A DNA stretch of 64,000 nucleotides from Nocardioides sp. QY071 (GTDB taxonomy: Bacteria > Actinomycetota > Actinomycetes > Propionibacteriales > Nocardioidaceae): contig NZ_CP124681.1 of NCBI RefSeq assembly GCF_029961765.1, positions 2,604,001 to 2,668,000 of the forward strand. Reading direction: 5' to 3'. How positions within the stretch are numbered: the first letter of the stretch is position 1; each line of letters starts with the position of its first letter. The translations under genes and the position numbers were made by a program. This document shows positions 1 through 64,000 of the stretch, piece by piece. The notes beneath the pieces were generated by a model. It made no database searches, had not been told where the DNA came from, and was given only the letters and a program-made list of their open reading frames with translations.

Positions 1-807
1 TCGATCCGTCGCGAGATCGCCGCTCAGTGCGTGGCCGGTGCCCTCCGCGAGGCGGGCAAGGTCGCCGACGAGGTGGCGGCCGCGGCCGGCGATCAGGTGC
101 AGGCGGTGGGCGAGCTGCTCCGCATCGCCGACACGACCTACGACACCGCCCAGGCACGGTTGACCCGCGCCGCCGGGGACGGCTCCGTGCTGCGCGGCGC
201 CCTCCTGGCCCGCTGGCACGAGCTGGTCGGCACCGACGCGCAGCTCACCACGGCCGAGCTGATGCAGCGGGTCCGTGACCGTGGCGCAGCGCTCGCCCCC
301 GGCCAGCGGCGCGAGCAGCTCGACGCCATCGAGCTCGCCCTCGACCTGGCGCTGGAGGCGCTCGTGCTCGAGCACGCCGAGCAGGCTGCCGCCGCGACGA
401 GCGACGCGTTGCGCACCACGCCGTACGGCGCCGCGCTGCTCGACTGGTCCGACGACGACCTCGCCCGCCCCGGACGGACTCTCGCCGCCCGGTGCCGCTC
501 AGCCGTCGCCGCTTGGCGTCGGGAGCTGGGTGCGGGCGCGGCCGGGGTCGACGAGTCCGGCACCGCCGCGCGGCTGCTGTCGCTCGCCCTCGCGGTCGGA
601 GCGCTGACGGGGCCGGGGGCGGTCGCCAACGCACGGCACAGCCTGGACGCGATGCTGCGCGACCTGCTCGCGCTCGAGCGCGACCGCTACCTGCAGCCGG
701 TCATGACCTGGGGGCTCACCCCCGACGCCCCGCACCGCGTCCGTGGAGCGCGGCGGGCGATCGATCACGTCGTCGGAGGTCCGGCGGAGAGGAAGGTGCC
801 GGCATGA
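1..807 (+). CDS. Dynamin-like GTPase-associated protein, C-terminal part (5' truncated)
   Basis: The frame is open from base 1, so the gene begins before the window and only the last 268 residues are visible. The visible part is alanine-, arginine- and leucine-rich and mostly helical, with no G-motifs, so any GTPase domain would be upstream. The stop overlaps the ATG of the next gene (ATGA, 804-807), so the two are translationally coupled. Paired genes of this kind, in which one or both members are YfjP/dynamin-like GTPases, are common in actinobacteria. Assignment to the dynamin-like family rests mostly on this neighbour, so the product name is inference; that it is a real coding region is clear from strong third-position GC bias. 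Confidence 0.7.
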   Translation, partial: SIRREIAAQCVAGALREAGKVADEVAAAAGDQVQAVGELLRIADTTYDTAQARLTRAAGDGSVLRGALLARWHELVGTDAQLTTAELMQRVRDRGAALAPGQRREQLDAIELALDLALEALVLEHAEQAAAATSDALRTTPYGAALLDWSDDDLARPGRTLAARCRSAVAAWRRELGAGAAGVDESGTAARLLSLALAVGALTGPGAVANARHSLDAMLRDLLALERDRYLQPVMTWGLTPDAPHRVRGARRAIDHVVGGPAERKVPA

Positions 808-2318
808 CCGGTGGACTCGGGGCCGTGTTCCGGGACGCGCCCGCGTCGTTGGTGCGCAGGCAGTCGTCGCTCGAGCGCCGTATCGACGGCCTGCGCACCG
901 CGGTGAAGGAGGCGCGCGGACGCGTCGACGACACGGTGCTCGACGACATCGAGGCGACGACCGCCCGCGCCGACGGCCGGCTCAGCCTGTCGGGCCGGCA
1001 CACCGTGGTCGCGATCGCCGGAGCGACCGGCTCGGGCAAGTCGACGACCTTCAACGCGCTGGCCGGCGTCCCGCTGTCCGAGTCGAGCGCCCAGCGCCCC
1101 ACGACCGCGGTGGCCAAGGCCCTGGTCTGGGGCGAGCCCGACGACGAGACCCGCGACCTGCTCGCGTGGCTCGGCGTCCCCGCCGCGAACCAGTTCTACC
1201 GATCGACGCTGCCCGACGCCCCGCCCCGCGGCACCCTCCCGGACGGGCTGATCCTCCTCGACCTGCCCGACCACGACTCCGTCGAGACGGCCCACCACCG
1301 CGAGGCGGAGCGGGTCGTCCAGCTGGCCGACGCGATGATCTGGGTCGTCGACCCGCAGAAGTACGCCGACGCGGCCATCCACCAGCGCTTCCTACGTCCC
1401 CTCGCGGGCCACCGGGCCGTGACCATGGTCGTGATGAACCAGGTCGACACGGTCGCCGAGGAGGAGCGGCCGGGCCTGCTGCGCGACCTGCGCAAGGTGT
1501 TGGTCGGCGACGGGATGCGCGACCCGCGCGTGCTCGGGATCAGCGCCCGCCGCGGTCTCGGCGTCGACGACCTGCGCGCCGCCGTCCGTCGCCGGGTCGA
1601 GGACAACAGGCACGCCGAGGAGCGGATGGCGGCCGACATCACGGCCGCCGCGACGACTCTCGCCCGCGCAGCCGGCGACGGGCCGCGCTCGGTGCCCGAT
1701 GTGTGGGTCGACGACCTGGTCCGCCGGGTCGCCGACGCGGGCGGCGTCCCGGGAGCGGCCTCCCGTGTCGAGCGCGCCGAGCGCCGCGTCCGGACCGAGG
1801 TCCGGGTGGGCCCGGTCGACGGTGCCGCCGTGAGCGCGGCGGTTCGCTCCTTCGCCGACCAGGCCACGCGCGACCTCACCGACGTCTGGGGGGCGCCGGT
1901 GCGGTCGGCGGCGACCGGGCGGTTGCCGCTGCTCATCGAACGGCTCGACGCCGAGCTCGGGGCGCTCCGCCCCGGACCTGGTACGCCGGCCGGCCGGGGC
2001 ACCCTGGTCGCGGCCGCTGCGGCCGGGCTCGTCGCCCTCGTCGGCGCAGGCGTCCTCGCGACGTCCGGCCGGGCGCTGGCGGCCCTCGCGCTGGCGGTGC
2101 TGGCCGTCCTGCTCGGGGCCGGTGGTGGGGCCGCGGTCCGGGCCGCGGTCCGGCGGTCCGCGGCCGAGGACGGCAGGGCCCTCGCCGACGAGTGCGAGCG
2201 CGTGATCGGTCGGGTCGTGGGCGCCCAGGTCGTCGACCCGGTGCAGGCCGAGCTGTCGTCGTACCACCGCTTCCGGTCCGGCCTGGACGCCGCCGATGTG
2301 ACGCGCGCGACACGCTGA
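804..2318 (+). CDS. Era/YfjP-type GTPase with C-terminal membrane hairpin
   Basis: 504 residues. A G1/P-loop is seen at GATGSGKS near residue 73, a G3-type DLPDHD near residue 150 and a G4-like NQVD near residue 212 (the family norm is NKxD), so it should bind GTP. Two close hydrophobic segments around residues 395-440 predict a membrane hairpin, followed by a short cytoplasmic tail. This architecture is that of the actinobacterial GTPases that resemble small dynamins or Era, which probably act at the inner membrane; the cellular role is unknown. The ATG at 804 overlaps the stop of the preceding gene, which fixes the start and suggests the two products work as a pair. Confidence 0.85.
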   Translation: MTGGLGAVFRDAPASLVRRQSSLERRIDGLRTAVKEARGRVDDTVLDDIEATTARADGRLSLSGRHTVVAIAGATGSGKSTTFNALAGVPLSESSAQRPTTAVAKALVWGEPDDETRDLLAWLGVPAANQFYRSTLPDAPPRGTLPDGLILLDLPDHDSVETAHHREAERVVQLADAMIWVVDPQKYADAAIHQRFLRPLAGHRAVTMVVMNQVDTVAEEERPGLLRDLRKVLVGDGMRDPRVLGISARRGLGVDDLRAAVRRRVEDNRHAEERMAADITAAATTLARAAGDGPRSVPDVWVDDLVRRVADAGGVPGAASRVERAERRVRTEVRVGPVDGAAVSAAVRSFADQATRDLTDVWGAPVRSAATGRLPLLIERLDAELGALRPGPGTPAGRGTLVAAAAAGLVALVGAGVLATSGRALAALALAVLAVLLGAGGGAAVRAAVRRSAAEDGRALADECERVIGRVVGAQVVDPVQAELSSYHRFRSGLDAADVTRATR

Positions 2319-2500
2319 GCGGCGATTCCGGACCAGACGTATCAGGTCTGAGAACGCCGATGGGCAACACCGTGACCGGGGCCTTCGAGAGCGCGTTTGA
2401 TGCATGTCGGAGTGGGGGCTCGCGGCCCTGGTTCCGGGCACGACCACCGGCGATCGACGTGTGACCCACGCTACGAACGCCACGACCACAGTGAAGGACC
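2319..2500. other. Intergenic region before the sigma/CHAT module
   Basis: 182 bases between the GTPase gene and the ECF sigma gene. It must hold the promoter of the sigma-CHAT module, but I see no classical GGAAC/CGTC-type ECF promoter, no copy of the GGATCA-N17-CACTGG element and no convincing terminator. A weak five-base-pair hairpin (CAGAC...GTCTG, about 2334-2350) follows the GTPase stop. Confidence 0.4.
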
Positions 2501-3133
2501 ATGGCCATCCCCTCCCACGGCATCCACGCCGCTTCCGAGACCGACGACCCGCACGCCCCCGTGGCGAAGGTGATCCCGCTGCGGTCGCTGTCCCGCACCG
2601 AGGCCGAGCCGACGGACGCCGAGCTGCTCGAGCGCTGCCGGCAGCGTGACCCGCGGGCCTGGGACCTGCTCGTGGGCCGCTACGAGCGGCTCGTCTACTC
2701 CGTCGCGCGCCGCAACGGCCTCTCTGCCGACGACGCCGCCGACGTCACGCAGGGCACCTTCGTGACCCTCATCGACTCCCTCGACCGGATCAAGGACGAG
2801 GAGCGCCTCGCGTCCTGGCTGATGACGGTCACCCGACGCCAGTCCTGGCGGGTGCGCAACCTCAGCCGTCGCGACGTCCAGCTCGAGGTCGTGCCCGAGG
2901 AGGTCGACCAGTCCCAGGACGACTGGGCCTCGATCCTTGCCCTCCACGACGCCCTCGCCGAGCTCGGCGGCACCTGCAAGGACCTGCTGGAGGCGCTCTA
3001 CCTCGACCCCGAGTCGCCCAGCTATGCAGAGATCGCGCAGCGGTTCGGGCGGTCCATCGGCGGCATCGGACCGCTGCGTGGCCGCTGCCTGGAGAAGCTG
3101 CGCGGGATCCTCACCGAGGAAGGTGCTTGGTGA
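2501..3133 (+). CDS. ECF-type RNA polymerase sigma factor
   Basis: 210 residues. Sigma region 2 spans about residues 38-105 (DAELLERCRQRDPRAWDLLV onward, then the SWLMTVTRR segment typical of region 2.4). Region 4, a helix-turn-helix, spans about 150-205 (SYAEIAQRFGRSIGGIGPLRGR). There is no region 3, as in ECF/group 4 sigma factors. The start ATG is preceded by GAAGGA only two bases away, which is unusually close; an alternative start was not evident. The GTGA at 3130-3133 couples it to the next gene, a likely partner/anti-sigma, and a TPR-CHAT protease gene follows. The implied role is a dedicated sigma factor released by proteolysis; the target promoters are not known. Confidence 0.9.
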   Translation: MAIPSHGIHAASETDDPHAPVAKVIPLRSLSRTEAEPTDAELLERCRQRDPRAWDLLVGRYERLVYSVARRNGLSADDAADVTQGTFVTLIDSLDRIKDEERLASWLMTVTRRQSWRVRNLSRRDVQLEVVPEEVDQSQDDWASILALHDALAELGGTCKDLLEALYLDPESPSYAEIAQRFGRSIGGIGPLRGRCLEKLRGILTEEGAW

Positions 3134-3726
3134 CTCCGCGCACGACCTTCACCGAGATCGTCGACTGGATCGAGGGGCGCCTGCCCGCCGACCGGGCGAG
3201 CCACGTCGCCGACGCGGTCCGTGACGACCAGGAGGCGGCCGACGCCGCGGCCTGGGTGGCCGACTTCCTCGCCACCGCCGAGCGGCTCCAGCTCGAGGCA
3301 CCGCCCGCCGACCTGCGCGGCCGGCTGCGCGCGCTGTTCGAGGGCCCCGGCAACGTCGCGGCCGACCGTGGCTGGAGCCGCGCCCGGCTGCTGTACGACA
3401 CGCGGGGCGCACGGGTCGCCGGCGTGCGCGAGGCGGACGGCACCGGGCAGTCGCACCTCGCGTTCGAGAGCGAGGCCGGCCGGTTCGTGCTCGAGGCCGG
3501 ACCGGTGTCGGACGGTCACCTCGAGCTGCGCGGCCTCCTGCTCGCCGAGCGGGCACCGATCGCCGCGGAGGTCACCCTGCTCGAGGAAGGTGTCGTGCGC
3601 CGCCGCGGCCACTCCACGGCCGACGGCCGCTTCGGGTTCGACGAGGTGCCGGTCTCGGTCGACGAGCTGCGCATCGCGGTCGACGGCATCCGGGTGACCG
3701 CTCCGCTCGAGCTGGCCAGGTCCTGA
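3130..3726 (+). CDS. Small anti-sigma-like protein, putative CHAT protease substrate
   Basis: 198 residues from the GTG at 3130, which overlaps the sigma stop; a TTG one codon earlier is also possible. The N-terminal ~65 residues (IVDWIEGRLPADRA... then a run ending in PADLRGRLRALF) look like the helical sigma-binding segment of anti-sigma factors but lack the zinc-binding HxxxCxxC. The C-terminal ~110 residues are predicted beta-rich, like a small Ig or carboxypeptidase-regulatory-like sandwich. No transmembrane segment is seen, so it is probably cytosolic. By position between an ECF sigma factor and a CHAT protease, it is likely to hold the sigma factor and be cut by the protease. That role is inference from layout. 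Confidence 0.75.
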   Translation: MTPRTTFTEIVDWIEGRLPADRASHVADAVRDDQEAADAAAWVADFLATAERLQLEAPPADLRGRLRALFEGPGNVAADRGWSRARLLYDTRGARVAGVREADGTGQSHLAFESEAGRFVLEAGPVSDGHLELRGLLLAERAPIAAEVTLLEEGVVRRRGHSTADGRFGFDEVPVSVDELRIAVDGIRVTAPLELARS

Positions 3727-3746
3727 CCGAGCCGACGTGAGCTGAG

Positions 3747-6317
3747 ATGAATCGCACCGACGACCGGACCGAGAAGGTCGCCCGCCTGCTCGCCGAGGCC
3801 GAGCGGGTCCAGCACCAGGACCTGCGCCGGTGCACGGCGCTGCTCGACACGATCACCGGCCTGCTCGACGCCAACGACGACCCGTCGTACCGCGCCCGGC
3901 TGGGCTTCCTGCGCGGCGAGATCGAGCTGGACCGCGGGAGCCTCACCGGCGCGATGAGCGCCTTCCAGCTCGCCCGGATGGACTGGCTCGCGGCGGGCCG
4001 AACGCTCGAGGCCCGCGGCGCCATGCTCGGGCGCACCGCCGTGATGCTGGCCGCGGGGGAGTATGCCGACGTCGTGCTCGTCGTCGGCCGGATCCTCACC
4101 GGCATCGAGCGGGGCAGCGCCGGGGACGAGGAGCTCGCGACCCGGCTGCACGTGCGCGCCCACCAGCAGCTCGGCTCCGCCCACGCCGCGGTCGGTGACC
4201 TGGCCGCCGCGGTGCGGCACTTCGACCTCGCCGACGACCTCGCCCGTCGTACCGGCGACCGGCGCTCGGTCGCCAAGATCGGCCTCCAGCGCGGCCGGGT
4301 CCTGGTCGCCGACGGCCTCGTCCACCGCGCCCTCGACGTGCTGAGCGAGGCGCGGCGCGAGCTGACCCGCGAAGGCGCCACCCTCGACGCCGCCAAGGCG
4401 GTGATCCCCATCGCCGAGGCACTGGCGGCGGCCGGCACCCCCGTCTCGGCCATGGAGCTGCTCGAGCGGATCGCCCCCGTCCTGGAGTCCCAGGGCGTCG
4501 GCCTCGCCGAGCGCGACCGGGTGCTCGCGGAGGCGCTGCTCAGCGCGGGCCTCGCCGAGGAGGCGCTGAGCAAGGGGGCCGCGGCACGCGACGCGTTCCG
4601 GGCGTTCGGGCGGATCGCCGACCTCGGGCGCACCGAGCTCGTCTGCGCAGCGGCGGCGCTGCGCCTGGGGCGCACCGACGCGGCCGAGCGGTCCCTGGAC
4701 GCCGCCGAGCGGCTCAGCGAGGAGTGCGGCGACGTGGTCACCCGCGACGAGGCGCGCCTGCTGCTCACCCGGCTCGCCCACCTGGAGGGCAACCAGACGG
4801 CGGTCAGCACCCGTCTGGCCCGGGTACAGGGCGACGAGACCACCCTGGAGGTCAACCGGGTGCGCGCGATGGTGCTCGCAGCCTGGGTCGCCACGGACCC
4901 GTACGACGCCGAGGTGCGGATCGCGCGTGCGTCCGCCGAGGTCGACCGGCTGGCCCGTCCCGAGCTGCGCATGGAGCTGCGGCTCGCGCGCGCCCGGTTC
5001 CTGCGCCGGGCCGGACGGGTGAGCGACGCCGCCGACGAGCTGCGTGCAGCGTGCGCGATGCAGCCGCTGCTGGCCCAGCGGCCCCGGGCCACCTCGACCC
5101 GCGGCGGCCTGCTCGCCGAGGCCAGCGACGAGCTGATCGACCTGCTCGTCGCGGACGGACGGCACTCGACGGTCATCGAGGCCTGGCAGCGGGTCCGCGC
5201 GTCGAAGGCCTCCGCCTTCTCGACCCTGCGTGAGCACACCGCCGGCTGGCACGTCGACGACGCCGCCGCGGCTGTCGCCGACACTGACGACCTCATCGAC
5301 GCCGCCCGCAACCGGACCACCGACCCCGGACGGGCAGAGGCACCCGACCTGCCGCCGGTGCCCGAGGGCCCGGCCGTCGACTACTACGTCATCGGCGGCG
5401 ACGTGATCGCCTTCGTCATCCGTGAGGCCCAGGTCTTCGTGCGCCGGCTGACCGGGATCAGCTCCGAGACCGCGCGACTGGTCGACGGCTGGCGGCACGA
5501 GTGCCACATGGTCGCCGCGCTCGGCGCCACCGGCCCCACCTCCTCACGCCTCGACGCGCTGTACGAGGTGCTGGTCGCGCCGCTCGCCGACCTGCTCAGC
5601 GACATCGAGCTCGAGCCGCTCTCGGTCGCCGGGCACCGGCACCTGCTCGGCGTCCCGTTCGACGCGATGCTCGACGTCGGCGCGCCCTGGCGCGAGCGCT
5701 TCGCCCCCGCGCCGGACGTGGTCGAGGAGCCGTACGACGTCCAGGTCGCCGCCACGTCCGTGCTGGTGCTCGCCCTGCCCGACGACGACGCACCCGAGAT
5801 CGGCGCCGAGGCGGACATGATCGCGACGCTCCTCCCCGACGCCGAGGTGCACCGCGGAGAGGCGGCGACCTCCAAGGTGCTCGCCGCGCGGATGGTCGAC
5901 GCGGACCTCGTCCACCTCGCGACCCACGGCCGCTTCCATGCCGGCAACCCGCTCTTCTCCGCGCTCCGGCTCGCCGACGGCTGGCTGACCGCGGCCGACC
6001 TGGTCGACGGCAGCTTCGCCATGCACGACCGGGTGGTCGTGCTCAGCGCCTGCGGCTCGGGTCGCGCGGCCGGCAACCTGGTGCGGCCGATCGGCCTGGC
6101 CTGGGCCTGCCTGAATGCCGGGGCCGTCGGCGTCGTCGCCTCCCTGTGGGTGGTCGACGACGCCGTCACCGTCGAGCTGATGACCGAGTTCTACCGTCAC
6201 CTCGCGGCCGGCGAGGCGCCACGGCGCGCCCTCGGCCTGGCCCGGCGCCGGGTCGCGGCGTCGTACCCGCACCCCTACTACTGGGCGGCCTTCCGCTACT
6301 TCACGCCGGCGTCGTGA
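3747..6317 (+). CDS. TPR-CHAT domain caspase-like protease
   Basis: 856 residues. Residues 1 to about 490 are tandem helical hairpins of TPR type; the last ~300 form a CHAT domain. The catalytic dyad is visible: His727 in LATHGRF and Cys769 in LSACGSG, followed by the conserved C-terminal HPYYWAAF block. So the protease looks intact. CHAT proteins are clan CD cysteine peptidases whose TPR part senses or binds a partner. It is the last gene of the sigma, small protein, CHAT set, only 20 bases after the small protein, and a cut in the small protein to free the sigma factor is the simplest model. What activates it cannot be read from the sequence. Confidence 0.92.
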   Translation: MNRTDDRTEKVARLLAEAERVQHQDLRRCTALLDTITGLLDANDDPSYRARLGFLRGEIELDRGSLTGAMSAFQLARMDWLAAGRTLEARGAMLGRTAVMLAAGEYADVVLVVGRILTGIERGSAGDEELATRLHVRAHQQLGSAHAAVGDLAAAVRHFDLADDLARRTGDRRSVAKIGLQRGRVLVADGLVHRALDVLSEARRELTREGATLDAAKAVIPIAEALAAAGTPVSAMELLERIAPVLESQGVGLAERDRVLAEALLSAGLAEEALSKGAAARDAFRAFGRIADLGRTELVCAAAALRLGRTDAAERSLDAAERLSEECGDVVTRDEARLLLTRLAHLEGNQTAVSTRLARVQGDETTLEVNRVRAMVLAAWVATDPYDAEVRIARASAEVDRLARPELRMELRLARARFLRRAGRVSDAADELRAACAMQPLLAQRPRATSTRGGLLAEASDELIDLLVADGRHSTVIEAWQRVRASKASAFSTLREHTAGWHVDDAAAAVADTDDLIDAARNRTTDPGRAEAPDLPPVPEGPAVDYYVIGGDVIAFVIREAQVFVRRLTGISSETARLVDGWRHECHMVAALGATGPTSSRLDALYEVLVAPLADLLSDIELEPLSVAGHRHLLGVPFDAMLDVGAPWRERFAPAPDVVEEPYDVQVAATSVLVLALPDDDAPEIGAEADMIATLLPDAEVHRGEAATSKVLAARMVDADLVHLATHGRFHAGNPLFSALRLADGWLTAADLVDGSFAMHDRVVVLSACGSGRAAGNLVRPIGLAWACLNAGAVGVVASLWVVDDAVTVELMTEFYRHLAAGEAPRRALGLARRRVAASYPHPYYWAAFRYFTPAS

Positions 6318-6403
6318 CCTGGCGCGTGCACGCCCAGGTCGTGGTAGCAGGGGTGGCAGCGGCAGGTCGGCTCGGTGGCCGGGGGAGTGGGCCTCATGCT
6401 CCA

Positions 6404-6432
6404 CCAGTGCGCGGCGGAGCCCGGAATGATCC
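6404..6432 (-). promoter_or_regulatory. EPS bipartite element, inverted copy (GGATCA-N17-CACTGG)
   Basis: On the minus strand GGATCA (6432-6427) is followed after exactly 17 bases by CACTGG (6409-6404), a 12/12 match to the element found upstream of the EPS operons. It points away from the acetyltransferase gene, towards the 3' end of the CHAT gene, where no minus-strand gene is apparent. The plus-strand near match at 6473-6501 lies 41 bases away, with a GAAAATCCCC box between them, so the two may form a divergent regulatory region. Confidence 0.6.
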
Positions 6433-6454
6433 GTGACCTGGGCCACCCGCGAGC

Positions 6455-6501
6455 GAAAATCCCCGGCCGTCGGGATCACCGCGACCGGACGGGCGCACCA
6501 G
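6455..6501 (+). promoter_or_regulatory. EPS bipartite element, variant (box + GGATCA-N17-CACCAG)
   Basis: GAAAATCCCC (6455-6464), then 8 bases, GGATCA (6473-6478), 17 bases and CACCAG (6496-6501), which differs from the CACTGG consensus at two positions. It lies immediately upstream of the acetyltransferase that opens the EPS locus. If CACCAG acted as a -10 element, transcription would start close to GTG 6508/ATG 6514, giving a nearly leaderless message. Confidence 0.5.
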
Positions 6502-6513
6502 TTGACCGTGAGC

Positions 6514-7011
6514 ATGCCGCAGACGAACCTCCGTGCCGACCTCCTCCAGGACTGGCGGGCCAACCGGCCCGATCTCCGCGGACGCCTGGTCATGGTCGCC
6601 TTCCGGCTGGCCCACCGCGCCAGCCGGAACAGGTACGGCGCCCGCCGGGTCCCCGCGACGGCGTACGGCCTGGTCTACCGGGTGGTCGTCGAGTGGGTGC
6701 TCAGCATCGAGATCCCGTGGAAGACGTCGATCGGCCCGGGAGCGCGGCTGCGCCACGGCGTCGGGCTGGTGATCAACGACCGGTCGGTGATCGGCGCCCG
6801 GGTCCTGCTGCGGCACGGCGTGACCATCGGCAACGCCGTCGCGGCCGGTCCCTGCCCCGTGATCGGTGACGACGTCGAGATCGGCGCGGGCGCCGTGGTG
6901 ATCGGCGGCATCACCGTCGGCGACGGGGCACGCATCGGCGCCAACGCGGTCGTCACCAAGGACGTGCCGGCCGGCGCGGTCGCCGTCGGCAACCCGATGC
7001 GGCTGCGGTGA
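6514..7011 (+). CDS. Serine acetyltransferase-like hexapeptide acyltransferase
   Basis: 165 residues from ATG 6514. A short helical N-terminus (MPQTNLRADLLQDW) is followed by left-handed beta-helix hexapeptide repeats (IGPGARLRHGVG, IGDDVEIGAGAVVIGG, IGANAVVTKDVPAG). The family transfers acetyl groups from acetyl-CoA; in EPS loci such CysE-like enzymes usually acetylate a sugar rather than serine. A GTG at 6433 would extend the protein by 27 residues, but that stretch overlaps the regulatory elements and does not resemble the family, so I chose ATG 6514. It is followed 87 bases later by the first polymerase operon. Confidence 0.85.
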   Translation: MPQTNLRADLLQDWRANRPDLRGRLVMVAFRLAHRASRNRYGARRVPATAYGLVYRVVVEWVLSIEIPWKTSIGPGARLRHGVGLVINDRSVIGARVLLRHGVTIGNAVAAGPCPVIGDDVEIGAGAVVIGGITVGDGARIGANAVVTKDVPAGAVAVGNPMRLR

Positions 7012-7058
7012 AAGTTTTCCGCGATCACCGGATCACGGAGCGGTCGGCGACGCACTGG
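7010..7058 (+). promoter_or_regulatory. EPS bipartite element upstream of first Wzy operon
   Basis: GAAAGTTTTCC (7010-7020), 9 bases, GGATCA (7030-7035), 17 bases, CACTGG (7053-7058). The ATG of the downstream membrane polymerase lies 40 bases after the second hexamer. The box begins on the last base-pairs of the acetyltransferase stop codon. Confidence 0.65.
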
Positions 7059-7098
7059 TGAGGCGACACCAGCCCCCAGCAGAAGGCCCGACCCACCG

Positions 7099-8406
7099 AT
7101 GAACGTGCGCGAGCACCCCGCCAGCCAGGCTCCCGGCCGGGCCGGTGTGCGGGTGCGCGTGGCCACGCAGCTGCCCACGTGGCCGATCGGCGTGATGTTC
7201 GCCGGACTGCCGCTGTGGTGGGCGAGCGGGCTGCTCGACGTGGTGACGATCCCGTTCGCCCTGCTCATGGCCTGGCTGCTGACCCGGGCCCACGGGGTCC
7301 GGGTGCCGCGCGGCTTCGGCTGGTGGCTGCTCTACTGCGCGTGGGCGCTCGCGTCGGTCGTCATGCTCGACCGCGCCGTGGGCGTCGTGCTCTTCGGCTA
7401 CCGGTGGCTGCTCTGCGTGGCCGCCGGCGTGATCTTCGCCTACGTCTTCAACGCCCGCGCGACGCTCACCTCGCGCTACCTGTCGGGCACGCTGACCCTC
7501 TGGTTCCTCTACGTCGCGCTCGGCGGCTGCCTGGGTCTCCTGGCCCCCACCGGCTCGCTGCGCACGCCGCTGCACCACCTGCTGCCGGCGGCCGCCCGCG
7601 GCAACGAGCTCGTCGGGCAGATGACGATCCGGCCGTTCGCGCAGTACAACCCCGGCGGCTTCCTCGAGGTGTCGCCGCGCCCGACCGCGCCCTTCCTGTA
7701 CACCAACAACTGGGGCAGCGTGTACTCGCTGCTCGCGCCGTTCGTCGTCGTCTACCTGCTGCACACCTGGCGCACCCGCCGCGGCGCGGCCGTCGCCGTG
7801 CTCCTCGTCGCCTCGACGATCCCGGCGTTCCTCACCCTCAACCGCGGCATGTTCGTCAGCCTCGGCATCGCCGTCGCCTACCTCGTCGGGCGCGCCGTGC
7901 TGGCCCGCAACCTGCGCATCGTCGCCGTCGTCGCGCTGGCGGCGACGCTGGGTGTGGTGCTGTTCAACCTGCTGCCCATCAGCGAGCGGCTGGGGATGCG
8001 CCTGAACGAGGACGCCCAGGGGACCAGCAACACCACCCGGATCTCGCTCTACGAGCAGTCGCTGTCGGCCGTCGCCTCCTCGCCACTGCTCGGCCACGCC
8101 ACACCGATCCCGCCGGCGAACCCGCTGGAGCCGAGCGTCGGCACCCAGGGCCAGCTGTGGATGCTGCTGGTCTCGCACGGCCCGGTCGCGGCATTCGCCT
8201 GGATCACGTTCTTCCTCGCGATGTACGCGCGAGGCCGCAGGCGAGGCGACCCGATCGGCGTGGCGGCCTGCACGACGCTCCTCGTCGGGACCGTCCAGCT
8301 GCTGTTCTACGGCATGTTGCCCTACGGCCTGCCGCTCCTCATGATCGCTGCGGCCGTCGCGGCCCGCGGTCCCGAGCTTCCCACCACCGAAGGAGACCTG
8401 CCATGA
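7099..8406 (+). CDS. O-antigen ligase/polymerase-like membrane protein (Wzy type)
   Basis: 435 residues with about ten hydrophobic transmembrane segments and a larger extracytoplasmic loop around residues 150-210, the pattern of the O-antigen ligase/Wzy polymerase family. Such proteins polymerise lipid-linked repeat units or ligate finished chains on the outer face of the membrane. It opens an operon of six overlapping genes (7099-14412: Wzy, GT2, copolymerase, sulfotransferase, kinase-fold protein, flippase). The stop overlaps the next ATG (8403-8406). Confidence 0.85.
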   Translation: MNVREHPASQAPGRAGVRVRVATQLPTWPIGVMFAGLPLWWASGLLDVVTIPFALLMAWLLTRAHGVRVPRGFGWWLLYCAWALASVVMLDRAVGVVLFGYRWLLCVAAGVIFAYVFNARATLTSRYLSGTLTLWFLYVALGGCLGLLAPTGSLRTPLHHLLPAAARGNELVGQMTIRPFAQYNPGGFLEVSPRPTAPFLYTNNWGSVYSLLAPFVVVYLLHTWRTRRGAAVAVLLVASTIPAFLTLNRGMFVSLGIAVAYLVGRAVLARNLRIVAVVALAATLGVVLFNLLPISERLGMRLNEDAQGTSNTTRISLYEQSLSAVASSPLLGHATPIPPANPLEPSVGTQGQLWMLLVSHGPVAAFAWITFFLAMYARGRRRGDPIGVAACTTLLVGTVQLLFYGMLPYGLPLLMIAAAVAARGPELPTTEGDLP

Positions 8407-9329
8407 CCGCGACGGCCTGGCCACGCGTCGGCGTGGTGATCCCCACCCGCAACCGTCCCGACCTGCTGCGCCGCGCCATCGCGTCGGTCGCCGCGCAGGA
8501 CTACCCGGGCGTCGTCGAGACCGTCGTGGTCTTCGACGGTACGACGCCCGACCCCAGCCTGGTGGCGTCGTACGACAGCGCTCGGCCGGTCCGCGTCGTC
8601 AGCAACACACGCGTCGCCGGCCTCTCCGGCGCCCGCAACACGGGGATCCTGGCCCTCGACACCGAGTACGTCGCGTTCTGCGACGACGACGACCACTGGC
8701 TCCCGTCGAAGGTACGCCGCCAGGTCATCCGTGCCGAGGCCGCGGACCGCCCCGAGATGGTGACCTGCTCGATCACCGTCGACTACGACGGCACCCGTAC
8801 CGACCGCTTCGCCGGGACCGACACGGTCAGCCACGCCGACCTGACCCGCTCCATCTACGCGATGCTGCACTCGTCGTGCTTCTTCTTCGACCGCCGCGCG
8901 CTGGTCGAGGGGATCGGCCTGGTCAACGAGGAGCTGCCGCAGAGCCAGCTCGAGGACTGGGACATCAAGCTGCGGGCCGCCCAGCGCCGCCCGATCGCCC
9001 ACCTCGACGAGCCGCTCACCGTGGTCCAGTGGGGCCGGACCTCGATGTTCGCCCGCCGCTGGGACTCCAAGAACGCCGCCCTGCGGGCGATCCTGCAGCT
9101 GCACCCGGCGATCGCTGCAGACGCCCGGGGCGCCGCCCGGGTCTACGGCCAGCTGGCCTTCGGTACGGCGGCCGCCGGTGACCGCGCCGAGTCGTGGCAG
9201 TGGATCCGGCGCACTGTGCGCACCGATCCGCGGCAGTGGCGGGCCGCGGTCGCTCTCGCCGTCCTGCCCCATCCGCCCAACGCCGAGCGCGTGCTCAACA
9301 CGCTGCACCGCTTCGGGAGGGGCGTGTGA
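8403..9329 (+). CDS. Family 2 glycosyltransferase
   Basis: 308 residues, GT-A fold. The N-terminus VGVVIPTRNRPDLLRRAI is the nucleotide-binding start of GT2 enzymes, and CDDDDHW near residue 97 carries the DxD metal-binding motif. LEDWDIKLR around residue 185 matches the acceptor-side ED region. No membrane segment is seen, so it is a cytoplasmic transferase that adds one sugar to the lipid-linked repeat. Donor and acceptor cannot be told from sequence. ATG 8403 overlaps the stop of the polymerase gene. Confidence 0.88.
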   Translation: MTATAWPRVGVVIPTRNRPDLLRRAIASVAAQDYPGVVETVVVFDGTTPDPSLVASYDSARPVRVVSNTRVAGLSGARNTGILALDTEYVAFCDDDDHWLPSKVRRQVIRAEAADRPEMVTCSITVDYDGTRTDRFAGTDTVSHADLTRSIYAMLHSSCFFFDRRALVEGIGLVNEELPQSQLEDWDIKLRAAQRRPIAHLDEPLTVVQWGRTSMFARRWDSKNAALRAILQLHPAIAADARGAARVYGQLAFGTAAAGDRAESWQWIRRTVRTDPRQWRAAVALAVLPHPPNAERVLNTLHRFGRGV

Positions 9330-10714
9330 ACGCGCCTAACCGGCCGCCCATCACCCCGACCGTCACCCCGACCGTCACCCCGACCGCGACGACGCCCAGC
9401 AGACAAGGAACCCGGACAGTGAGCGCAGACCTGCAGTCCACGGTCGAGATCGGACGATTCGTCCTGGTCCTCCGCCGCCGCTGGAAGGTGGTGGCCCTGG
9501 TGAGCGCCGCCCTGGTCGCCGCGGCCTGCGTGTGGACGGTGCTCGCCCCGAGCTCGGCGACCGCGACGACCCAGGTCAACGTCAACGTGATCGCGACCGA
9601 CCCGTTCGCAGCTCAGCGCACGTCCTCCGACCTGCTGGACCCGGCCACCGAGCGGCAGATCGTGCTCTCCTCCGAGGTGATCGACCGCGCCGCGGCCGAC
9701 CTCGGCAAGGGCACCGCGCCCCGCTCGGTGCGCGCCGGCCTCGACGCCCAGATGGTCGCCGGCTCCACCGTGATGCGGATCAGCTGGACCGGGGCCGAAC
9801 CGCGCCGGGCCCAGGCGGTCGCGGACGCGGTCGCCACCGAGTACCTCGCCTACCGCGGCGAGCAGGCCGCCGCCCGCCAGCAGGACGCGCTCGAGCCGCT
9901 CGTCGCGCGCCGCGACGCGCTCAACGCCCAGCTGCAGCAGACCGATGCCGGCCGGAGTGCGCTGCTCAGCGAGCTCAACCTGGTCCTCACCCAGATCACC
10001 AAGGTCTCCGGCCTCGCGACCTCGGGCGGCACCGTGCTCGTCAAGGCCGCGGACACGCCGCCGGCGACCGGGACGAAGGCATCCACCGTGCTGCTCGCCG
10101 CCGGTGTGCTCGGCCTGCTCCTCGGCGCCTTCGCGGTCATCCTCGACGACATGGTCCGGCGCCGGGTGTACGACGCCGCCGACGTGGTCGACGGCAACGG
10201 CGGCCCGCTGCTGGCCCGGTTGCAGGCCCGCACCATGACCGAGCTCGACCAGCCGGTCGACGCCGACGCGCTGCAGTCGGTCTGGCACCGGCTCCGCATC
10301 CAGATCGCCGACGACATCCCGGTCATCCTCGTCATCGGTGCCACCATCGGCGCGCCGGTCGCCGCGGTCGCCCGCGCGCTCGAGCTGGCCGCGGCCGCGG
10401 TCGACGACGCGAGCCCCCAGGTGTCGCGGCGGGTCCGCGCGCTCGCCGTACCAGCGGAGGAGGGCTATGCGGTCGCGCTCTCGCTCGCCCCGCGCGCCAC
10501 CGTCGTCGTGCTGGTCGCCGAGGACGGCCGGACCACGGTCCGCAGGCTGGCCACCCTGGCCGACCACCTCCGCGCGGTCGGCGTCGAGCCGGCCGGCACC
10601 GTGGTCGCGCACCGGTTCACCGAGGCCGCCGGCAACGCACCTGCGCCGGCCCCGGCGGCGGCGTCGCCGGCGGCGGCCCCGGCCGCCGAGCTGCAGACGG
10701 GAGAGGCCCGATGA
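9326..10714 (+). CDS. Wzz-type polysaccharide copolymerase with P-loop-less kinase-like domain
   Basis: 462 residues. A short N-terminus leads to TM1 (VVALVSAALVAAACVWTVL), an extracytoplasmic Wzz domain, and TM2 near residue 250 (TVLLAAGVLGLLLGAFAVIL). The remaining cytoplasmic part resembles the Rossmann fold of BY-kinases, but the P-loop position reads VIGATIGAPVAAV, with no GKS/T. It therefore probably controls chain length structurally, without kinase activity. Start: GTG 9326 has GGAGG five bases upstream and overlaps the previous stop; GTG 9419, with AAGGA, is an alternative that would skip a PTVTPTVTP low-complexity stretch. Confidence 0.82.
   Translation: MNAPNRPPITPTVTPTVTPTATTPSRQGTRTVSADLQSTVEIGRFVLVLRRRWKVVALVSAALVAAACVWTVLAPSSATATTQVNVNVIATDPFAAQRTSSDLLDPATERQIVLSSEVIDRAAADLGKGTAPRSVRAGLDAQMVAGSTVMRISWTGAEPRRAQAVADAVATEYLAYRGEQAAARQQDALEPLVARRDALNAQLQQTDAGRSALLSELNLVLTQITKVSGLATSGGTVLVKAADTPPATGTKASTVLLAAGVLGLLLGAFAVILDDMVRRRVYDAADVVDGNGGPLLARLQARTMTELDQPVDADALQSVWHRLRIQIADDIPVILVIGATIGAPVAAVARALELAAAAVDDASPQVSRRVRALAVPAEEGYAVALSLAPRATVVVLVAEDGRTTVRRLATLADHLRAVGVEPAGTVVAHRFTEAAGNAPAPAPAAASPAAAPAAELQTGEAR
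9351..9386 (+). repeat. Three tandem 12-bp repeats
   Basis: TCACCCCGACCG is repeated exactly three times (9351, 9363, 9375). It encodes the PTVTPTVTP segment if translation starts at GTG 9326, or is a leader repeat if it starts at GTG 9419. The repeat is prone to copy-number slippage in steps that keep the frame. Confidence 0.8.
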
Positions 10715-11622
10715 GCCTGCTCGCCGAGCGCCGCGAGTCCGCGCCCCGCTGGATGAAGGACGTCGCCAACCTGACCACCCGCGGCTATGCCCTGGGGACC
10801 TCCGCGTCACGACCGGGCCCGGACTTCCTCGTGGTCGGCACGAAGCGCGGCGGCACGACCTCCCTGTACAACTACCTCCAGCAGCACCCCTCGCTGCTCG
10901 GGCTGTTCCCGCAGCCCCGCGGCCGCAAGAGCACCGACCACTTCTTCGCCTCGGGCGGGCGCAGCGAGCGCTGGTACCGCTCGCACTTCCACACCGAGGC
11001 CTACCGGGCCCGGGTGGCCCGCCGGGAGGGGGAGCGGCCGCTGGGTGGTGAGGCGTCGCCCTACTACCTGTGGGACCCGCGGATCGTGCACCGGGTGCAC
11101 GCGGCCTACCCGCAGGTGAAGGCGATCGCGTTGGTCCGTGACCCGGTCGAGCGGGCCTGGTCGCACTACCAGGAGCGCACCGAGAACGGCGTCGAGCCGC
11201 TCGGCTTCGCCGAGGCCCTGGCCGCCGAGGAGGCACGCACCGCCGGCGAGCTCGAGCGGATGCTCGCCGATCCGGGCTACCACAGCACCGCGCACGACTG
11301 GTACACCTACCGCGCCCGCGGCATCTACCTGCCCCAGCTGCGGAACTGGCTCTCGGTGTTTCCGGCCGAGCAGCTGCTCGTGCTGCGCAGCGAGGACATG
11401 TACGACGACGTGCAGGCCGTCTTCGACCGGATCTGCGCCTTCCTCGGGGTCCGCGAGTACGCGCTGCCCGACGTACGACCGCGCAACGCCAGCCGGACCA
11501 AGTCGTCGGTGCCGCAGCCCTGCCGCCGCGAGCTCGCCGAGTTCTTCGAGCCCCACAACCGCGCGCTGGAGGAGTTCCTCGGCCGCGACCTGGGCTGGAC
11601 CACGCCGGGATCGCTGCGGTGA
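10711..11622 (+). CDS. PAPS-dependent polysaccharide sulfotransferase
   Basis: 303 residues. The 5'-phosphosulfate loop is GTKRGGTTS (43-51) and the 3'-phosphate-binding motif is LVRDPVERAWSHY (141-153), as in heparan-sulfate/NodH-like sulfotransferases. It should transfer sulfate from PAPS to a sugar hydroxyl or amine, implying a sulfated polysaccharide. No signal or membrane segment is seen. The ATG overlaps the copolymerase stop and its own stop overlaps the next GTG, placing it firmly inside the first EPS operon. Confidence 0.9.
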   Translation: MSLLAERRESAPRWMKDVANLTTRGYALGTSASRPGPDFLVVGTKRGGTTSLYNYLQQHPSLLGLFPQPRGRKSTDHFFASGGRSERWYRSHFHTEAYRARVARREGERPLGGEASPYYLWDPRIVHRVHAAYPQVKAIALVRDPVERAWSHYQERTENGVEPLGFAEALAAEEARTAGELERMLADPGYHSTAHDWYTYRARGIYLPQLRNWLSVFPAEQLLVLRSEDMYDDVQAVFDRICAFLGVREYALPDVRPRNASRTKSSVPQPCRRELAEFFEPHNRALEEFLGRDLGWTTPGSLR

Positions 11623-12878
11623 CCGGGCCCGACCTCGGCGCGGTCGCGCACCTCGTCGAGCAGCTGTGGGGGCCCGCGCTCGCCACGGGCGACCTGCGCC
11701 TCGACCTCGGCCGCGGCGCCACGCCGGGCTGGACCGACGTCGAGACCTACCAGGCGCTGCCGTCGATCGCCTCGGCCACGATGCTGCTGCCCACCGCCGA
11801 GCGCCGCGTTCTCGCGGGATCGCTCCTCAACTTCCGCCGGCTGCGCGACCCAGGCACCCGGGTCCAGCGTCGCCTGCTCGGGTCGCTGGCCGCCCGCGGC
11901 GTACCACTGCCCTTCCCACAGGTCCGGGTCCAGGCGCGCGTCGGCGCAGGACGGCGCGTGCCGCTGCCGACCGAGCAGGTCGCGGCCGACCTCGGCCTGC
12001 CGCGGGTCCACGCCTCGATCGGGGTGCGCACCGGCTCCAACCGGAAGGCGACCCTGCAGCTGGTCGACGACGCCGGTGTCGCCGTGGGCTTCGCGAAGTT
12101 CGCCTGGGACCCGGCGAGCACCGGCGCGGTCGCCCGGGAGGCCGCCGCGCTGCGGGCCCTCGCCGGCGGCACCGACGCCGTGCGGGCGCCGCGGCTGCTG
12201 GCCGAGGGCAGCTGGCTCGGCCGGCCCTACCTCGTGACCGAGCCGCTGCCCGCCGCCAGCCGACGCCCCGATCCGAACCTGCTCCCGACCGCAGAGGAGG
12301 TCTTCGCACCGGCCCCGGTCGGGCGCCGCGACGTACTCGCCCGGACCGGACAGCTCCAGGACCTGCGACTGCGCCTGGACGTGCTGCGCGCCGGCGGTGC
12401 CGACCCCGAGCTGGTCGACGCGCTCGACGACCTCCTCGCCCTGGTCGCGGACGTGGAGGTCCCCGTCGCGGCGCGCTGGCACGGCGACTTCACCGCGTGG
12501 AACTCCGCCCGCGACGAGCAGGACCGGCTGTGGTGCTGGGACTGGGAGTCCTCCGAGCTCGACGCCGTGGCCGGGCTGGACGCGATCCACTGGGTCGCCG
12601 GCGGCGCGACCCTGGCCGGCACGCGCTACGACGGCGCCCTCATCGCCACCGCCCTCGACCGGGCCGCGCCCGTGCTCACCGCCGCCGGGCACTCCCGCGC
12701 CGGCGCCGTCGTCGTACCGGTGGTGTATGTCGCCACGCTGGTCGAGCGTGCCCTGTCCCTCGCGGTCGGCAACGGGCGCTGGGACGACGCCTGGCTGCGC
12801 CGCGACGAGGCGGCCGCGCTCCTCGCCCACGCCCGCACGCTCGCTCCTGCGCGGGTCGGCGCCGATGTCCACCGCTGA
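11619..12878 (+). CDS. Kinase-fold protein (aminoglycoside phosphotransferase/CHK-like)
   Basis: 419 residues. The C-terminal half has the APH-type catalytic loop RWHGDFTAWNS (HxDxxxxN) followed by WCWDWESSE, the metal-binding DxE element. So it is probably an active small-molecule or sugar kinase. The N-terminal ~120 residues do not match a family I know. It lies between a sulfotransferase and a flippase and overlaps both, so a role in phosphorylating a sugar or lipid-linked intermediate is plausible; the substrate is unknown. A second, shorter protein with the same fold is encoded at 41642. Confidence 0.75.
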   Translation: MTGPDLGAVAHLVEQLWGPALATGDLRLDLGRGATPGWTDVETYQALPSIASATMLLPTAERRVLAGSLLNFRRLRDPGTRVQRRLLGSLAARGVPLPFPQVRVQARVGAGRRVPLPTEQVAADLGLPRVHASIGVRTGSNRKATLQLVDDAGVAVGFAKFAWDPASTGAVAREAAALRALAGGTDAVRAPRLLAEGSWLGRPYLVTEPLPAASRRPDPNLLPTAEEVFAPAPVGRRDVLARTGQLQDLRLRLDVLRAGGADPELVDALDDLLALVADVEVPVAARWHGDFTAWNSARDEQDRLWCWDWESSELDAVAGLDAIHWVAGGATLAGTRYDGALIATALDRAAPVLTAAGHSRAGAVVVPVVYVATLVERALSLAVGNGRWDDAWLRRDEAAALLAHARTLAPARVGADVHR

Positions 12879-14412
12879 GGCCACCCGCGCCTCGGGTCCG
12901 CCCGAGGTCGGGGCCGAGCTCCGCTCGGCGGCCCGCGGCGGCGTGGTCACCGTGGCCGGCGCGGCCACCAGCACCGCGATGGGCTTCGTCCTGACCATGG
13001 TCCTCGCCCGGCAGTTCGGTGCCACGGGGGCCGGCGTGGTCCAGCAGGTGATCGCAGTGGCCACGCTCGCCCTCGCGCTGGGGCGGGTCGGCACCGACAC
13101 CACGGCCGTGTGGCTGCTGCCCCGGCTGCGCACCCAGGACCCCGGCCACCTGCGCGCGGCCTGCACCACGCTGCTGGCGGTCGCCGCCCTCGGCGGCACC
13201 GCCGTGGCGCTCGCCTGGTCGGCGGTCGACGCGTTCGGCGACGGCGCCGTGCTCGGCGACGCCCGGGTCGACGACGCGTTCTCGGCCGTCGCCTGGGCGC
13301 TCCCGTTCGGGGCCGTGATGATGACGGCGCTGGCTGCGACCCGCGGCTTCGGCGGGGTGCTCCCGTTCAACCTGATCGGCAACATCGCCGTACCCGCCCT
13401 GCGGCCCGTGCTCGTCGTGCTGATCGGCGTCCTCGGTGGCTCGGCGGTCGCGGCGGCCACCGGGTGGGCGGTGGTGCTGGTCCCCGGCGCCTGCCTCGCC
13501 GTGCTGGTGCTCGCCCGGCGGCTGCGCGGCGCCGAGCGTGCGCTCGGCGGACCCGGCACCGCTCGCCCGACCCGTGCCCTGGTCCGCCAGATCTTCGGCT
13601 TCGGCCTGCCCCGCACCGTCTCGACACTGCTCGAGCAGGCCCTGGGCTGGCTCGACGTGGTCCTCGTCGGCGTGCTGCTCGGCCCCGCCGCCGCCGGCGT
13701 CTACGGCGTCGCCTCCCGCTTCGTGGCCGGCGGCCTGGTCATGATGACCGCGCTGCGGATCGTGGTCGCCCCGCAGTTCAGCGCCAGGCTCGCCGCCGGG
13801 GAGAACGCCGAGGCCGGCCGGCTCTACGCGATCACCTCGACCTGGATCGTCTTCTTCGGCGTCCCGGTCTACGTGCTGCTGGCCTGTTTCGCGCCGTTCG
13901 TCCTCTCGATCCCGGGCCCGGAGTTCGGCAGCGGCCGCACCGCGATGGTCCTGCTCTGCGTGGGCGGCGTCGCGTTGCTGGCCGCCGGCAACCTCCAGTC
14001 GCTGCTGCTGATGACCGGCCGCAGCGGTCGCGCCCTGGCCAACAAGGTCGTCGTGGTCGCCACCAGCGTCACCTGCAACCTGGTCCTGATCCCCGTCTGG
14101 GGCATCGCCGGCGCGGCCACCACCTGGGCGCTGTGCTGGACCCTCGACGGTCTGCTCTCGGCCGTCCAGGTCAGCCGGCTCACGGGTATCCGCCCGTCCG
14201 TCGGCCGGATCGGTGCCGGCATCGGCGTCGGCGTGCTCGTCGCCGGCCCGGCGTCAGCGATCGGGATCGTCGTGGGCGGGCAGAGCCTGGCTGGCTTCGT
14301 GGTCGCGCTCGTGATCACCGGCCTGGGTGTCGTCGTCGCGGCGCGGCTCTGTCGGCGGTTCCTTCACCTCGACCAGTTCGCGGGAATCGTCAGGCGGCGA
14401 GGTCGAACCTGA
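12865..14412 (+). CDS. Wzx-type polysaccharide flippase (MATE/MOP superfamily)
   Basis: 515 residues, about 12-14 transmembrane segments, beginning SAARGGVVTVAGAATSTAMG, the usual first helix of Polysacc_synt/MOP exporters. It should move undecaprenyl-linked repeats across the membrane. The ATG at 12865 overlaps the preceding gene by 14 bases. It closes the first operon; its last 23 bases overlap, tail to tail, the end of the DUF222 gene on the other strand. Confidence 0.88.
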   Translation: MSTAEATRASGPPEVGAELRSAARGGVVTVAGAATSTAMGFVLTMVLARQFGATGAGVVQQVIAVATLALALGRVGTDTTAVWLLPRLRTQDPGHLRAACTTLLAVAALGGTAVALAWSAVDAFGDGAVLGDARVDDAFSAVAWALPFGAVMMTALAATRGFGGVLPFNLIGNIAVPALRPVLVVLIGVLGGSAVAAATGWAVVLVPGACLAVLVLARRLRGAERALGGPGTARPTRALVRQIFGFGLPRTVSTLLEQALGWLDVVLVGVLLGPAAAGVYGVASRFVAGGLVMMTALRIVVAPQFSARLAAGENAEAGRLYAITSTWIVFFGVPVYVLLACFAPFVLSIPGPEFGSGRTAMVLLCVGGVALLAAGNLQSLLLMTGRSGRALANKVVVVATSVTCNLVLIPVWGIAGAATTWALCWTLDGLLSAVQVSRLTGIRPSVGRIGAGIGVGVLVAGPASAIGIVVGGQSLAGFVVALVITGLGVVVAARLCRRFLHLDQFAGIVRRRGRT

Positions 14413-15814
14413 GCGAGTGCTCGGCGTGGAGCTGGTACTCGGCTCGGGTGATCGCGGTGGTGCCGCCGCCGGTGACGAGGCGGTAGAGGCCGTGGGGTGT
14501 GCCCCAGATCCACTTGTCGGGGCCGAGCTGCATCACGGTGTAGCCGTGGTGGGTCTTCGCGCGGTGGTGGTGCCGGGTGAGGGGTGTGTCGTTGTGATCA
14601 CCGGTCTGGCCGGGTGGTCCGTGCTTGTCGTACGGCGTGGTGTGGTCGTGGTCGGGGGCTCGGCCGTTCTTGTTGAAGAGGCTCGTGGCGTGGGGGAACA
14701 CGTCCCCGATCGTGCGTAGCTGGGTGCGGTGTTTGACGTCGGTGGGGTGCTCGTAGCCGTTGACCGACCGGCCGGTGTGCAGATCGATGACGGGCTGCAC
14801 TCTGATGGTCGTGTGGCGACCCAGGAGGTCGCTCACCTGGGTGAGGAGCCGAGGGCCGAGGCCCTCGACCCGCGCAACGGGTCCGAGGGCGCCGGTGTCG
14901 GTCAGGGAGACGTGCACGACGACCTCCGCGGACCGGCGGGGGTCTCGTGACGGTTGCTGCGCAACCTCCTCGACCTCCGAGGTGCCCGGGGTGTCGTTGA
15001 TGCCGTTCAGGAACGCGAGGACGGCGGCCGGGTCGGCGAGCATCGCGAACGCTTCGGCCCGCCAGTGATCCATGCCCAGCGGCTCCGCACCCTCGGGGAC
15101 GTCGGCGTGCTCGGCGAGGGCAGCAGCGAGGTCGTCGACCGTGTGTTGGTGGGCGAGGGCGTCGGCTTCGTCGAGCCGGGCGAACACCGTCCCGATACCG
15201 GCAGTGTTGACCGCATCGTTGTCGTCGACCTGGGAGCCGGGCCGGGGCTTGGGGTACCAGACACCCTTCTGGGCCTGGTTCTTGTCGATCCGGGCCTGGT
15301 GAGCGGCGGGGTCGGCCTCGATCACCTTGGCCTCGGCGATCGTCAGGATCCTGGACGGTGCCTGGTCCAACGCAGCAGCCACCGCGGTGTCGACGAGCGA
15401 AACTTGGTGGCGGTCGAGGGTGCGGGACATCCGTGCGACCCGCCGCACCACCCACACCTCGCACCGTCCCTCGCGGATCCCGGCCCAGGTCTGCGGGAGG
15501 CGGTGGCGCAGGTCGAACGCGTCGGCCAGGGCGCCACGGGTCGCGAGCACGTGCTCGTGCCGGGCGATCGCCATCTCCACCAGTGCGAGGTCGGCGACCT
15601 CCGGAGTCCCGTCCCCACCCAGGGTGATGAGCCGCGGACCGCCGTACCGGACCAGTACCGCACCGGGCTCGGCCTGCGGGTCACCCGAGTGCAGGTCGGC
15701 CCAGGCGAGCAGCAGCTCCAGCTTGCGGACCTCGAGAAGCCTGGCCTCCCGGACACTGTCCTCGGCCGCGTGGAGCAGCTGCTCCGGCGTGGCGTTGGAG
15801 AGGTCCGAGATCAT
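14390..15814 (-). CDS. DUF222/13E12-type HNH endonuclease domain protein
   Basis: 474 residues. The N-terminal two thirds match the DUF222 (13E12 repeat) pattern (PQTWAGIREGRCEVWVVRRVA and following), and the C-terminal part has an HNH core: APDHDHTTPYDKHG, then TPLTRHHHRAKTHHG. This family is present in many copies in actinobacterial genomes and sometimes spreads with repeats; its role is unknown. It lies opposite to the EPS genes and breaks them into two blocks. It is followed upstream by a 221-bp tandem repeat, so the whole 14.4-16.5 kb stretch may be a later insertion. Confidence 0.9.
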   Translation of the reverse strand: MISDLSNATPEQLLHAAEDSVREARLLEVRKLELLLAWADLHSGDPQAEPGAVLVRYGGPRLITLGGDGTPEVADLALVEMAIARHEHVLATRGALADAFDLRHRLPQTWAGIREGRCEVWVVRRVARMSRTLDRHQVSLVDTAVAAALDQAPSRILTIAEAKVIEADPAAHQARIDKNQAQKGVWYPKPRPGSQVDDNDAVNTAGIGTVFARLDEADALAHQHTVDDLAAALAEHADVPEGAEPLGMDHWRAEAFAMLADPAAVLAFLNGINDTPGTSEVEEVAQQPSRDPRRSAEVVVHVSLTDTGALGPVARVEGLGPRLLTQVSDLLGRHTTIRVQPVIDLHTGRSVNGYEHPTDVKHRTQLRTIGDVFPHATSLFNKNGRAPDHDHTTPYDKHGPPGQTGDHNDTPLTRHHHRAKTHHGYTVMQLGPDKWIWGTPHGLYRLVTGGGTTAITRAEYQLHAEHSLRFDLAA

Positions 15815-15889
15815 GCTTCGATTCTATCGCACATATGTTCGAATGGCGAGCCTTGTTGCGGACTTTTCCCTTGTTTCTAGGGGTTTCGG

Positions 15890-16505
15890 CCGCGCGCGCG
15901 GACCGAAGGCCGACCGCGGAACCGGGCCACCTCCCGACCTTCCTCGTCGCTGCCTTTCGGAACGCAACCGGCTACGTACCCGAAGCCCGCGGACAGTTCG
16001 CGCGACCAGCCCAGTGGTTTCGAGGCTCGTCGCTGGCGCTCCTCGCACCTCAACCATCGCGCGAGTCGGTTGTGGTGGTCTCGTGACGGTCGCTGCACGA
16101 CTTCGTCGTCCTCCGGCCGTGAACTGTCGCCCGACCGCGGAACCCAGCCACCCCGGCGACCGTCCTCGTCGCCGCTTTCGGAACGCAACCGGCGATGCGA
16201 CCGAAGCCCACAGACAGTCCGCGCGACCAGCCGGGTGGTTTCGAGGCTCGTCGCTGGCGCTCCTCGCACCTCAACCATCGGGCGAGGTCGGTTGTGGTGG
16301 TCTCGTGACGGTCGCTGCGCGACCTCCTCGTCCTCCGGCCGTGAACTGTCGCCCGACCGCGGAACCCAGCCACCCCGGCGACCGTCCTCGTCGCCGCTTT
16401 CGGAACGCAACCGGCGATGCGACCGAAGCCCACAGACAGTCCGCGCGACCAGCCCAGTGGCTTCGAGGCTCGTCGCTGGCGCTCCTCGCGCCTCAACCAC
16501 CGAGA
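15890..16505. repeat. Three tandem 221-222 bp repeats, the first degenerate
   Basis: The 704-base gap between the DUF222 gene and the GH16 gene is filled by a direct repeat. The marker GACCGCGGAAC recurs at 15912, 16133 and 16355, giving periods of 221 and 222 bases; copies 2 and 3 are nearly identical, copy 1 is diverged. Each unit ends in a block running from GGTTTCGAGGCTCGTC to CTCAACC that can fold as GGTT(TC)GAGG...CCTC(A)ACC. I recognise similar GTTTCGAGG...CCTCAACC intergenic elements as common in actinobacterial genomes. Open frames through the repeat are side effects; I see no gene. Confidence 0.85.
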
Positions 16506-16518
16506 TCATGGGCGTCGG

Positions 16519-17556
16519 TCAGCCCCGCGCCCGCACCCACGTCCGCACCGAGTCGACGAGGAGCGTCGACCGCCCGCCCGACCAGTCGTCGCCGATGCGA
16601 GGTGTGCCGCCCCAGCCGCCGACCTGCAGGTTGATCCGCAGGCTCCACCGCTTGCCGGCGTCGTAGTAGTCCTCGTACCAGGCGGGAGACCCGGCGCAGA
16701 AGGCCGAGGAGACGCGCCCGTCGATCCACATCACGATCAGACCGGGCGTCTTGCGCACGACGTAGTCGTGCCAGGCGGTTCCGGTGCGGTCGCCGAGGCC
16801 CGCGAGCTCGAAGCGCCGGGCGGCGACGCGGTGCCCGGCGCCGTAGGCGCTGTGGATGCTCTGGCTGACGCGGGCGGGCTCGCCGGGCCGGCGGGTCGTC
16901 TCGGCGAGGTCGATCTCACCGCCACTGCGGTCGGTGGGGCGCAGCCACAGCGGCGCAGCCCACAGGCCCTGGCGCGACGGTGCCTTCGCACGTACGGCGA
17001 CCTGGAAGGTCGGGGGGAGCGAGTAGCGACCGTCGGTGTCGACGAACCCGGAGGTGAAGCTGCGCCCGCCGGCCGCCTCCTGGCGGGCCGTGATCGCGAG
17101 CCGGCCCCGCCGGGTGGCGACATTGCGACCCAGGAGGTAGGCCACGTCGTGGTCGAGCCGGGTCTCGTCGCGGGTGTTCCAGATCCGCGGCCGGAGCCGG
17201 TCGAAGTCCTCGTCGAGGTCCTCGCGCCAGCGTGCCGAGGTCGGCGGCAGGTCGGCCCGGATCGCCGCCCGGGGGCGGCCGAGGAGGCAGCCGCGGCTGG
17301 CCGCGGGCACCTCCCGCAGGTCGGCGAGGGTGAGCGGACCCGAGGGGGTCGGGCCGGCGGAACCGGTCGACGGCGTAGCGGCGCCGCCTTCCTCGAGGGC
17401 ACTCACGGGGGCGGCGGTCTCGTCGAGACGCAGCGCCACCAGGACCGCGGCCACGGCGGCGAGCAGGCACAGTCCGACCGCCACCCGGCGACGACGGGAA
17501 GCGACGGGCATCGGCCGGAGACCCTCCCATGTCCGCGCCGGGAGCAGCGAGGTCAT
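16519..17556 (-). CDS. Secreted or membrane-anchored GH16 glycosidase
   Basis: 345 residues. A positively charged N-terminus and a hydrophobic helix (VAVGLCLLAAVAAVLVAL, ~25-42) indicate export or anchoring, followed by a low-complexity linker. The catalytic motif of GH16 is present as GEIDLAE, with Glu214, Asp216 and Glu219 in the ExDxxE pattern. GH16 enzymes cut or transglycosylate beta-glucans and galactans, so this enzyme may trim the exopolysaccharide. The ATG at 17556 overlaps the stop of the fibrinogen-domain gene (17553-17556), so the two are co-translated. Confidence 0.85.
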   Translation of the reverse strand: MTSLLPARTWEGLRPMPVASRRRRVAVGLCLLAAVAAVLVALRLDETAAPVSALEEGGAATPSTGSAGPTPSGPLTLADLREVPAASRGCLLGRPRAAIRADLPPTSARWREDLDEDFDRLRPRIWNTRDETRLDHDVAYLLGRNVATRRGRLAITARQEAAGGRSFTSGFVDTDGRYSLPPTFQVAVRAKAPSRQGLWAAPLWLRPTDRSGGEIDLAETTRRPGEPARVSQSIHSAYGAGHRVAARRFELAGLGDRTGTAWHDYVVRKTPGLIVMWIDGRVSSAFCAGSPAWYEDYYDAGKRWSLRINLQVGGWGGTPRIGDDWSGGRSTLLVDSVRTWVRARG

Positions 17557-20384
17557 CCTGCGCTCGTCGCGAGTGCCTGGAGTCGGAACGTGACGTCCGG
17601 TGTGGCCCGGTAGTTGAGGTGCGTCTCGACGGCGATCTCGTTCGCGCCGGGCCGCAGGAGCGCCAACGGTACCTCCACCACCAGCGGGTCGGCCTGCGCC
17701 GCCGCGTCGCGGATCGCGGCGCTGGCGTAGGTGGTCGAGGTCAGCGGTCCGGCGGGCAGCCCCTTGCGGGCGACCTCGACCCCGTTGACGTAGACGGCCG
17801 CGCCGTCGTTGGCTAGCACGATCAGCTTGAGCGAGGACAGCTGTGCGGGCTCGGCCACCTCGACGGTACGCCGGAAGTAGGCCGTCAGCGGGCGGTCCTT
17901 GGTGGTGGGGAAGGTGTCGATCGGGGTGGCGATCGAGGCGGTGCCCCAGCCCAGCACGGCCGAGCCCGTGGGCCATGCGCTGTCGTCGTAGGCCGGCTGC
18001 GCCCAGGTGTCGGCCGGAGGGGTGCTCTGGTACCACCAGGACCAGGTCGCATCGGTCGCGACGAGCTCGCTCACCCGGGCCACCGTGAGGACGGGTGTGC
18101 TGGCCGAGACGTTGCCGGCCGCGTCGGCAGCGCGGACGAAGTAGCGTGCGGTGCCGTCGAAGGGCACCGTGATGCTGGTGGCGGTCGTGGTGGCGACCGG
18201 CCGGTCGCCGCGCAGCACCTGGTAGCGCACCTTCCCGGCGTCGCTGCTGGCGTTCCAGCCGAGGGTCACCGCGCCGCTGGTCTGGTTGACGACCCGGAGG
18301 TCGCCGGGCCGCGACGGCGCGCTGACGTCGCGCGGACTGAACCGGGCGAACCCGCCGGACGGGTCCTTCGCGCTGCGCGCGGAGGAGGCGGTGACGATGT
18401 CGCCGCCCATCCAGACCCGGCCGTTGGTGTCGGTCGTGATCGCCCAGATGCCGCTGCCGAGGCGGGACTTGAAGGTCGGCGTGAAGCCGGGGATCCGCTC
18501 GCCGGTGCTGGCGTCGAAGGCGCCGGCCCAGTGGATGGCGTCGGCCTGGCTCCAGGGGGTGGAGTCGAGCGGCCAGGTGACGGCGTCGGTGTAGGTGTTG
18601 GCGTTGCAGTGGCACCCGGCGTACATGACGTCCCCGTCGCGGGCGAGGGCCTGGAGGTCGCCGTGCGGGTCGAAGATCGTGGTCCGCTTGCGGGCGAAGG
18701 TGGCCGGCGAGAAGCCGAACATGCTGTGCTCCGAGCCGCCGACCCACACCTGGCCGGGGCCGGTCGCCACGGTGCGCTGGTAGTCGTTGGTGTTGCTCCA
18801 GGTCGGGTTCCACGCGGGCGTGGCCAGCGCGCCGTCGCCGGCCATCATCACGGCGGCCGCCCGCTTCGCGGCGACCGCGCCCCGTGCCTGGGAGAAGAAG
18901 CCGACCGCGTAGACCTGCGCGTCGTCGTCCGAGCCCGCGACGCTGGCGACGGTGCCGTTCAGCTCCGGGTTCCAGCCCGACCACGCCGAGCCGTCGGAGA
19001 CCCGCACCCGGGCCAGGTTGCGCATGTAGCTCCAGCCGGACTGGGCGGCGTTCTTCACGTGGGTGAAGCTGCCGCCGATCACCAGGTCGTCGCCGACCAC
19101 GGCGAGGGACCGCACGGAGGTGACGCCACCGGTGATGCGGTTCTCGATCTGGGTCGAGAAGCCGGTCGAGGTGGCCCCGGTCCGGGGGTCGAGCGCGACG
19201 ATGGCCGATGCGGACTGCCCGTTGACCTGGCTGAACAGGCCGCCGGCCACGATCCGGCCGTCGGGCAGGGTTGCCAGGGTGCGGACCTGTTGGTCGAAGG
19301 TCGGGCGGAACGACGAGATCCAGGCGCCGGTGGCGACGTCGAAGGCCGCGAGGTAGGGCTGCTCCCACTGGCTGCCGTCGTCGGAGGTCACGTAGCGGAA
19401 GTTGCCGGCGACGAACATCCGGTCGCCTGACTGGGTGAAGGCCTGGACCTCGACGTCGCCCTCGGCGGAGGGGGTGGACGCCGTTCCGGTGACGCCCCAG
19501 GTCAGGGAGTCCGCGAGCGACGAGGCCTGCGCGCGCTGCTCGAGGGTCGTCGTACCGCCGTCGGGGATCGCGGTGAAGCCGGTCGAGGTGACCCGCGGCC
19601 GCAGGTAGACCTGGGTCACCGGCAGCGCGCTGCCACCGTTGGTGGGGGAGTAGAGGTACGACGAGTCCGAGCTGGATCCGATCGCCTTGGTGCCGTAGCT
19701 GAAGCCGTAGCTCCAGCCGGTCACCTCGCGGCTGCGGGTGTCGACCCACTTCCAGGTGCTGTCGGAGCCGAAGGACGTCGTGATGCCGCCGGTCCTGGTC
19801 GTGCCGGCGATGGTGGACGACGACAGTGGGTGCCGGGCGTCGAAGGTCCAGACCCAGCGGTCGCGGCTGGCCAGCTTGAAGCGCGTCTCCTGCCAGCTCG
19901 AGCCGTCGGACTTGGCGGCGCGGCGCAGCCGGATGCCGTCGGCGAGGGCATCGACCCGGCCGCCGTCGAGCAGCTGGTCGATGGTCGCGCTGGACAGCTG
20001 GTGCGCGTCCGCGCCGCCTGCGTAGCCGGGGTCGAGCAGGCCGGTGTCGGCGTCGCGGCCGTCGTAGTCGGTCGTCCACCCGTTGCGGCCCTTGCCGACC
20101 AGCACCCAGCCGCCCCCGTCGGTCGTCTGGTCGCAGTAGACCTGGAGCGGCTCGGACATCGCAGGCGTCACCAGCCAATAGGCGCCGTTCGGCGCACTGG
20201 GCCGCTGCTGCTTGATCTCCCAGCAGGAGCCGGCCGCGGTCTCGGGCGCGGTGCCCAGCTGGGCCGCCGGGATCGTCTGGCTCGCGACGGCCGCGCGTGC
20301 CGGCGTCGGGGCGCCGAGGGTGACCAGGCCGGCCCCGAGAGCGAGGCTGCTGAGGAGCGCGACAGGGACGCGAAGGTTGGGCAA
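17553..20384 (-). CDS. Large secreted protein: fibrinogen-like, propeller-like, FnIII and C-terminal binding domains
   Basis: 943 residues from TTG 20384, with AGGA nine bases upstream; a GTG in the same frame about 15 codons earlier is an alternative. Signal peptide ~1-31 (ends PTPARAAVA). Residues ~54-270 resemble a fibrinogen C-terminal globular domain (CWEIKQQRPSAPNGAYW, VYCDQTTDGGGWVLVG). Next come repeats like VAGGLFSQVNGQSASAIVAL and VIGGSFTHV, typical of delta-60/propeller-type repeats, to ~650. A fibronectin III-like domain follows (PSRPGDLRVVNQTSGAVTLG), then a C-terminal beta-sandwich probably binding sugar. It probably binds the EPS or cell surface and is co-expressed with the GH16 enzyme. 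Confidence 0.82.
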   Translation of the reverse strand: MPNLRVPVALLSSLALGAGLVTLGAPTPARAAVASQTIPAAQLGTAPETAAGSCWEIKQQRPSAPNGAYWLVTPAMSEPLQVYCDQTTDGGGWVLVGKGRNGWTTDYDGRDADTGLLDPGYAGGADAHQLSSATIDQLLDGGRVDALADGIRLRRAAKSDGSSWQETRFKLASRDRWVWTFDARHPLSSSTIAGTTRTGGITTSFGSDSTWKWVDTRSREVTGWSYGFSYGTKAIGSSSDSSYLYSPTNGGSALPVTQVYLRPRVTSTGFTAIPDGGTTTLEQRAQASSLADSLTWGVTGTASTPSAEGDVEVQAFTQSGDRMFVAGNFRYVTSDDGSQWEQPYLAAFDVATGAWISSFRPTFDQQVRTLATLPDGRIVAGGLFSQVNGQSASAIVALDPRTGATSTGFSTQIENRITGGVTSVRSLAVVGDDLVIGGSFTHVKNAAQSGWSYMRNLARVRVSDGSAWSGWNPELNGTVASVAGSDDDAQVYAVGFFSQARGAVAAKRAAAVMMAGDGALATPAWNPTWSNTNDYQRTVATGPGQVWVGGSEHSMFGFSPATFARKRTTIFDPHGDLQALARDGDVMYAGCHCNANTYTDAVTWPLDSTPWSQADAIHWAGAFDASTGERIPGFTPTFKSRLGSGIWAITTDTNGRVWMGGDIVTASSARSAKDPSGGFARFSPRDVSAPSRPGDLRVVNQTSGAVTLGWNASSDAGKVRYQVLRGDRPVATTTATSITVPFDGTARYFVRAADAAGNVSASTPVLTVARVSELVATDATWSWWYQSTPPADTWAQPAYDDSAWPTGSAVLGWGTASIATPIDTFPTTKDRPLTAYFRRTVEVAEPAQLSSLKLIVLANDGAAVYVNGVEVARKGLPAGPLTSTTYASAAIRDAAAQADPLVVEVPLALLRPGANEIAVETHLNYRATPDVTFRLQALATSAG

Positions 20385-20499
20385 CGGGGGGATCCTGACG
20401 TGTCGGGCATGGGAAGGTGTGCCCCATGCGGGCACGAGTCTGGCCGGATCAGGCGCTCCGCGTCGTCCACAACGTTGTTGAAGAAGGAGCGGTGCGAGG

Positions 20500-21120
20500 G
20501 TGAGGCAGGTCACGTCCTGGGTGGGATGGGTGCTGGCGACCGCGGTCGTCGCCGCGGGCTGCTCGGGCGGGGACGAGCCGGACCAGAAGGAGCCGGCGTC
20601 GGGTGGCGCGGACGCGACGGCCACCGCGAGTGCGGGTGTGACCGGCACCGCGACCGGCACCCCCAGCGGCACGACCGCCGCCACGCCCGGCGCGCCCCAG
20701 GTCCAGCGCAAGGGCGTCCCGGCGGCCAGGGCGTCGGCCGCCACCGACGCGGTCGGCAAGGCGCTCACCTCGCTGAACGACGCCCTGGCCACGCCGGCCG
20801 AGGCGCCTTCCATCCTCGACGACGCCGTGGTCGGCGCGGCCCGGGAGGCGCTGCTGGCGCAGGCAGCGGAGTACGAGGAGAATGGCTGGGCGGTGACCGG
20901 CGAACCCACGATCCTGCGCACCGTCGTGCGGGGGAAGGGCTCCCGGGTCCGGGTCCGGGCCTGTGTCGACCAGTCCGCGGTCGTGGTCACCGACAGTGCC
21001 GGCAACCGGCTGCCGACCGGCACCGGGGCGCCCCGGACCTGGCTGATCTTCACCCTCGAGCAGGCGCCCTCGGGCTGGCAGGTCGTCGAGCAGACCTTCC
21101 CGGCGGACCCTGACTGCTGA
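20500..21120 (+). CDS. Putative lipoprotein of unknown function
   Basis: 206 residues from GTG 20500 (GGAG/GCGAGG upstream). A lipobox VVAAGC gives the lipidated cysteine at about residue 21, followed by a long Ser/Thr/Ala/Gly/Pro linker to residue ~65. The remaining ~140 residues look like a small alpha+beta domain of NTF2-like size (pattern ending in TLEQAPSGWQVVEQTF), common in actinobacterial lipoproteins. It is divergent from the fibrinogen-domain gene, 115 bases apart. No enzymatic motif is seen. Confidence 0.75.
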   Translation: MRQVTSWVGWVLATAVVAAGCSGGDEPDQKEPASGGADATATASAGVTGTATGTPSGTTAATPGAPQVQRKGVPAARASAATDAVGKALTSLNDALATPAEAPSILDDAVVGAAREALLAQAAEYEENGWAVTGEPTILRTVVRGKGSRVRVRACVDQSAVVVTDSAGNRLPTGTGAPRTWLIFTLEQAPSGWQVVEQTFPADPDC

Positions 21121-21131
21121 TCGCGCGCCGG

Positions 21132-22103
21132 TCAGGCCACGTCCGGCATGGCCGGGCGCAGGCCCGGCCGCGCCTGCTGGCCGCGCCGGCTCACGGTCAG
21201 CGCGGCCGCCTCGAGCAGGTGCTCGAACGACAGGTCCTCCAGTTGGGGGACCGCGACGACCAGACCGCGCTCCGCAAGTCCCTGGACCATCCGGACCTGG
21301 TGGTCGTCGACGTGCTCACCGTGAGCGGCACGCCGCGGCAGCACCACGGGGACCTTGCCCGCGGTGAGTGCGGTGAGGATCGACCCCGCCCCGCCGTGGG
21401 TGATCACGACGTCCGCCGTGCTCATCGCGGAGGACATCTCCCTGCCCGTCAGCCAGCGGTTGCGGTCGGCGCCGTCGCTGCCGACGGTGTCGCCGACCTG
21501 CCAGGTGACGTCCACTCCCGCGGGGACCGTGCCGAGGACCGCGTCGACCGCCCGCGGGAACGGGAAGTGCTCACTGCCGAGGGCGACCATGACCCGGCGG
21601 ACCTGGGCATCGTCCGGGTCGGAGACGACCTCGAAGGTGCTGAACGTGTCGAGGCCGTGCTCCCAGGGTTCGGGCCAGCCCGGCTGCGGGGCGAGCAGCC
21701 GGGTCCGCGGCAGCAGCGCGGCCAGCCGGCCGGTGACCGACGGGCTGTCCAGCCTGGCCACCGACTCGACGTACAGGATCGGGGTGCGCAGCAGCGCGGC
21801 CGCGACCAGGTGCGGCGTCGCCTGCGCCGCACCCGTCGACACGACGAGTCGCGGGCGCAGCCGCCGGTGCAGCCGTACGGCGAAGCGCAGGTTGCGCAGC
21901 GCCTTGCGGTACTCACCGGACTGCACCAGCGGTGACCAGGTCACGCTCTCGCGGGCCAGCCGGTCATCGGTCTGGATGTGTCGCGGCACCACCCAGTGCC
22001 GCTCGTGGCGCGGGATCTCGAGGGCCTCGACGACCAGCTCCAGCTCGTTGAAGTGACCGCCGACCGACGACGTCAGCAGGACGGGGTCGGGTGCGGTGGC
22101 CAT
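21132..22103 (-). CDS. Alg14-Alg13-like (GT28-type) glycosyltransferase in one chain
   Basis: 323 residues, ATG 22103. The N-terminal half starts LLTSSVGGHFNELELVVEAL, the Alg14/EpsE-like GGH motif; the C-terminal half carries VVITHGGAGSILTALTAGKVPVVLPR, the UDP-sugar-binding GG region of GT28/Alg13. In yeast and many streptococci the two halves are separate proteins; here they are fused. It should add a second sugar to the undecaprenyl-linked first sugar. An earlier TTG (22115) was rejected because the Shine-Dalgarno would abut it. It is transcribed opposite to the kinase/regulator operon. Confidence 0.82.
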   Translation of the reverse strand: MATAPDPVLLTSSVGGHFNELELVVEALEIPRHERHWVVPRHIQTDDRLARESVTWSPLVQSGEYRKALRNLRFAVRLHRRLRPRLVVSTGAAQATPHLVAAALLRTPILYVESVARLDSPSVTGRLAALLPRTRLLAPQPGWPEPWEHGLDTFSTFEVVSDPDDAQVRRVMVALGSEHFPFPRAVDAVLGTVPAGVDVTWQVGDTVGSDGADRNRWLTGREMSSAMSTADVVITHGGAGSILTALTAGKVPVVLPRRAAHGEHVDDHQVRMVQGLAERGLVVAVPQLEDLSFEHLLEAAALTVSRRGQQARPGLRPAMPDVA

Positions 22104-22177
22104 GGGCCGACGCAACCTCAGCGCGTCGCCCGGGTGGTGGCCGATCGGAAAGCTTCAACAATCTTGGCCAAAGCGAT

Positions 22178-22206
22178 GGATCACGCACGGCCCATTCCTG
22201 CACTGG
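22178..22206 (+). promoter_or_regulatory. EPS bipartite element upstream of the histidine kinase operon
   Basis: GGATCA (22178-22183), 17 bases, CACTGG (22201-22206), followed by AGAGG. The kinase ATG is 59 bases downstream. A GGAAAGCTTC box lies 21 bases upstream of the first hexamer (22147-22156), a longer gap than in the other copies. Presence here would allow the regulator pair to control itself. Confidence 0.65.
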
Positions 22207-22265
22207 AGAGGGGAGCACCGGGTCTCCGGAGCTCCGGTGAGACCGCTCGACAGTGAGGACGCCCG

Positions 22266-22952
22266 ATGACGACACTCCAGGCCAGGCCGCGGCCGGCTCA
22301 GCACCCGAGGTCCGCCCGTCGTCCCGCCGACATCTCCGCCGAGGCGCAGGTACGCCGCTACCAGGCCCAGCTGCACGAGATCAACGCGACCGTCGCCGGC
22401 CTCGCCTCGGCCGCCGAGCTGCTGTCCGTGCTGCCCCCCGGCGAGCGTGGCCGCTTCGAGGCGATGATGCTCAGCGAGCTGCGCCGCCTCCAGCGGGTCG
22501 TCGTCGGCGCGCCCGAAACCACCTGGGGCGTCGTCACCGTCGACGACGTCGTGGCGCCTCTCGTCGCCGCCCACATCGCACGCGGGAGCCGGGTCGGCTG
22601 GCAGGGTTCGGGCCTGCACGCGCTCGGCTGCGCCGACGTGGTGAGCGAGGCGGTCAACGTGCTCCTCGACAACGCCGCCCGGCACGGCGCGGGCGACGAC
22701 ATCCGGGTCGAGGCCCATCGGTACGCCGCCCGGGTCGAGGTCCGCGTCACCGACGGCGGCGCCGGGATCCCCGCCGACCTGCGGCCCGAGGTCTTCGGCT
22801 GGGGACGCCAGCGGACCGGCTCGGCCGGGCAGGGCATCGGCCTGGCCGTGGCGCGCGGCCGGCTGCGCGAGTGGAACGCCGACCTCCGGCTCGAGGACGC
22901 CGTCCGCACCACGTTCGTCATCGACCTGCCGGCGCCGGGGGACGCCCGGTGA
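22266..22952 (+). CDS. Soluble sensor histidine kinase
   Basis: 228 residues and no membrane segment. An H-box-like QLHEINATVAGL holds the probable phospho-acceptor His37. The ATPase domain shows an N-box (EAVNVLLDNAARHG, ~140), a G1 box (DGGAGIP) and a G2 box (GQGIGLAVAR). With no sensor domain of its own, it must take its signal from a partner or the cytoplasm. GTGA at 22949-22952 couples it to the response regulator. Its operon carries the EPS bipartite element, so it may regulate the locus. Confidence 0.85.
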   Translation: MTTLQARPRPAQHPRSARRPADISAEAQVRRYQAQLHEINATVAGLASAAELLSVLPPGERGRFEAMMLSELRRLQRVVVGAPETTWGVVTVDDVVAPLVAAHIARGSRVGWQGSGLHALGCADVVSEAVNVLLDNAARHGAGDDIRVEAHRYAARVEVRVTDGGAGIPADLRPEVFGWGRQRTGSAGQGIGLAVARGRLREWNADLRLEDAVRTTFVIDLPAPGDAR

Positions 22953-23629
22953 GCACGGTCGAGCGCCGGGTCGCGATCCTCGACGACCACGAGCTGCTGG
23001 CCGAGTCCCTGGAGATCGCCCTGTCCGTGCACGGCTACGACGTACGGCGGGTTCCGGTACCCGTCGACGGCGGCGCACCTCGCAGCCTCGTCGACGCCCT
23101 GGTGCGGCTGCGCCCACGGGTCCTGCTCCTCGACCTCGACCTCGGCGCCTTCGGTGACGGGACCACGCTGATCGCGCCGCTGCAGCGCGCGGGAGTGCGG
23201 GTCGTCGTCCTCACCGGCGCGACCGACAGAGCGCGTTGGGGGCGCGCGCTCTCCGAGGGCGCGCACACCGTGCTGTCCAAGGCGAGCGCGCTGATCGAGG
23301 TCATCTCGACCGTGCGGCGCGTCGACGACGGCCACGCCGTCCTCGGCCCGGAGGAGCGCGCCGAGCTCGTCGCGGCGTGGCGCGGCCGGGTGGCGGAGCG
23401 CGGCGCCGACGACCTCCGGCTCGCCCGGCTCAGCCCCCGGGAGGCCCGGGTCCTGGGCCTGCTGATGACGGGCATGCACGTGCGCGACATCGCGGTCGAC
23501 CGGGTGGTCTCCGAGGCCACCATCCGCTCCCAGGTGCACGCGATCCTCACCAAGCTCGACGTGTCCTCGCAGCTGGCCGCCGTCTCCCTCGCCCACCGCA
23601 GCAACTGGCAGCCACCGGCGTACGCCTAG
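22949..23629 (+). CDS. NarL/LuxR-type response regulator
   Basis: 226 residues. Receiver domain with acidic LDDHE near the N-terminus, phospho-acceptor Asp62 in LLLDLDLG and Lys111 in VLSKAS. The C-terminal LuxR helix-turn-helix is LSPREARVLGLLMTGMHVRD onwards, ending SQLAAVSLAHR. It should bind DNA when phosphorylated by the kinase encoded just upstream. It is a natural candidate to act at the GGATCA-N17-CACTGG elements, but nothing in the sequence proves this. Confidence 0.9.
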   Translation: MSTVERRVAILDDHELLAESLEIALSVHGYDVRRVPVPVDGGAPRSLVDALVRLRPRVLLLDLDLGAFGDGTTLIAPLQRAGVRVVVLTGATDRARWGRALSEGAHTVLSKASALIEVISTVRRVDDGHAVLGPEERAELVAAWRGRVAERGADDLRLARLSPREARVLGLLMTGMHVRDIAVDRVVSEATIRSQVHAILTKLDVSSQLAAVSLAHRSNWQPPAYA

Positions 23630-23651
23630 GCGGCAGGACCAGAGCCCGTCC

Positions 23652-23700
23652 GAGATTTCTGCGCAGCCCGTGGATCAACCCGCACCACCGCCCGCACTGG
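23652..23700 (+). promoter_or_regulatory. EPS bipartite element upstream of the coiled-coil/copolymerase operon
   Basis: GAGATTTCT (23652-23660), 11 bases, GGATCA (23672-23677), 17 bases, CACTGG (23695-23700), then AGAGG. The first downstream gene starts at TTG 23778, 77 bases later. It lies 42 bases after the response regulator stop. Confidence 0.65.
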
Positions 23701-23777
23701 AGAGGAGTCAGGTCGTCCGGCCCCACATCCCGTCCGACCTGACACCCCGATCCCTGACCGACACAGGAGCAACTCCG

Positions 23778-24158
23778 TTGGCCGACCCGACCGATGACGC
23801 CGCCGCCGAGCCGAGCTGGCCGTCGTTCATCCCGCACCGCGAGATCGACGGGCTGCTCGAGCGCGTCGAGAACGCCGCCAGCCTGGAGCCCGCCGAGGCC
23901 GCACGCCTGCTGCGCATGATCTCCAAGGAGGCGCAACGGCTGCGGGCGATGGCGCTGCGGATGACGACGGAGAAGCTCGCGGAGGCCGACCGGGAGGCCA
24001 GCGGGATCCTCAGCGAGGCGCTGACCCACGCGGACTCCATGCGCAGCATCGGCCTCGCGACGCTCAACTCCCGGCTCGACGAGGCGGACCGGCTGATGGC
24101 CACGGTCCGCGAGGCCTTCCGCCTGGAGCTGCGGGCCGCCGACCTTCGCGACGCCTGA
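23778..24158 (+). CDS. Small coiled-coil protein, paralogue of 26588-26923
   Basis: 126 residues from TTG 23778, with AGGAG eight bases upstream; the earlier GTG at 23670 would start before the regulatory element and is rejected. The protein is almost wholly helical and rich in Glu, Ala and Arg (IDGLLERVENAASLEPAEA, then TTEKLAEADREASGILSEAL). It aligns over its length with the protein encoded at 26588, with shared IDG-L, TTE-L and EAD/READ positions. No catalytic motif. By context, a cytoplasmic scaffold for the copolymerase machinery; this is inference. Confidence 0.75.
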   Translation: MADPTDDAAAEPSWPSFIPHREIDGLLERVENAASLEPAEAARLLRMISKEAQRLRAMALRMTTEKLAEADREASGILSEALTHADSMRSIGLATLNSRLDEADRLMATVREAFRLELRAADLRDA

Positions 24159-24201
24159 CCCCGACGACACCCACGACGACCCCGTTCCCTGGAGGAATCC
24201 G

Positions 24202-25152
24202 ATGTTCAACCGCCAGCGCAACCAGAGCGGACAGCAGTCCGCGATCGCCTCGGCCTTCGACGACGTCCTCGCCGAGCTCGGCTCCAAGGCCGCCGACGCG
24301 CCCGCCGGGACCGAGGAGGGCGAGGCGCCCGAGGCAGCCACCGGTGCCGCCGCGGCCGAGCCGGGCGAGCCGGCCGAGCCGGCCGTACCGAACGGAGCAG
24401 CCCCCGCACCGTCGGTGACCGACCGGATCACCGAGCACGCCGAGACCCTGCGTGCCACCCGCGACGCACAGCACAAGGCCGAGGAGATGCTCGCCTTGGC
24501 CGCCACCGCCCGCAGCGAGGCCACCGACCAGGCCGAGCAGATCGTGCTCGAGGCCAAGTCGGCCGCCGAGCAGGTCCGCGCGGACGCCGACGAGGAGGCC
24601 GAGCGCACCCGTCGCGAGGCGGTCGAGTGGGTCAAGGAGCAGCGGGACCGGGTCGAGAGCGCCACCGCGCTGCTCACCCGCAACGCCGAGCGCGACGCCG
24701 AGAACATCCGGACCGAGGCGATGCGCTCGGCCATGATCGAGGCCGAGCAGACCGCACGCCTCTACGTCGGCGAGGCCGCCGCCCGCGGGGCCCGCGACGC
24801 GGAGGAGATCCGCGGGACCGCGCGCGAGGTGCTGCACCGCGCCGCCGAGCTCGGGGCCGACCTGCAGACCTCGCTCGGCGAGCTGGTGCAGGTGCTCCAG
24901 CTGGCCACGGGCGCCGTCAGCGACCAGCTCAGCGCGATCGACCAGCTCCTCGACGAGGTGCGCCGCGACTCCGCGGCCGCCCCGGCGCCGGAGCCCCAGG
25001 ACGCACCGAGCGACGAGTCGGGCGAGAGCACCGACACCGACGAGACGCCGGAGGACGCCGGGACGCCGGAGAAGGACGAGAAGGACGACCGGTCCGACGC
25101 CGGCGACGGCTCCCGCAAGCTCGGCGCGCTGTTCCGCGACCAGGCGAACTGA
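24202..25152 (+). CDS. Coiled-coil protein of EPS operon (DivIVA-like character)
   Basis: 316 residues, ATG 24202 with GGAGG seven bases upstream. A low-complexity Ala/Glu/Pro segment (~30-75) leads to a long coiled coil (~80-250) with heptads such as AEEMLALAATARSEATDQAE, then an acidic Asp/Glu/Ser/Thr tail and a basic end. No enzymatic motif or membrane segment. Length and composition recall DivIVA- or Wag31-type polar scaffolds, but no DivIVA N-terminal signature is present. It is encoded immediately before the copolymerase, suggesting a scaffold for its placement. Confidence 0.72.
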   Translation: MFNRQRNQSGQQSAIASAFDDVLAELGSKAADAPAGTEEGEAPEAATGAAAAEPGEPAEPAVPNGAAPAPSVTDRITEHAETLRATRDAQHKAEEMLALAATARSEATDQAEQIVLEAKSAAEQVRADADEEAERTRREAVEWVKEQRDRVESATALLTRNAERDAENIRTEAMRSAMIEAEQTARLYVGEAAARGARDAEEIRGTAREVLHRAAELGADLQTSLGELVQVLQLATGAVSDQLSAIDQLLDEVRRDSAAAPAPEPQDAPSDESGESTDTDETPEDAGTPEKDEKDDRSDAGDGSRKLGALFRDQAN

Positions 25153-25210
25153 CTCCTCGCCGCGCGCCTCCCCACCCCGCACGACCCGTACATCCAGTGA
25201 GGACCAGCAG

Positions 25211-26551
25211 ATGACCACCACACACCTTGACCCCACCGACCAGCCGTCGGTGTCGTCGGTGGCCCGAGGGGGCTTCCGGGCACTCGGCGCCCTGATCTGG
25301 CGCCGGCGCTGGGTCGTCCTGCTGGTGTTCGCGCTCGTGGTCAACGCGGTGGCGGCCGGTCTGGTGATCGCCCCGCGGGAGTACACCGCCTCGGCCCGGG
25401 TCGCCGCGACCCCGCCGGCGGGCGTGACCACCACCTCGCCGGCCAGCTACACCGACCTGCTGGGGACGGTGGCCGACGTCGCCCGGTCCCGCCCGCTCCT
25501 CGAGGACGTCGCGGCCAAGGTGCCGCACCGCTCGGTCGCACAGCTGCGTGACGAGGTCGAGGGCAAGGTCATCCCGGGCACCGTCATCATCCAGGTCTCG
25601 GTGCACGACACCGACCCCGACCGGGCCGCCGAGATCGCCAACCTCGTGGTCGCGGCCCTGCCGCTGCACGACCCCAGCAGCGGCTCCTTCGAGTTCAAGG
25701 TGACCGAGGACGCCGTCGCCCCGGACCGGTTCAGCTCGCCGAACGTCCCCGTGACCGCGCTCGCCGGCCTCCTGCTCTCGCTCCTGCTCGCCGTGCTCGC
25801 CGCCGCGGTCGTCGACCGACTGTTCCGCACGGTCGGCGACGCCGAGGAGATGGGGGAGATCACCCAGACCTCGGTGCTCGGCGTGATCCCGAAGCCCGAC
25901 GACCTCGACAGCGTCCCGGCGATCGAGCCCCGCGCCGACGAGTTCCAGGCACTGCGCGCCCTGCGGATCGCCATCGAGTTCGCCAGCGTCGAGGACCCGA
26001 GCCGCCTGCTCGTCGTGTCGTCCGCCAGCACCTCCGAGCCGGCCGCCGGCTGGCTCGAGGTCAACGTGGCCGCGGCCCTCGCCGACGTCGGACACCGGGT
26101 CCTGGTGATCAACGCCGACCGAGACGCCAAGGTCCACCCGGCCCTCGAGAACCCCGGCGAGCCGGGCCTGTACGACGTGCTCGCCGGCTCCTGCGACCTG
26201 CGCGACGTCGTCGTCGCGGGTCCCGCCCCGCGCATCGACGTGCTGCCGCTCGGCCAGGCGCACCTGGCCGCCCCGAGCCTGCTCGAGATGCGCTTCCGCG
26301 GCCTGCTCGACGACACCGAGGGCCTCTACGACGTCGTCATCGTCCACGCCGCCTCGGTCGCCAGCTCCGAGGACGCCCGGATCATGGCGATCCACGGCGC
26401 CATGGTGCTCACCGTGCCGTCCGGCCGCGTGCACCCGCGCTCGGTCCAGCGCGCCGCCGAGCACCTGCGCACCATCCGCCTGCGCGTCCTCGGCACCGTC
26501 CTCGTCGGTGCCCGGCCGGGACGCCGCAAGCGGCTGCCCCGCTCGTCCTGA
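25211..26551 (+). CDS. Wzz/BY-kinase-like copolymerase with degenerate nucleotide site
   Basis: 446 residues. TM1 (VVLLVFALVVNAVAAGLVI, ~35-53), a Wzz periplasmic-type domain, TM2 (~182-202), then a BY-kinase-like domain. The Walker A position reads SSASTSEPAAGWLE (270-283), lacking the GKS/T, and the Walker A' is VLVINAD where the family has LVDAD. The C-terminus ends in Arg/Lys and has no tyrosine cluster. So it should not bind ATP in the usual way or autophosphorylate on tyrosine. It probably regulates chain length and docks the coiled-coil proteins encoded on both sides. Confidence 0.85.
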   Translation: MTTTHLDPTDQPSVSSVARGGFRALGALIWRRRWVVLLVFALVVNAVAAGLVIAPREYTASARVAATPPAGVTTTSPASYTDLLGTVADVARSRPLLEDVAAKVPHRSVAQLRDEVEGKVIPGTVIIQVSVHDTDPDRAAEIANLVVAALPLHDPSSGSFEFKVTEDAVAPDRFSSPNVPVTALAGLLLSLLLAVLAAAVVDRLFRTVGDAEEMGEITQTSVLGVIPKPDDLDSVPAIEPRADEFQALRALRIAIEFASVEDPSRLLVVSSASTSEPAAGWLEVNVAAALADVGHRVLVINADRDAKVHPALENPGEPGLYDVLAGSCDLRDVVVAGPAPRIDVLPLGQAHLAAPSLLEMRFRGLLDDTEGLYDVVIVHAASVASSEDARIMAIHGAMVLTVPSGRVHPRSVQRAAEHLRTIRLRVLGTVLVGARPGRRKRLPRSS

Positions 26552-26587
26552 CGTCACGGACCGACCCCACCACAAGGAGTGGCATCG

Positions 26588-26923
26588 ATGATCAGCACTC
26601 ACGCCGGGACGTTCGAGGACATCGACGGCTTCCTGGCCCACCTCGAGTACGCGGTCACCGTGGACCAGGCCGAGGCGCCACGCGTCCTGCGCTCGCTGGC
26701 CGACCACGCCCGCAGGGTGCGCGGCAGCACCTTCCGGCGTACGACCGAGATGCTCGACGAGGGCAGTCGCGAGGCGGACCGGATCGTGGCCCGGTCCACC
26801 GCCCAGGCCGAGCAGATCCTGCAAGCGGCCCTGGTCGCCCTCGACCGCCGCGTAGACGAGGCTGGTCAGCTCGGTGCGAGCACCCGCGCCGCGCTCGAGG
26901 TCGAGCTGCGGGGCCGGCCGTGA
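26588..26923 (+). CDS. Small coiled-coil protein, paralogue of 23778-24158
   Basis: 111 residues from ATG 26588 with AAGGAG nine bases upstream; a GTG at 26579 would lie on the Shine-Dalgarno. Helical throughout (IDGFLAHLEYAVTVDQAEA, TTEMLDEGSREADRIVARST). It matches the 23778 product over about 95 residues. Its stop overlaps the start of the sugar transferase (GTGA, 26920-26923). The pair flanks the coiled-coil/copolymerase genes, as if they form one assembly. Confidence 0.72.
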   Translation: MISTHAGTFEDIDGFLAHLEYAVTVDQAEAPRVLRSLADHARRVRGSTFRRTTEMLDEGSREADRIVARSTAQAEQILQAALVALDRRVDEAGQLGASTRAALEVELRGRP

Positions 26924-27612
26924 GCGCCCAGCAGGCGACGCCCGACGTGGTCGCGGTGGCCGCGACGGTCGACCCGGCGCCGGTGGTGGTGCCCTTCTTC
27001 GAGGTGCACGCCCACGGCCGGACCCGCGACCTGGGCGAGGCCGTGGTCGCGCTCGCGCTCCTCGTCGTGCTGCTCCCCGCGGTGATCCTGATCGCCCTCC
27101 TCGTCGTCGGCACCAGCCGGGGACCGGTGCTGTTCCGCCAGCAGCGGGTCGGGCACGGCGGCCGGCTGTTCGAGGTGCTGAAGTTCCGGACCATGTACGC
27201 CGACGCCGAGGCCCGCGCTGCCGAGGTCTTCGCCCGCGGCCACGACGGATCGGGTCCGCTCACCAAGCTCCACGTCGATCCCCGCGTGACGCCGGTCGGG
27301 CACTGGCTGCGCCGGCTCTCCCTCGACGAGCTGCCCCAGCTGTGGAACGTCGTCAACGGCACCATGTCGCTGGTCGGCCCTCGACCCAACACACCGACCG
27401 AGGTGGCGCGGTTCGCGCCCGCCGAGCACCGCCGGCACGCCGTCCGGCCCGGGATGACCGGCCTGGCCCAGATCAACGGCCGCAGCGACCTCGAGTGGGA
27501 CCAGGCGATCAACCTCGACCTCGAGTACGTCGACCACCACTCACTCCGGATGGACCTGCGGATCCTGCTCCGGACGCTGCCGGCCGTCTTCGGCGGCCGG
27601 GGAGCGTACTGA
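26920..27612 (+). CDS. Undecaprenyl-phosphate sugar phosphotransferase (small monotopic PGT)
   Basis: 230 residues. One hydrophobic re-entrant helix (VVALALLVVLLPAVILIALLVV, ~43-64), then the bacterial sugar transferase core: LKFRTMY, the Asp-Glu catalytic dyad in SLDELPQLWNV, and SLVGPRP. It is of the short type, without the multi-TM N-terminal domain. It transfers a sugar-1-phosphate from a UDP-sugar to undecaprenyl phosphate and so starts the repeat unit. It is the only such enzyme in the window. Confidence 0.92.
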   Translation: MSAQQATPDVVAVAATVDPAPVVVPFFEVHAHGRTRDLGEAVVALALLVVLLPAVILIALLVVGTSRGPVLFRQQRVGHGGRLFEVLKFRTMYADAEARAAEVFARGHDGSGPLTKLHVDPRVTPVGHWLRRLSLDELPQLWNVVNGTMSLVGPRPNTPTEVARFAPAEHRRHAVRPGMTGLAQINGRSDLEWDQAINLDLEYVDHHSLRMDLRILLRTLPAVFGGRGAY

Positions 27613-27613
27613 C

Positions 27614-28720
27614 ATGCGGGTCCTGCACGTCGTCGAGTCGTTCGGCGGGGGAGTGCTGAGCGCGGTGCTCAGCATGGTCGACGCGACGCCAGACATCGAG
27701 CACCAACTCGCGATCTGGCACCGACGCGACCATGCCGACACCGGCGACGAGCGCGCGGCCTTCGCCGCGGTGCACGTCCTCCCGGGCCCGCCGCGCCGGG
27801 CGGCGCGGGGGCTGCGCAACCTGGTGCGTCGGGTCGGAGCAGACCTGGTCCACGCCCACTCGTCGTACGCCGGCGTGCTGGCGCGCTCCTGCGACCTCGG
27901 CGCCCCGGTGGCCTACAGCCCGCACTGCTTCGCGTTCGAGCGCACCGACCTCAGTGCGGTGAGCCGCACGGCGATCCGCGAGGTCGAGCGGTCGCTGGTC
28001 CGTCGTACCGACGTGCTCGTGGCCTGCTCCCCCCACGAGGGGAGCCTCGGGGCCGAGCTGGGCTTCCGCCGCGTCGTCACCGTGCCGAACCGGGCCCTGC
28101 ACCCGCCGCAGGTCCGGGTCCGCCGCGGCGAGCCGTTCCGGGTGGTCACGGTGGGACGGGTCACCGAGCAGAAGGACTGGCGCCACCTGGTCGAGGTCAA
28201 GCGCGAGGCCGACCGCCAGGCTGCGGCCCGCGGCGCGGCCGGCCTGCACTGGGAGTGGCTCGGCAGCGGCGACACCGAGGGCGAGGACGCGCTGCGCACC
28301 GCGGGCGTCGAGGTCTCCGGCTGGCTGCCCCGAACCGAGGTCGTCGCCCGGCTCGGCGCCGCGCAGGCCTACGTGCACACGGCCGCGTGGGAGGGCGCCC
28401 CGGTGAGCATCCTCGAGGCGGCGGCCGTCGGACTGCCGATCGTGGCCCGGGCGATCCCGACGCTGGTCAGCGACGACGTCCCCGGGCTGGAGCCCACGGT
28501 GGAGGGCCAGGCGGAGCGGCTGCTGGACCTGCACGAGCCCCTCGCCTGGGCCCGCGCCCACCGCCGCTCGCTGGCGTTCTCGACCGACCACTCGGTCTCG
28601 CTCCAGCGCTACCGGCTCACCACGGCGTACCGCCACGTGCCGGCCTCCGTGAGGAACCCTCGCGAAATTCCCCGCGCCCGGATGGATCACAGCAGCTACT
28701 CCGACGCACTGGTGCGGTGA
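27614..28720 (+). CDS. Family 4 glycosyltransferase
   Basis: 368 residues, GT-B fold. The N-terminus HVVESFGGGVLSAVLSMV is the usual glycine-rich acceptor-side loop, and the donor site is WEGAPVSILEAAAVGLPIV (E-x7-E type) near residue 257. The last ~25 codons overlap the next EPS bipartite element (28664-28712), so the C-terminus is constrained by DNA as well as protein function. No membrane segment. ATG 27614 lies just after the sugar transferase stop. Confidence 0.88.
   Translation: MRVLHVVESFGGGVLSAVLSMVDATPDIEHQLAIWHRRDHADTGDERAAFAAVHVLPGPPRRAARGLRNLVRRVGADLVHAHSSYAGVLARSCDLGAPVAYSPHCFAFERTDLSAVSRTAIREVERSLVRRTDVLVACSPHEGSLGAELGFRRVVTVPNRALHPPQVRVRRGEPFRVVTVGRVTEQKDWRHLVEVKREADRQAAARGAAGLHWEWLGSGDTEGEDALRTAGVEVSGWLPRTEVVARLGAAQAYVHTAAWEGAPVSILEAAAVGLPIVARAIPTLVSDDVPGLEPTVEGQAERLLDLHEPLAWARAHRRSLAFSTDHSVSLQRYRLTTAYRHVPASVRNPREIPRARMDHSSYSDALVR
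28664..28712 (+). promoter_or_regulatory. EPS bipartite element inside the 3' end of a glycosyltransferase gene
   Basis: GAAATTCCCC (28664-28673), 10 bases, GGATCA (28684-28689), 17 bases, CACTGG (28707-28712), then TGCGG. The whole element lies in coding sequence, just before the stop at 28718-28720. The next gene starts 55 bases after the second hexamer. Confidence 0.65.
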
Positions 28721-28767
28721 AGGGAGGCCCGCCCGGGCCACCGCACTGACCAGAGCGGAGTACGACG

Positions 28768-30906
28768 ATGACGCAGGTTCTCGATCCCGCGGCCGTCTCC
28801 CGGACCGGCCAGCAGGACCGGCTGCGGATCACCGTGGTCCAGCAGGGCGGCGTCCTCGGCGGGGCCGAGCGCTGGCAGCTGCAGCTCGCCGAGGCCACCG
28901 ACCGCGCCGACCTCGACGTCGTCGCCCTCGGCGGCGGACCCACCGCAGCGACCTGGAGCCGTCGCGGCGTCCCGGTCGCCACCGTCCGCTCGGAGCGGCG
29001 CGCCTCGCGGATCCCGCTCCTCGCGGCCCGGGTCGGCGCTGCGCTGCGCTCCTCGCGGCCCGACGTCGTCGTCGCCCACGGCGTCAAGGCGGCGCTCGCG
29101 GCAGCCCCGACCGCCCGCGCCCTCGGCATCCCCTTCGTGTGGGTGCGCCACGACGGCTCCTTCGAGGGCTGGCCCACGGCCCTCCTCGACCGGGTCAGCG
29201 ACGGCCAGGTGGCCACCGGTGCGTGGCTCCTCGAGGGCCGCCGCCTGCGCAGCTCGCTGCTCCTGAACCCGCCCCGCACCACCGACCACCTCACCCGCGT
29301 GGAGGCGCGCGGCGCCCTCGGCCTGGAGGTCCCGAGCGGTCGACTGGTCGCCGGCATGGGCACCCGGATCGTCCACGGCAAGGGCATCGACGACGCCATC
29401 CGCGCGCTGGCCGATCCCGCCGCGGCCGCCTGGGACCTGGTCGTCGCCGGCATCCACGATCCCGACGACCCCGGCGAGCAGCTGCGCCTGGTCGCGCTCG
29501 CCACCGAGCTCGGGGTCGCGCACCGGGTCCGCTTCCTCGGCGAGGTGCCGGGCTTCGCCCGGCTGGCCGGCGCCTTCGACGCCGTCCTCGTGCTCACCAA
29601 GCCCACCGAGTCGATGCCCTGGCACCGCGAGGCCTTCGGCATGACGGCCTTCGAGGCCCTCACCGCCGGCGTACCCGTCGTCGTCACCCCACCGCTCGGC
29701 GCGATGGCCCGGGAGGGCGGCGTCGAGGTCCGAGCGGGAGCGCCGGGCGATGTCGCCGCGGCCCTGCTCGCGCTCGAGGACCCCGACACCCGCACCCGAT
29801 GCGGTACGGCGGGCGCCCGGGTCGCGGCGTCGTACCCGGATGCCCGGGCCGCGGCGGACGTCCTCGTCGACTTCCTCGCCACCCTGGCCCATCGTCCCGG
29901 CGTCGGCCTGCCGCCCACCGGTCCCGCGATCAGCGTCGTGACCACCGTGCTGGACGACGAGGCTGCCGCCAAGGAGCTGCTGTCGGCGCTGGTGCCCCAG
30001 CTCGGCCCCCACGACGAGGTCGTCGTCGTCGACGGCGGGTCGAGCGACGACACCGCCGGCGTCGTGCGGGCCTTCGCGGCCTTCGACGAGCGGGTGCGCC
30101 TGCTGCTCGAGCCCGGCGCCGGGATCTCGCAGGGCCGCAACATCGGGATCCGGGCCGCCAGCCACGACCGGATCGCCTGCACCGACGCGGGCTGCGTCCC
30201 CTCGCCCGGTTGGCTGGCCGCGTTCCGGCGCGCCTTCGCCCGCCACCCCGAGGTCGACCTGTGGACCGGGACCTACCGGGTCGGGGCCGCCCAGCCCTGG
30301 GAGCACGCCCTGGCCGCGGTCGGGTACCCGAGCGTCGAGGAGCTGGCCCGCCCGACGCCACTGGCCCGCGCCTACGGCCGCCTCTTCGGGCGGGCGTTCG
30401 ACGCCTCGATGCCGACCGGGCGCTCGGTCGCCTTCGCCCGGGTCGCCTGGGCGAGCGTCGGCGGCTTCCCCGAGAACCTCCAGACCGGCGAGGACGTCCT
30501 CTTCGGCCGCCGCATCGTCGCCGCCGGTGGCACCGCCCGGATGGTGCGCGACGCCGAGGTCAGCTGGGCCCAGCGCCCGACCTTCCGGGCCAACCTGACC
30601 ATGTACCGCCGCTACGGCGAGGGCAGCGGCAACTCGCTCGACCGCCGCCTGCTGGGCCGTGACCTGGCCAGGGTCGCCGCCTACACCGCGGCGGCCGGCA
30701 TCGCGCTGCGCGGTTCGACGGGTGCCCGGGCAGCCGCGAGCGCCGGCCTGGCGGCGTACCTCTCGCTCCCCGTCGGCCGGGCCCTGCAGGCACCGGATCC
30801 GCTGCGCACAGTGCCGCTCGTCGCGCCCGTCGCCGCCGCCCGCGACCTCGTCAAGGCGTACGGCGCGCTCTCCGCGGCCGTGCGCCGCCGGGGCCGTCCG
30901 CGATGA
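28768..30906 (+). CDS. Bifunctional GT4-GT2 glycosyltransferase fusion
   Basis: 712 residues. Residues ~15-380 are a GT-B/GT4 domain: the N-terminal VVQQGGVLGGAERWQLQLA loop and the donor-binding EAFGMTAFEALTAGVPVVV. From about 385 a second, GT-A/GT2 domain starts (AISVVTTVLDDE), with VVVDGGSSDD, the acceptor-side TGEDVLFGRRI and a C-terminal amphipathic or membrane-associated stretch (~625-700). Both halves keep their key motifs, so the protein may add two sugars in sequence. Its stop overlaps the next ATG (30903-30906). Confidence 0.88.
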   Translation: MTQVLDPAAVSRTGQQDRLRITVVQQGGVLGGAERWQLQLAEATDRADLDVVALGGGPTAATWSRRGVPVATVRSERRASRIPLLAARVGAALRSSRPDVVVAHGVKAALAAAPTARALGIPFVWVRHDGSFEGWPTALLDRVSDGQVATGAWLLEGRRLRSSLLLNPPRTTDHLTRVEARGALGLEVPSGRLVAGMGTRIVHGKGIDDAIRALADPAAAAWDLVVAGIHDPDDPGEQLRLVALATELGVAHRVRFLGEVPGFARLAGAFDAVLVLTKPTESMPWHREAFGMTAFEALTAGVPVVVTPPLGAMAREGGVEVRAGAPGDVAAALLALEDPDTRTRCGTAGARVAASYPDARAAADVLVDFLATLAHRPGVGLPPTGPAISVVTTVLDDEAAAKELLSALVPQLGPHDEVVVVDGGSSDDTAGVVRAFAAFDERVRLLLEPGAGISQGRNIGIRAASHDRIACTDAGCVPSPGWLAAFRRAFARHPEVDLWTGTYRVGAAQPWEHALAAVGYPSVEELARPTPLARAYGRLFGRAFDASMPTGRSVAFARVAWASVGGFPENLQTGEDVLFGRRIVAAGGTARMVRDAEVSWAQRPTFRANLTMYRRYGEGSGNSLDRRLLGRDLARVAAYTAAAGIALRGSTGARAAASAGLAAYLSLPVGRALQAPDPLRTVPLVAPVAAARDLVKAYGALSAAVRRRGRPR

Positions 30907-32192
30907 CGGTTCCCGCCCGTCTGCCGGCGTCGGCCCTCGCGGTCGTCGTCGCCCTCGTGGTGCTCCCGTTCGGCGGTGCCTTCTCGATCGGGCTCAGCGT
31001 CGCGTTCGTGGCGATGAGCGTGCCCGCCGCGATCGCCGCCTGGCTGCTCGTCAAGGACGAGCGGCCGGTGCCGGCCTCCCTGCTGCTCCTCGGCCTGGCC
31101 CTCGGGATCGTCACGAGCGTGGTCTCGGCCGCCGGCGGGGTGAACCCCGGCGACGCCGTCACCCGCGTCCTCATCGCGTGCATCGCGCTCGGCTACGCCG
31201 TCGGGGTGGCCATGGCGCACCGGCCCGGCCACGAGCGCGGCGGGCCGGACCTGCTCGTCGTGGTCGGTGGCTGCATCGGCGCCTACGCGCTCTCCGGCGC
31301 GGGCGGTCTGCGGGCCGCGGCCGGTGGCTGGGTCGTCGACGGCCGGCTCACCGGTCCGTTCGCCCAGCCCAACGAGCTCGGCATCTTCTGCGCGGGGGTG
31401 CTCCCCGTCGCCGTCGCGTGCCTGGTCACGGCGCGCTCGCGGGCTCGCGCCGCGGTCCTCGCCGCCGCGACGCTGTGCATCGCGCTGGCCTGGACCCTGA
31501 GCATGTCGCGCGGGGCCTGGATCGGCGGCACCGTCGCGCTGGCCTGCCTGGCCGTCGGTGTCCCGCGGACCCGGCGGCTGCTGCGCCGCGCCGGCGCCGC
31601 GGTGCTCGCCACCTGCGTGCTCGCCCTGGTCCTGCCGGCCGACGTCCCGCTGCTCGGCATCCTCGGCACCCGGCTGCGCTCGCTGGGCGACACCGGTGCC
31701 AACGAGTACGACGCCCGCCCGCTGATCTGGGGCGAGGCCTGGCGCCAGATCTCGGACCGCCCGTGGTTCGGCGTCGGACCCGACGGCTACCGGGTGGCCG
31801 CCACCAGCTCGGTGAGCACCGTGTCGGCCTACGGCGCCGAGCACGCCCACGACCTCTACCTCACCGTGCTCGTCGAGCGCGGTGTCATCGGCCTGACCGC
31901 CGGCGTGATCGTGCTGGCCGGCTGTGTGCTGGCGGTCCGGAGGCAGCTGGCCGCGCAGGCCGTGGCGGCGCGGGTCGGCGACGAGGACGGCGCCGTGCTC
32001 TCGGTGCGTGCCCTGGCCGTGCTCGCCGGCCTGCTGGCCATCGCGATCCACGGCGTCTTCGACATGCCCCTGTGGAACCCCATCGTCTACGGCTTCACCT
32101 GGACCCTCCTCGGCATGGCCATCGTCGCCGAGACCGTCCATGTCCCGACCCCCCGGCCCACTCCCCAGCCAGAAGCGAGGACCTCCCCATGA
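30903..32192 (+). CDS. O-antigen ligase/polymerase-like membrane protein (Wzy type)
   Basis: 429 residues, about ten transmembrane segments. The family signatures are visible: GRLTGPFAQPNELGIFCAG, a MSRGAW motif near 200, and a large outer loop with RPLIWGEAWRQISDRPWFGV and AHDLYLTVLVERG (~275-325). It is the second polymerase-type protein of the locus. ATGA overlaps join it to the genes before and after, in an operon ending in a terminator at 34735. Confidence 0.9.
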   Translation: MTVPARLPASALAVVVALVVLPFGGAFSIGLSVAFVAMSVPAAIAAWLLVKDERPVPASLLLLGLALGIVTSVVSAAGGVNPGDAVTRVLIACIALGYAVGVAMAHRPGHERGGPDLLVVVGGCIGAYALSGAGGLRAAAGGWVVDGRLTGPFAQPNELGIFCAGVLPVAVACLVTARSRARAAVLAAATLCIALAWTLSMSRGAWIGGTVALACLAVGVPRTRRLLRRAGAAVLATCVLALVLPADVPLLGILGTRLRSLGDTGANEYDARPLIWGEAWRQISDRPWFGVGPDGYRVAATSSVSTVSAYGAEHAHDLYLTVLVERGVIGLTAGVIVLAGCVLAVRRQLAAQAVAARVGDEDGAVLSVRALAVLAGLLAIAIHGVFDMPLWNPIVYGFTWTLLGMAIVAETVHVPTPRPTPQPEARTSP

Positions 32193-32764
32193 CCACCGCA
32201 GGACAGGCCCAACGACAGCGCGACCGGTGGCGGTACATCGGCATCCTGGTGGGTGGGCTGGCGCTGGCGGTCGCCTTCGGGATCCAGCTGATCCTGCTGA
32301 TCCCCACCACCTACACCGCGACCAGCGCGGTCGCGCTGCGGCCGCTGTCGGCCGATGTGCCGGCCGACTCGGTCGAGATGCTCGCCCACGAGTACGGCGT
32401 CTCGCTCAGCTCCGCCGAGACGGCCGAGCTTGCCCGCGCCGATGGCTCCGGCGCGGGCTCCGGCGCGGCCGACAACGACGCCGACGTCTCGGTGAGCACC
32501 GTGCAGGACCCCGGCACCGCGACCCTGCGGATCGTGGTCGAGTCGACCAGCCGCACCGCGGCGATCGATGCGGCCAACCAGCTCGCGGCCTACGCCGTCG
32601 CCGAGGGCGAGGACGACACCACGACCCGGGTGGTGCCCGTGGTCGAGGCCGGGGCCGCCGGCGTGACCGCCGTACCCCCGCGCCAGCTCTACGTCGCGAC
32701 GCTGCTCTGCCTCGCGGCGCTGGTGCTGGCCGGCGGCCTGTACCGGATCAGGGAGCGGACATGA
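32189..32764 (+). CDS. Short Wzz-like two-TM protein
   Basis: 191 residues. TM1 (YIGILVGGLALAVAFGIQLILL, ~17-38), a Wzz-type domain beginning TTYTATSAVALRPL, and TM2 near the C-terminus (YVATLLCLAALVLAGGLY). There is no cytoplasmic kinase domain. It is probably a chain-length regulator or export partner of the Wzy product encoded just before it; both genes overlap by ATGA. GCGAGG serves as ribosome-binding site. Confidence 0.8.
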   Translation: MTTAGQAQRQRDRWRYIGILVGGLALAVAFGIQLILLIPTTYTATSAVALRPLSADVPADSVEMLAHEYGVSLSSAETAELARADGSGAGSGAADNDADVSVSTVQDPGTATLRIVVESTSRTAAIDAANQLAAYAVAEGEDDTTTRVVPVVEAGAAGVTAVPPRQLYVATLLCLAALVLAGGLYRIRERT

Positions 32765-33573
32765 CCCCCCGCGTGCTGATGTACCACGGCGTCGACCACG
32801 TCGCGCGCGAGCGGGACCCGCACGGCATGTTCGTGACCCCCGCGAACTTCCGCGCCCAGATGGAGCACCTCGTCGCCGCCGGGTTCGTGCCCGTCACCGA
32901 GCAGGCCTACCTGGCCGCGCGCGACGGAGCCCGGCTGCCGCGCAAGGCGGTGCTGATCACCTTCGACGACGGCTACCAGGGCGTGGGGGAGCATGCCGCT
33001 CCGATCCTGGAGTCGCTGGGGATCCCGAGCGTGCTCTACGTCCCGGTCGACCTGCTGGGGGGCCGCGCCACCTGGCTGGGCGACCGCCTCCGCTATCCGC
33101 TCCTGTCCGCCGGGGAGGTGCAGGGGCTCCGTGCGCAGGGGATGGCGATCGGGGCCCACGGCTCCGACCACGCGGACCTGACCCGGGCCGGTGACACCGA
33201 CCTGCGCCGCCAGACCGTCGAGGCCCGCGCCGCGCTCACCGAGCTGGTCGGCGAGGAGGTCGCCACCTTCGCGTTCCCCTACGGCCTCCACGACCGGCGG
33301 GTGCGGGCCGCGGTCGAGGCCGCGGGCTACCGGGCCGCGTTCTCCGTGCACGACCCCGCCGGCCGGTTCGGCATCCAGCGCGTGGACGTCAACGCCACCG
33401 ACACGCTGCGCACGCTGCGGGTCAAGCTGCACGGCCTCTACCCGGCCGCTCGTCGTACCTCCCGCCACGTGCCTCGCACCCGGCGGCTGGTCCACGACCT
33501 GCTCGGCAGCGCGTACGACGGCCCGGGCGCCGTTGCCGGCCCCGCCGTGCCGGTGGAGGTGGTGAGGTCATGA
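32761..33573 (+). CDS. Polysaccharide deacetylase (NodB/CE4)
   Basis: 270 residues. The NodB domain shows motif 1 ITFDDGY (metal-binding Asp, ~residue 66), motif 2 AHGSDHADL (His-rich metal site, ~127), and FAFPYG. It should remove N-acetyl groups from a GlcNAc-type polymer. No clear signal peptide is present, so it may act on the inner face or be exported by another route. ATGA overlaps on both sides put it in the same operon as the second polymerase. Confidence 0.9.
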   Translation: MTPRVLMYHGVDHVARERDPHGMFVTPANFRAQMEHLVAAGFVPVTEQAYLAARDGARLPRKAVLITFDDGYQGVGEHAAPILESLGIPSVLYVPVDLLGGRATWLGDRLRYPLLSAGEVQGLRAQGMAIGAHGSDHADLTRAGDTDLRRQTVEARAALTELVGEEVATFAFPYGLHDRRVRAAVEAAGYRAAFSVHDPAGRFGIQRVDVNATDTLRTLRVKLHGLYPAARRTSRHVPRTRRLVHDLLGSAYDGPGAVAGPAVPVEVVRS

Positions 33574-34715
33574 GACGCCTGCTGCGCCGCGGCCTGGTCG
33601 CGCTGGCCGTCATCGTCCTGTGGGCCACCGGCACCCTGGTGATGCAGTGGACCACCGCACAGTCGGCCGACCGCACGCCGTCCGGACGGCCGGACCCGGT
33701 CGCGTCCGTGCCCGCTCCCGAGACACCGGCCCCCGCGACGCCCACCGGCCCGCCGGTCGCCGACCTGGACCTCGGGGTCCAGCTCTCCGCCCACCACCGC
33801 ACCGGCCCGGGCTATGCCCGCAAGGTGCTCGCCCGCCTGCAGCGGGCCGGCGCCGGTTGGGTGCGGGTCGACGTCGGCTGGGCCACCCTCCAGCCGACCC
33901 GGCGCGGCCCGTTCGAGCGGTGGTACGCCGAGCTGATCGACGACGTGCTCGACGCCGCGCAGGACCACGGCCTCAAGGTGATCCTCGAGTTCTGGCTGAC
34001 CCCGAGCTGGGCCGGCGCCAACGGCAGCCTCTACGCGCCGCCGACCGACCCGGCCGACTACGCCCGCGCCATCGGCCGCGCCGCCCAGCGCTGGAGCGAC
34101 CGGGTGGACGCCTGGGAGATCTGGAACGAGCCGAACTTCGAGGGCTTCTTCGAGGGCGCCGACCCGCAGACCTATGTCGACCTGCTCTGCGCCGCCTACC
34201 CGGCGGTCAAGGAGCAGGACGACGCGCCGGTGCTGTTCGGCGGCATCATGTACAACGACGCGCCCTGGCTCACCCGGGCCTACGAGGCCGGTGCCGCCGG
34301 CTGCTTCGACGCGCTGGCGGTGCACCCCTACATCGGGCCGAGCGACGCGGAGCCCGAGACCGCGTCGGTCGGCGCGGTGTGGCGGCTGACCAGCACCCCG
34401 ATGGTGCACGACGTGATGCAGCAGTGGGGCGACGGCGGCAAGCAGATCTGGATCACGGAGCTCGGCTGGTCCACCGGCACCGAGAACGACGGGAACGCCT
34501 GGGACCGGCCGGTCACCGTGCCACAGCAGGCCGACTACCTGCGCCGGGCGGTGCGGCTGATCCGGGCCGAGTACCCCTACGTCGGCCCGATCATCTGGTA
34601 CCGCGACGTCGACGGACCCAGCAGGCGCTACCAGGACGGCTTCGGCCTGATGCGCGGCGACCTGCGGGCCAAGCCCGCTCTCGAGGCCTTCGAGGCCGCC
34701 GTGCGCGGCGAGTGA
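33570..34715 (+). CDS. Secreted clan-A glycoside hydrolase (GH5/GH39-like)
   Basis: 381 residues. Signal or anchor helix (LVALAVIVLWATGTLVMQW, ~9-27), a Pro/Ala/Thr linker, then a TIM barrel. Acid/base Glu187 in IWNEPN and nucleophile Glu297 in WITELGW are both present. Such enzymes may trim the polymer or help release it. Family choice between GH5 and GH39 is not certain. It is the last gene before the terminator at 34735-34780. Confidence 0.85.
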   Translation: MRRLLRRGLVALAVIVLWATGTLVMQWTTAQSADRTPSGRPDPVASVPAPETPAPATPTGPPVADLDLGVQLSAHHRTGPGYARKVLARLQRAGAGWVRVDVGWATLQPTRRGPFERWYAELIDDVLDAAQDHGLKVILEFWLTPSWAGANGSLYAPPTDPADYARAIGRAAQRWSDRVDAWEIWNEPNFEGFFEGADPQTYVDLLCAAYPAVKEQDDAPVLFGGIMYNDAPWLTRAYEAGAAGCFDALAVHPYIGPSDAEPETASVGAVWRLTSTPMVHDVMQQWGDGGKQIWITELGWSTGTENDGNAWDRPVTVPQQADYLRRAVRLIRAEYPYVGPIIWYRDVDGPSRRYQDGFGLMRGDLRAKPALEAFEAAVRGE

Positions 34716-34734
34716 GCGCCGGGCGCACCCGATC

Positions 34735-34780
34735 GTTCTGGCCCTGCTGACGCCCCATCGTCGGCAGGGCCAGAACTTTT
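34735..34780 (+). terminator. Rho-independent terminator
   Basis: A perfect 13-bp stem (GTTCTGGCCCTGC 34735-34747 with GCAGGGCCAGAAC 34764-34776), a 16-base loop and TTTT (34777-34780). It is the clearest terminator in the window and ends the 28768-34715 operon. Its right arm and T-run form the GAACTTTTCC box of the next EPS element. Confidence 0.88.
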
Positions 34781-34819
34781 CCAGGTCGATGGATCACCAG
34801 CAGGCGTGGCGTGCACTGG
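34773..34819 (+). promoter_or_regulatory. EPS bipartite element upstream of the Wzx-Wzy fusion gene
   Basis: GAACTTTTCC (34773-34782), 8 bases, GGATCA (34791-34796), 17 bases, CACTGG (34814-34819), then TGAGG. The annotated ATG is only nine bases downstream; GTG 34883 would give a leader more like those of the other units. Confidence 0.65.
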
Positions 34820-34828
34820 TGAGGTGCC

Positions 34829-37618
34829 ATGCTCGAGTCCAGTCGCCAGCGCGCACCCTCCCCGGGGGAGGGTGCGGCCGGCGTGCCCACCCGGCCCCGG
34901 GCCGTGCCGTACGTGGCCGGCTCGGGCTGGCTCGGCCTCGGGGCCGTGGCCGCCAAGACCTGCCAGACCGCCGTCCTGCTGGTCTTCGCCGCGGTCCTCG
35001 CGCCCGACGAGTTCGGCATCATCTCGCTCGCGGCCGTGCTGCTCAACGTGTGCGTCGTGGTCGCCGACCTCGGCACCAGCACGGCGCTGGTCCCGTTCCG
35101 CGGCGACGCCGAGCGCGCCGCCCGCAGTGCCCTCACCCTCGCCCTGGGCCTGTCCCTCGCCCTGGTCGCGGTGGTGTGGACGACGGCGCCCCGGCTCGCC
35201 ACCACCCTGCAGATCGGCCCCGAGGGCGCGGCGGTGCTGCGCGGGGTCGTGCTCTGCGTGCCGTTCGCCGCCGCGTCGGGCGTCAGCGGCGAGCTGCTGC
35301 GCCGGTCCCTCGACTTCCGGCGCCGGGTGCTGCCCGACCTCGGCGGCAACCTCGTCGGCGCCGCCGTCACCGTGACCGCCCTCGCGGCAGGCCGCGGCGT
35401 GTCCGCGCTCGTCATCGGCCAGCTCGCCCAGGCGGTGCTGGTCCTGGTCCTGTTCTGGGTGTTGCGCCGTCCCGTGCTGCCCGGCTGGTCGCGCGCCGAC
35501 GTGCGCTCGCTACTCGCGTTCGGCGGCGGCTGGGCCGGCAGCGGCCTGCTGACGCTGCTCATCCTCAACCTGGACTTCGTCCTCGTCGCCAACCGGCTGG
35601 GCGCCCACGACGTCGGCACCTATTCGATGGCCTTCCGCCTGGCCTACATGCCCTACCTGCTGATCGCGATGGTGATCGGCGGCAGCCTGTTCGCCCACCT
35701 CGCCCGGTTGCGCGGAGCCGCCGTCGGCCGGGCCGCCGTCGACGCCGCCGTCCTGGTCCACGTCCTCGTGGTGCCGCTGTACGCCGGCCTGCTGGTCCTC
35801 GCTCCCGCGCTGACCCTGCTCGGCGACGCGTGGGCGCCCGCCGTGCCCGCGCTGCGCTGGCTGGCGGTCTACGGACTCGCGCTGAGTGCGCTCGAGGTGC
35901 TGGTCGTGGTGCTCAAGGCCGCCGGCCGCACCACCGACGTGCTCGTGCTGACCGGTCTCCACTTCGTGCTGCTGCTCGTCCTGCTCCTGCTCGTCGTGGA
36001 CCGTGGCATCACCGCCGTCGCCGCCGCCCAGGTCGCCGCCGGCGGCCTCACCGTCCTCGCCGCCGGCGTCCTCGTCGCCCACCGGGTCCCCGGGATCCCG
36101 TGGCACGGCCTGCGCCGCGGCCTGCTCCCCGTGGCCGCCGCCGGGCTGGTCCTCGGGCTGACCGCCCTCGGTGTCGGCGCGCTGCTGCCCGTCGACCGGG
36201 GGTCGCTGTCCGGGTTGCTCGGCGCCGGCTCGGCCTCCCTGGCCGCCTACCTGGTCACCCTTGCAGTCCTCGGGCGGCTGCCACGCCCCGGTCGCCGCGC
36301 CGGCACCGTCGCGCTCCTCGTCGTGGCCGTCGCGCTCTGCCTGGGCACCGCCGTCCTGGCCGTGCTGGCCCCCCTCCCCGTGCTCGCGGCGCTCGGCGGG
36401 GGAGCGGTCGTGGCCGCCGCGGCGTACCGCCTCGAGTGGGCCGCGGTCCTCCTCGTCGTGGTCGAGCCCTTCGGCGACCTGCTGCGCGAGGTCCACCCGG
36501 CTGCCGTCAAGGTCGCGGGGCTGCTGCTGTTCGTGTCCTGGCTGCTGCGCCTGGTCTCCGGTGCCCGGCCGTCCCTGCCCCGGCACCCGGCCGGGGGCGC
36601 GCTGGGCGTCGTGGTGCTCGTGCTGCTCGCCTCGTTCGTGGTCCGCGGGATGGACCTCGCGGTCGGACTGGACCACGCGGTCAGCTACGCGTCGTACGCG
36701 CTGGTGGTGGTCGCTCTCGTCGATGCCGTACGCCGCGGCCGCCCCGGCGCCGAGGCCGTGGCCGCCCGGATCGCCACCGCCTTCCTCCTCTCCTGCACCG
36801 CCGCCGGCGTGGTCGCCACCGTCCGCTTCCTCACCACGGGCGGCCGCGCGGCCGGCCCGCTGGAGGACCCCAACGACCTGGCCTTCTTCCTGGTGGCTGC
36901 GCTGCCGTTCGCGCTCGTCGCCGCCCACCGGCGCTCGCCCCTCGGCGTCGCCGCGGTCGCCGGCTGTGCCGCGGTCCTGGTCGTCGCGACCTGCGCGACC
37001 TTCTCCCGCGGCGCACTGCTCGCGATGGGGGTCATGCTGCTCACCGCGCTCCTGCTCCGCACGCTGCGCCCGGCCACCGTCGTCACCGTCGCGCTCGCCG
37101 CCCTGGCCGCTCTCGGCCTGCTGTGGGCGACCCATGCCGAGGTCGTCGAGCGCAGCCTGCTCGAGAAGGAGCACATCGCCGCCGCCAACGTCGAGTCCCG
37201 CTACACCACCTGGACCATGGCCGCCGAGATGACGGCCGACAGCCCATTCCTCGGCCAGGGGCCGGGCGGGTTCGCCGCCGCCACACAGGCGTACCTGCCC
37301 GGTGACGTCGGCGCGGTCCCGCAGACGGTCGTGCACAACATGTACCTCGACGTCGCCTCCGAGGTCGGCCTGCTCGGCCTGGCCGGCTTCCTCGCGCTGA
37401 TCGGGTACGCCGTGCGCGGCGCCCTGCGCGCCCGGCGCCGCACCGTCCCGGGGTCCGCCGAGCAGCGGCCGCTGGCCGACGCCGTCCTCGTGGCCTTCGC
37501 CGGCACCCTCACCGCGGCCGCCTTCCTGAGCGAGCAGTTCTACCTCCCGATCTGGCTGCTCGTCGCCCTCGGCGTCGCCCTCGACCCGGGACCGCCCGTC
37601 CGCGAGAGGCAGACCTGA
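34829..37618 (+). CDS. Wzx-Wzy fusion: flippase joined to O-antigen polymerase/ligase
   Basis: 929 residues with more than twenty hydrophobic segments. Residues ~30-480 are a MOP/Polysacc_synt flippase (AAVLAPDEFGIISLAAVLLN, then YSMAFRLAYMPYLL). From ~490 the chain continues as an O-antigen ligase-family protein: LEDPNDLAFFLVAALPFAL, FSRGALLAMG, ESRYTTWTMAAEMTADSPFL, QTVVHNMYLDVASEVGLLG. There is no stop or frameshift between the halves. Start: ATG 34829 has GTGAGG close upstream; GTG 34883, with GGGGGAG, is an alternative that removes 18 poorly conserved residues and fits the regulatory element better. Confidence 0.9.
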   Translation: MLESSRQRAPSPGEGAAGVPTRPRAVPYVAGSGWLGLGAVAAKTCQTAVLLVFAAVLAPDEFGIISLAAVLLNVCVVVADLGTSTALVPFRGDAERAARSALTLALGLSLALVAVVWTTAPRLATTLQIGPEGAAVLRGVVLCVPFAAASGVSGELLRRSLDFRRRVLPDLGGNLVGAAVTVTALAAGRGVSALVIGQLAQAVLVLVLFWVLRRPVLPGWSRADVRSLLAFGGGWAGSGLLTLLILNLDFVLVANRLGAHDVGTYSMAFRLAYMPYLLIAMVIGGSLFAHLARLRGAAVGRAAVDAAVLVHVLVVPLYAGLLVLAPALTLLGDAWAPAVPALRWLAVYGLALSALEVLVVVLKAAGRTTDVLVLTGLHFVLLLVLLLLVVDRGITAVAAAQVAAGGLTVLAAGVLVAHRVPGIPWHGLRRGLLPVAAAGLVLGLTALGVGALLPVDRGSLSGLLGAGSASLAAYLVTLAVLGRLPRPGRRAGTVALLVVAVALCLGTAVLAVLAPLPVLAALGGGAVVAAAAYRLEWAAVLLVVVEPFGDLLREVHPAAVKVAGLLLFVSWLLRLVSGARPSLPRHPAGGALGVVVLVLLASFVVRGMDLAVGLDHAVSYASYALVVVALVDAVRRGRPGAEAVAARIATAFLLSCTAAGVVATVRFLTTGGRAAGPLEDPNDLAFFLVAALPFALVAAHRRSPLGVAAVAGCAAVLVVATCATFSRGALLAMGVMLLTALLLRTLRPATVVTVALAALAALGLLWATHAEVVERSLLEKEHIAAANVESRYTTWTMAAEMTADSPFLGQGPGGFAAATQAYLPGDVGAVPQTVVHNMYLDVASEVGLLGLAGFLALIGYAVRGALRARRRTVPGSAEQRPLADAVLVAFAGTLTAAAFLSEQFYLPIWLLVALGVALDPGPPVRERQT

Positions 37619-37620
37619 CG

Positions 37621-38736
37621 ATGCGTGTCCTCCAGCTGATCACCCAGGACCGCGGCGGCCCGGTCGACCACGCCGTCGAGGTGGCGGTCGAGCTCGCCCG
37701 CCAGGGCCACCACAGCCACCTGGCCGGACCACCGGGCCCGCACCTGGCCGCGGCCGCGGAGCAGGGCGTGAGCGTGCACGTCGCCGGCATCGACCGGGTC
37801 CGCGACCTGCGCGGTGCGCGCGCGGTGGCACGGGTGCTCGCCGAGGTGCGCCCGGACGTGCTGCACCTCCAGGACCGGCGCGCCGGCCTGGTGGGCCGCG
37901 CCCTCGCCCGGTCCCGCTCGCTGCCGTCGGTCTACACGCTGCACGGCGTGCCCGACCAGCTCGCCGGCCTGGTGCCCGGCAACCTGCCGGTCGCGCCGGC
38001 CCACCGGCGCGACCGGCTGCGCTACCTCCGGCTCGAGGCCCTGCTGGCCCGCACCCCCCGCTCCGCGGTCGTCACGCCGTGCCGGGCGCTCGCGGACTAC
38101 GCCCATCAGCACGTCGGCATCCCCGCGGACCTGGTGCACGCCGTACCCAACGGGGTCGGGCGGTCCTGGCTCGCGCACGACCCGGCCGGTGCGGATCCGG
38201 ACCGGCCGGGTCCGGTCCGGGTCACCTGGCTCGGCCTGATGCAGCCCGTCAAGCGGGTCCCCGACCTGGTCGCCGCCGTCGACCGCGTGCCCGGAGTCCA
38301 CCTGAGGCTCGTCGGCGACGGCCCCGAGCGGCCCCGGATCGAGGCGGCCGTCGCGGCGTCCGCCGAGCCAGGCCGGGTCTCGTTCGCCGGCTTCCGGGCC
38401 GACCCCGCCGGCATCCTGCGCGACGCCGACGTCGTGGCCCTCACCTCCGCGGCGGAGGCCTGCCCGATGGCGCTGCTGCAGGCGATGGCGCTGGGCGTCC
38501 CCGTCCTCGCCACCCGGGTCGGCGGCGTGCCCGAGCTGGTCCGCGACGGCATCGACGGGATCCTGGTCGACCCCGGCGACATCGACCAGCTCACCCGCGC
38601 CCTCGCCGACCTTGCGGCCGACGCGGGGCTGCGTCGACGGATGGGCGCGAGCGGGCGCCGGCGGGTCCAGGACCACTACCGCATCGACCGCACCACCCGG
38701 GCGCTGGTCGAAGTCTACGCGGCGGTGGCCGGATGA
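37621..38736 (+). CDS. Family 4 glycosyltransferase
   Basis: 371 residues, GT-B. Acceptor-side loop QLITQDRGGPVDHAVEVAVE and donor motif SAAEACPMALLQAMALGVPV (~280), where Cys follows the first Glu as seen in some GT4 enzymes, then GGVPELVRDG. Cytoplasmic. Starts two bases after the fusion gene's stop and overlaps the following transferase by four bases. Confidence 0.9.
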   Translation: MRVLQLITQDRGGPVDHAVEVAVELARQGHHSHLAGPPGPHLAAAAEQGVSVHVAGIDRVRDLRGARAVARVLAEVRPDVLHLQDRRAGLVGRALARSRSLPSVYTLHGVPDQLAGLVPGNLPVAPAHRRDRLRYLRLEALLARTPRSAVVTPCRALADYAHQHVGIPADLVHAVPNGVGRSWLAHDPAGADPDRPGPVRVTWLGLMQPVKRVPDLVAAVDRVPGVHLRLVGDGPERPRIEAAVAASAEPGRVSFAGFRADPAGILRDADVVALTSAAEACPMALLQAMALGVPVLATRVGGVPELVRDGIDGILVDPGDIDQLTRALADLAADAGLRRRMGASGRRRVQDHYRIDRTTRALVEVYAAVAG

Positions 38737-39833
38737 GGATCCTCACCGTCATCCCCGAGCTCGGGGCAGGCGGCGCCGAGGTCGTCGCGGTGACCCTCGC
38801 CCGGGCCGCCGCCGGCGACGGCCACGAGGCGCGGATCGCCAGCGCCCCCGGATTCAGGGTCGCCGAGATCCTGGCCGCGGGCATCGCCCACACCACCCTC
38901 CCGGCCGTGGGCCGACGCCCCCGCGACCTCGCCCGCTCGGTGGCGCGGCTGCGCCGCGTCCCGGCGCCGGACCTCGTCCACGCCCACAACCCCAAGGCCG
39001 CGCTGCTGTCCCGGCTCGCCTACGGGCACCGGGTCCCGCTCCTCGTCACCCTGCACGGCGTCGCCGGCCACGAGCTCGGCGCCGCCGTCCGGATCCTGCG
39101 GTGGGCCGCCGACCAGGTCGTGGTCGTCTCGCCACACCTGCGCGAGCAGCTCACCGGCCGTGGCTTCCCGGCCGACCGGGTCACGGTGATCCCCAACGGT
39201 GTGGCCCGGCTGCCGTCGTACCCACGCCGGCGGGCGCGCGCCGAGCTCGGCATCGCGCCCGGTGAGGTCGTCGCCCTGTGCCCGGCCCGGCTCGTCGACC
39301 AGAAGCGGCACGACCTGCTCGTCGAGGCCTGGGCGGCGTTGGCGACGCACGACCGGCCGCCCCTGCTGCTGCTCGCCGGCGACGGACCGAACCGGGCGCG
39401 CATCGCCGCCGCGGTCGCCCGGCACGACCTCGACGACCGGGTGCGGCTGCTGGGCGAGCGCGCCGACATGCCACGGCTCGTGGCGGCCAGCGACCTGCTG
39501 ACCCTGGCCACCGACTGGGAGGGCCTGCCGATCGCCGTGCTCGAGGCCCTCGGCGCCGGGCTCCCGGTCGTGATCTCCGAGGTCCCCGGCATCGCGCACC
39601 AGTTCGGCGACGCGGTCCACGCCGTGCGCCCAGGGTCCGCCGCGGACCTCGCCACCGGGCTGCGGGCGGTGCTCGGCGACGCCGGGCGCCGCGACCGGCT
39701 CTCCGCGCGCGCCTCCGCGGCCTTCGACCAGCGCTTCGGCGCCGCTCCGATGATCGCGCGCTATCGCGCCCTCCACTCCGCCATGACCGGAAGCTCGGTC
39801 CGGATCCCCACTACGACGGGAGTTTCACCATGA
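38733..39833 (+). CDS. Family 4 glycosyltransferase
   Basis: 366 residues, GT-B. PELGAGGAEVVAVTLARAA gives the GAGG loop; the donor-binding motif is WEGLPIAVLEALGAGLPVV (~266). PARLVDQKRHDLLVEAW is the usual start of the C-terminal domain. Cytoplasmic. It overlaps its neighbours on both sides by ATGA, in the third polymerase operon. Confidence 0.9.
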   Translation: MRILTVIPELGAGGAEVVAVTLARAAAGDGHEARIASAPGFRVAEILAAGIAHTTLPAVGRRPRDLARSVARLRRVPAPDLVHAHNPKAALLSRLAYGHRVPLLVTLHGVAGHELGAAVRILRWAADQVVVVSPHLREQLTGRGFPADRVTVIPNGVARLPSYPRRRARAELGIAPGEVVALCPARLVDQKRHDLLVEAWAALATHDRPPLLLLAGDGPNRARIAAAVARHDLDDRVRLLGERADMPRLVAASDLLTLATDWEGLPIAVLEALGAGLPVVISEVPGIAHQFGDAVHAVRPGSAADLATGLRAVLGDAGRRDRLSARASAAFDQRFGAAPMIARYRALHSAMTGSSVRIPTTTGVSP

Positions 39834-40630
39834 GTGCCAACAAGTTGAGCCAGAGCCGCTGGCTGCTGTACGTCGGCGCCGGATGCATCGCGACCGGCCT
39901 CGTCGCCGGGCCGCTGCTCATGTCGGGCATGATCGGCGGCGACGACGGCTCCGACAGCGACGACCCGGTCCCGACCGCCGCGCCCGTCCCGGCGACACCG
40001 ACCGACGGCGGCGCGACCGCGGGTACAGCGGGCGTCGGCCCCGAGGTCGTCTCCTGGGGCCAGAAGGGCCGTCAGCTGGCCGTGGTGCTGCGCAACGACT
40101 CCGACCAGGTCCTCGACGAGGCCCGGGTGCGGATCACCGGCCGCAACGCCGCCGGCCGGCCCGTCGTGTCGACCACCGGACCCGAGAACGACGTGTGCTG
40201 CACGGTCTTCGGCCTGCCGCCGGGCGAGGAGTTCGCCGTCTACGCACCCCTCGGCCCGGCCGCGGCCGAGGTCACCGACGTCGCCGTCGAGTACGTCTCG
40301 ACGGACTTCCGGCCGGTGCGCGAGGAGGAGCCCCGGGTCGTGGCTCGCAAGGGCAAGCTGAAGCGGACCGCCGACAACGCCGTCGTGACCGCCACCCTGA
40401 GCGCGGCCGGCCCGGTCGGCGACTACGTCGCGGCCCAGGCGATCCTGGTCGACGCCGACGGTGACGTCGCCCAGGTCATCTCCGGGCGCTACTGGTGTTA
40501 CGAGCCCGGCACCCGCCGCCGGATTCGCCTCGAGCTCTACCGCTCCGTGCCGGCCGACCTGCGGCTGGACCGGGTGATCGCCCATTCGATCCCCGACGGC
40601 GTGCCGGCCGGCCCGAAGGGCCGGTGCTGA
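39830..40630 (+). CDS. Membrane-anchored exported protein of unknown function
   Basis: 266 residues, ATG 39830 with GGGAG about eight bases upstream. One TM helix (WLLYVGAGCIATGLVAGPLL, ~11-30), an acidic Gly/Asp/Pro/Thr linker to ~75, then an extracytoplasmic beta-rich domain with DVCCTVFGLPPGEEF, of the FxLYD or DUF-type immunoglobulin-like style. A further Cys pair is at WCYEPG and the C-terminus. No catalytic motif. By context, an EPS assembly or surface accessory protein; function unknown. Confidence 0.75.
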   Translation: MSANKLSQSRWLLYVGAGCIATGLVAGPLLMSGMIGGDDGSDSDDPVPTAAPVPATPTDGGATAGTAGVGPEVVSWGQKGRQLAVVLRNDSDQVLDEARVRITGRNAAGRPVVSTTGPENDVCCTVFGLPPGEEFAVYAPLGPAAAEVTDVAVEYVSTDFRPVREEEPRVVARKGKLKRTADNAVVTATLSAAGPVGDYVAAQAILVDADGDVAQVISGRYWCYEPGTRRRIRLELYRSVPADLRLDRVIAHSIPDGVPAGPKGRC

Positions 40631-40634
40631 GGCG

Positions 40635-41645
40635 ATGAAGGTCCTCGTCACCGGCGGCGCCGGCTACATCGGGAGCACCGTCGTCTCCGCGCTCCTCGAC
40701 GCCGGGCACGAGCCGATCATCCTCGACGACCTGTCGGCCGGACGGGTCGAGTTCGTCCGCGACCTGCCGTTCCACCGCGGTGACATCGCGGACCGCGCCC
40801 TGGTGCGCAGCATCCTGTCCGCCCACCCGGACCTGCGCTCCGCCGTGCACTGCGCGGCTCGCGTCGTCGTCCCCGAGTCCGTGAGCGACCCGGTGGGCTA
40901 CTACCGCACCAACGTCTCCGGCACCCTCGAGCTGGTGGCCGCGCTCGCCGACGGGGGCGTCACCGACCTCGTCTTCAGCAGCTCGGCCGCGGTCTACGCC
41001 ACAGGCGAGGACCCCGGCGTCGACGAGACCGCCCCGCTCGGCCCCAGCAGCCCCTACGCCCGCACCAAGGCGATGACGGAGGCGATCCTCGCCGACGTCA
41101 GCGCCGTCACCGGACTGCGCTCGCTCGCCCTGCGCTACTTCAACCCGATGGGTGCCGACCCCGCCCTGCGCACCGGCCCGCAACAGCCGGTGCCCCAGCA
41201 CGTTCTCGGCCGCCTGGTCGAGGCCCGCCGGCGGGACGAGCCGTTCCTGATCACCGGCGTCGACTACCCGACGCCTGACGGCACCGGCATCCGCGACTAC
41301 GTCCACGTGTGGGACCTCGCCCGCGCCCATGTCGCCGCCGTCGAGCAGTTCGACCGTGCGCTCGACGGGCGCCGGCACCGCGTGATCAACCTGGGCACCG
41401 GCCGCGGGACCAGCGTGCGCGAGCTCGTCGACGTGTTCACCGCGGTGTCCCGCCGCGCCGTCGAGGTCGTCGCGGCGCCCCGCCGCCCGGGTGACGCCGT
41501 CGGTGCCTTCGCCCGCTGCGAGCGGGCAGCCGAGCTTCTCGACTGGAAGGCCGAGCTCGACCTCGAGGCCGGCGTCCGCGACGCCCTGGCCTGGTCCGCT
41601 CGGCGCGGCGACGTCCTGCCCGACCTCGCCGAGGCGACCCCGTGA
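40635..41645 (+). CDS. galE: UDP-glucose 4-epimerase-like enzyme
   Basis: 336 residues, an extended SDR. The NAD-binding VTGGAGYIGSTV (GxxGxxG), catalytic SSSAAVYA and YARTK, and the GIRDYVHVWDLARAH segment are typical of GalE. It should interconvert UDP-Glc and UDP-Gal, or the N-acetyl or uronic acid forms, to supply donors to the glycosyltransferases. Sub-specificity cannot be fixed from sequence. GAGG precedes the ATG; the stop overlaps the next GTG. Confidence 0.9.
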   Translation: MKVLVTGGAGYIGSTVVSALLDAGHEPIILDDLSAGRVEFVRDLPFHRGDIADRALVRSILSAHPDLRSAVHCAARVVVPESVSDPVGYYRTNVSGTLELVAALADGGVTDLVFSSSAAVYATGEDPGVDETAPLGPSSPYARTKAMTEAILADVSAVTGLRSLALRYFNPMGADPALRTGPQQPVPQHVLGRLVEARRRDEPFLITGVDYPTPDGTGIRDYVHVWDLARAHVAAVEQFDRALDGRRHRVINLGTGRGTSVRELVDVFTAVSRRAVEVVAAPRRPGDAVGAFARCERAAELLDWKAELDLEAGVRDALAWSARRGDVLPDLAEATP

Positions 41646-42400
41646 GAGCGCCGACGGTGCCGCAGGACTACCTGCTCGATCCGTCGTTCATCGTCTTCGC
41701 TGCGACCGAGCCCGGCGACGTCCGGCGGATCCGTCGCGAGGTCGAGGGGCGCACCTGGGCTGCCGCGCACGGGCTGCCGACGGCCCGGACGGTCGCCGTC
41801 GGGCCAGACGACCGCTGGATGGCGACCCGGCGGGTCCCCGACGAACCGGGGGAGTCGCAGGACTACCTGGAGGCCGCTCTCGACGTTGCCCGACGCATCG
41901 AGAGGATCCCCGCCCCGCGCTTCCGCACCGCCGGCGCCAGCTGGGCAGCGCCCCGGTCGGCGACGGTGGGCAACGCCCTCCGGCTGGCGGCCGCGGGCGT
42001 GAGCCCGTGGCTGTTCGCCTCGACCCGTACCGCCGCTGCCCGGGTTCCGTGCACTGTCACCGTCCACAACGACTTCCACCGCGCCAACGTGCTTCGCGCC
42101 GGGCCCGGCGAGGTCGTCGTGATCGACTGGGAGTACACCTCCACCGGGCCCCGGCACCACGACTTCCTGCGGCTGCTCGTCGACGTCGTGGACGCCGATC
42201 TCGCCCGCGGCGGCCTCGAGAGCGTGCTGCGGTCCACGACGCGTGCCGAGCACGCCGCGATCGCCCACCAGCTGCGGTGGCTGGCGCTGCGCACCTACGG
42301 CTCGGAGGTCTGCATCCCCGCGGCCGATCTCCGCCCCGACCTCGTCGAGCGTCGCCGGCGCCGTTGGCGGGAGGTGTTCGCGTGGACCGCGGGGCTGTGA
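41642..42400 (+). CDS. Kinase-fold protein (APH-like), short
   Basis: 252 residues, GTG 41642. The APH catalytic loop VHNDFHRANVL (HxDxxxxN, with Asn after His) and VVIDWEYTSTGPRHHD (DxE and following) are intact. The N-lobe is shortened and lacks an obvious Gly-rich loop. Family members phosphorylate small molecules, sugars or choline. Lying between galE and a GNAT-like gene in the third polymerase operon, it may act on a sugar; the substrate is unknown. Confidence 0.72.
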   Translation: MRAPTVPQDYLLDPSFIVFAATEPGDVRRIRREVEGRTWAAAHGLPTARTVAVGPDDRWMATRRVPDEPGESQDYLEAALDVARRIERIPAPRFRTAGASWAAPRSATVGNALRLAAAGVSPWLFASTRTAAARVPCTVTVHNDFHRANVLRAGPGEVVVIDWEYTSTGPRHHDFLRLLVDVVDADLARGGLESVLRSTTRAEHAAIAHQLRWLALRTYGSEVCIPAADLRPDLVERRRRRWREVFAWTAGL

Positions 42401-43485
42401 GCGCGCCGCGGACGTGGTCGACCCGGGTCGCCACGGGCGGCCCGGCCCGGGAGCGGCTCCTCGAGCTGGCGGACTACGTCGACGCCCGCAGCACGGCGTA
42501 CTGCACCCGCGCGGCCTGGCTCTGCGCGGCCGCCGCGCACCTGCCCGGCGAGGCCGTCGCCCTCACGATCGGCACGGCCGACCGCTCCGTCGCCGGGCTG
42601 GCCGCCCTCACCCGCTCGCGCCGGCGCGGCGTGTGGCACATCGAGCTGCTCGGCGGACCGTTCAACGACTACGGCCAGCTCCACCACGACGAGGACACCG
42701 GCGATGCCCTCGCCGCGGCACTCGTCGACTGGGTCGAGCGAGAGCACGCCGCCTGGTCCCTCGACCTCGCCCAGCTGCCGGGCGAGAGCCCCGTCGTCGC
42801 GGGCCTGCTGCGCAGGCTGGGCCGCGTGCGGCTCGAGCCCGGTGCGCCGATCCCGCAGATCCTCGGCATCGGCACCGACTACGTCGTCAGCCGCAACCGG
42901 CGACGCAAGGCCAACAACGCCCTCAACCGGATCGCCGCGGACGGTCGCCGCGCGGAGCAGCTCGCCGTCCGGGAGCCCGCCGAGGTGGCCCGCTGGCTGC
43001 CCCGCGTCGTCGACGTACGCCGCCGTCGGGACCACGCCTGCGGCCGCCGGAGCCACCTCGACGACCCCGCCGCGCGGGGCTTCTACGAGACCAATGTGTC
43101 CGACCTTGCCACCGCCGGAGCCCTCACCCTCGACCTGCTGCTCGTCGACGGCGAGATCGCGGGCTACGGCATGGTGGTGGAGGAGCCCGGCGTCCACCGG
43201 GTCTTCGACGGTCGTGTCGCCGACGGCCTCGAGCACTACCGGGGTGCGGTCGTGTGCGACCTCGCGGCCACGGCCCGCGCCTCCGCCGACCCCGGCGTGA
43301 CCACCTTCGACTGGCTGCGAGGCCGCACCGACGGCAAGTTCGGCAATCACGAGGTGCACCGCGTCCACCTCCTCGCCTCCTCCGGTGCTGCCGTCGACCG
43401 GCTCGACCGGTGGGAGCGGTCGGCCCGGGACCGGCTCAAGGCTGCCCTGCCGGCCGGCGTGCTGCAGAGGATCGCAGAGCGGTGA
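42382..43485 (+). CDS. GNAT/CelD-BcsL-like acyltransferase
   Basis: 367 residues. A double GNAT fold is suggested by the size and by WHIELLGGPFNDYGQL, LDLLLVDGEIAGYGMVVEE, then YRGAVVCDLAATARA and WLRGRTDGKFGNHEV, the pattern of the CelD/BcsL family linked to EPS and cellulose loci. It probably acylates a sugar or amino-sugar. GTG 42382 has GGGAGG eight bases upstream; GTG 42397 overlaps the preceding stop and is a close alternative. Confidence 0.78.
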   Translation: MDRGAVSAPRTWSTRVATGGPARERLLELADYVDARSTAYCTRAAWLCAAAAHLPGEAVALTIGTADRSVAGLAALTRSRRRGVWHIELLGGPFNDYGQLHHDEDTGDALAAALVDWVEREHAAWSLDLAQLPGESPVVAGLLRRLGRVRLEPGAPIPQILGIGTDYVVSRNRRRKANNALNRIAADGRRAEQLAVREPAEVARWLPRVVDVRRRRDHACGRRSHLDDPAARGFYETNVSDLATAGALTLDLLLVDGEIAGYGMVVEEPGVHRVFDGRVADGLEHYRGAVVCDLAATARASADPGVTTFDWLRGRTDGKFGNHEVHRVHLLASSGAAVDRLDRWERSARDRLKAALPAGVLQRIAER

Positions 43486-44942
43486 CGGCCACGACGGAGC
43501 CGACCACGGCGACCCCGCCACGCCCCGCGGACGGCACCCTGCGTCGTACCGGCTCGACGGTCGCCGCCCTGGCTGCCTCCGAGCTGCTCGGCAAGGTCGC
43601 CACGTTCGTCATGTTCCTGCTGCTGGCGCGCCTGCTCGGGCTGGCGGAGTTCGGCGTGCTGTCGCTCGGCTTCGGCCTGGGCCTGTTGCTCGCCGTGCTC
43701 TCGTCCTCGGGCCTCGACGCCCGGCTGATCCAGCTCGGCAGCGCGCAGCCGGACCTCCTCGACCGCTGCTACGGCGCACTGGTGGGCATCCGGGCGGTGC
43801 TGAGCGGGGCGATCTGTGCCGTCGCCGGTCCCGTCCTGCTGGCCACGATGTCGTCGGCCGACGCGGTGACCGTGTGGCTGGTGGTGCTCGCGTGCCTCGT
43901 CGACACCTTCTCCGACGCCTCTCGCGCCTGCTGCGGCGCCCGCCAGGAGCAGCACCGCTCGGCGTTGGTGCTCGTGATCCAGCGGTTCCTCACCCTCGCC
44001 CTGGTCGCCGGCTCCCTCGTCCTCGCCCCCCGGGCCGAGAGCGCGGCACTCGCCTACCTCGCCGGCACAGTCGGGGGAGTGCTCGCCATGCACCTCGCCG
44101 CGCGCCGCGCCGGGGTCCGGCTCCGGTTCCGGGGCAGCCGGCCGCAGGCGCGGCTGCTGCTCCAGGCGCTGCCCGTGCTCGGCCTCAACGCCTTCGCCTC
44201 CATGGGCCTGTTCCGCATCGACACCGCGCTGGTCGGGGTCATGCTCGGCACCACGGCGGTCGGCGTCTACGCCGCCAACTACCGGATCTTCGAGACCGTC
44301 ACCTTCGTGACCTGGACGCTCACCCGCGGCATCGTGCCCGTGGTGGCCAGCCGGCCCGACGACCTCGAGCACGTACGCCGGTGGGCACAGATCTCGATGG
44401 CCGCCATGCTGGCGGCCTACCTGCCCTATGGCGTGCTCATGGCGCTGCGCGGGGACGACATCGTCACGGCCCTGCTCGGAGCCGAGTACGCCGATCCCGG
44501 CCTCCTCGTCGCCCTGGCGCTGGCCCCGGCACTGTTCGGGATCGGCCACCAGTGCGCCTCACTCCTGCTGGCGCTGCGCCCCGACCCGGTGGTCCTCGTC
44601 GCCAGCGTGCTGGCGCTCGTGGTCAACATCGGGCTCAACCTCGTGCTCATCCCGTGGTGCGGCCTGCTCGGGGCCGCCGTCGCCACGACCGTGTCCTTCG
44701 CGGCGCAGGCCGTCGTGCTGCTCGTCGTGGTGCACCGCCGGATCGGGCCGGTCGTCGCTCCCCGGCACCTGCTCGGCCTCGGCGCGGGCTGCGCTGCGGC
44801 CGCCGCATGGTGTGCGGCGCTCCCGCCGCTCCTGCCCGCGGTGCTGGCCGCGGGCGCGGCGTACGTCGTCGCGACGACCGTCGTGACCCTGGCCGCCGAT
44901 CCGCGGCTGGTCGGGCAGGCTCAGAGGTTGCGCCGCCACTGA
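43482..44942 (+). CDS. Wzx-type polysaccharide flippase
   Basis: 486 residues, 12-14 transmembrane segments. First helix GSTVAALAASELLGKVATFV and LLARLLGLAEFGVLSLGF are the classic Polysacc_synt start, with the paired helix pattern continuing to LIPWCGLLGAAVATTVSFAA. It is the third flippase domain of the locus and its last gene. GTG 43482 overlaps the acyltransferase stop. Its last 22 bases overlap tail to tail with a small minus-strand gene. Confidence 0.88.
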   Translation: MTATTEPTTATPPRPADGTLRRTGSTVAALAASELLGKVATFVMFLLLARLLGLAEFGVLSLGFGLGLLLAVLSSSGLDARLIQLGSAQPDLLDRCYGALVGIRAVLSGAICAVAGPVLLATMSSADAVTVWLVVLACLVDTFSDASRACCGARQEQHRSALVLVIQRFLTLALVAGSLVLAPRAESAALAYLAGTVGGVLAMHLAARRAGVRLRFRGSRPQARLLLQALPVLGLNAFASMGLFRIDTALVGVMLGTTAVGVYAANYRIFETVTFVTWTLTRGIVPVVASRPDDLEHVRRWAQISMAAMLAAYLPYGVLMALRGDDIVTALLGAEYADPGLLVALALAPALFGIGHQCASLLLALRPDPVVLVASVLALVVNIGLNLVLIPWCGLLGAAVATTVSFAAQAVVLLVVVHRRIGPVVAPRHLLGLGAGCAAAAAWCAALPPLLPAVLAAGAAYVVATTVVTLAADPRLVGQAQRLRRH

Positions 44943-45127
44943 CGCACGCACCACGCCATGCACAGTGCCCACGCGGCAACGACCAGCAGGTCGTCGAGGT
45001 GGACTCCGTGGGACGCGGTGAGGGTCACGATGATCGGGCCCGAGAGCCGCGAGCTGCCGGCCAGGGCCTGGACGCTGATCCCGCTGATCAGAAGGGCGAG
45101 GACGGCCAGCTGGATCCGGTGCGACAT
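44921..45127 (-). CDS. Small two-TM membrane protein
   Basis: 68 residues, ATG 45127. Two hydrophobic stretches (IQLAVLALLISGISVQALAG and LDDLLVVAAWALCMAW) and a basic tail WCVRQWRRNL. I cannot name the family. It is supported as coding by size, hydrophobic pattern and being the only good minus-strand frame here, but it could be spurious. It overlaps the end of the flippase gene by 22 bases. Confidence 0.55.
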   Translation of the reverse strand: MSHRIQLAVLALLISGISVQALAGSSRLSGPIIVTLTASHGVHLDDLLVVAAWALCMAWCVRQWRRNL

Positions 45128-45311
45128 GGTCGGGACATCGTAGTTCGCGGCGCCTGCGCGACGGCGTGGGTCCCGGTGGCCGGCCGGATCTTGCGCAGGT
45201 GATGTCAGATCCGATATCGCGCCGCCCGAAATGCGAGGTTCGGGTTGGCGTGGCAGGGCAATGTTGTCCCGCACGGTTCGGTGACGGGGCCGGCTGGAGG
45301 GGGCGCACGGC
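45128..45311. other. Intergenic region with inverted repeat
   Basis: 184 bases between the divergent small membrane protein and HTH gene. It contains a six-base inverted repeat CCCGAA (45225-45230) ... TTCGGG with an 8-base gap. The octamer CCCGAAAT (45225-45232) also occurs 86 bases upstream of the second HTH gene (46180-46187). The significance is low on its own. Confidence 0.35.
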
Positions 45312-46154
45312 ATGTGGGGGATCGTCGCGTCGTTCGAGCAACGGGCGGACGGCGACGCGGAGCTGACCGCGACGTGGGAGCGCGCCGTCGACCGGTTGAC
45401 CGTACGCCGAGGGGCACCGGCACCGCTGGTCCGGACCGTGCTCGCCAACGCCCTGTCGATCGTGAGCTTCGGCGAGGTCACCGACATCGAGTTCCTCGCC
45501 CAGCTGGTGGCCCAGCTCGGCGGCCGGCAGGTCGCCGAGTTCCAGGACCAGGCGCTGGTGAGCGTCGAAGGGGAGGACCGCGAGCTCACCACGGCCCTGG
45601 CCCGCGCCCTCGGCGAACGGGCCTGGGGACTCCAGGGCGGCGCCGCCGGGACGCTCGACCTCCGCGAGCGTCCCGACCTGGTCGCGGTCTGCGCGGAGGC
45701 GGTCACGTGGCTGATGACCGTGGGCGACGCCGCGGCGCAGGTGCCCGCGATCACCGACCTCGACGCGCTGCTCGCGGTCTTCCGCGACGGCGGTGTGCTC
45801 GAGTGGCGCGCACTCACCGGCGCGACGCGGGCCGAGCCGTGGTCGGGCATCATCGACAAGCACCTCGCGATGCTGGACCCTGAGGTCCACGTCGCGGAGG
45901 CCCGGAGCCTGCAGGCGGTCAGCGAGATGATCCGCCGCATCGTCGAGGACGACGAGCGCGCCGCGATCGCGGCCCACATCCGCAACGCCATCGCCGAGAC
46001 CGGGCTCACCCAGCGGGAGTTCGCGGCCCTGGTCGGGACCTCGTCGTCGCGGCTGTCGACGTACGTCACCGGCTCGGTGACGCCCTCGGCAGCCATGCTG
46101 CTGCGCATCAACCGGGCCGCGCGCCGGGCCCGCCGCGGCGGAGCCGGCGACTAG
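45312..46154 (+). CDS. HTH-domain protein with unrecognised N-terminal domain
   Basis: 280 residues, ATG 45312 with GGAGGGGG about ten bases upstream. The last ~60 residues are an XRE-like helix-turn-helix (LTQREFAALVGTSSSRLSTY, then SVTPSAAMLLRINRAAR). The first ~210 are helical and match nothing I know. The C-terminal module is clearly related to that of the next gene, while the N-terminal parts differ in length and sequence. It is probably a DNA-binding regulator; function and target unknown. Confidence 0.72.
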   Translation: MWGIVASFEQRADGDAELTATWERAVDRLTVRRGAPAPLVRTVLANALSIVSFGEVTDIEFLAQLVAQLGGRQVAEFQDQALVSVEGEDRELTTALARALGERAWGLQGGAAGTLDLRERPDLVAVCAEAVTWLMTVGDAAAQVPAITDLDALLAVFRDGGVLEWRALTGATRAEPWSGIIDKHLAMLDPEVHVAEARSLQAVSEMIRRIVEDDERAAIAAHIRNAIAETGLTQREFAALVGTSSSRLSTYVTGSVTPSAAMLLRINRAARRARRGGAGD

Positions 46155-46272
46155 CTGAGCAACCTTTTACTTTCGAGGTCCCGAAATCGCGTCATGAACC
46201 GAGGGCTCGCGCGTCCAGGTACTGCCGGCCTGCGTCGGCGGCCCCGTACCTCCCCCCGAAGGTGACCCAGCG

Positions 46273-47148
46273 ATGATGCGCAACCCCGCAGTCCTGACCG
46301 ACCTCCCGACCCCCGTGCTCCTCGAGGAGACGGTGCTCGCACTCCGGGCACGCGAGGCCGAGCTGTCGGCGAGGTGCCCGGAGGCGAGCGAGCGCTGGCG
46401 GCGTTGGGAGGAGGAGCACGGCGGCACCGGTACGGCCGCGTTCTGTGCGGTCCTGGCCGGCTTCCTGGCGCTCGCCGTCCTCGACGACCCGGTGGACCTG
46501 GCCCGGGCGGCGGCCCTCACCCAGGCGCTGGGGGAGGAGCGGGTCGCGCAACGCCTGCAGCGGGCCGCGCGGCTGGTCGACCTCGACCCCGACCTACCGC
46601 TGACCACGGTGGTCGTGCACCGCCTGCTCGCCGAGGAGACCACGGCCGGCGTGGGCCGCGCACTGCTCTTCCAGGACCTCGACGTCCAGGTCGCGCCCGA
46701 GGACCGGGTCACCGTGCGGGCGGCCCGCGCCGACCTGGTCGCCTTCGGCCGCGGCGGTTCGGTCGCCGCCGGGCGGCGCGGCCTGGGCATGCTCGCGGCC
46801 TCGCCCTGGGGCCCGGCCGCCGAGGAGCTGGTCGAGGAGGCCGACGACGCGGACCTCGAGGTCGTGGCCACCCTGCTCGGCTGGTGCCGGTCGTGGCGCA
46901 CCGACCGCGACCGGGTGCTGGTCGGACGTCAGGTGCAGCGCCTGGTCGCCGTCAGCGGGGTGAGCCAGCGCCGGTTCGCCGCCCGGATCGGTACGTCGCC
47001 CTCGCGCCTGTCGAGCTACGTCGGCGGCTCGGTGACCCCGTCGGCCACGATGCTGCTCCGGATCCAGCGCTCCGCGCGGGCCTTCCAGGCCGAGCTGTCC
47101 GGCGCCGCCGGTAGCTCGGCGAACGTGGCCTCGCCCGTCCGGGCCTGA
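46273..47148 (+). CDS. HTH-domain protein, paralogous C-terminus to 45312-46154
   Basis: 291 residues. C-terminal HTH VSQRRFAARIGTSPSRLSSY and SVTPSATMLLRIQRSARAF, about 60% identical to the preceding protein in this module. The N-terminal ~220 residues are helical, arginine- and glutamate-rich, and unlike the first. Separate promoter region of 118 bases with an inverted repeat TTTCG-AGGTCC-CGAAA (46171-46186). The tandem pair suggests duplication of a regulator. Confidence 0.72.
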   Translation: MMRNPAVLTDLPTPVLLEETVLALRAREAELSARCPEASERWRRWEEEHGGTGTAAFCAVLAGFLALAVLDDPVDLARAAALTQALGEERVAQRLQRAARLVDLDPDLPLTTVVVHRLLAEETTAGVGRALLFQDLDVQVAPEDRVTVRAARADLVAFGRGGSVAAGRRGLGMLAASPWGPAAEELVEEADDADLEVVATLLGWCRSWRTDRDRVLVGRQVQRLVAVSGVSQRRFAARIGTSPSRLSSYVGGSVTPSATMLLRIQRSARAFQAELSGAAGSSANVASPVRA

Positions 47149-47203
47149 GGCGCGACGAGCCGGTGGTGGCGGCCGGGACGCGTCCGCAGCGCCCGCCTGG
47201 TGT

Positions 47204-47554
47204 TCACCCGGGCACCTTGTCGAGGAAACCGTGCACGTCGCGGATCCGTCCGTCCTCGGCGAGTACGACGACGTCGAACCCGACGACGACCGGATCGGCG
47301 CCCTCGGGCCCCAGGCCCCACTGGAACCGGATCCGGTCGTGGTGGCCGTCGACGGCGCCGACGGGCGTGAACACGAAGCCCGGGAACTGTGCCTGGACGC
47401 CGTCGACCAGAGCGTGCAGGCCGGCGTGCCCGCTGACCTGTGCCAGCGGGTCGGTGTAGCTGACGTCGGGGGCGAAGTGCTCGGCGAGCAACCGGTCGCG
47501 ATCGGCGGGCCCGGCGTTCCAGGTGGCGAGGTAGGCGTCGACGAGGTGGTTCAT
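47204..47554 (-). CDS. SnoaL/NTF2-like protein
   Basis: 116 residues, ATG 47554 with GGAG six bases upstream. Typical NTF2-like small alpha+beta protein (LATWNAGPADRDRLLAEHFA, VSYTDPLAQVSGHAGL, then RFQWGLGPEG). These act as isomerases, hydrolases or binding proteins; the substrate is not known. It is divergent from the XRE regulator gene. Confidence 0.82.
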   Translation of the reverse strand: MNHLVDAYLATWNAGPADRDRLLAEHFAPDVSYTDPLAQVSGHAGLHALVDGVQAQFPGFVFTPVGAVDGHHDRIRFQWGLGPEGADPVVVGFDVVVLAEDGRIRDVHGFLDKVPG

Positions 47555-47625
47555 GGTCTGCTCCGTTCGGTGGGTGTTCCGTGGTGGTGGACGGGCACCA
47601 CCGTCGCCCGAACGGGGGAGCGTGG

Positions 47626-47646
47626 CCATGACCTGCGAGGTCATGG
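47626..47646. promoter_or_regulatory. Putative operator, 9-bp inverted repeat
   Basis: CCATGACCT (47626-47634), GCG, AGGTCATGG (47638-47646): a perfect 9-base-pair inverted repeat with a 3-base centre. It lies in the divergent region between the SnoaL-like gene and the XRE regulator, 33 bases upstream of the regulator's ATG. The size suits an XRE dimer. Confidence 0.6.
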
Positions 47647-47678
47647 GACCTGCGCCAGGCGCTGCCTAGGGTGGGGCC

Positions 47679-48455
47679 ATGACCACGCTCGTGGAGAGCC
47701 TGCAGGTGGGCCCGATGCTTCGCTCGTGGCGCGAGCGGCGCCGGTTCAGCCAGCAGGAGCTGTCGAACCTCTCGACCGTGTCGACCCGTCACCTCAGCCG
47801 GGTCGAGACCGGGCGGGCGCACCCGACACCGGAGATGATCCTGCACCTGGCCGACAACCTGGAGGTGCCGCTGCGCGAGCGCAACCGGCTGCTGCTGGCG
47901 GCGGGCTACGCCCCGCGCTACTCGGAGCAGTCGCTCGACGACGGGTCGCTCGCCGTCGTGATGGACGTGCTGCGCAGCCTGCTCGACGCCCACCTGCCGT
48001 ACCCCGCGGTGCTCCTCGACGACCACTGGGACGTGGTCGACGCGAACGCCGCGATCGGTGTCCTGCTGGCCGACTGCGCGCCGGAGCTGCTGGAGCCGCC
48101 GGTCAACGTGGTCCGGCTGTGCCTGCACCCGGGTGGTCTCGCCCCGCGGATCGAGAACCTCGACGAGTGGGCCGGCCACCTGCACCACCAGGCGCTCAGC
48201 CGCGCAGCGCGCACCCACGACCCGCGCCACCACGAGCTGGTCGCCGAGATCGTCCGGCTGCACGGCGGCACGCCTCGCCTCGACCCGACGCTCGGGCCGG
48301 TGCTGAGCCTGCGGCTGCGCACCGGCGACGGCGTGCTGCGGCTGTTCAGCACCTCCGCCCAGCTGACCACCGCCACCGACGTCGCCCTCGAGGGGCTGCG
48401 ACTCGAGACCTTCCTGCCCGCCGACGAGACGACCCGCGCGCTCTTCGGGAGATAG
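47679..48455 (+). CDS. XRE/MmyB-type transcriptional regulator
   Basis: 258 residues. N-terminal HTH (MLRSWRERRRFSQQELSNLS, then STRHLSRVETGRAHPTPEM) and a C-terminal MmyB-like ligand-binding domain with VDANAAIGVLLADCAPELL. This family often represses a nearby oxidoreductase or small-molecule enzyme in response to a ligand such as a fatty acid. The nearest candidates are the divergent SnoaL-like gene and the downstream oxidoreductase. Confidence 0.88.
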   Translation: MTTLVESLQVGPMLRSWRERRRFSQQELSNLSTVSTRHLSRVETGRAHPTPEMILHLADNLEVPLRERNRLLLAAGYAPRYSEQSLDDGSLAVVMDVLRSLLDAHLPYPAVLLDDHWDVVDANAAIGVLLADCAPELLEPPVNVVRLCLHPGGLAPRIENLDEWAGHLHHQALSRAARTHDPRHHELVAEIVRLHGGTPRLDPTLGPVLSLRLRTGDGVLRLFSTSAQLTTATDVALEGLRLETFLPADETTRALFGR

Positions 48456-48464
48456 GTTCGGTCC

Positions 48465-49481
48465 GTGCAGACCACCCAGATCCGGCTCGCCGCGCGCCCC
48501 GTGGGCGAGCCCACCGACGACGACTTCGCCTTCGTCACCGAGGACCTCCCCGCACTCGCCGACGGACAGGTCCTGCTGCGGACGATCTACCTCTCGCTGG
48601 ACCCCTACATGCGGGGCCGGATGAGCGCGGCGAAGTCGTACGCCGAGCCGGTGCCGGTCGGCGGCGTCATGGTCGGCCAGACCGTCTGCGAGGTCGTCGA
48701 GAGCCGTTCCGAGCGTCGGGCCGTCGGCGACATCGTGCTGGCCTACACCGGCTGGCAGACGTACGCCGTCGCCGACGCCCGCCACACGCGCCGGCTCGAC
48801 CCGGAGGCCGCCCCGGTGTCCACGGCACTGGGCGTGCTCGGGATGCCCGGCTTCACGGCCTACGCCGGACTGCTGGAGATCGGCCGCCCGCAGCCGGGCG
48901 AGACCGTGGTCGTGGCGGCCGCGACCGGGCCGGTCGGCTCGGCCGTCGGCCAGATCGCCCAGCTCAAGGGCGCCCGCTCCGTCGGTATCGCCGGGGGAGC
49001 GGAGAAGGTCCGCGCGCTCACCGAGGAGTTCGGCTTCGACGTCGCCCTGGACCACCGCTCGCCGACCTTCCGCGAGGACCTGGCCGCGGCCACGCCGGAC
49101 GGCATCGACGTCTACTTCGAGAACGTCGGCGGCATGGTCGCCGACGAGGTCGCCCGGAGGCTCAACCTCTACGCCCGGATCCCGGTCTGCGGGCTGGTCG
49201 CCAACTACAACGCGACCGAGGCGCCGGCCGGTCCGGACCGGCTGCCGGGGTTCATGGCCCGGGTGCTCACCTTGAGCCTGACGATCCGCGGCTTCATCCA
49301 GAGCGAGTTCGAGCCGACCCTGACCGAGGCCTTCCAGCGCGACATGACCGCGTGGGTCCGCGACGGGAGGGTCCGCTACCGCGAGGACATCGTCGAAGGC
49401 CTGGAGAGCACGCCCGAGGCGTTCCGCGGACTGCTCGTCGGGCGCAACTTCGGCAAGCTGCTGGTGAAGGTCGGAGAATGA
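48465..49481 (+). CDS. MDR-family NADP-dependent oxidoreductase
   Basis: 338 residues, GTG 48465. Leukotriene B4 dehydrogenase/prostaglandin reductase-like MDR: LSLDPYMRGRMS, AATGPVGSAVGQIAQLKGAR (nucleotide-binding AxxGxxG variant), YFENVGG and the substrate-loop NYNATE. No zinc ligands. It should reduce alpha,beta-unsaturated carbonyls. ATGA overlap links it to the GntR gene. Confidence 0.9.
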   Translation: MQTTQIRLAARPVGEPTDDDFAFVTEDLPALADGQVLLRTIYLSLDPYMRGRMSAAKSYAEPVPVGGVMVGQTVCEVVESRSERRAVGDIVLAYTGWQTYAVADARHTRRLDPEAAPVSTALGVLGMPGFTAYAGLLEIGRPQPGETVVVAAATGPVGSAVGQIAQLKGARSVGIAGGAEKVRALTEEFGFDVALDHRSPTFREDLAAATPDGIDVYFENVGGMVADEVARRLNLYARIPVCGLVANYNATEAPAGPDRLPGFMARVLTLSLTIRGFIQSEFEPTLTEAFQRDMTAWVRDGRVRYREDIVEGLESTPEAFRGLLVGRNFGKLLVKVGE

Positions 49482-50185
49482 CCTCCATGGGGGGCAGCAC
49501 CCACGACAGCACGGACTTCGAGTCGGAGGCGGACCGGGTCGCCTCCGCGATCCGCGACCAGATCCTCGACGGCACCCGCTCGCCGGGCAGCAAGCTGGTC
49601 GAGCGCGACCTCGCCGACGAGCTCGGCGTGAGCCGCGTGCCGGTGCGCGACGCGCTCAAGACCCTGGTGGGCGAGGGCCTGGTGACGCCCCGGCCCCGCA
49701 CCTGGGCGATCGTGCGCGAGTTCTCGCCCGCCGACGTCGCCGACCTCAACGAGGTTCGCTCGGCCCTCGAGGTGCTGACCTTCCGCCTGGCCGCCAACCG
49801 ACGTACCCGCGACGGCCTGGCCCGGCTGCGCGAGGTGCTCGACACCGAGCACGAGGCCGTACGCCGCAACGACGCGGCCCTGGCCCGGCGGGCGGCGGCG
49901 GACTTCCACGAGCAGGTCACCATGCTCGCCGGCAACGACCTGCTCCACGAGATCGGCGGCTTGCTCAAGAGCCGGATCCGCTGGCTGCTGCTCCAGCACG
50001 AGGACGTCGACGGCGTCGCCGAGGAGCACCAGGCGCTCTACGACGCGATCGCGGAACGCGACGTCGCGCGGGTGAGCACGCTGATCCTGGCCCACATGGG
50101 CAACATCCGCTACCTCGACGACCCGACCTGGCGCGACGACGACCCGCTCCTCGGCGGTGCGGTAGGGGTCGAGTCGACCGGCTGA
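49478..50185 (+). CDS. GntR/FadR-type (FCD) transcriptional regulator
   Basis: 235 residues. N-terminal winged helix (AIRDQILDGTRSPGSKLVER, ELGVSRVPVRDAL) and a C-terminal all-helical FCD domain with the metal site histidines (AADFHEQVTMLAGN, then EHQALYDAI, LILAHM). It is likely to sense a small acid. Two TGGYATACCA boxes lie in the gap before the permease gene (50237 and 50291), matching the usual FCD operator style. Confidence 0.9.
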   Translation: MTSMGGSTHDSTDFESEADRVASAIRDQILDGTRSPGSKLVERDLADELGVSRVPVRDALKTLVGEGLVTPRPRTWAIVREFSPADVADLNEVRSALEVLTFRLAANRRTRDGLARLREVLDTEHEAVRRNDAALARRAAADFHEQVTMLAGNDLLHEIGGLLKSRIRWLLLQHEDVDGVAEEHQALYDAIAERDVARVSTLILAHMGNIRYLDDPTWRDDDPLLGGAVGVESTG

Positions 50186-50236
50186 GCGCTGCTCGACCCG
50201 CTGGGCGGACAGGGGTTCCATCGGCGCCGCTCGTAA

Positions 50237-50300
50237 TGGTATACCAATCGCGAGCAATTGCGACCGCGCGCGTCGTGGTACGCCGCTCGATGGCATACCA
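50237..50300. promoter_or_regulatory. Two putative GntR operators
   Basis: TGGTATACCA (50237-50246, perfect palindrome) and TGGCATACCA (50291-50300), 54 bases apart (start to start), plus a half-site TGGTACG at 50276. They precede the NCS1 permease gene and follow the GntR gene, so the regulator probably controls the permease. The first may also act on the region between. Confidence 0.7.
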
Positions 50301-50343
50301 ACCTCCGGGTGCTCGCTGCCCGGCCCAGCAGAGAGCCCTGCCG

Positions 50344-51672
50344 ATGACGACCTCCACGGGAACCCCGTCCGGAACCGACCGGGACCAGACGCCCGGGCGC
50401 GAGCTCGAGTCCGAGTTCGAGCACAGCCCGGTCCCCGCGACGCACCGCAAGTCGCTCCTGACGGTCTCGGCCGTGTGGTTCGGCTTCCCGATGATCCTGA
50501 CCAACGCCATCCCCGGCGGACTCGTCGTCGCGCTCCTCGGCTTCTGGCAGGGCGTGGCCGCGATCCTGGTCGCCAACGCGATCATGTTCGTCTACGTCAG
50601 CCTGCTCAGCTACCGCGCCGGCCAGACCGGCAAGAGCTTCGCGCTGCAGGCCACCGAGACCTTCGGCACCCTCGGGTACGCCATCGCCTCCGGCTTCCTC
50701 GCGACCGTGGTCGTCGGCTGGTTCGCGTTCAACACCGGCGCGACCGGCGCGAGCCTCAACCAGGCCTTCGGCTGGAACGAGACCCTCGTCGTCCTCGTCG
50801 CCGGCACCGCCTTCATCGCCGTGACGTACGTCGGCATCAAGGCGCTCTCGTGGCTCGGCGCGATCGCGGCCCCGTTGTTCATCGTCGCGGTCGTCATCGC
50901 GATCGTGGTGGCCGCCAGCACCGCCGACTTCTCGCAGGTCACCAGCTATGCCGGGGTCGGCGGGGGAGCGATGACCTTCGGCGTCGCGGTCACCTCGATC
51001 ATGGCGACCTTCGCCGACTCGGGCACGATGACCGCCGACTTCACCCGCTGGTCGCGCAACGGCCGCGAGGCGGTGCTCGCCACCGTCACCGCGTTCCCGA
51101 TCGCCAGCCTGGTCGCCCAGCTCAGCGGCGGCGTCCTGGTCGCCGCCGGCGCGATCGCCAACGCCGGCGCGGTCGGCGGCGACTTCACCCCGATCCTCAC
51201 CGGCGAGGACAACGTCCTGCTCAACGCATTCGTCGTCGTGTTCGTGCTGATCAACCTCGGTTCGGTCTGCACCCACTGCCTCTACAACGGAGCCCTCGGC
51301 TGGTCGCACCTGACCCGCTCGACCATGAGGCTGCTCACCCTCGTGCTCGGCGTGCTCGGCGTCGTCGTCGCACTGGCCGGCGCCTGGCACCACTTCGTCA
51401 GCTGGCTGGCGTTCCTCGGCGTCCTGGTGCCGCCTCTCGGCGCCGTCCTCATCGCCGACCAGGTCCTGCTCCGGGGCCGCCTCGACGGCCGCGCGGAGTC
51501 GCCGGTGCGGATCACCGCGTTCCTGGCCTGGGCCATCGGCGCCGGTGCTGCTGTCATCGTCCACTACTCCGCGGACTTCCTGTCCGACGCCGTCGTGGGC
51601 CTGGTCGTCGGCCTGGTCGCCTACCTGGTGATCGAGCGGGTCCTCGACGTCAGGACGCCAGCCCGCGCGTGA
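50344..51672 (+). CDS. NCS1-type permease (CodB-like)
   Basis: 442 residues, twelve membrane segments. WFGFPMILTNAIPGG at the first TM and ATFADSGTMTADFTRW in the middle match cytosine permease/NCS1 proteins. It should import a pyrimidine or related heterocycle by symport. The frame is open upstream to 50236, but ATG 50344 follows the operators and gives a normal-length protein. Its last 23 bases overlap the TetR gene tail to tail. Confidence 0.85.
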   Translation: MTTSTGTPSGTDRDQTPGRELESEFEHSPVPATHRKSLLTVSAVWFGFPMILTNAIPGGLVVALLGFWQGVAAILVANAIMFVYVSLLSYRAGQTGKSFALQATETFGTLGYAIASGFLATVVVGWFAFNTGATGASLNQAFGWNETLVVLVAGTAFIAVTYVGIKALSWLGAIAAPLFIVAVVIAIVVAASTADFSQVTSYAGVGGGAMTFGVAVTSIMATFADSGTMTADFTRWSRNGREAVLATVTAFPIASLVAQLSGGVLVAAGAIANAGAVGGDFTPILTGEDNVLLNAFVVVFVLINLGSVCTHCLYNGALGWSHLTRSTMRLLTLVLGVLGVVVALAGAWHHFVSWLAFLGVLVPPLGAVLIADQVLLRGRLDGRAESPVRITAFLAWAIGAGAAVIVHYSADFLSDAVVGLVVGLVAYLVIERVLDVRTPARA

Positions 51673-52252
51673 GCGCGCGCAGGCACCGGACGGCCAGCTC
51701 GACCGGTGCCTCAGGGCTCTGGCCCCGCGCCCAATGCTCCAGGGACACCCGGATCGCGTCCGTCGCCGCCGCCGCCACGAGCCTCAGCTCGAGCGGGTCG
51801 GCGGTGGGCGCGATCGTCGCCAGCACGGGCAGCAGCCGGGCCTCGGAGTCCCGGTTGACCCGGTACCAGACCGCCGCCAGGTCGGGGTCGTCCGCGGCCG
51901 CACGCAGCAGCCCGCGCACCGATGGCAGGTCGGCTACGGTCGCGTCGTCGCTCGCGCCGAGGGAGTCCCGGATCGCCGCCTCGACGGCCGGGATCAGCGG
52001 CGCCCCCGGCTCGGTCGCGGCCAGCCGGGCCCGCCAGGCGTCACCGCCGACGGTGAGCAGCGGCGCGACCGCGTCCTCCTTGGTCCGGCTGTAGCGGTAG
52101 AACGTGCGCAGCCCGATCCCGGCAGCGGCGGCGATCGCCTCGGCCGTCGTACCGGCGGCGCCGTGCTCGGTGAACAGGCGGGCTGCGACGCGGGCGATCT
52201 CGAGCCGGGTCGCCGCCCGGCGACGCTCGGTCAGGCCCGCTGTCTCGCTCAC
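51650..52252 (-). CDS. TetR-family regulator
   Basis: 200 residues from GTG 52252. N-terminal HTH (LEIARVAARLFTEHGAAGTT, IAAAAGIGLRTFYRYSRTKE) and a helical ligand domain. A longer frame to ATG 52363 would cross the operator and has no TetR similarity. Probably controls itself and the divergent SDR gene through the inverted repeats between them. Confidence 0.88.
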   Translation of the reverse strand: MSETAGLTERRRAATRLEIARVAARLFTEHGAAGTTAEAIAAAAGIGLRTFYRYSRTKEDAVAPLLTVGGDAWRARLAATEPGAPLIPAVEAAIRDSLGASDDATVADLPSVRGLLRAAADDPDLAAVWYRVNRDSEARLLPVLATIAPTADPLELRLVAAAATDAIRVSLEHWARGQSPEAPVELAVRCLRALTRGLAS

Positions 52253-52293
52253 GGGGACGAGCGTACCGATCTTCGTGCCGATCCGGGCATATT

Positions 52294-52317
52294 GTGCCGC
52301 TGTGGCACGTTGTGCCA
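52294..52317. promoter_or_regulatory. Putative TetR operator with overlapping inverted repeats
   Basis: TGGCACGTTGTGCCA (52303-52317) is a perfect 6-3-6 inverted repeat, overlapped by GTGCC-GCTGT-GGCAC (52294-52308). They lie between the TetR and SDR genes, about 40-60 bases from each start, in the right place for repression of both. Confidence 0.6.
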
Positions 52318-52367
52318 ACAGATCGCGATGACACCGAAGCCATCGCGACGATCGAGAGGACATCGAG

Positions 52368-53165
52368 ATGAACCGTTACGAGGGACGCCGGGCGCTGGTC
52401 ACCGGCGGCGGCTCGGGCATCGGGCAGGCCACCGTGCTGCGCATGCTGGCCGAGGGCGGCAGTGTCATGGCCGCCGACGTGAGCGAGGCCGGTCTCGCCG
52501 ACACCGTCACCAGGGCGGGCGCGCTGGACGGCGACGCGGCCGGCCGGCTGGCCACCGTCGTCATGGACATCGCCGACGAGGAGTCGGTCAAGGCGGGTGT
52601 CGCGGGCGCCGTCGCGGCCCTCGGCGGCCTGGATGTGGTCGTCAACGCCGCCGGCATCCTGCGCTCGGGCCACACCCACGAGACCACGCTCGAGTCGTTC
52701 GAGCAGGTGCTCCGGATCAACCTGGTCGGCACCTTCCTCGTCATCCGCGAGACGATCCCCGCGCTGCGCGAGGGCAATGGCGCCGCCGTGGTGAACTTCA
52801 GCTCCACCTCGGCGATGTTCGCCCACCCCTACATGGCGGCGTACGCCGCCAGCAAGGGCGGCATCCAGTCGATGACCCACGCGCTCGCCGCCGAGTACGC
52901 CGGCGCCGGCATCCGCTTCAACTCCGTCCAGCCCGGCTCGATCTCCTCGGGCATGACCGACGGCAGCGGCGCCAGCAAGCAGAGCGCCGGCCCCGGCCTC
53001 CCGGCGGACGCCGACATGAGCCTGTTCATGAAGCTCGCCCCCGCCCTCGGCCACGGCTTCGCCGGCCCGGAGACGGTCGCCGGAGTCGTGGCGATGCTCG
53101 CCAGCGACGACGGCGCCTTCGTCACCGGCACCGAGGTGCGCGTCGACGGCGGCACCCACTTCTGA
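52368..53165 (+). CDS. Short-chain dehydrogenase/reductase
   Basis: 265 residues, classical SDR: LVTGGGSGIGQATV, NAAGIL, catalytic NFSSTSAMFAH and YAASK. It uses NAD(P) to oxidise or reduce an alcohol/ketone. The substrate is unknown. Followed by the palindrome cluster at 53175-53295. Confidence 0.9.
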   Translation: MNRYEGRRALVTGGGSGIGQATVLRMLAEGGSVMAADVSEAGLADTVTRAGALDGDAAGRLATVVMDIADEESVKAGVAGAVAALGGLDVVVNAAGILRSGHTHETTLESFEQVLRINLVGTFLVIRETIPALREGNGAAVVNFSSTSAMFAHPYMAAYAASKGGIQSMTHALAAEYAGAGIRFNSVQPGSISSGMTDGSGASKQSAGPGLPADADMSLFMKLAPALGHGFAGPETVAGVVAMLASDDGAFVTGTEVRVDGGTHF

Positions 53166-53174
53166 GCGCACCGG

Positions 53175-53295
53175 GGCGGGAGTTTCACCGGCCGACCGGT
53201 GAAACTCCCGCCAGGACGAGGAAGCATCCTCGTCCAGGCGCCAGTTTCGTCGTCCCGGTCCGCCAGTTTCACCGGTCGACCGGTGAAACTGGCGG
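53175..53295. repeat. Cluster of three long inverted repeats
   Basis: Hairpin 1: 17-bp arms (53175-53191 and 53196-53212) with a 4-base loop, containing GTTTCACCGG and its complement. Hairpin 2: 9-bp arms (53214-53222 and 53227-53235) with AGCA loop. Hairpin 3: a 36-base perfect palindrome (53260-53295) centred on GGTCGACC with AGTTTCACCGG arms. Hairpins 1 and 3 share the core GTTTCACCGG. They fill the gap between the SDR and oxygenase genes. They may be a REP-like element or a bidirectional terminator; no T-run follows. Confidence 0.85.
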
Positions 53296-53304
53296 GGCTC
53301 CCTT

Positions 53305-53332
53305 GCGGTAGGTGTTACCGCGAGTAGCATGT
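53305..53332. promoter_or_regulatory. Possible operator in the oxygenase promoter
   Basis: GCGGTA-GGTGT-TACCGC (53305-53321) is a perfect 6-5-6 inverted repeat; an overlapping GTTAC-CGCGA-GTAGC is one mismatch short of perfect. Both lie just before the ATG of the diiron oxygenase gene at 53337. Confidence 0.4.
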
Positions 53333-53336
53333 AGGT

Positions 53337-54305
53337 ATGGCTACGGGCGTGGACACGATCAGCTACCAGGACCAGCTCCGGACCTTGTCCGAGGCGTCGG
53401 TCGAGCATCATTTCGACGCCTTCGTCGACATCGCGTGGGACGACCCGGCGTACGTCATCGACCCGCAGGACCCGCGCTGGATCCTGCCCGACGTCGACCC
53501 CTTGGGGCGGACCTCCTGGTACCGCGGGCTGCCGCGCGAACGGCAGATCGAGGTCGGGTTCTACCGCCAGACGAACGTGGTCAAGGTCGGGCTGCAGTTC
53601 GAGCAGGTGCTCATCGCCGGGCTGATGATGTACTGCCTCGACCTGCCCAACGGCCGCGCCGAGTTCCGCTACTCCACGCACGAGGCGACCGAGGAGTGCC
53701 ACCACACCCAGATGTTCCAGGAGTTCGTGAACCGGACCGGCCTGGACGTCCCCGGCGCGCACAGCCTGTTCCGCGCCCTCGGTCCCTTCCTCCCGCTGGC
53801 CGCCAAGCACCTGCCGTTCATCTTCTTCGTCGGCGTGCTCGGTGGTGAGGAGCCGATCGACCACGTGCAGAAGGTGATGCTGCGCTCCGGTGCCCCGATG
53901 CACCCCCTCCTCGAGCGGATCAGCCAGATCCACGTCGCCGAGGAGGCCCGCCACATCGGCTTCGCCCACCAGTTCCTCGAGCACCGCGCACCCCGCCTCA
54001 ACGTCGTTCAGCGCGGGGTCGCCTCGGTGCTGACCCCGATCCTGATGCGTGTGCTGTGCGACGCGATCGTCGTACCGGGCCCGAAGGCGATCCGCGACAT
54101 GGGCATCCCGCGCGAGGTCGCCCGCGAGGTCTGGTGGGAGAGCCCGGAGTCGCGGAAGTTCCTGCGCGACATGTTCGGCGACGTGCGGATGCTCGCCGAG
54201 GCGACCGGCCTGATGAACCCGGTCTCGCGCCGGGTCTGGCGCGCGCTCGGCATCGCCGGTCGCCCCAACCGGTTCCGGAGTGAGCCGGCGCCCGTCGCCG
54301 ACTAG
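53337..54305 (+). CDS. AurF-like diiron oxygenase
   Basis: 322 residues, helical, matching the p-aminobenzoate N-oxygenase (AurF) type. Diiron ligands are apparent: Glu89 (FEQ), EATEECHH (Glu119/120 and His122/123), EEP near residue 180, and HVAEEARH (HxxxExxH). The reaction may be N-oxygenation of an aryl amine or hydroxylation; substrate unknown. It stops head-on with the CDF gene, sharing the CTAG at 54302-54305. Confidence 0.85.
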
Positions 54306-55303
54306 CTCCGGTACCAGTCCGGCAGCGAGCCGGGACGCAGGTCCGTGTCGTCGCCGGGCCGGGTGAGCGTGAGCACCGCGCGCACGATCTCGGGGCGGTC
54401 GTGCAGGGCGTCGGCGATGGCGCCGAGCCGCTCGGCCACGTCGGACTCGGGGGCGTCGCCGACCAGGTCGACGGCGGCGACCAGGAAGATCCGGTCGGCG
54501 CCGACCCACTCCATGTGCAGGTAGCTGATCCGGGCGATCTCGGGGTGCTCGAGCAGCGCGCGCAGTGCGACATTGCGGGCGAGCGGGGTGACGGCCTCTC
54601 CGGTCAGGAAGTCCATGTTGCGCCGGATCAGGAAGAGCGCGACCGCGCCGAGCAGGACGCCGACCAGGATCGATCCGATCGCGTCCCAGAGCGGGTCGCC
54701 GGTGACCTGGTGGAGCAGGATGCCGACGAACGCGATCGCCAGGCCCACCAGGGCGGCGAAGTCCTCGGCGAAGACCGCGCGCAGCATCGGGTTCGAGGTG
54801 ATGTGCAGGTAGCGCAGCGGGTGCAGCCGACGCGGTACGGCGGCGTCGCGGGCCTGGCGCAGCGCCTGCAGGAACGAGGTGCCCTCGAGCAGGAAGGCCA
54901 GGGCGAGCACGGCATAGGCCCAGCCGTACGACGGCGCCTCCTCCTCGGCGTGCAGCGACTGGACACCGTGCCAGATCGACACCGCGGAGCCGACGGTGAA
55001 CAGCCCGAACGCGGCGAACATCGACCAGATGTAGCCGACCCGGCCGTAGCCGAGGGAGTGCTCGGCGTCGGGTGGCCGGGCGGCCTTGCGCTCCCCGACG
55101 AGCAGGAACACCTCGTTGCCCGTGTCGGCCCACGAGTGCGCGGCCTCGGCGGTCATCGAGGCGGAGCCGGTCACGCCGGCGGCCACGGACTTCGCGACCG
55201 CGATGAGGGCGTTCGCGGCGAGGGCGACGAGCACGGTCACCAGGCTCTCGCTGCGCTCGCCGCTCTCGGGCGGCGGTGGGGCCGACTGCGGGGCGGACGT
55301 CAC
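54302..55303 (-). CDS. Cation diffusion facilitator-family transporter
   Basis: 333 residues, GTG 55303. Six membrane helices and the metal-site motif [14 protein letters not shown] (HxxxD) in TM2, with a second [10 protein letters not shown] in TM5 (DxxxD-like variant), and a cytoplasmic C-terminal domain. It should export divalent metals such as Zn, Fe or Mn; metal choice is uncertain. Confidence 0.85.
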
Positions 55304-55320
55304 CCGGCCATTGTGCTGGC

Positions 55321-56055
55321 TCAGCCCGCGCCGTCGGTGAGGCTGTGCCGCATGTCGACGACCCACTGCTTGTAGGCGACGTGGGAGGCGCGCAGGGCGT
55401 CGCCGGGCCAGTCGTCCGGAAGGAGTGCGGGCGGCAGGACCGGGTCGGTGAGCAGGTGGCGTCCCGAGGTGGCGCACGCGGTGAACCGAAGGACCGGGTC
55501 CTCGGTGTCGGTGGCGTCGAGCAGCCGTCGCGCCGTCGCGGCCCACGCGGAGAGGTCCCACAGCCGCGCCGAGAGCGAGGCGGCGTCCGCGGCGGGCGTC
55601 GCGGCGGTGAACCGCTCGCACACCTCGTCCACCGGCTCCGGCCAGGCCAGGGCGAGGTTGGCCGGGCGGGTCCACACGCCCTCGCGGAGCTCGGCGAGCC
55701 GCAGCTCGGCGAGTGCCGCGCGCAGCTCGGCCCGCTCACTCGCCGTACGACCGACCGTGGTGACGGCCACCAGCTCCCACGTCCCGTCCCACTCCCGCAG
55801 TGACGGGTGGGTGGCCTCCTCCTGCCGCCGCTGCCGTACGACGAGCCGCTCCGAGAGGCGGTAGGCGCCCTCGTCGTCGCGGACCACGTCACCGGCGGTG
55901 GCCATCCGCGAGAGCGCGACCCGCACCGTCGGCTCCGCGAAGCCGACCACCGAGGCGGCGGCGACCAGCTCGCGGGTGGTCAGCCGCGGCACCTCGGCGC
56001 CGAGCAGCAACGTGAGCAGCGCGGACCGGGTCGAGACGGGCTTCAGGTCGGGCAT
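55321..56055 (-). CDS. PaaX-like transcriptional regulator
   Basis: 244 residues. PaaX N-terminal winged helix ([39 protein letters not shown]) and the C-terminal PaaX domain ([20 protein letters not shown]). PaaX represses phenylacetate genes in enterobacteria, but actinobacterial relatives act on other acyl-CoA genes. It is divergent from an SDR-thioesterase pair, the probable target. Confidence 0.88.
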
Positions 56056-56157
56056 GACGACAGGGATGTTACAGAACTCCGACGGCTGGCGGCGCTATGT
56101 TGTGACCTATGTCTAACACTATTGGCGCGGCTGTCAGATCTGTGTAACGGTGCCGCC

Positions 56158-57012
56158 ATGACGGAGACAACGGGCAAGCGACTTGCAGGACGGACCCTGA
56201 TGATGTCGGGCGGCAGCCGGGGGATCGGGCTGGCGATCGGGCTGGCGGCCGCGCGCGAGGGCGCCAACGTCGTCCTCCTCGCGAAGACCGACGTCCCCGA
56301 CCCACGGCTGCCCGGCACCGTGCACACCGCGGCGGCCGAGATCGAGGCCGCCGGCGGGCAGGCGCTGGCCGTCGTCGGCGACGTCCGTGACGAGGCCTCG
56401 GTCGAGGACGCCGTGGCCCGCGCCGTCGAGCGCTTCGGCGGCATCGACATCTGCCTCAACAACGCCTCTGCCATCGCGCTCGACAGCACCGAAGAGCTCC
56501 CGGTCAAGCGCTTCGACCTGATGACCCAGATCCAGCTGCGCGGCACCTACCTGCTCACCCGCGCCTGCCTGCCGCACCTGCGCAAGGGCACCAACCCGCA
56601 CGTGCTCTCGCTCAGCCCGCCGTTGAACATGTCGCCGGAGTGGCTCGGCAAGCACCCGGCGTACACGCTCGCGAAGTACGGCATGTCGCTGCTGACCCTC
56701 GGTTGGGCCGCGGAGTACGCCGAGGCGGGCGTCGCCGCCAACTGCTTGTGGCCCGAGACCCTGATCGCCACCTCCGCCGTGCAGAACCTGCTCGGCGGCG
56801 ACGCCGCGATGCAGAGGGCGCGGACGCCCGAGATCATGGCCGATGCCGCGATCGAGGTGCTGACCCGCCCGTCGCGCGAGTTCACAGGCAACGCGGTGCT
56901 CGACGTCGACGTGCTGCGCGAGGCAGGCGTGCGCGACCTGTCGTCGTACGGTGGCACCGGCGAGCTGGAGTACGACATCTTCGTGGACGGGCCCTCGGGG
57001 CAGGGCCGATGA
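56158..57012 (+). CDS. SDR-family oxidoreductase (HSDL2-like)
   Basis: 284 residues, ATG 56158. GGSRGIGLAIG nucleotide loop, NNASAI and YTLAKYGMS active site. The DVPDPRLPGTVHTAAAEIEA segment, and LSPPLNMSPEWLGKHPAYTL, are typical of the hydroxysteroid-dehydrogenase-like 2 type, linked to lipid metabolism. ATGA overlap with a thioesterase. Confidence 0.9.
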   Translation: MTETTGKRLAGRTLMMSGGSRGIGLAIGLAAAREGANVVLLAKTDVPDPRLPGTVHTAAAEIEAAGGQALAVVGDVRDEASVEDAVARAVERFGGIDICLNNASAIALDSTEELPVKRFDLMTQIQLRGTYLLTRACLPHLRKGTNPHVLSLSPPLNMSPEWLGKHPAYTLAKYGMSLLTLGWAAEYAEAGVAANCLWPETLIATSAVQNLLGGDAAMQRARTPEIMADAAIEVLTRPSREFTGNAVLDVDVLREAGVRDLSSYGGTGELEYDIFVDGPSGQGR

Positions 57013-57380
57013 GTGGCCCGCGCGACTCGTTCGCGGCGACCCTCGGCGTCGACGTCCTCGGGTACGGCGGCGGCCGGGCCGAGGCGCGCGTGAGTGTCAC
57101 CGACGACCACCTCAACCCCCACGGCACCGCGCATGGCGCGTTCCTCTTCTCCCTGGCCGGCATCGCGCTGGCCGCGGCGGCCAACGACGCCGAGCACTCG
57201 GGCGTCGTCAGCGCGGTCCACGTCGACTACGTGCGCCCGGCACGGGTGGGGGACGCACTGGTCGCGACCGCCGAGGTCGCCGAGCGGCTGGCGAAGGAGG
57301 ACCTCTTCGTCGTCCGGGTCACGCACGGCGACGAGCTCGTCGCGCGTGCCACCGGACGCGCGAACCGCCGCACCCGCTAA
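57009..57380 (+). CDS. PaaI-type hotdog thioesterase
   Basis: 123 residues. Hotdog fold with DHLNPHGTAHGAFLFSLA (Asn and His of the N-x-HG-x2-H active loop). It should hydrolyse an aryl- or acyl-CoA. Coupled to the SDR and near a PaaX-type regulator. Stop overlaps that of the P450 gene on the other strand. Confidence 0.9.
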   Translation: MSGPRDSFAATLGVDVLGYGGGRAEARVSVTDDHLNPHGTAHGAFLFSLAGIALAAAANDAEHSGVVSAVHVDYVRPARVGDALVATAEVAERLAKEDLFVVRVTHGDELVARATGRANRRTR

Positions 57381-58585
57381 CGATCCAGCGCGAGCCGCAG
57401 CCGCGAGTGCCGGCGCACGAAGATGCTCGGCACCCACGCGGCAGCCTCGTCCTCCGGGCTGTCGAGCCGGAACGACGAGGTCCGGGTGAGCAGCGCGTGG
57501 ATCGCGACGGTGGCCTCCAGCCGGGCCAGCGCGGAGCCGACGCAGAAGTGGATGCCGCGACCGAACGCCAGGTGCTGGCGCACACCGTCGCGGCCGAGGT
57601 CGAGGACGTCGGGGTCCTCGAAGTGCGCCGGGTCGCGGTTGGCCGCACCCCAGAGCAGCAGCAGGGTGCTTCCGGCCGGCAGGTCGACGCCGCCGAGCGC
57701 GGTGTCGGCACCCACGTGCCGGTAGTGCCCGCGGAAGGGCGACTCTAGCCGCAGGCACTCGTCGAGGAACGGGTCGATCAGGTCGGGCTCCGCGCGCAGC
57801 CGGTTCTGCAGGCAGCGGTCCGTCGCGAGCCGGTGCGCCGCCGTACCGAGCAGTCCGGCGGTGGACTCGCCACCGGCGCCCACCAGCTGCAGCAGGACCA
57901 GGACCGCCGTCCCCACCTCCAGCTCGTCGAGCTGGACCGCCAGCGCGAGCTCGCCCATCAGGTCGTCGCCCGGCCGGTCGAGGGCGGCGTCGAAACGGTC
58001 GGCGAGGTACGCGTGCAGCGCGAAGGACGCGCCGATCGTCGCGTCCAGGCGGGTCTCGTCGACCCAGCCGCCGAGCATCTCGGTGCTGTCGTAGGCCCAC
58101 CGCAGCAGGTCCGGCACGTCCTCCGGCGCGAGCCCGATCAGCTCCGCGACCAGTGCCAACGGCAGTCGGTCGGCCAGGTCGACGGCCCAGTCCCCGCCCT
58201 CCCCGGAGAAGTACGCCGACCAGAGTCGGTCCACCTGCCCGACGACCGACGACTCCAGGGCCCGGATCCGCCGCCCGATGGTGCCGAGCACGGCCGTGCG
58301 GTGGATCCGGTGGGTCGGGTCGTCGGCGGTCGCGAGGACCTGCTCGACGGTGCCGCCGCCGTCCATCGGCAGCACCGAGGCGGACCCGTCGGGACGGCGC
58401 AGCAGCACCGAGCACAGGTGCGAGGAGTAGGTCTGCGGGGCCGCGAGCACCTCCTGGACCAGCTCCCACGACGAGACCAGGTGCACGTCGGTGCCGGGGA
58501 CGCGGTACACGGGCGAGCAGGACCGCAACCGGGCCAGGGCCGGGTACGGGTCGGCGACCAGCGCCGGGTCGAACACGTCGAACAT
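57377..58585 (-). CDS. Cytochrome P450
   Basis: 402 residues from ATG 58585; a GTG at 58633 would add 16 residues without P450 similarity. I-helix GAGGESTAG (oxygen-binding), K-helix ExxR in DECLRLESPFRG, and heme ligand FGRGIHFCVGSALARLE. Class I bacterial type, needing ferredoxin and reductase encoded elsewhere. Substrate unknown. Confidence 0.92.
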   Translation of the reverse strand: MFDVFDPALVADPYPALARLRSCSPVYRVPGTDVHLVSSWELVQEVLAAPQTYSSHLCSVLLRRPDGSASVLPMDGGGTVEQVLATADDPTHRIHRTAVLGTIGRRIRALESSVVGQVDRLWSAYFSGEGGDWAVDLADRLPLALVAELIGLAPEDVPDLLRWAYDSTEMLGGWVDETRLDATIGASFALHAYLADRFDAALDRPGDDLMGELALAVQLDELEVGTAVLVLLQLVGAGGESTAGLLGTAAHRLATDRCLQNRLRAEPDLIDPFLDECLRLESPFRGHYRHVGADTALGGVDLPAGSTLLLLWGAANRDPAHFEDPDVLDLGRDGVRQHLAFGRGIHFCVGSALARLEATVAIHALLTRTSSFRLDSPEDEAAAWVPSIFVRRHSRLRLALDR

Positions 58586-58645
58586 GGAGCCAGTGTCAGC
58601 CCGCCGGACCCCCGCGTCAGCAGAAGCGGTCACGCCGTCGAGACG

Positions 58646-59986
58646 TCAACCGCCGCCGGTGATCGCCCGTTCGGTGCCCAGGCTGGCCCGCGCGGCGGCC
58701 CGGGTGCCGGCGTCGCGGGACCCGGGGGCGGCGTGGCCGGCCTGCGCGGCGCCCTTCCAGGTGCCGCGGATCCCGTGGTCGCGCTGCATCCGGCCGAAGT
58801 AGTCGACGATCTCGATCTCGCGCGCCCGCAGGGCGAGCTCGGTGGACGTCGGCCCGTCGGCCACCGGAGCGTCGGTGGCGACCGCTGCGGCCCGCGCCGA
58901 GGCCCGCGCCGTCTCCAGGCGATCGCCGATGTGGTCGGCCCAGGCCTCGTAGAACGCCGCCCGGGCGGTCGAGCCGTGCACTGGCTTCAGCTCCCAGCGC
59001 CGGCGCCGGGCGTTCCAGACCTCGCGCTGGTCGGCCTTGTGGGCGCCCGAGCGCAGGTGGGCGTCGCCGTCGGCGACCATCTGGGTGACCAGCGTGGCGT
59101 AGAGCGCCTGGACGACCGCGATGTCGGACGGGAAGCCGTAGAGGGTGACCCGGGTGTTGCTCGTGTAGATCGCCACCCGGACATCGTTGGCGCGGGCGAT
59201 CTCCAGCACCAGCCGGACGTAGCGGGCCAACGACCGCTTGCCGGACTCGCCGATCAGCACCGTCTCCCAGGTCGGCTCCTCGCGCCGCTCCTCCGCGCCT
59301 GCGGTGGCGCGGGCGACCGCGAGCGCGATCTGGTGCCGGGTGGCCAGCGACTGCGCCTTGGCGAAGAACGCCTCGCGCTCGGCGGTGTTGGAGGTCCGCT
59401 CGGCCTGGCGCAGCAGCCGGCCGATCCGCAGCAGGGTGCGGTCCTCGCCGTCGACGCCGGTGTCGAGGCCGTGCAGCCGGTAGGCGGTGTGGAGCAGGTC
59501 GGCCAGCACGGGCATGCCGACGTCCTCGAGCAGCCGGAGGTACGTCGTGCGGAACTCCGGCCCGTGCCCGACGGCCCCGGCCAGGTGGTGGGCGACCTCG
59601 TGGAGCACCACGGCGGCACGCAACGACCAAGCCCCGCCGACCTCGCGCGGCGGGATCGCCATCACGCCGCGGGCGGGAAGCTCGTCGTACTCGTAGTGCG
59701 CCTTGGCGTGACCCCGGCGTGGGCGGACCACGACCGGCACCCCCGCGCGGTCGTGACCCGTGCCGTCGTCATAGGCGCTCCCGGTCGCGACGAGGTGGGC
59801 GAGCACCTTGTCGACGAACGCCTGGACGTGGGCCGGGTCGGTGAACCGCGGCTCGGTCTCGGGCTCGAACGCCTGCAGCGTCTCGCCGACCCTGATCCGC
59901 AGCGGCTCGCCCGGGGTGCGCGCGGCCTCGTCGAGCCAGCCGGCGAACAGGTCCTCGGCGGCATAGACCTCGCGGGTGTCGGGCAT
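58646..59986 (-). CDS. DUF2786-domain protein with HExxH metallopeptidase-like N-terminus
   Basis: 446 residues. Residues ~40-150 hold LHEVAHHL (His129, Glu130, His133) and GHGPEF (His141), as in SprT-like or minigluzincin metallopeptidases. Residues ~180-230 match DUF2786 (LLRQAERTSNTAEREAFFAK), followed by the second domain usual in this family. The C-terminus is Ala/Arg/Gly-rich. Function unknown; the zinc site looks intact. Confidence 0.78.
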   Translation of the reverse strand: MPDTREVYAAEDLFAGWLDEAARTPGEPLRIRVGETLQAFEPETEPRFTDPAHVQAFVDKVLAHLVATGSAYDDGTGHDRAGVPVVVRPRRGHAKAHYEYDELPARGVMAIPPREVGGAWSLRAAVVLHEVAHHLAGAVGHGPEFRTTYLRLLEDVGMPVLADLLHTAYRLHGLDTGVDGEDRTLLRIGRLLRQAERTSNTAEREAFFAKAQSLATRHQIALAVARATAGAEERREEPTWETVLIGESGKRSLARYVRLVLEIARANDVRVAIYTSNTRVTLYGFPSDIAVVQALYATLVTQMVADGDAHLRSGAHKADQREVWNARRRRWELKPVHGSTARAAFYEAWADHIGDRLETARASARAAAVATDAPVADGPTSTELALRAREIEIVDYFGRMQRDHGIRGTWKGAAQAGHAAPGSRDAGTRAAARASLGTERAITGGG

Positions 59987-59998
59987 GCGCCCAGCCTT

Positions 59999-61147
59999 TC
60001 AGGCGGCCCCGACAGTTCCGTCGTCGGCGCTGGCCAGCTCGCCCCGGAGCCGGTCGCGCAGGTCGACGAGCTCGGTGATCGCCTCGACGAAGCGCACCGT
60101 GCTGTCGCCGACGCCGTTGTCGTCGAAGTAGTGGTGGCGCATCGCGGCCCGGGCGATCCGGTGCTCGTCGTGCGCGAGCCGGTCGGTGAGCAGCTCGGTC
60201 AGGCCGGGCAGGTCCTCGGTGTCGATGACGTCGGCGCACCGGCTCACCGGCACCTCCTGGCGCAGCCGCTCGGCGTCGTGGTGCCGGTCGGTGATCAGGA
60301 TCGGCTTGTCGGTCTGCAGGTAGAGCCAGTCCAGCCCCACCGAGGAGACGTCGGTGACCATCGCGTCGCAGCCGGGGAACACCGCGAGGATGTCGCCCTG
60401 CCAGATCGCGGCGTGCCCGGCCTCGGGCTCGCGCTCGGCGGCCCGCTCGACCAGCTCGAGGATGGCCTGGTGCGCCTCGCGGATCGCCGGTGTGAGGCTG
60501 GTGGTGACCTTCGGGTGCGGCTTGTAGACGAGTCGCACGTCCGGCACGGCGAGGATCGAGCGTGCGATGTCGACGCCGAACACGTCGACCGAGGTGTAGT
60601 CGTTGTAGCCCGCATCGCCTTCCCAGGTGGGCGCGTAGAGCACGGTACGGCGCTCGCTCGCCGGCAGCAGGGGAGCGGGACGCAGGTCCAGCTGCGGCCG
60701 GCCGACCCGGACCAGTCGGTGCTCGTCGAGCTCCATCAGCGCGGCCCGGTGCCGCTGGACGGCCGCCTCGCCGGCGACGAAGACGCGGTCGTAGGCCTTC
60801 GCGTTGTTGGAGATCATCGACTGCTTGTCACTCTCGCCGTGGTTGATGTGCACGTGCAGCATCCGGCCGTCGAGCAGCGAGTTGAAGTTGAGCATGGAGT
60901 TGTTGCAGTAGACGACGACCTTGGCGTCCAGCTCGTCGTACGTCGCCGCGAGGTCGGCGAAGCCCGGGGCGAGGAGCACGGGAAGCGAGGTGCGCTCCTC
61001 GACGATCGCGCGGGTCTGCGGGTCCCGGGTCAGGATGCCCACGGGGTGGGTGTCATCGAGCCGTTCCAGCACCGGGATCCACTGCAGGAGCTGGTAGACC
61101 CGGGTCGGGTCGTCGGCGAAGTAGGCGATGACGTGGGGCTTCTGCAC
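59999..61147 (-). CDS. TagB/TagF-like CDP-glycerol glycerophosphotransferase family protein
   Basis: 382 residues. The family core is seen at VLYAPTWEGD, YKPHPKV, and VTDVSSVGLDWLYLQTDKPI. It should transfer polyol-phosphate in wall polymer synthesis. I chose GTG 61147: the frame continues to ATG 61210 but those 21 codons have many A/T third positions, unlike the rest. Divergent from a hexapeptide acyltransferase. Confidence 0.85.
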   Translation of the reverse strand: MQKPHVIAYFADDPTRVYQLLQWIPVLERLDDTHPVGILTRDPQTRAIVEERTSLPVLLAPGFADLAATYDELDAKVVVYCNNSMLNFNSLLDGRMLHVHINHGESDKQSMISNNAKAYDRVFVAGEAAVQRHRAALMELDEHRLVRVGRPQLDLRPAPLLPASERRTVLYAPTWEGDAGYNDYTSVDVFGVDIARSILAVPDVRLVYKPHPKVTTSLTPAIREAHQAILELVERAAEREPEAGHAAIWQGDILAVFPGCDAMVTDVSSVGLDWLYLQTDKPILITDRHHDAERLRQEVPVSRCADVIDTEDLPGLTELLTDRLAHDEHRIARAAMRHHYFDDNGVGDSTVRFVEAITELVDLRDRLRGELASADDGTVGAA

Positions 61148-61227
61148 CGACGGATGATACGGCCACGAATGATGGCCCGCCCAACCAGCGGAGCCGCGTG
61201 AACGTTGCATTTCGGTAACCTTCGCCG

Positions 61228-61890
61228 GTGCTCGATCTCCGGCGCCCGCTCCGCCGTCTTCTCAACCGCTCCGTCCACGCCGCCTGGCGGTGGGTCGAGC
61301 ACGTCGGGGACGTCTCCCCGGACAGCTCCCTGGCCGTCACCTTCGGCACCTTCGGCCCCGGCGCCTGCCTGGCGTTCCCCCTGTCCGACGTGGTCAACGC
61401 GAGCGCGATCCACATCGGTCGCGACACCCTGATCGGCAAGTACGCGACCCTCTCGGTCGGCTACGGCCCGACCCAGGAGGTGCTGCCCGAGCGCGGCCTG
61501 CGCGTCGGCGAGCGCTGCGTCCTCGGTGCCCGGATCACCATCACCGCCCACGAGTCGATCGAGATCGGCGACGACGTCTGGTTCGGCCAGGACGTGTTCG
61601 TCTCCGACGCCAGCCACGGCTACACGAACCCCGAGATCCCCGTCGGTCTCCAGTTCGGCACCCACCAGCCGGTCTCGATCGGCTCCGGCACCTGGGTCGG
61701 GCACGGCGCGATGATCCTGCCCGGCACGTCGATCGGCCGGAACGTCGTGGTCGCGGCCGGCTCCGTCGTCCGCGGCGACGTGCCGGACCACGCGGTCGTC
61801 GGCGGCGTCCCGGCCCGGCTGATCCGGCGCCTCGACCCCGACGGAAGCTGGGCCAGGGTCGTCGCCGACGCGCCTACGCTGACCCCGTGA
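61228..61890 (+). CDS. Hexapeptide-repeat acyltransferase
   Basis: 220 residues, GTG 61228. Left-handed beta helix (IHIGRDTLIGKYATLSVG, VGERCVLGARITIT, IGDDVWFGQDVFV, VGHGAMILPGTSIGRNVVV) with SDASHGY near the active-site His. O-acetyltransferase family; by its divergent neighbour it may modify wall or capsule sugars. A TAACCT (61216-61221) seven bases before the GTG may be a -10 for a leaderless message. Confidence 0.88.
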   Translation: MLDLRRPLRRLLNRSVHAAWRWVEHVGDVSPDSSLAVTFGTFGPGACLAFPLSDVVNASAIHIGRDTLIGKYATLSVGYGPTQEVLPERGLRVGERCVLGARITITAHESIEIGDDVWFGQDVFVSDASHGYTNPEIPVGLQFGTHQPVSIGSGTWVGHGAMILPGTSIGRNVVVAAGSVVRGDVPDHAVVGGVPARLIRRLDPDGSWARVVADAPTLTP

Positions 61891-61897
61891 GGACCTC

Positions 61898-63757
61898 ATG
61901 AGCCGCATCGAGGACCTGGCACGGTCGGTCGGGGTCACGGGCGGCTACGACGACCTGTGGGCCTGGTCGGTCCGCGACCTCGACGGGTTCTGGTCGGGCG
62001 TGGCCCGGCACCTCGACCTCGACCTGCCCGGCCCGGTGCTCGCCGAGGAGCGGATGCCCGGCGCGGTCTGGTTCCCCGAGGCCCGGGTCAACTACGCCGC
62101 GGCGGTCCTCGACGGGTGCCCCGAGGACGAGGTCGCCGTCGTCGGCGTCACCGAGGACCCGGCCGCGACCGTCGAGCTGACCTGGGGCGAGCTGCGGCGT
62201 CGTACGGCGAGCCTGGCGGCGACACTGCGCGGCCTGGGCGTGGGGGAGGGCGACCGCGTGGTCGGCTTCCTCCCCAACACGCCTGACGCGGTCGTGGCCT
62301 TCCTCGCCACCGCCAGCCTCGGCGCGGTCTGGTCGGTGTGCGGCATGGACTACGCCGCCTCGGCCGCCCGCTCGCGCTTCGAGCAGCTCGAGCCGGTGGT
62401 GCTGGTGCACGCGTCGTCCTACGTCCACGCTCAGTCGGTCCACGACCGCAGCGATGTCGTCGCCGAGCTCACCGGCGCGCTGCCCACGCTGCGCGCGGTG
62501 CTCGAGGTCGGCACGCCCGCCTGGGACGAGGCGCTGGCCGCCGACGTGCCGTTCGAGCCGGTGGCCGTCGCGTTCGACCACCCGCTGTGGGTGCTGTTCT
62601 CCTCGGGCACGACCGGCCGCCCGAAGGGCATCGTCCACGGCCACGGTGGCGCGCTGCTCGAGCAGGCCAAGGTGGCGGCGTACCACTTCGACCTGGGGCC
62701 CGGCGAGCGGCTCCTCTGGTTCACCACCCCGTCGTGGATGATGTGGAACTTCGTCGTCGGCGCCCTGCTGACCGGCGCGTCCGTGGTGACGTACGACGGC
62801 AGCCCGGCCCACCCCGCGACCGACGGCCTGTGGGCGCTGGCCGCCCGGCTCGGCGTGACCGTGGTGGGGATGAGCCCCGGCTACGTGGCCGCCTGCCAGA
62901 AGGCCGGCGTCGGTCCCGCGGGGCACGACCTCTCGCGGCTGCGCCGGGTCGGGATCTCCGGGTCGACCTTCCCCGCGACCAGCCAGGAGGAGCTGCAGGC
63001 CGACCTCGGTCCGGACGTGCAGATCTGCTCGATCAGCGGCGGGACCGACGTGGTCAGCGCCTTCGTCGGTCCGGCGCCGACGGTGCCGGTGTGGCCCGGC
63101 GAGCTGTCCCGGCCGTGCCTCGGCGTGGCCCTCGACGCGTTCGACGCCGACGGACGCTCCGTGCGCGGCGAGGTCGGCGAGCTGGTCGTCACCCGACCGA
63201 TGCCGTCCATGCCGCTGTACTTCTGGGGCGACGACGACGGCAGCCGCTACCACGAGGCCTACTTCGACACCTTCCCCGGCGTGTGGCGCCACGGCGACTG
63301 GATCACCGTGACCGACCACGGCTCGGTCGTCATCCACGGCCGCTCGGACGCGACGCTCAACCGGAACGGGATCCGGATGGGCAGCGGCGACATCTACGAG
63401 CCGGTCGAGGCGCTGCCCGAGGTGCGCGAGGCGCTGGTCATCGGGTTGGAGGAGCCGGACGGCGGCTACTGGATGCCGCTGTTCGTGGTCCTCGCCGAGG
63501 GCGTCGAGCTCGACGCGGCGCTCGACGCCCGGATCCGCGACGCCGTACGCACCCACGCCTCGCCGCGGCACGTCCCGGACGTCGTGATCGCCGCTCCGGG
63601 CGTCCCGCACACCCGCACCGGGAAGAAGCTCGAGGTGCCCGTGAAGAGGGTGCTCGCGGGCCAGGACCTCGGTCGCTCCTACGACCCCGGTAGTGTGGAC
63701 GCCCCAGAGCTGATCGACTGGTACCGAACCGTGGGCAGGAGCCGCAGAACCCGATGA
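61898..63757 (+). CDS. Acetoacetyl-CoA synthetase-like AMP ligase
   Basis: 619 residues. ANL-type AMP-forming ligase: FSSGTTGRPKGIVHGHGG, GVWRHGDWITVTDHG, GRSDATLNRNGIRMGSGDIY and catalytic Lys in TRTGKKLEVPVK near the end. The N-terminal extension and WMMWNFVVGALLTGAS are typical of acetoacetyl-CoA synthetases. It activates acetoacetate or a related acid. ATG 61898. Its stop overlaps the next gene. Confidence 0.88.
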   Translation: MSRIEDLARSVGVTGGYDDLWAWSVRDLDGFWSGVARHLDLDLPGPVLAEERMPGAVWFPEARVNYAAAVLDGCPEDEVAVVGVTEDPAATVELTWGELRRRTASLAATLRGLGVGEGDRVVGFLPNTPDAVVAFLATASLGAVWSVCGMDYAASAARSRFEQLEPVVLVHASSYVHAQSVHDRSDVVAELTGALPTLRAVLEVGTPAWDEALAADVPFEPVAVAFDHPLWVLFSSGTTGRPKGIVHGHGGALLEQAKVAAYHFDLGPGERLLWFTTPSWMMWNFVVGALLTGASVVTYDGSPAHPATDGLWALAARLGVTVVGMSPGYVAACQKAGVGPAGHDLSRLRRVGISGSTFPATSQEELQADLGPDVQICSISGGTDVVSAFVGPAPTVPVWPGELSRPCLGVALDAFDADGRSVRGEVGELVVTRPMPSMPLYFWGDDDGSRYHEAYFDTFPGVWRHGDWITVTDHGSVVIHGRSDATLNRNGIRMGSGDIYEPVEALPEVREALVIGLEEPDGGYWMPLFVVLAEGVELDAALDARIRDAVRTHASPRHVPDVVIAAPGVPHTRTGKKLEVPVKRVLAGQDLGRSYDPGSVDAPELIDWYRTVGRSRRTR

Positions 63758-64000
63758 CCGCCTGGCTACTGCTGGGACTCGCCATCCTCCTGGTGCTCGC
63801 GTGCGGCCTGTTCGTCGCGGCCGAGTTCGCCTTCGTCACCGTCGACCGCGGCCAGGTCGACCGGGCCGCCGCCGACGGCGACGCGGCGGCGATCGGGCTG
63901 CAGAAGGCGCTGCGCTCCCTGTCGACCCAGCTCTCCGGGGCCCAGGTCGGCATCACCATCACCAACCTGGCCATCGGCTTCCTCGCCGAGCCCGCGATAG
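63754..64000 (+). CDS. CNNM/hemolysin-type membrane protein, N-terminal part
   Basis: First 82 residues only; the gene runs past the window. LLGLAILLVLACGLFVAAEFAFVTVDR is the first helix and signature of the DUF21/CNNM domain of CorC/HlyC-type proteins, followed by LSGAQVGITITNLAIGFLAEP. Probably a metal-related transporter. ATGA overlap with the synthetase gene. Confidence 0.88.
   Translation, partial: MTAWLLLGLAILLVLACGLFVAAEFAFVTVDRGQVDRAAADGDAAAIGLQKALRSLSTQLSGAQVGITITNLAIGFLAEPAI

Follow-up and report, generated by a model that had tools for sequence, protein, structure and literature searches.

Promoters of ECF sigma factors generally consist of two short boxes without a TATAAT-like -10 box and serve a small regulon beside the sigma gene, with GGAAC / CGTC as the familiar motifs. 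Leaderless transcripts, in which the RNA begins at the start codon, are known in actinobacteria. A central A-tract is described as widespread in ECF -35 boxes (PMC8103513). In the ECF54 group, CHAT-domain proteins occur in the genetic context, proteolytic control has been proposed, with a Geodermatophilus protein as the model, and the sigma factor is described as working without an anti-sigma factor (PMC8999054). In Craspase, Csx30 binds and inhibits a sigma factor and is cut by the TPR-CHAT protease Csx29, and the CASP-sigma of this system has a published motif (PMC10028731).

The locus described here lies in a 64,000-nucleotide stretch of the Nocardioides sp. QY071 genome (the window), in which GGATCA-N17-CACTGG occurs six times exactly and once as a CACCAG variant, all inside 28 kb. 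The initial annotation had located these seven copies and taken them as marks of EPS operons, and a re-scan returned each at the same position. The candidate promoter sites and the starts predicted from them are as follows.

6404..6432, minus strand: promoter site GGATCA-N17-CACTGG; predicted +1 is the A of the ATG at 6397, leaderless small ORF
6296..6397, minus strand: small ORF of 33 aa (MRPTPPATEPTCRCHPCYHDLGVHAPGHDAGVK), conserved, with a 35-aa counterpart in a second species (G347)
6473..6501, plus strand: promoter site GGATCA-N17-CACCAG; predicted +1 is the G of the GTG at 6508, leaderless acyltransferase gene
7030..7058, plus strand: promoter site; predicted +1 at 7065, 34-nt leader to the ATG at 7099, Wzy-like
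22178..22206, plus strand: promoter site; predicted +1 at 22213, 53-nt leader opening with a stem-loop, histidine kinase and LuxR-type response regulator
23672..23700, plus strand: promoter site; predicted +1 at 23707, the first base of a 9-bp stem, 71-nt leader to the TTG at 23778 of a coiled-coil protein, followed by Wzz and WbaP
28684..28712, plus strand: promoter site; predicted +1 at 28719, 49-nt leader to the ATG at 28768, two-domain glycosyltransferase
34791..34819, plus strand: promoter site; predicted +1 at 34826, 3-nt leader to the ATG at 34829, Wzx/Wzy fusion

The association with EPS operons holds for the plus-strand copies, which lead into acyltransferase, Wzy-like, glycosyltransferase and other such genes, but the minus-strand copy instead precedes the conserved small ORF. 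The 33-aa product of this ORF is a conserved Cys/His mini-protein.

When the exact pattern was searched in the genome and its relatives, as had been proposed, clustering was found in its own genome, but exact matches in most relatives lie at background level (at most a few per genome). The genome holds nine exact matches, six of them in the 28-kb cluster, and the reversed pattern used as a control has none. Given the three background matches elsewhere in the genome, six sites in 28.4 kb have a Poisson probability of about 1.6e-14, and a chance origin, already discounted in the initial annotation, is unlikely. Distinction from background is confined to exact or near-consensus sites: once two mismatches are permitted, the window contains 10 matches, where shuffled sequence averages 4.66 and attains 10 in 3 of 100 shuffles, and genome-wide the reversed control outnumbers the pattern (799 versus 545).

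The second species, G347, carries six exact sites in the orthologous cluster, with the boxes kept and the spacer diverged. Across seven orthologous sites of the window and G347, the -35 hexamer is identical at 42 of 42 positions and GCAC at 28 of 28, versus 61 of 112 in the spacer. The CACCAG variant of the 6473 site is also present in G347, where the ortholog of the minus-strand site takes the CACCAG form as well and is followed by the same small ORF. Over 17 site-bearing loci (610 kb), the pattern becomes GGATCA-N16/17-CAC[TC][AGT]G, with 63 matches (eight each in the window and G347) against 0–6 for nine control patterns; these are the 17 of 24 assembled loci chosen for having shown sites, the others (G204, G182, G150, G345, G031, G349, and G289) being left out because an earlier locus scan had shown no site there. 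Among these seven, G349 alone later gave a site near its ECF gene, and the relaxed core yielded eight matches in 25 distant or left-out loci, compared with 2–5 for controls. Two of the 63 matches lie inside genes (window 34450 in a GH5 gene, G419 9653 in a Wzx/Wzy gene); in the logo of the remaining 61 curated sites, A or T follows the hexamer in 61 of 61 and G precedes CAC in 60 of 61.

The 17-base gap first noted is valid for this window but not as a general rule, since relatives also use 16. Similarly, the CAC part of the CACTGG box is kept, whereas its last letters vary, and the core is therefore GGATCA and (G)CAC[TC][AGT]G. The A/T-rich box upstream (GAA[AC]NTTYCC-like) is common but not universal. 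To our knowledge, GCACYDG corresponds to no known -10 box, and an open-literature search, in which some papers were judged by title and whose scope did not extend to the ECF reclassification, possibly with predicted motifs, gave no account of such a promoter. At least five candidate sites were also observed away from ECF clusters, in a scan part of which missed the 16-nt spacing.

The layout of the element is that of a bacterial -35/-10 promoter, with two conserved boxes at fixed spacing, a non-conserved spacer, and a purine start about 7 nt past the -10 box. GGATCA would be the -35 box, at positions -35 to -30 with the 17-bp spacing, and (G)CAC[TC][AGT]G, 16–17 bp from it, the -10 box at -12 to -7, with a purine +1 as the seventh base after it. 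This predicted start is a purine in all 61 curated sites, and an ATG or GTG begins exactly 6 nt past the -10 box, at the same seventh base, in 44 of the 63 matches. At many sites the predicted +1 is therefore the first base of the start codon, and the mRNA would be leaderless there. The remaining sites would give leaders of 3–71 nt in the window, two of which may open with a stem-loop starting at +1. Of the four leadered promoters, two have leaders that fold, in both species, into stems whose first base is the predicted +1 (for the 23672 leader, over the first 42 of 71 nt). The closeness of the element to the starts and the hairpins after some copies would also suit an RNA signal in the 5' leader, acting by antitermination or translation control. 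However, such a signal requires a start further upstream, the start-codon distance is exactly 6 nt or variable, and both +1 hairpins begin downstream of the element; we consider it extremely improbable, and disfavored by the start-codon geometry. Judged from its sequence, the element is strongly supported as a -35/-10 promoter for an alternative sigma factor, often producing a leaderless mRNA.

Ahead of these sites lie three genes of the cluster from which the reader of these promoters may come.

2501..3133, plus strand: ECF sigma factor, proposed promoter reader from profile matches and linkage
3130..3726, plus strand: soluble anti-sigma-like protein, predicted to have a helical N-terminal part and a beta-sandwich
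3747..6317, plus strand: TPR-CHAT protein with a putative protease dyad, His727/Cys769, from profile and homolog alignment

The first product matches Pfam Sigma70_r2 at 41.3 bits (cut-off 24), as an ECF sigma factor does, and TIGR02937 at 68 bits (cut-off 42.9) over residues 53–202; no Pfam region 4 model matched at E up to 0.01, though TIGR02937 spans that part. In the window, no site was found upstream of the ECF gene. The structure model of the second protein has four helices in residues 7–71, and its residues 1–75 align to a chain of the SigE-ChrR complex, which we take to be ChrR, with a Z of 7.8 but an rmsd of 11.9 over 71 residues. Weak zf-HC2 matches occur in four of 18 members of this family (best E 0.0086), and the C-terminus has a weak carboxypeptidase-regulatory-like match. 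The third protein matches Pfam CHAT at 140 bits, with H727 and C769 present in at least 16 of 17 homologs, as in CHAT proteins with a His/Cys dyad. PADLOC returned weak matches only, the best for the CHAT protein being BovA (E 0.0049).

As in promoters of ECF (group IV) sigma factors, the two short boxes stand 16–17 bp apart without a TATAAT-like -10 box and serve a small regulon adjoining the sigma gene, but the boxes do not resemble GGAAC / CGTC and many starts look leaderless. GGATCA also differs in lacking the central A-tract described for ECF -35 boxes (PMC8103513). Compared by description, the trio perhaps resembles the ECF54 group, with a CHAT protein in the genetic context of an ECF, although here sigma and CHAT are separated by a conserved protein whose N-terminus is anti-sigma-like. 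With Craspase it shares a TPR-CHAT protease, a small protein and an ECF-like sigma encoded together, whereas its targets are exopolysaccharide genes. No Cas7-11 was found among 20 proteins scanned in Pfam, no Csx30-named chain appears among the six profile matches at E up to 1, and the CHAT protein scored 23.7 bits against the NCBIfam Csx29 model (cut-off 300), with similarity limited to the CHAT core. Unlike leaderless transcripts elsewhere in actinobacteria, leaderless starts here seem built into the promoter spacing of one sigma regulon.

Among the 18 genus genomes whose ECF match reaches 58% identity or more, 17 contain the pattern with a start codon, versus 26 of 197 others; the comparison is partly circular, the pattern having been derived from some of these genomes and the 58% threshold set once the table had been seen. 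If every genome with an ECF at E up to 1e-20 is counted (37 in all), 18 contain a match to the pattern, versus 25 of 178 others. Each of the 26 genomes that lack a close ECF has a single match, and some of these matches are clearly coding. In an Aeromicrobium genome, a site with an ATG at +7 lies 15 kb away from the ECF gene, and a single site adjoins the ECF gene in each of two MAG loci (L210 and L211). No site was found near the ECF gene in G289 (58% ECF) or in the approximately 50% relatives G204, G182, G150, G345, and G329 (3 kb read in G329). The search among named relatives covered 80 of 207, and in a class-wide search of 394 genomes, G126 was the only one outside the genus with ECF matches at E<1e-60.

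Another sigma factor might read the promoter, such as a 69%-identical paralog at C1:3912006 or an unlinked ECF, as the genome has 31 first-look ECF candidates. Two paralogous ECF modules (G000par and G347par) have sites on both sides and no exopolysaccharide genes in 20 kb, and two sigmas may share specificity because the paralog module carries the same motif. However, 13 of the 17 matching genus genomes have a single ECF of at least 58%, and 15 of the 17 have a site and this ECF on one contig, no more than about 25 kb apart; the other two (G132 and G031) are split over contigs. This reading is unlikely, and the ECF sigma factor at 2501–3133 is most likely the reader.

The initial annotation had offered a two-part activator site as the other option, with the response regulator at 22949 as a possible controller; RNA polymerase would then start elsewhere.

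22266..22952, plus strand: histidine kinase, likely target, not reader
22949..23629, plus strand: LuxR-type response regulator, probably a target rather than the reader

The regulator is encoded within the cluster, and a site stands at the head of its operon. Nevertheless, kinase or regulator matches appear in only one of 23 other assembled loci (G347), and 18 kinase-homolog loci without an ECF gene in 20 kb gave four core matches in 360 kb, none with ATG or GTG at the seventh base. No symmetry is obvious in the element by eye, and the fixed start-codon distance and +7 purine suit a promoter. A blind dyad search of the loci of 20 relatives returned mostly GC-rich noise among the matches listed. 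An activator site is very improbable, and we reject the response regulator as reader on its distribution across the loci compared. As far as the compared genomes indicate, the sites track the ECF trio, even without exopolysaccharide genes, and not the kinase/response-regulator pair. This linkage, like the conservation and geometry of the sites, is read from the sequences directly, and together with the footprint, spacing, start-codon distance and +7 purine it supports the alternative-sigma promoter that had been suggested.

We infer that the ECF sigma would be held inactive by binding of the co-encoded soluble anti-sigma-like protein, which the caspase-like TPR-CHAT protein may cut in response to a signal. 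The freed sigma would then jointly activate export, glycosyltransferase, acyltransferase, and kinase/regulator genes. A sigma-dependent promoter, most likely read by the ECF at 2501–3133 and perhaps governed by such a release, is in our view highly probable. The chances are about evenly balanced that the locus is a CRISPR-free relative of the Craspase cascade, in which cleavage of a soluble anti-sigma by a cytoplasmic TPR-CHAT protease frees an ECF of unrecognized specificity (GGATCA / GCACYDG) that drives the whole exopolysaccharide pathway, often through leaderless mRNAs. If so, a protease-sigma switch of wide distribution would have been captured by CRISPR to form the sigma arm of Craspase. 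For an ECF sigma that is linked to CHAT but lies outside CRISPR, the promoter sequence and its targets would be defined precisely enough to test, a predicted caspase-like protease would be connected with transcription as its output, and the way in which these actinobacteria control exopolysaccharide would become testable.

The six exact copies of GGATCA-N17-CACTGG that the initial annotation placed along the exopolysaccharide (EPS) genes, and the CACCAG variant at 6473, were all confirmed in the window sequence. Of nine exact matches in the 5.70 Mb genome, six lie within this EPS stretch; with the three matches in the rest of the genome taken as background, the Poisson chance of six sites in 28.4 kb is about 1.6e-14, and the reversed control pattern has no match in the whole 5.70 Mb. 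When two mismatches were permitted, no genome-wide enrichment was found (545 matches versus 799 for the reversed control); therefore, the signal resides in the full-match sites.

To generalize the pattern, 24 loci were assembled around ECF sigma genes, and seven of them that were site-free at first look (G204, G182, G150, G345, G031, G349, and G289) were left out of the count. The other 17 loci (610 kb including the window), which were chosen as having shown sites, contain 63 matches to GGATCA.{16,17}CAC[CT][AGT]G, compared with 0–6 for nine control patterns. The fixed 17-base gap originally described holds for 39 of these matches, while the remaining 24 have a gap of 16. ATG or GTG lies exactly 6 nt downstream of the proposed -10 box in 44 of the 63. 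After the removal of two matches inside genes, 61 sites were analyzed for composition. G precedes CAC in 60 sites, A or T directly follows the hexamer in all 61, a pyrimidine occupies -1 in 54, and the seventh base (+1) is a purine in all 61, even in the 17 that have no start codon at this position; A/T content is raised approximately 12–19 bases upstream of GGATCA. Such a composition would be expected of a promoter whose +1 is the seventh base downstream of the -10 box, and a start codon at +1 would yield a leaderless mRNA. The predicted starts and leaders in the window, compared where noted with the related genome G347, are as follows.

Minus-strand site: ATG 6397 at the predicted +1 (-), opening a 33-codon ORF
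6296-6397 (-): 33-aa ORF, Cys/His-rich, with a CRCHPCYHD motif; 35-aa counterpart in G347
Site 6473: GTG 6508 at the predicted +1, in the window species and G347 alike
Site 7030: predicted leader of 34 nt
Site 22178: predicted leader of 53 nt; predicted stem-loop 22213-22234
Site 23672: predicted leader of 71 nt; predicted stem-loop 23707-23743
Site 28684: predicted leader of 49 nt
Site 34791: predicted leader of 3 nt

For sites 22178 and 23672 (first 42 nt of the leader folded for the latter), the leaders in both the window and G347 have predicted stems starting at the predicted +1, and folding of the 7030 and 28684 leaders gave no stem beginning there. The stems fit the predicted start, folding alone being weak evidence, and the two stem-loops possibly serve as mRNA stabilizers. 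The 33-aa ORF diverges from the acyltransferase gene, overlaps the 3' end of the CHAT gene, and perhaps encodes an unannotated metal-binding mini-protein. The proteins encoded at 23778-24158, 24202-25152, and 26579-26923 are coiled-coil in appearance and have no hit in Pfam. Those of 23778-24158 and 26579-26923 resemble each other (about 40% identity), and relatives are often near WbaP genes.

A search of the genome and its relatives, as initially suggested, found clustering in the source genome, in G298 of the same species, and in G347, whereas exact matches elsewhere in the genus (92 of 215 genomes in all) are mostly one per genome, as expected from background. G347, the only one of the 215 genus genomes outside the window species with an exact-site cluster, has six sites in 34 kb of the orthologous locus, whose proteins are mostly 75–95% identical. 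Comparison of seven orthologous sites shows identity at 42/42 positions of the -35 hexamer, 28/28 of GCAC, and 61/112 of the spacer. The orthologous clusters of G132, G014, G002, G409, G419, and G401 carry one or two exact sites. The assembled G347 locus (L091) also has an exact site after galE at 41512, with GTG at +1; the equivalent position in the window, near 42400, lacks such a site. The sequence preceding the 22178 promoter includes about 35 bp (about 22134-22168) that are identical in G347, more so than the flanks; these may contain an additional regulator site or the promoter from which the glycosyltransferase gene at 22115 is transcribed divergently.

Near the cluster start lies an ECF sigma gene (2501-3133; Sigma70_r2 41.3 bits, TIGR02937 68 bits), next to genes for a 199-aa protein and a TPR-CHAT protein, and this trio, or whatever part the contig holds, is retained beside the sites in relatives. 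Eighteen genomes of the genus have an ECF match of 58% identity or more, and 17 of them contain the pattern with a start codon, at 61 places altogether; of the 197 others, 26 contain it, each at a single place (Fisher P about 1e-12). This association test has some circularity, includes two genomes from one species, and relies on a 58% line set after the fact. With a wider ECF set (E up to 1e-20), the pattern is found in 18 of 37 genomes versus 25 of 178 of the rest. The paralogous modules of the source genome and G347 are flanked by sites on both sides, with no EPS genes in the 20 kb read; the former is:

C1 about 3908700-3912850 (L152): ECF/anti-sigma-like/CHAT module, sigma 69% identical, same motif flanking

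Because these two modules carry sites, the motif, judged from sequence, is one that tracks the ECF module rather than the EPS genes. A site in G349 is oriented divergently from the ECF gene and places ATG at +1; in an Aeromicrobium genome, ATG is likewise at +1 of a site 15 kb from the ECF gene; and single sites adjoin the ECF gene in two MAGs, one from a Propionibacteriaceae (L210) and the other from a Nostocoides (L211). The response regulator at 22949, earlier suspected as the reader, did not hold up: its kinase/regulator pair was matched (E up to 1e-7, at least 60 aa) in one of 23 other assembled loci, that of G347. Among eighteen loci with kinase homologs and no ECF gene in 20 kb (360 kb in total), there were four core matches, and none of these places a start codon at +1.

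The linkage has limits. No site is visible upstream of the ECF gene itself within the window, and 25 distant or left-out loci pooled gave eight matches versus 2–5 for controls, not clearly above them. ECF relatives near 50% identity had no site near the gene in the loci examined; therefore, the promoter boxes may change along with the sigma factor, or the link may hold only among closer relatives. Matches away from any ECF gene seen (G165:C1:821767, G339:C1:3924990, G419:C164:9924, G370:C10:406401 preceding a Dps-like gene, and G033:C14:25425, which has an A-tract upstream and a galE fragment nearby) may be targets or chance.

No strongly hydrophobic stretch was found in the 199-aa or CHAT protein (three homologs of each tested). 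The predicted structure of the 199-aa protein has four helices in its N-terminal part and a beta-sandwich in its C-terminal part (mean pLDDT 85.6, pTM 0.58). One chain of the SigE-ChrR complex, presumed to be that of the anti-sigma ChrR, could be aligned to the N-terminus, but the fit is not decisive (Z 7.8, rmsd 11.9). Foldseek gave no match to the model at E 0.001 or better, and zf-HC2 matches were weak and present in 4 of 18 homologs. In the CHAT protein, His727 and Cys769 are kept in at least 16 of 17 homologs, and the protein matches PDB chains named 'CHAT domain protein', presumably Craspase entries, at E 7e-4 and weaker. The trio may follow a logic already described elsewhere, and it is proposed here by analogy. 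In the Craspase system, Csx30 binds and inhibits CASP-sigma, and the TPR-CHAT protease Csx29 cuts Csx30 (PMC10028731). For ECF54, CHAT proteins occur in the genetic context, and proteolytic control without an anti-sigma factor was proposed (PMC8999054). In the window species, a signal would activate the CHAT protease, which would cleave the anti-sigma-like 199-aa protein and free the ECF sigma factor, and the EPS genes would be switched on.
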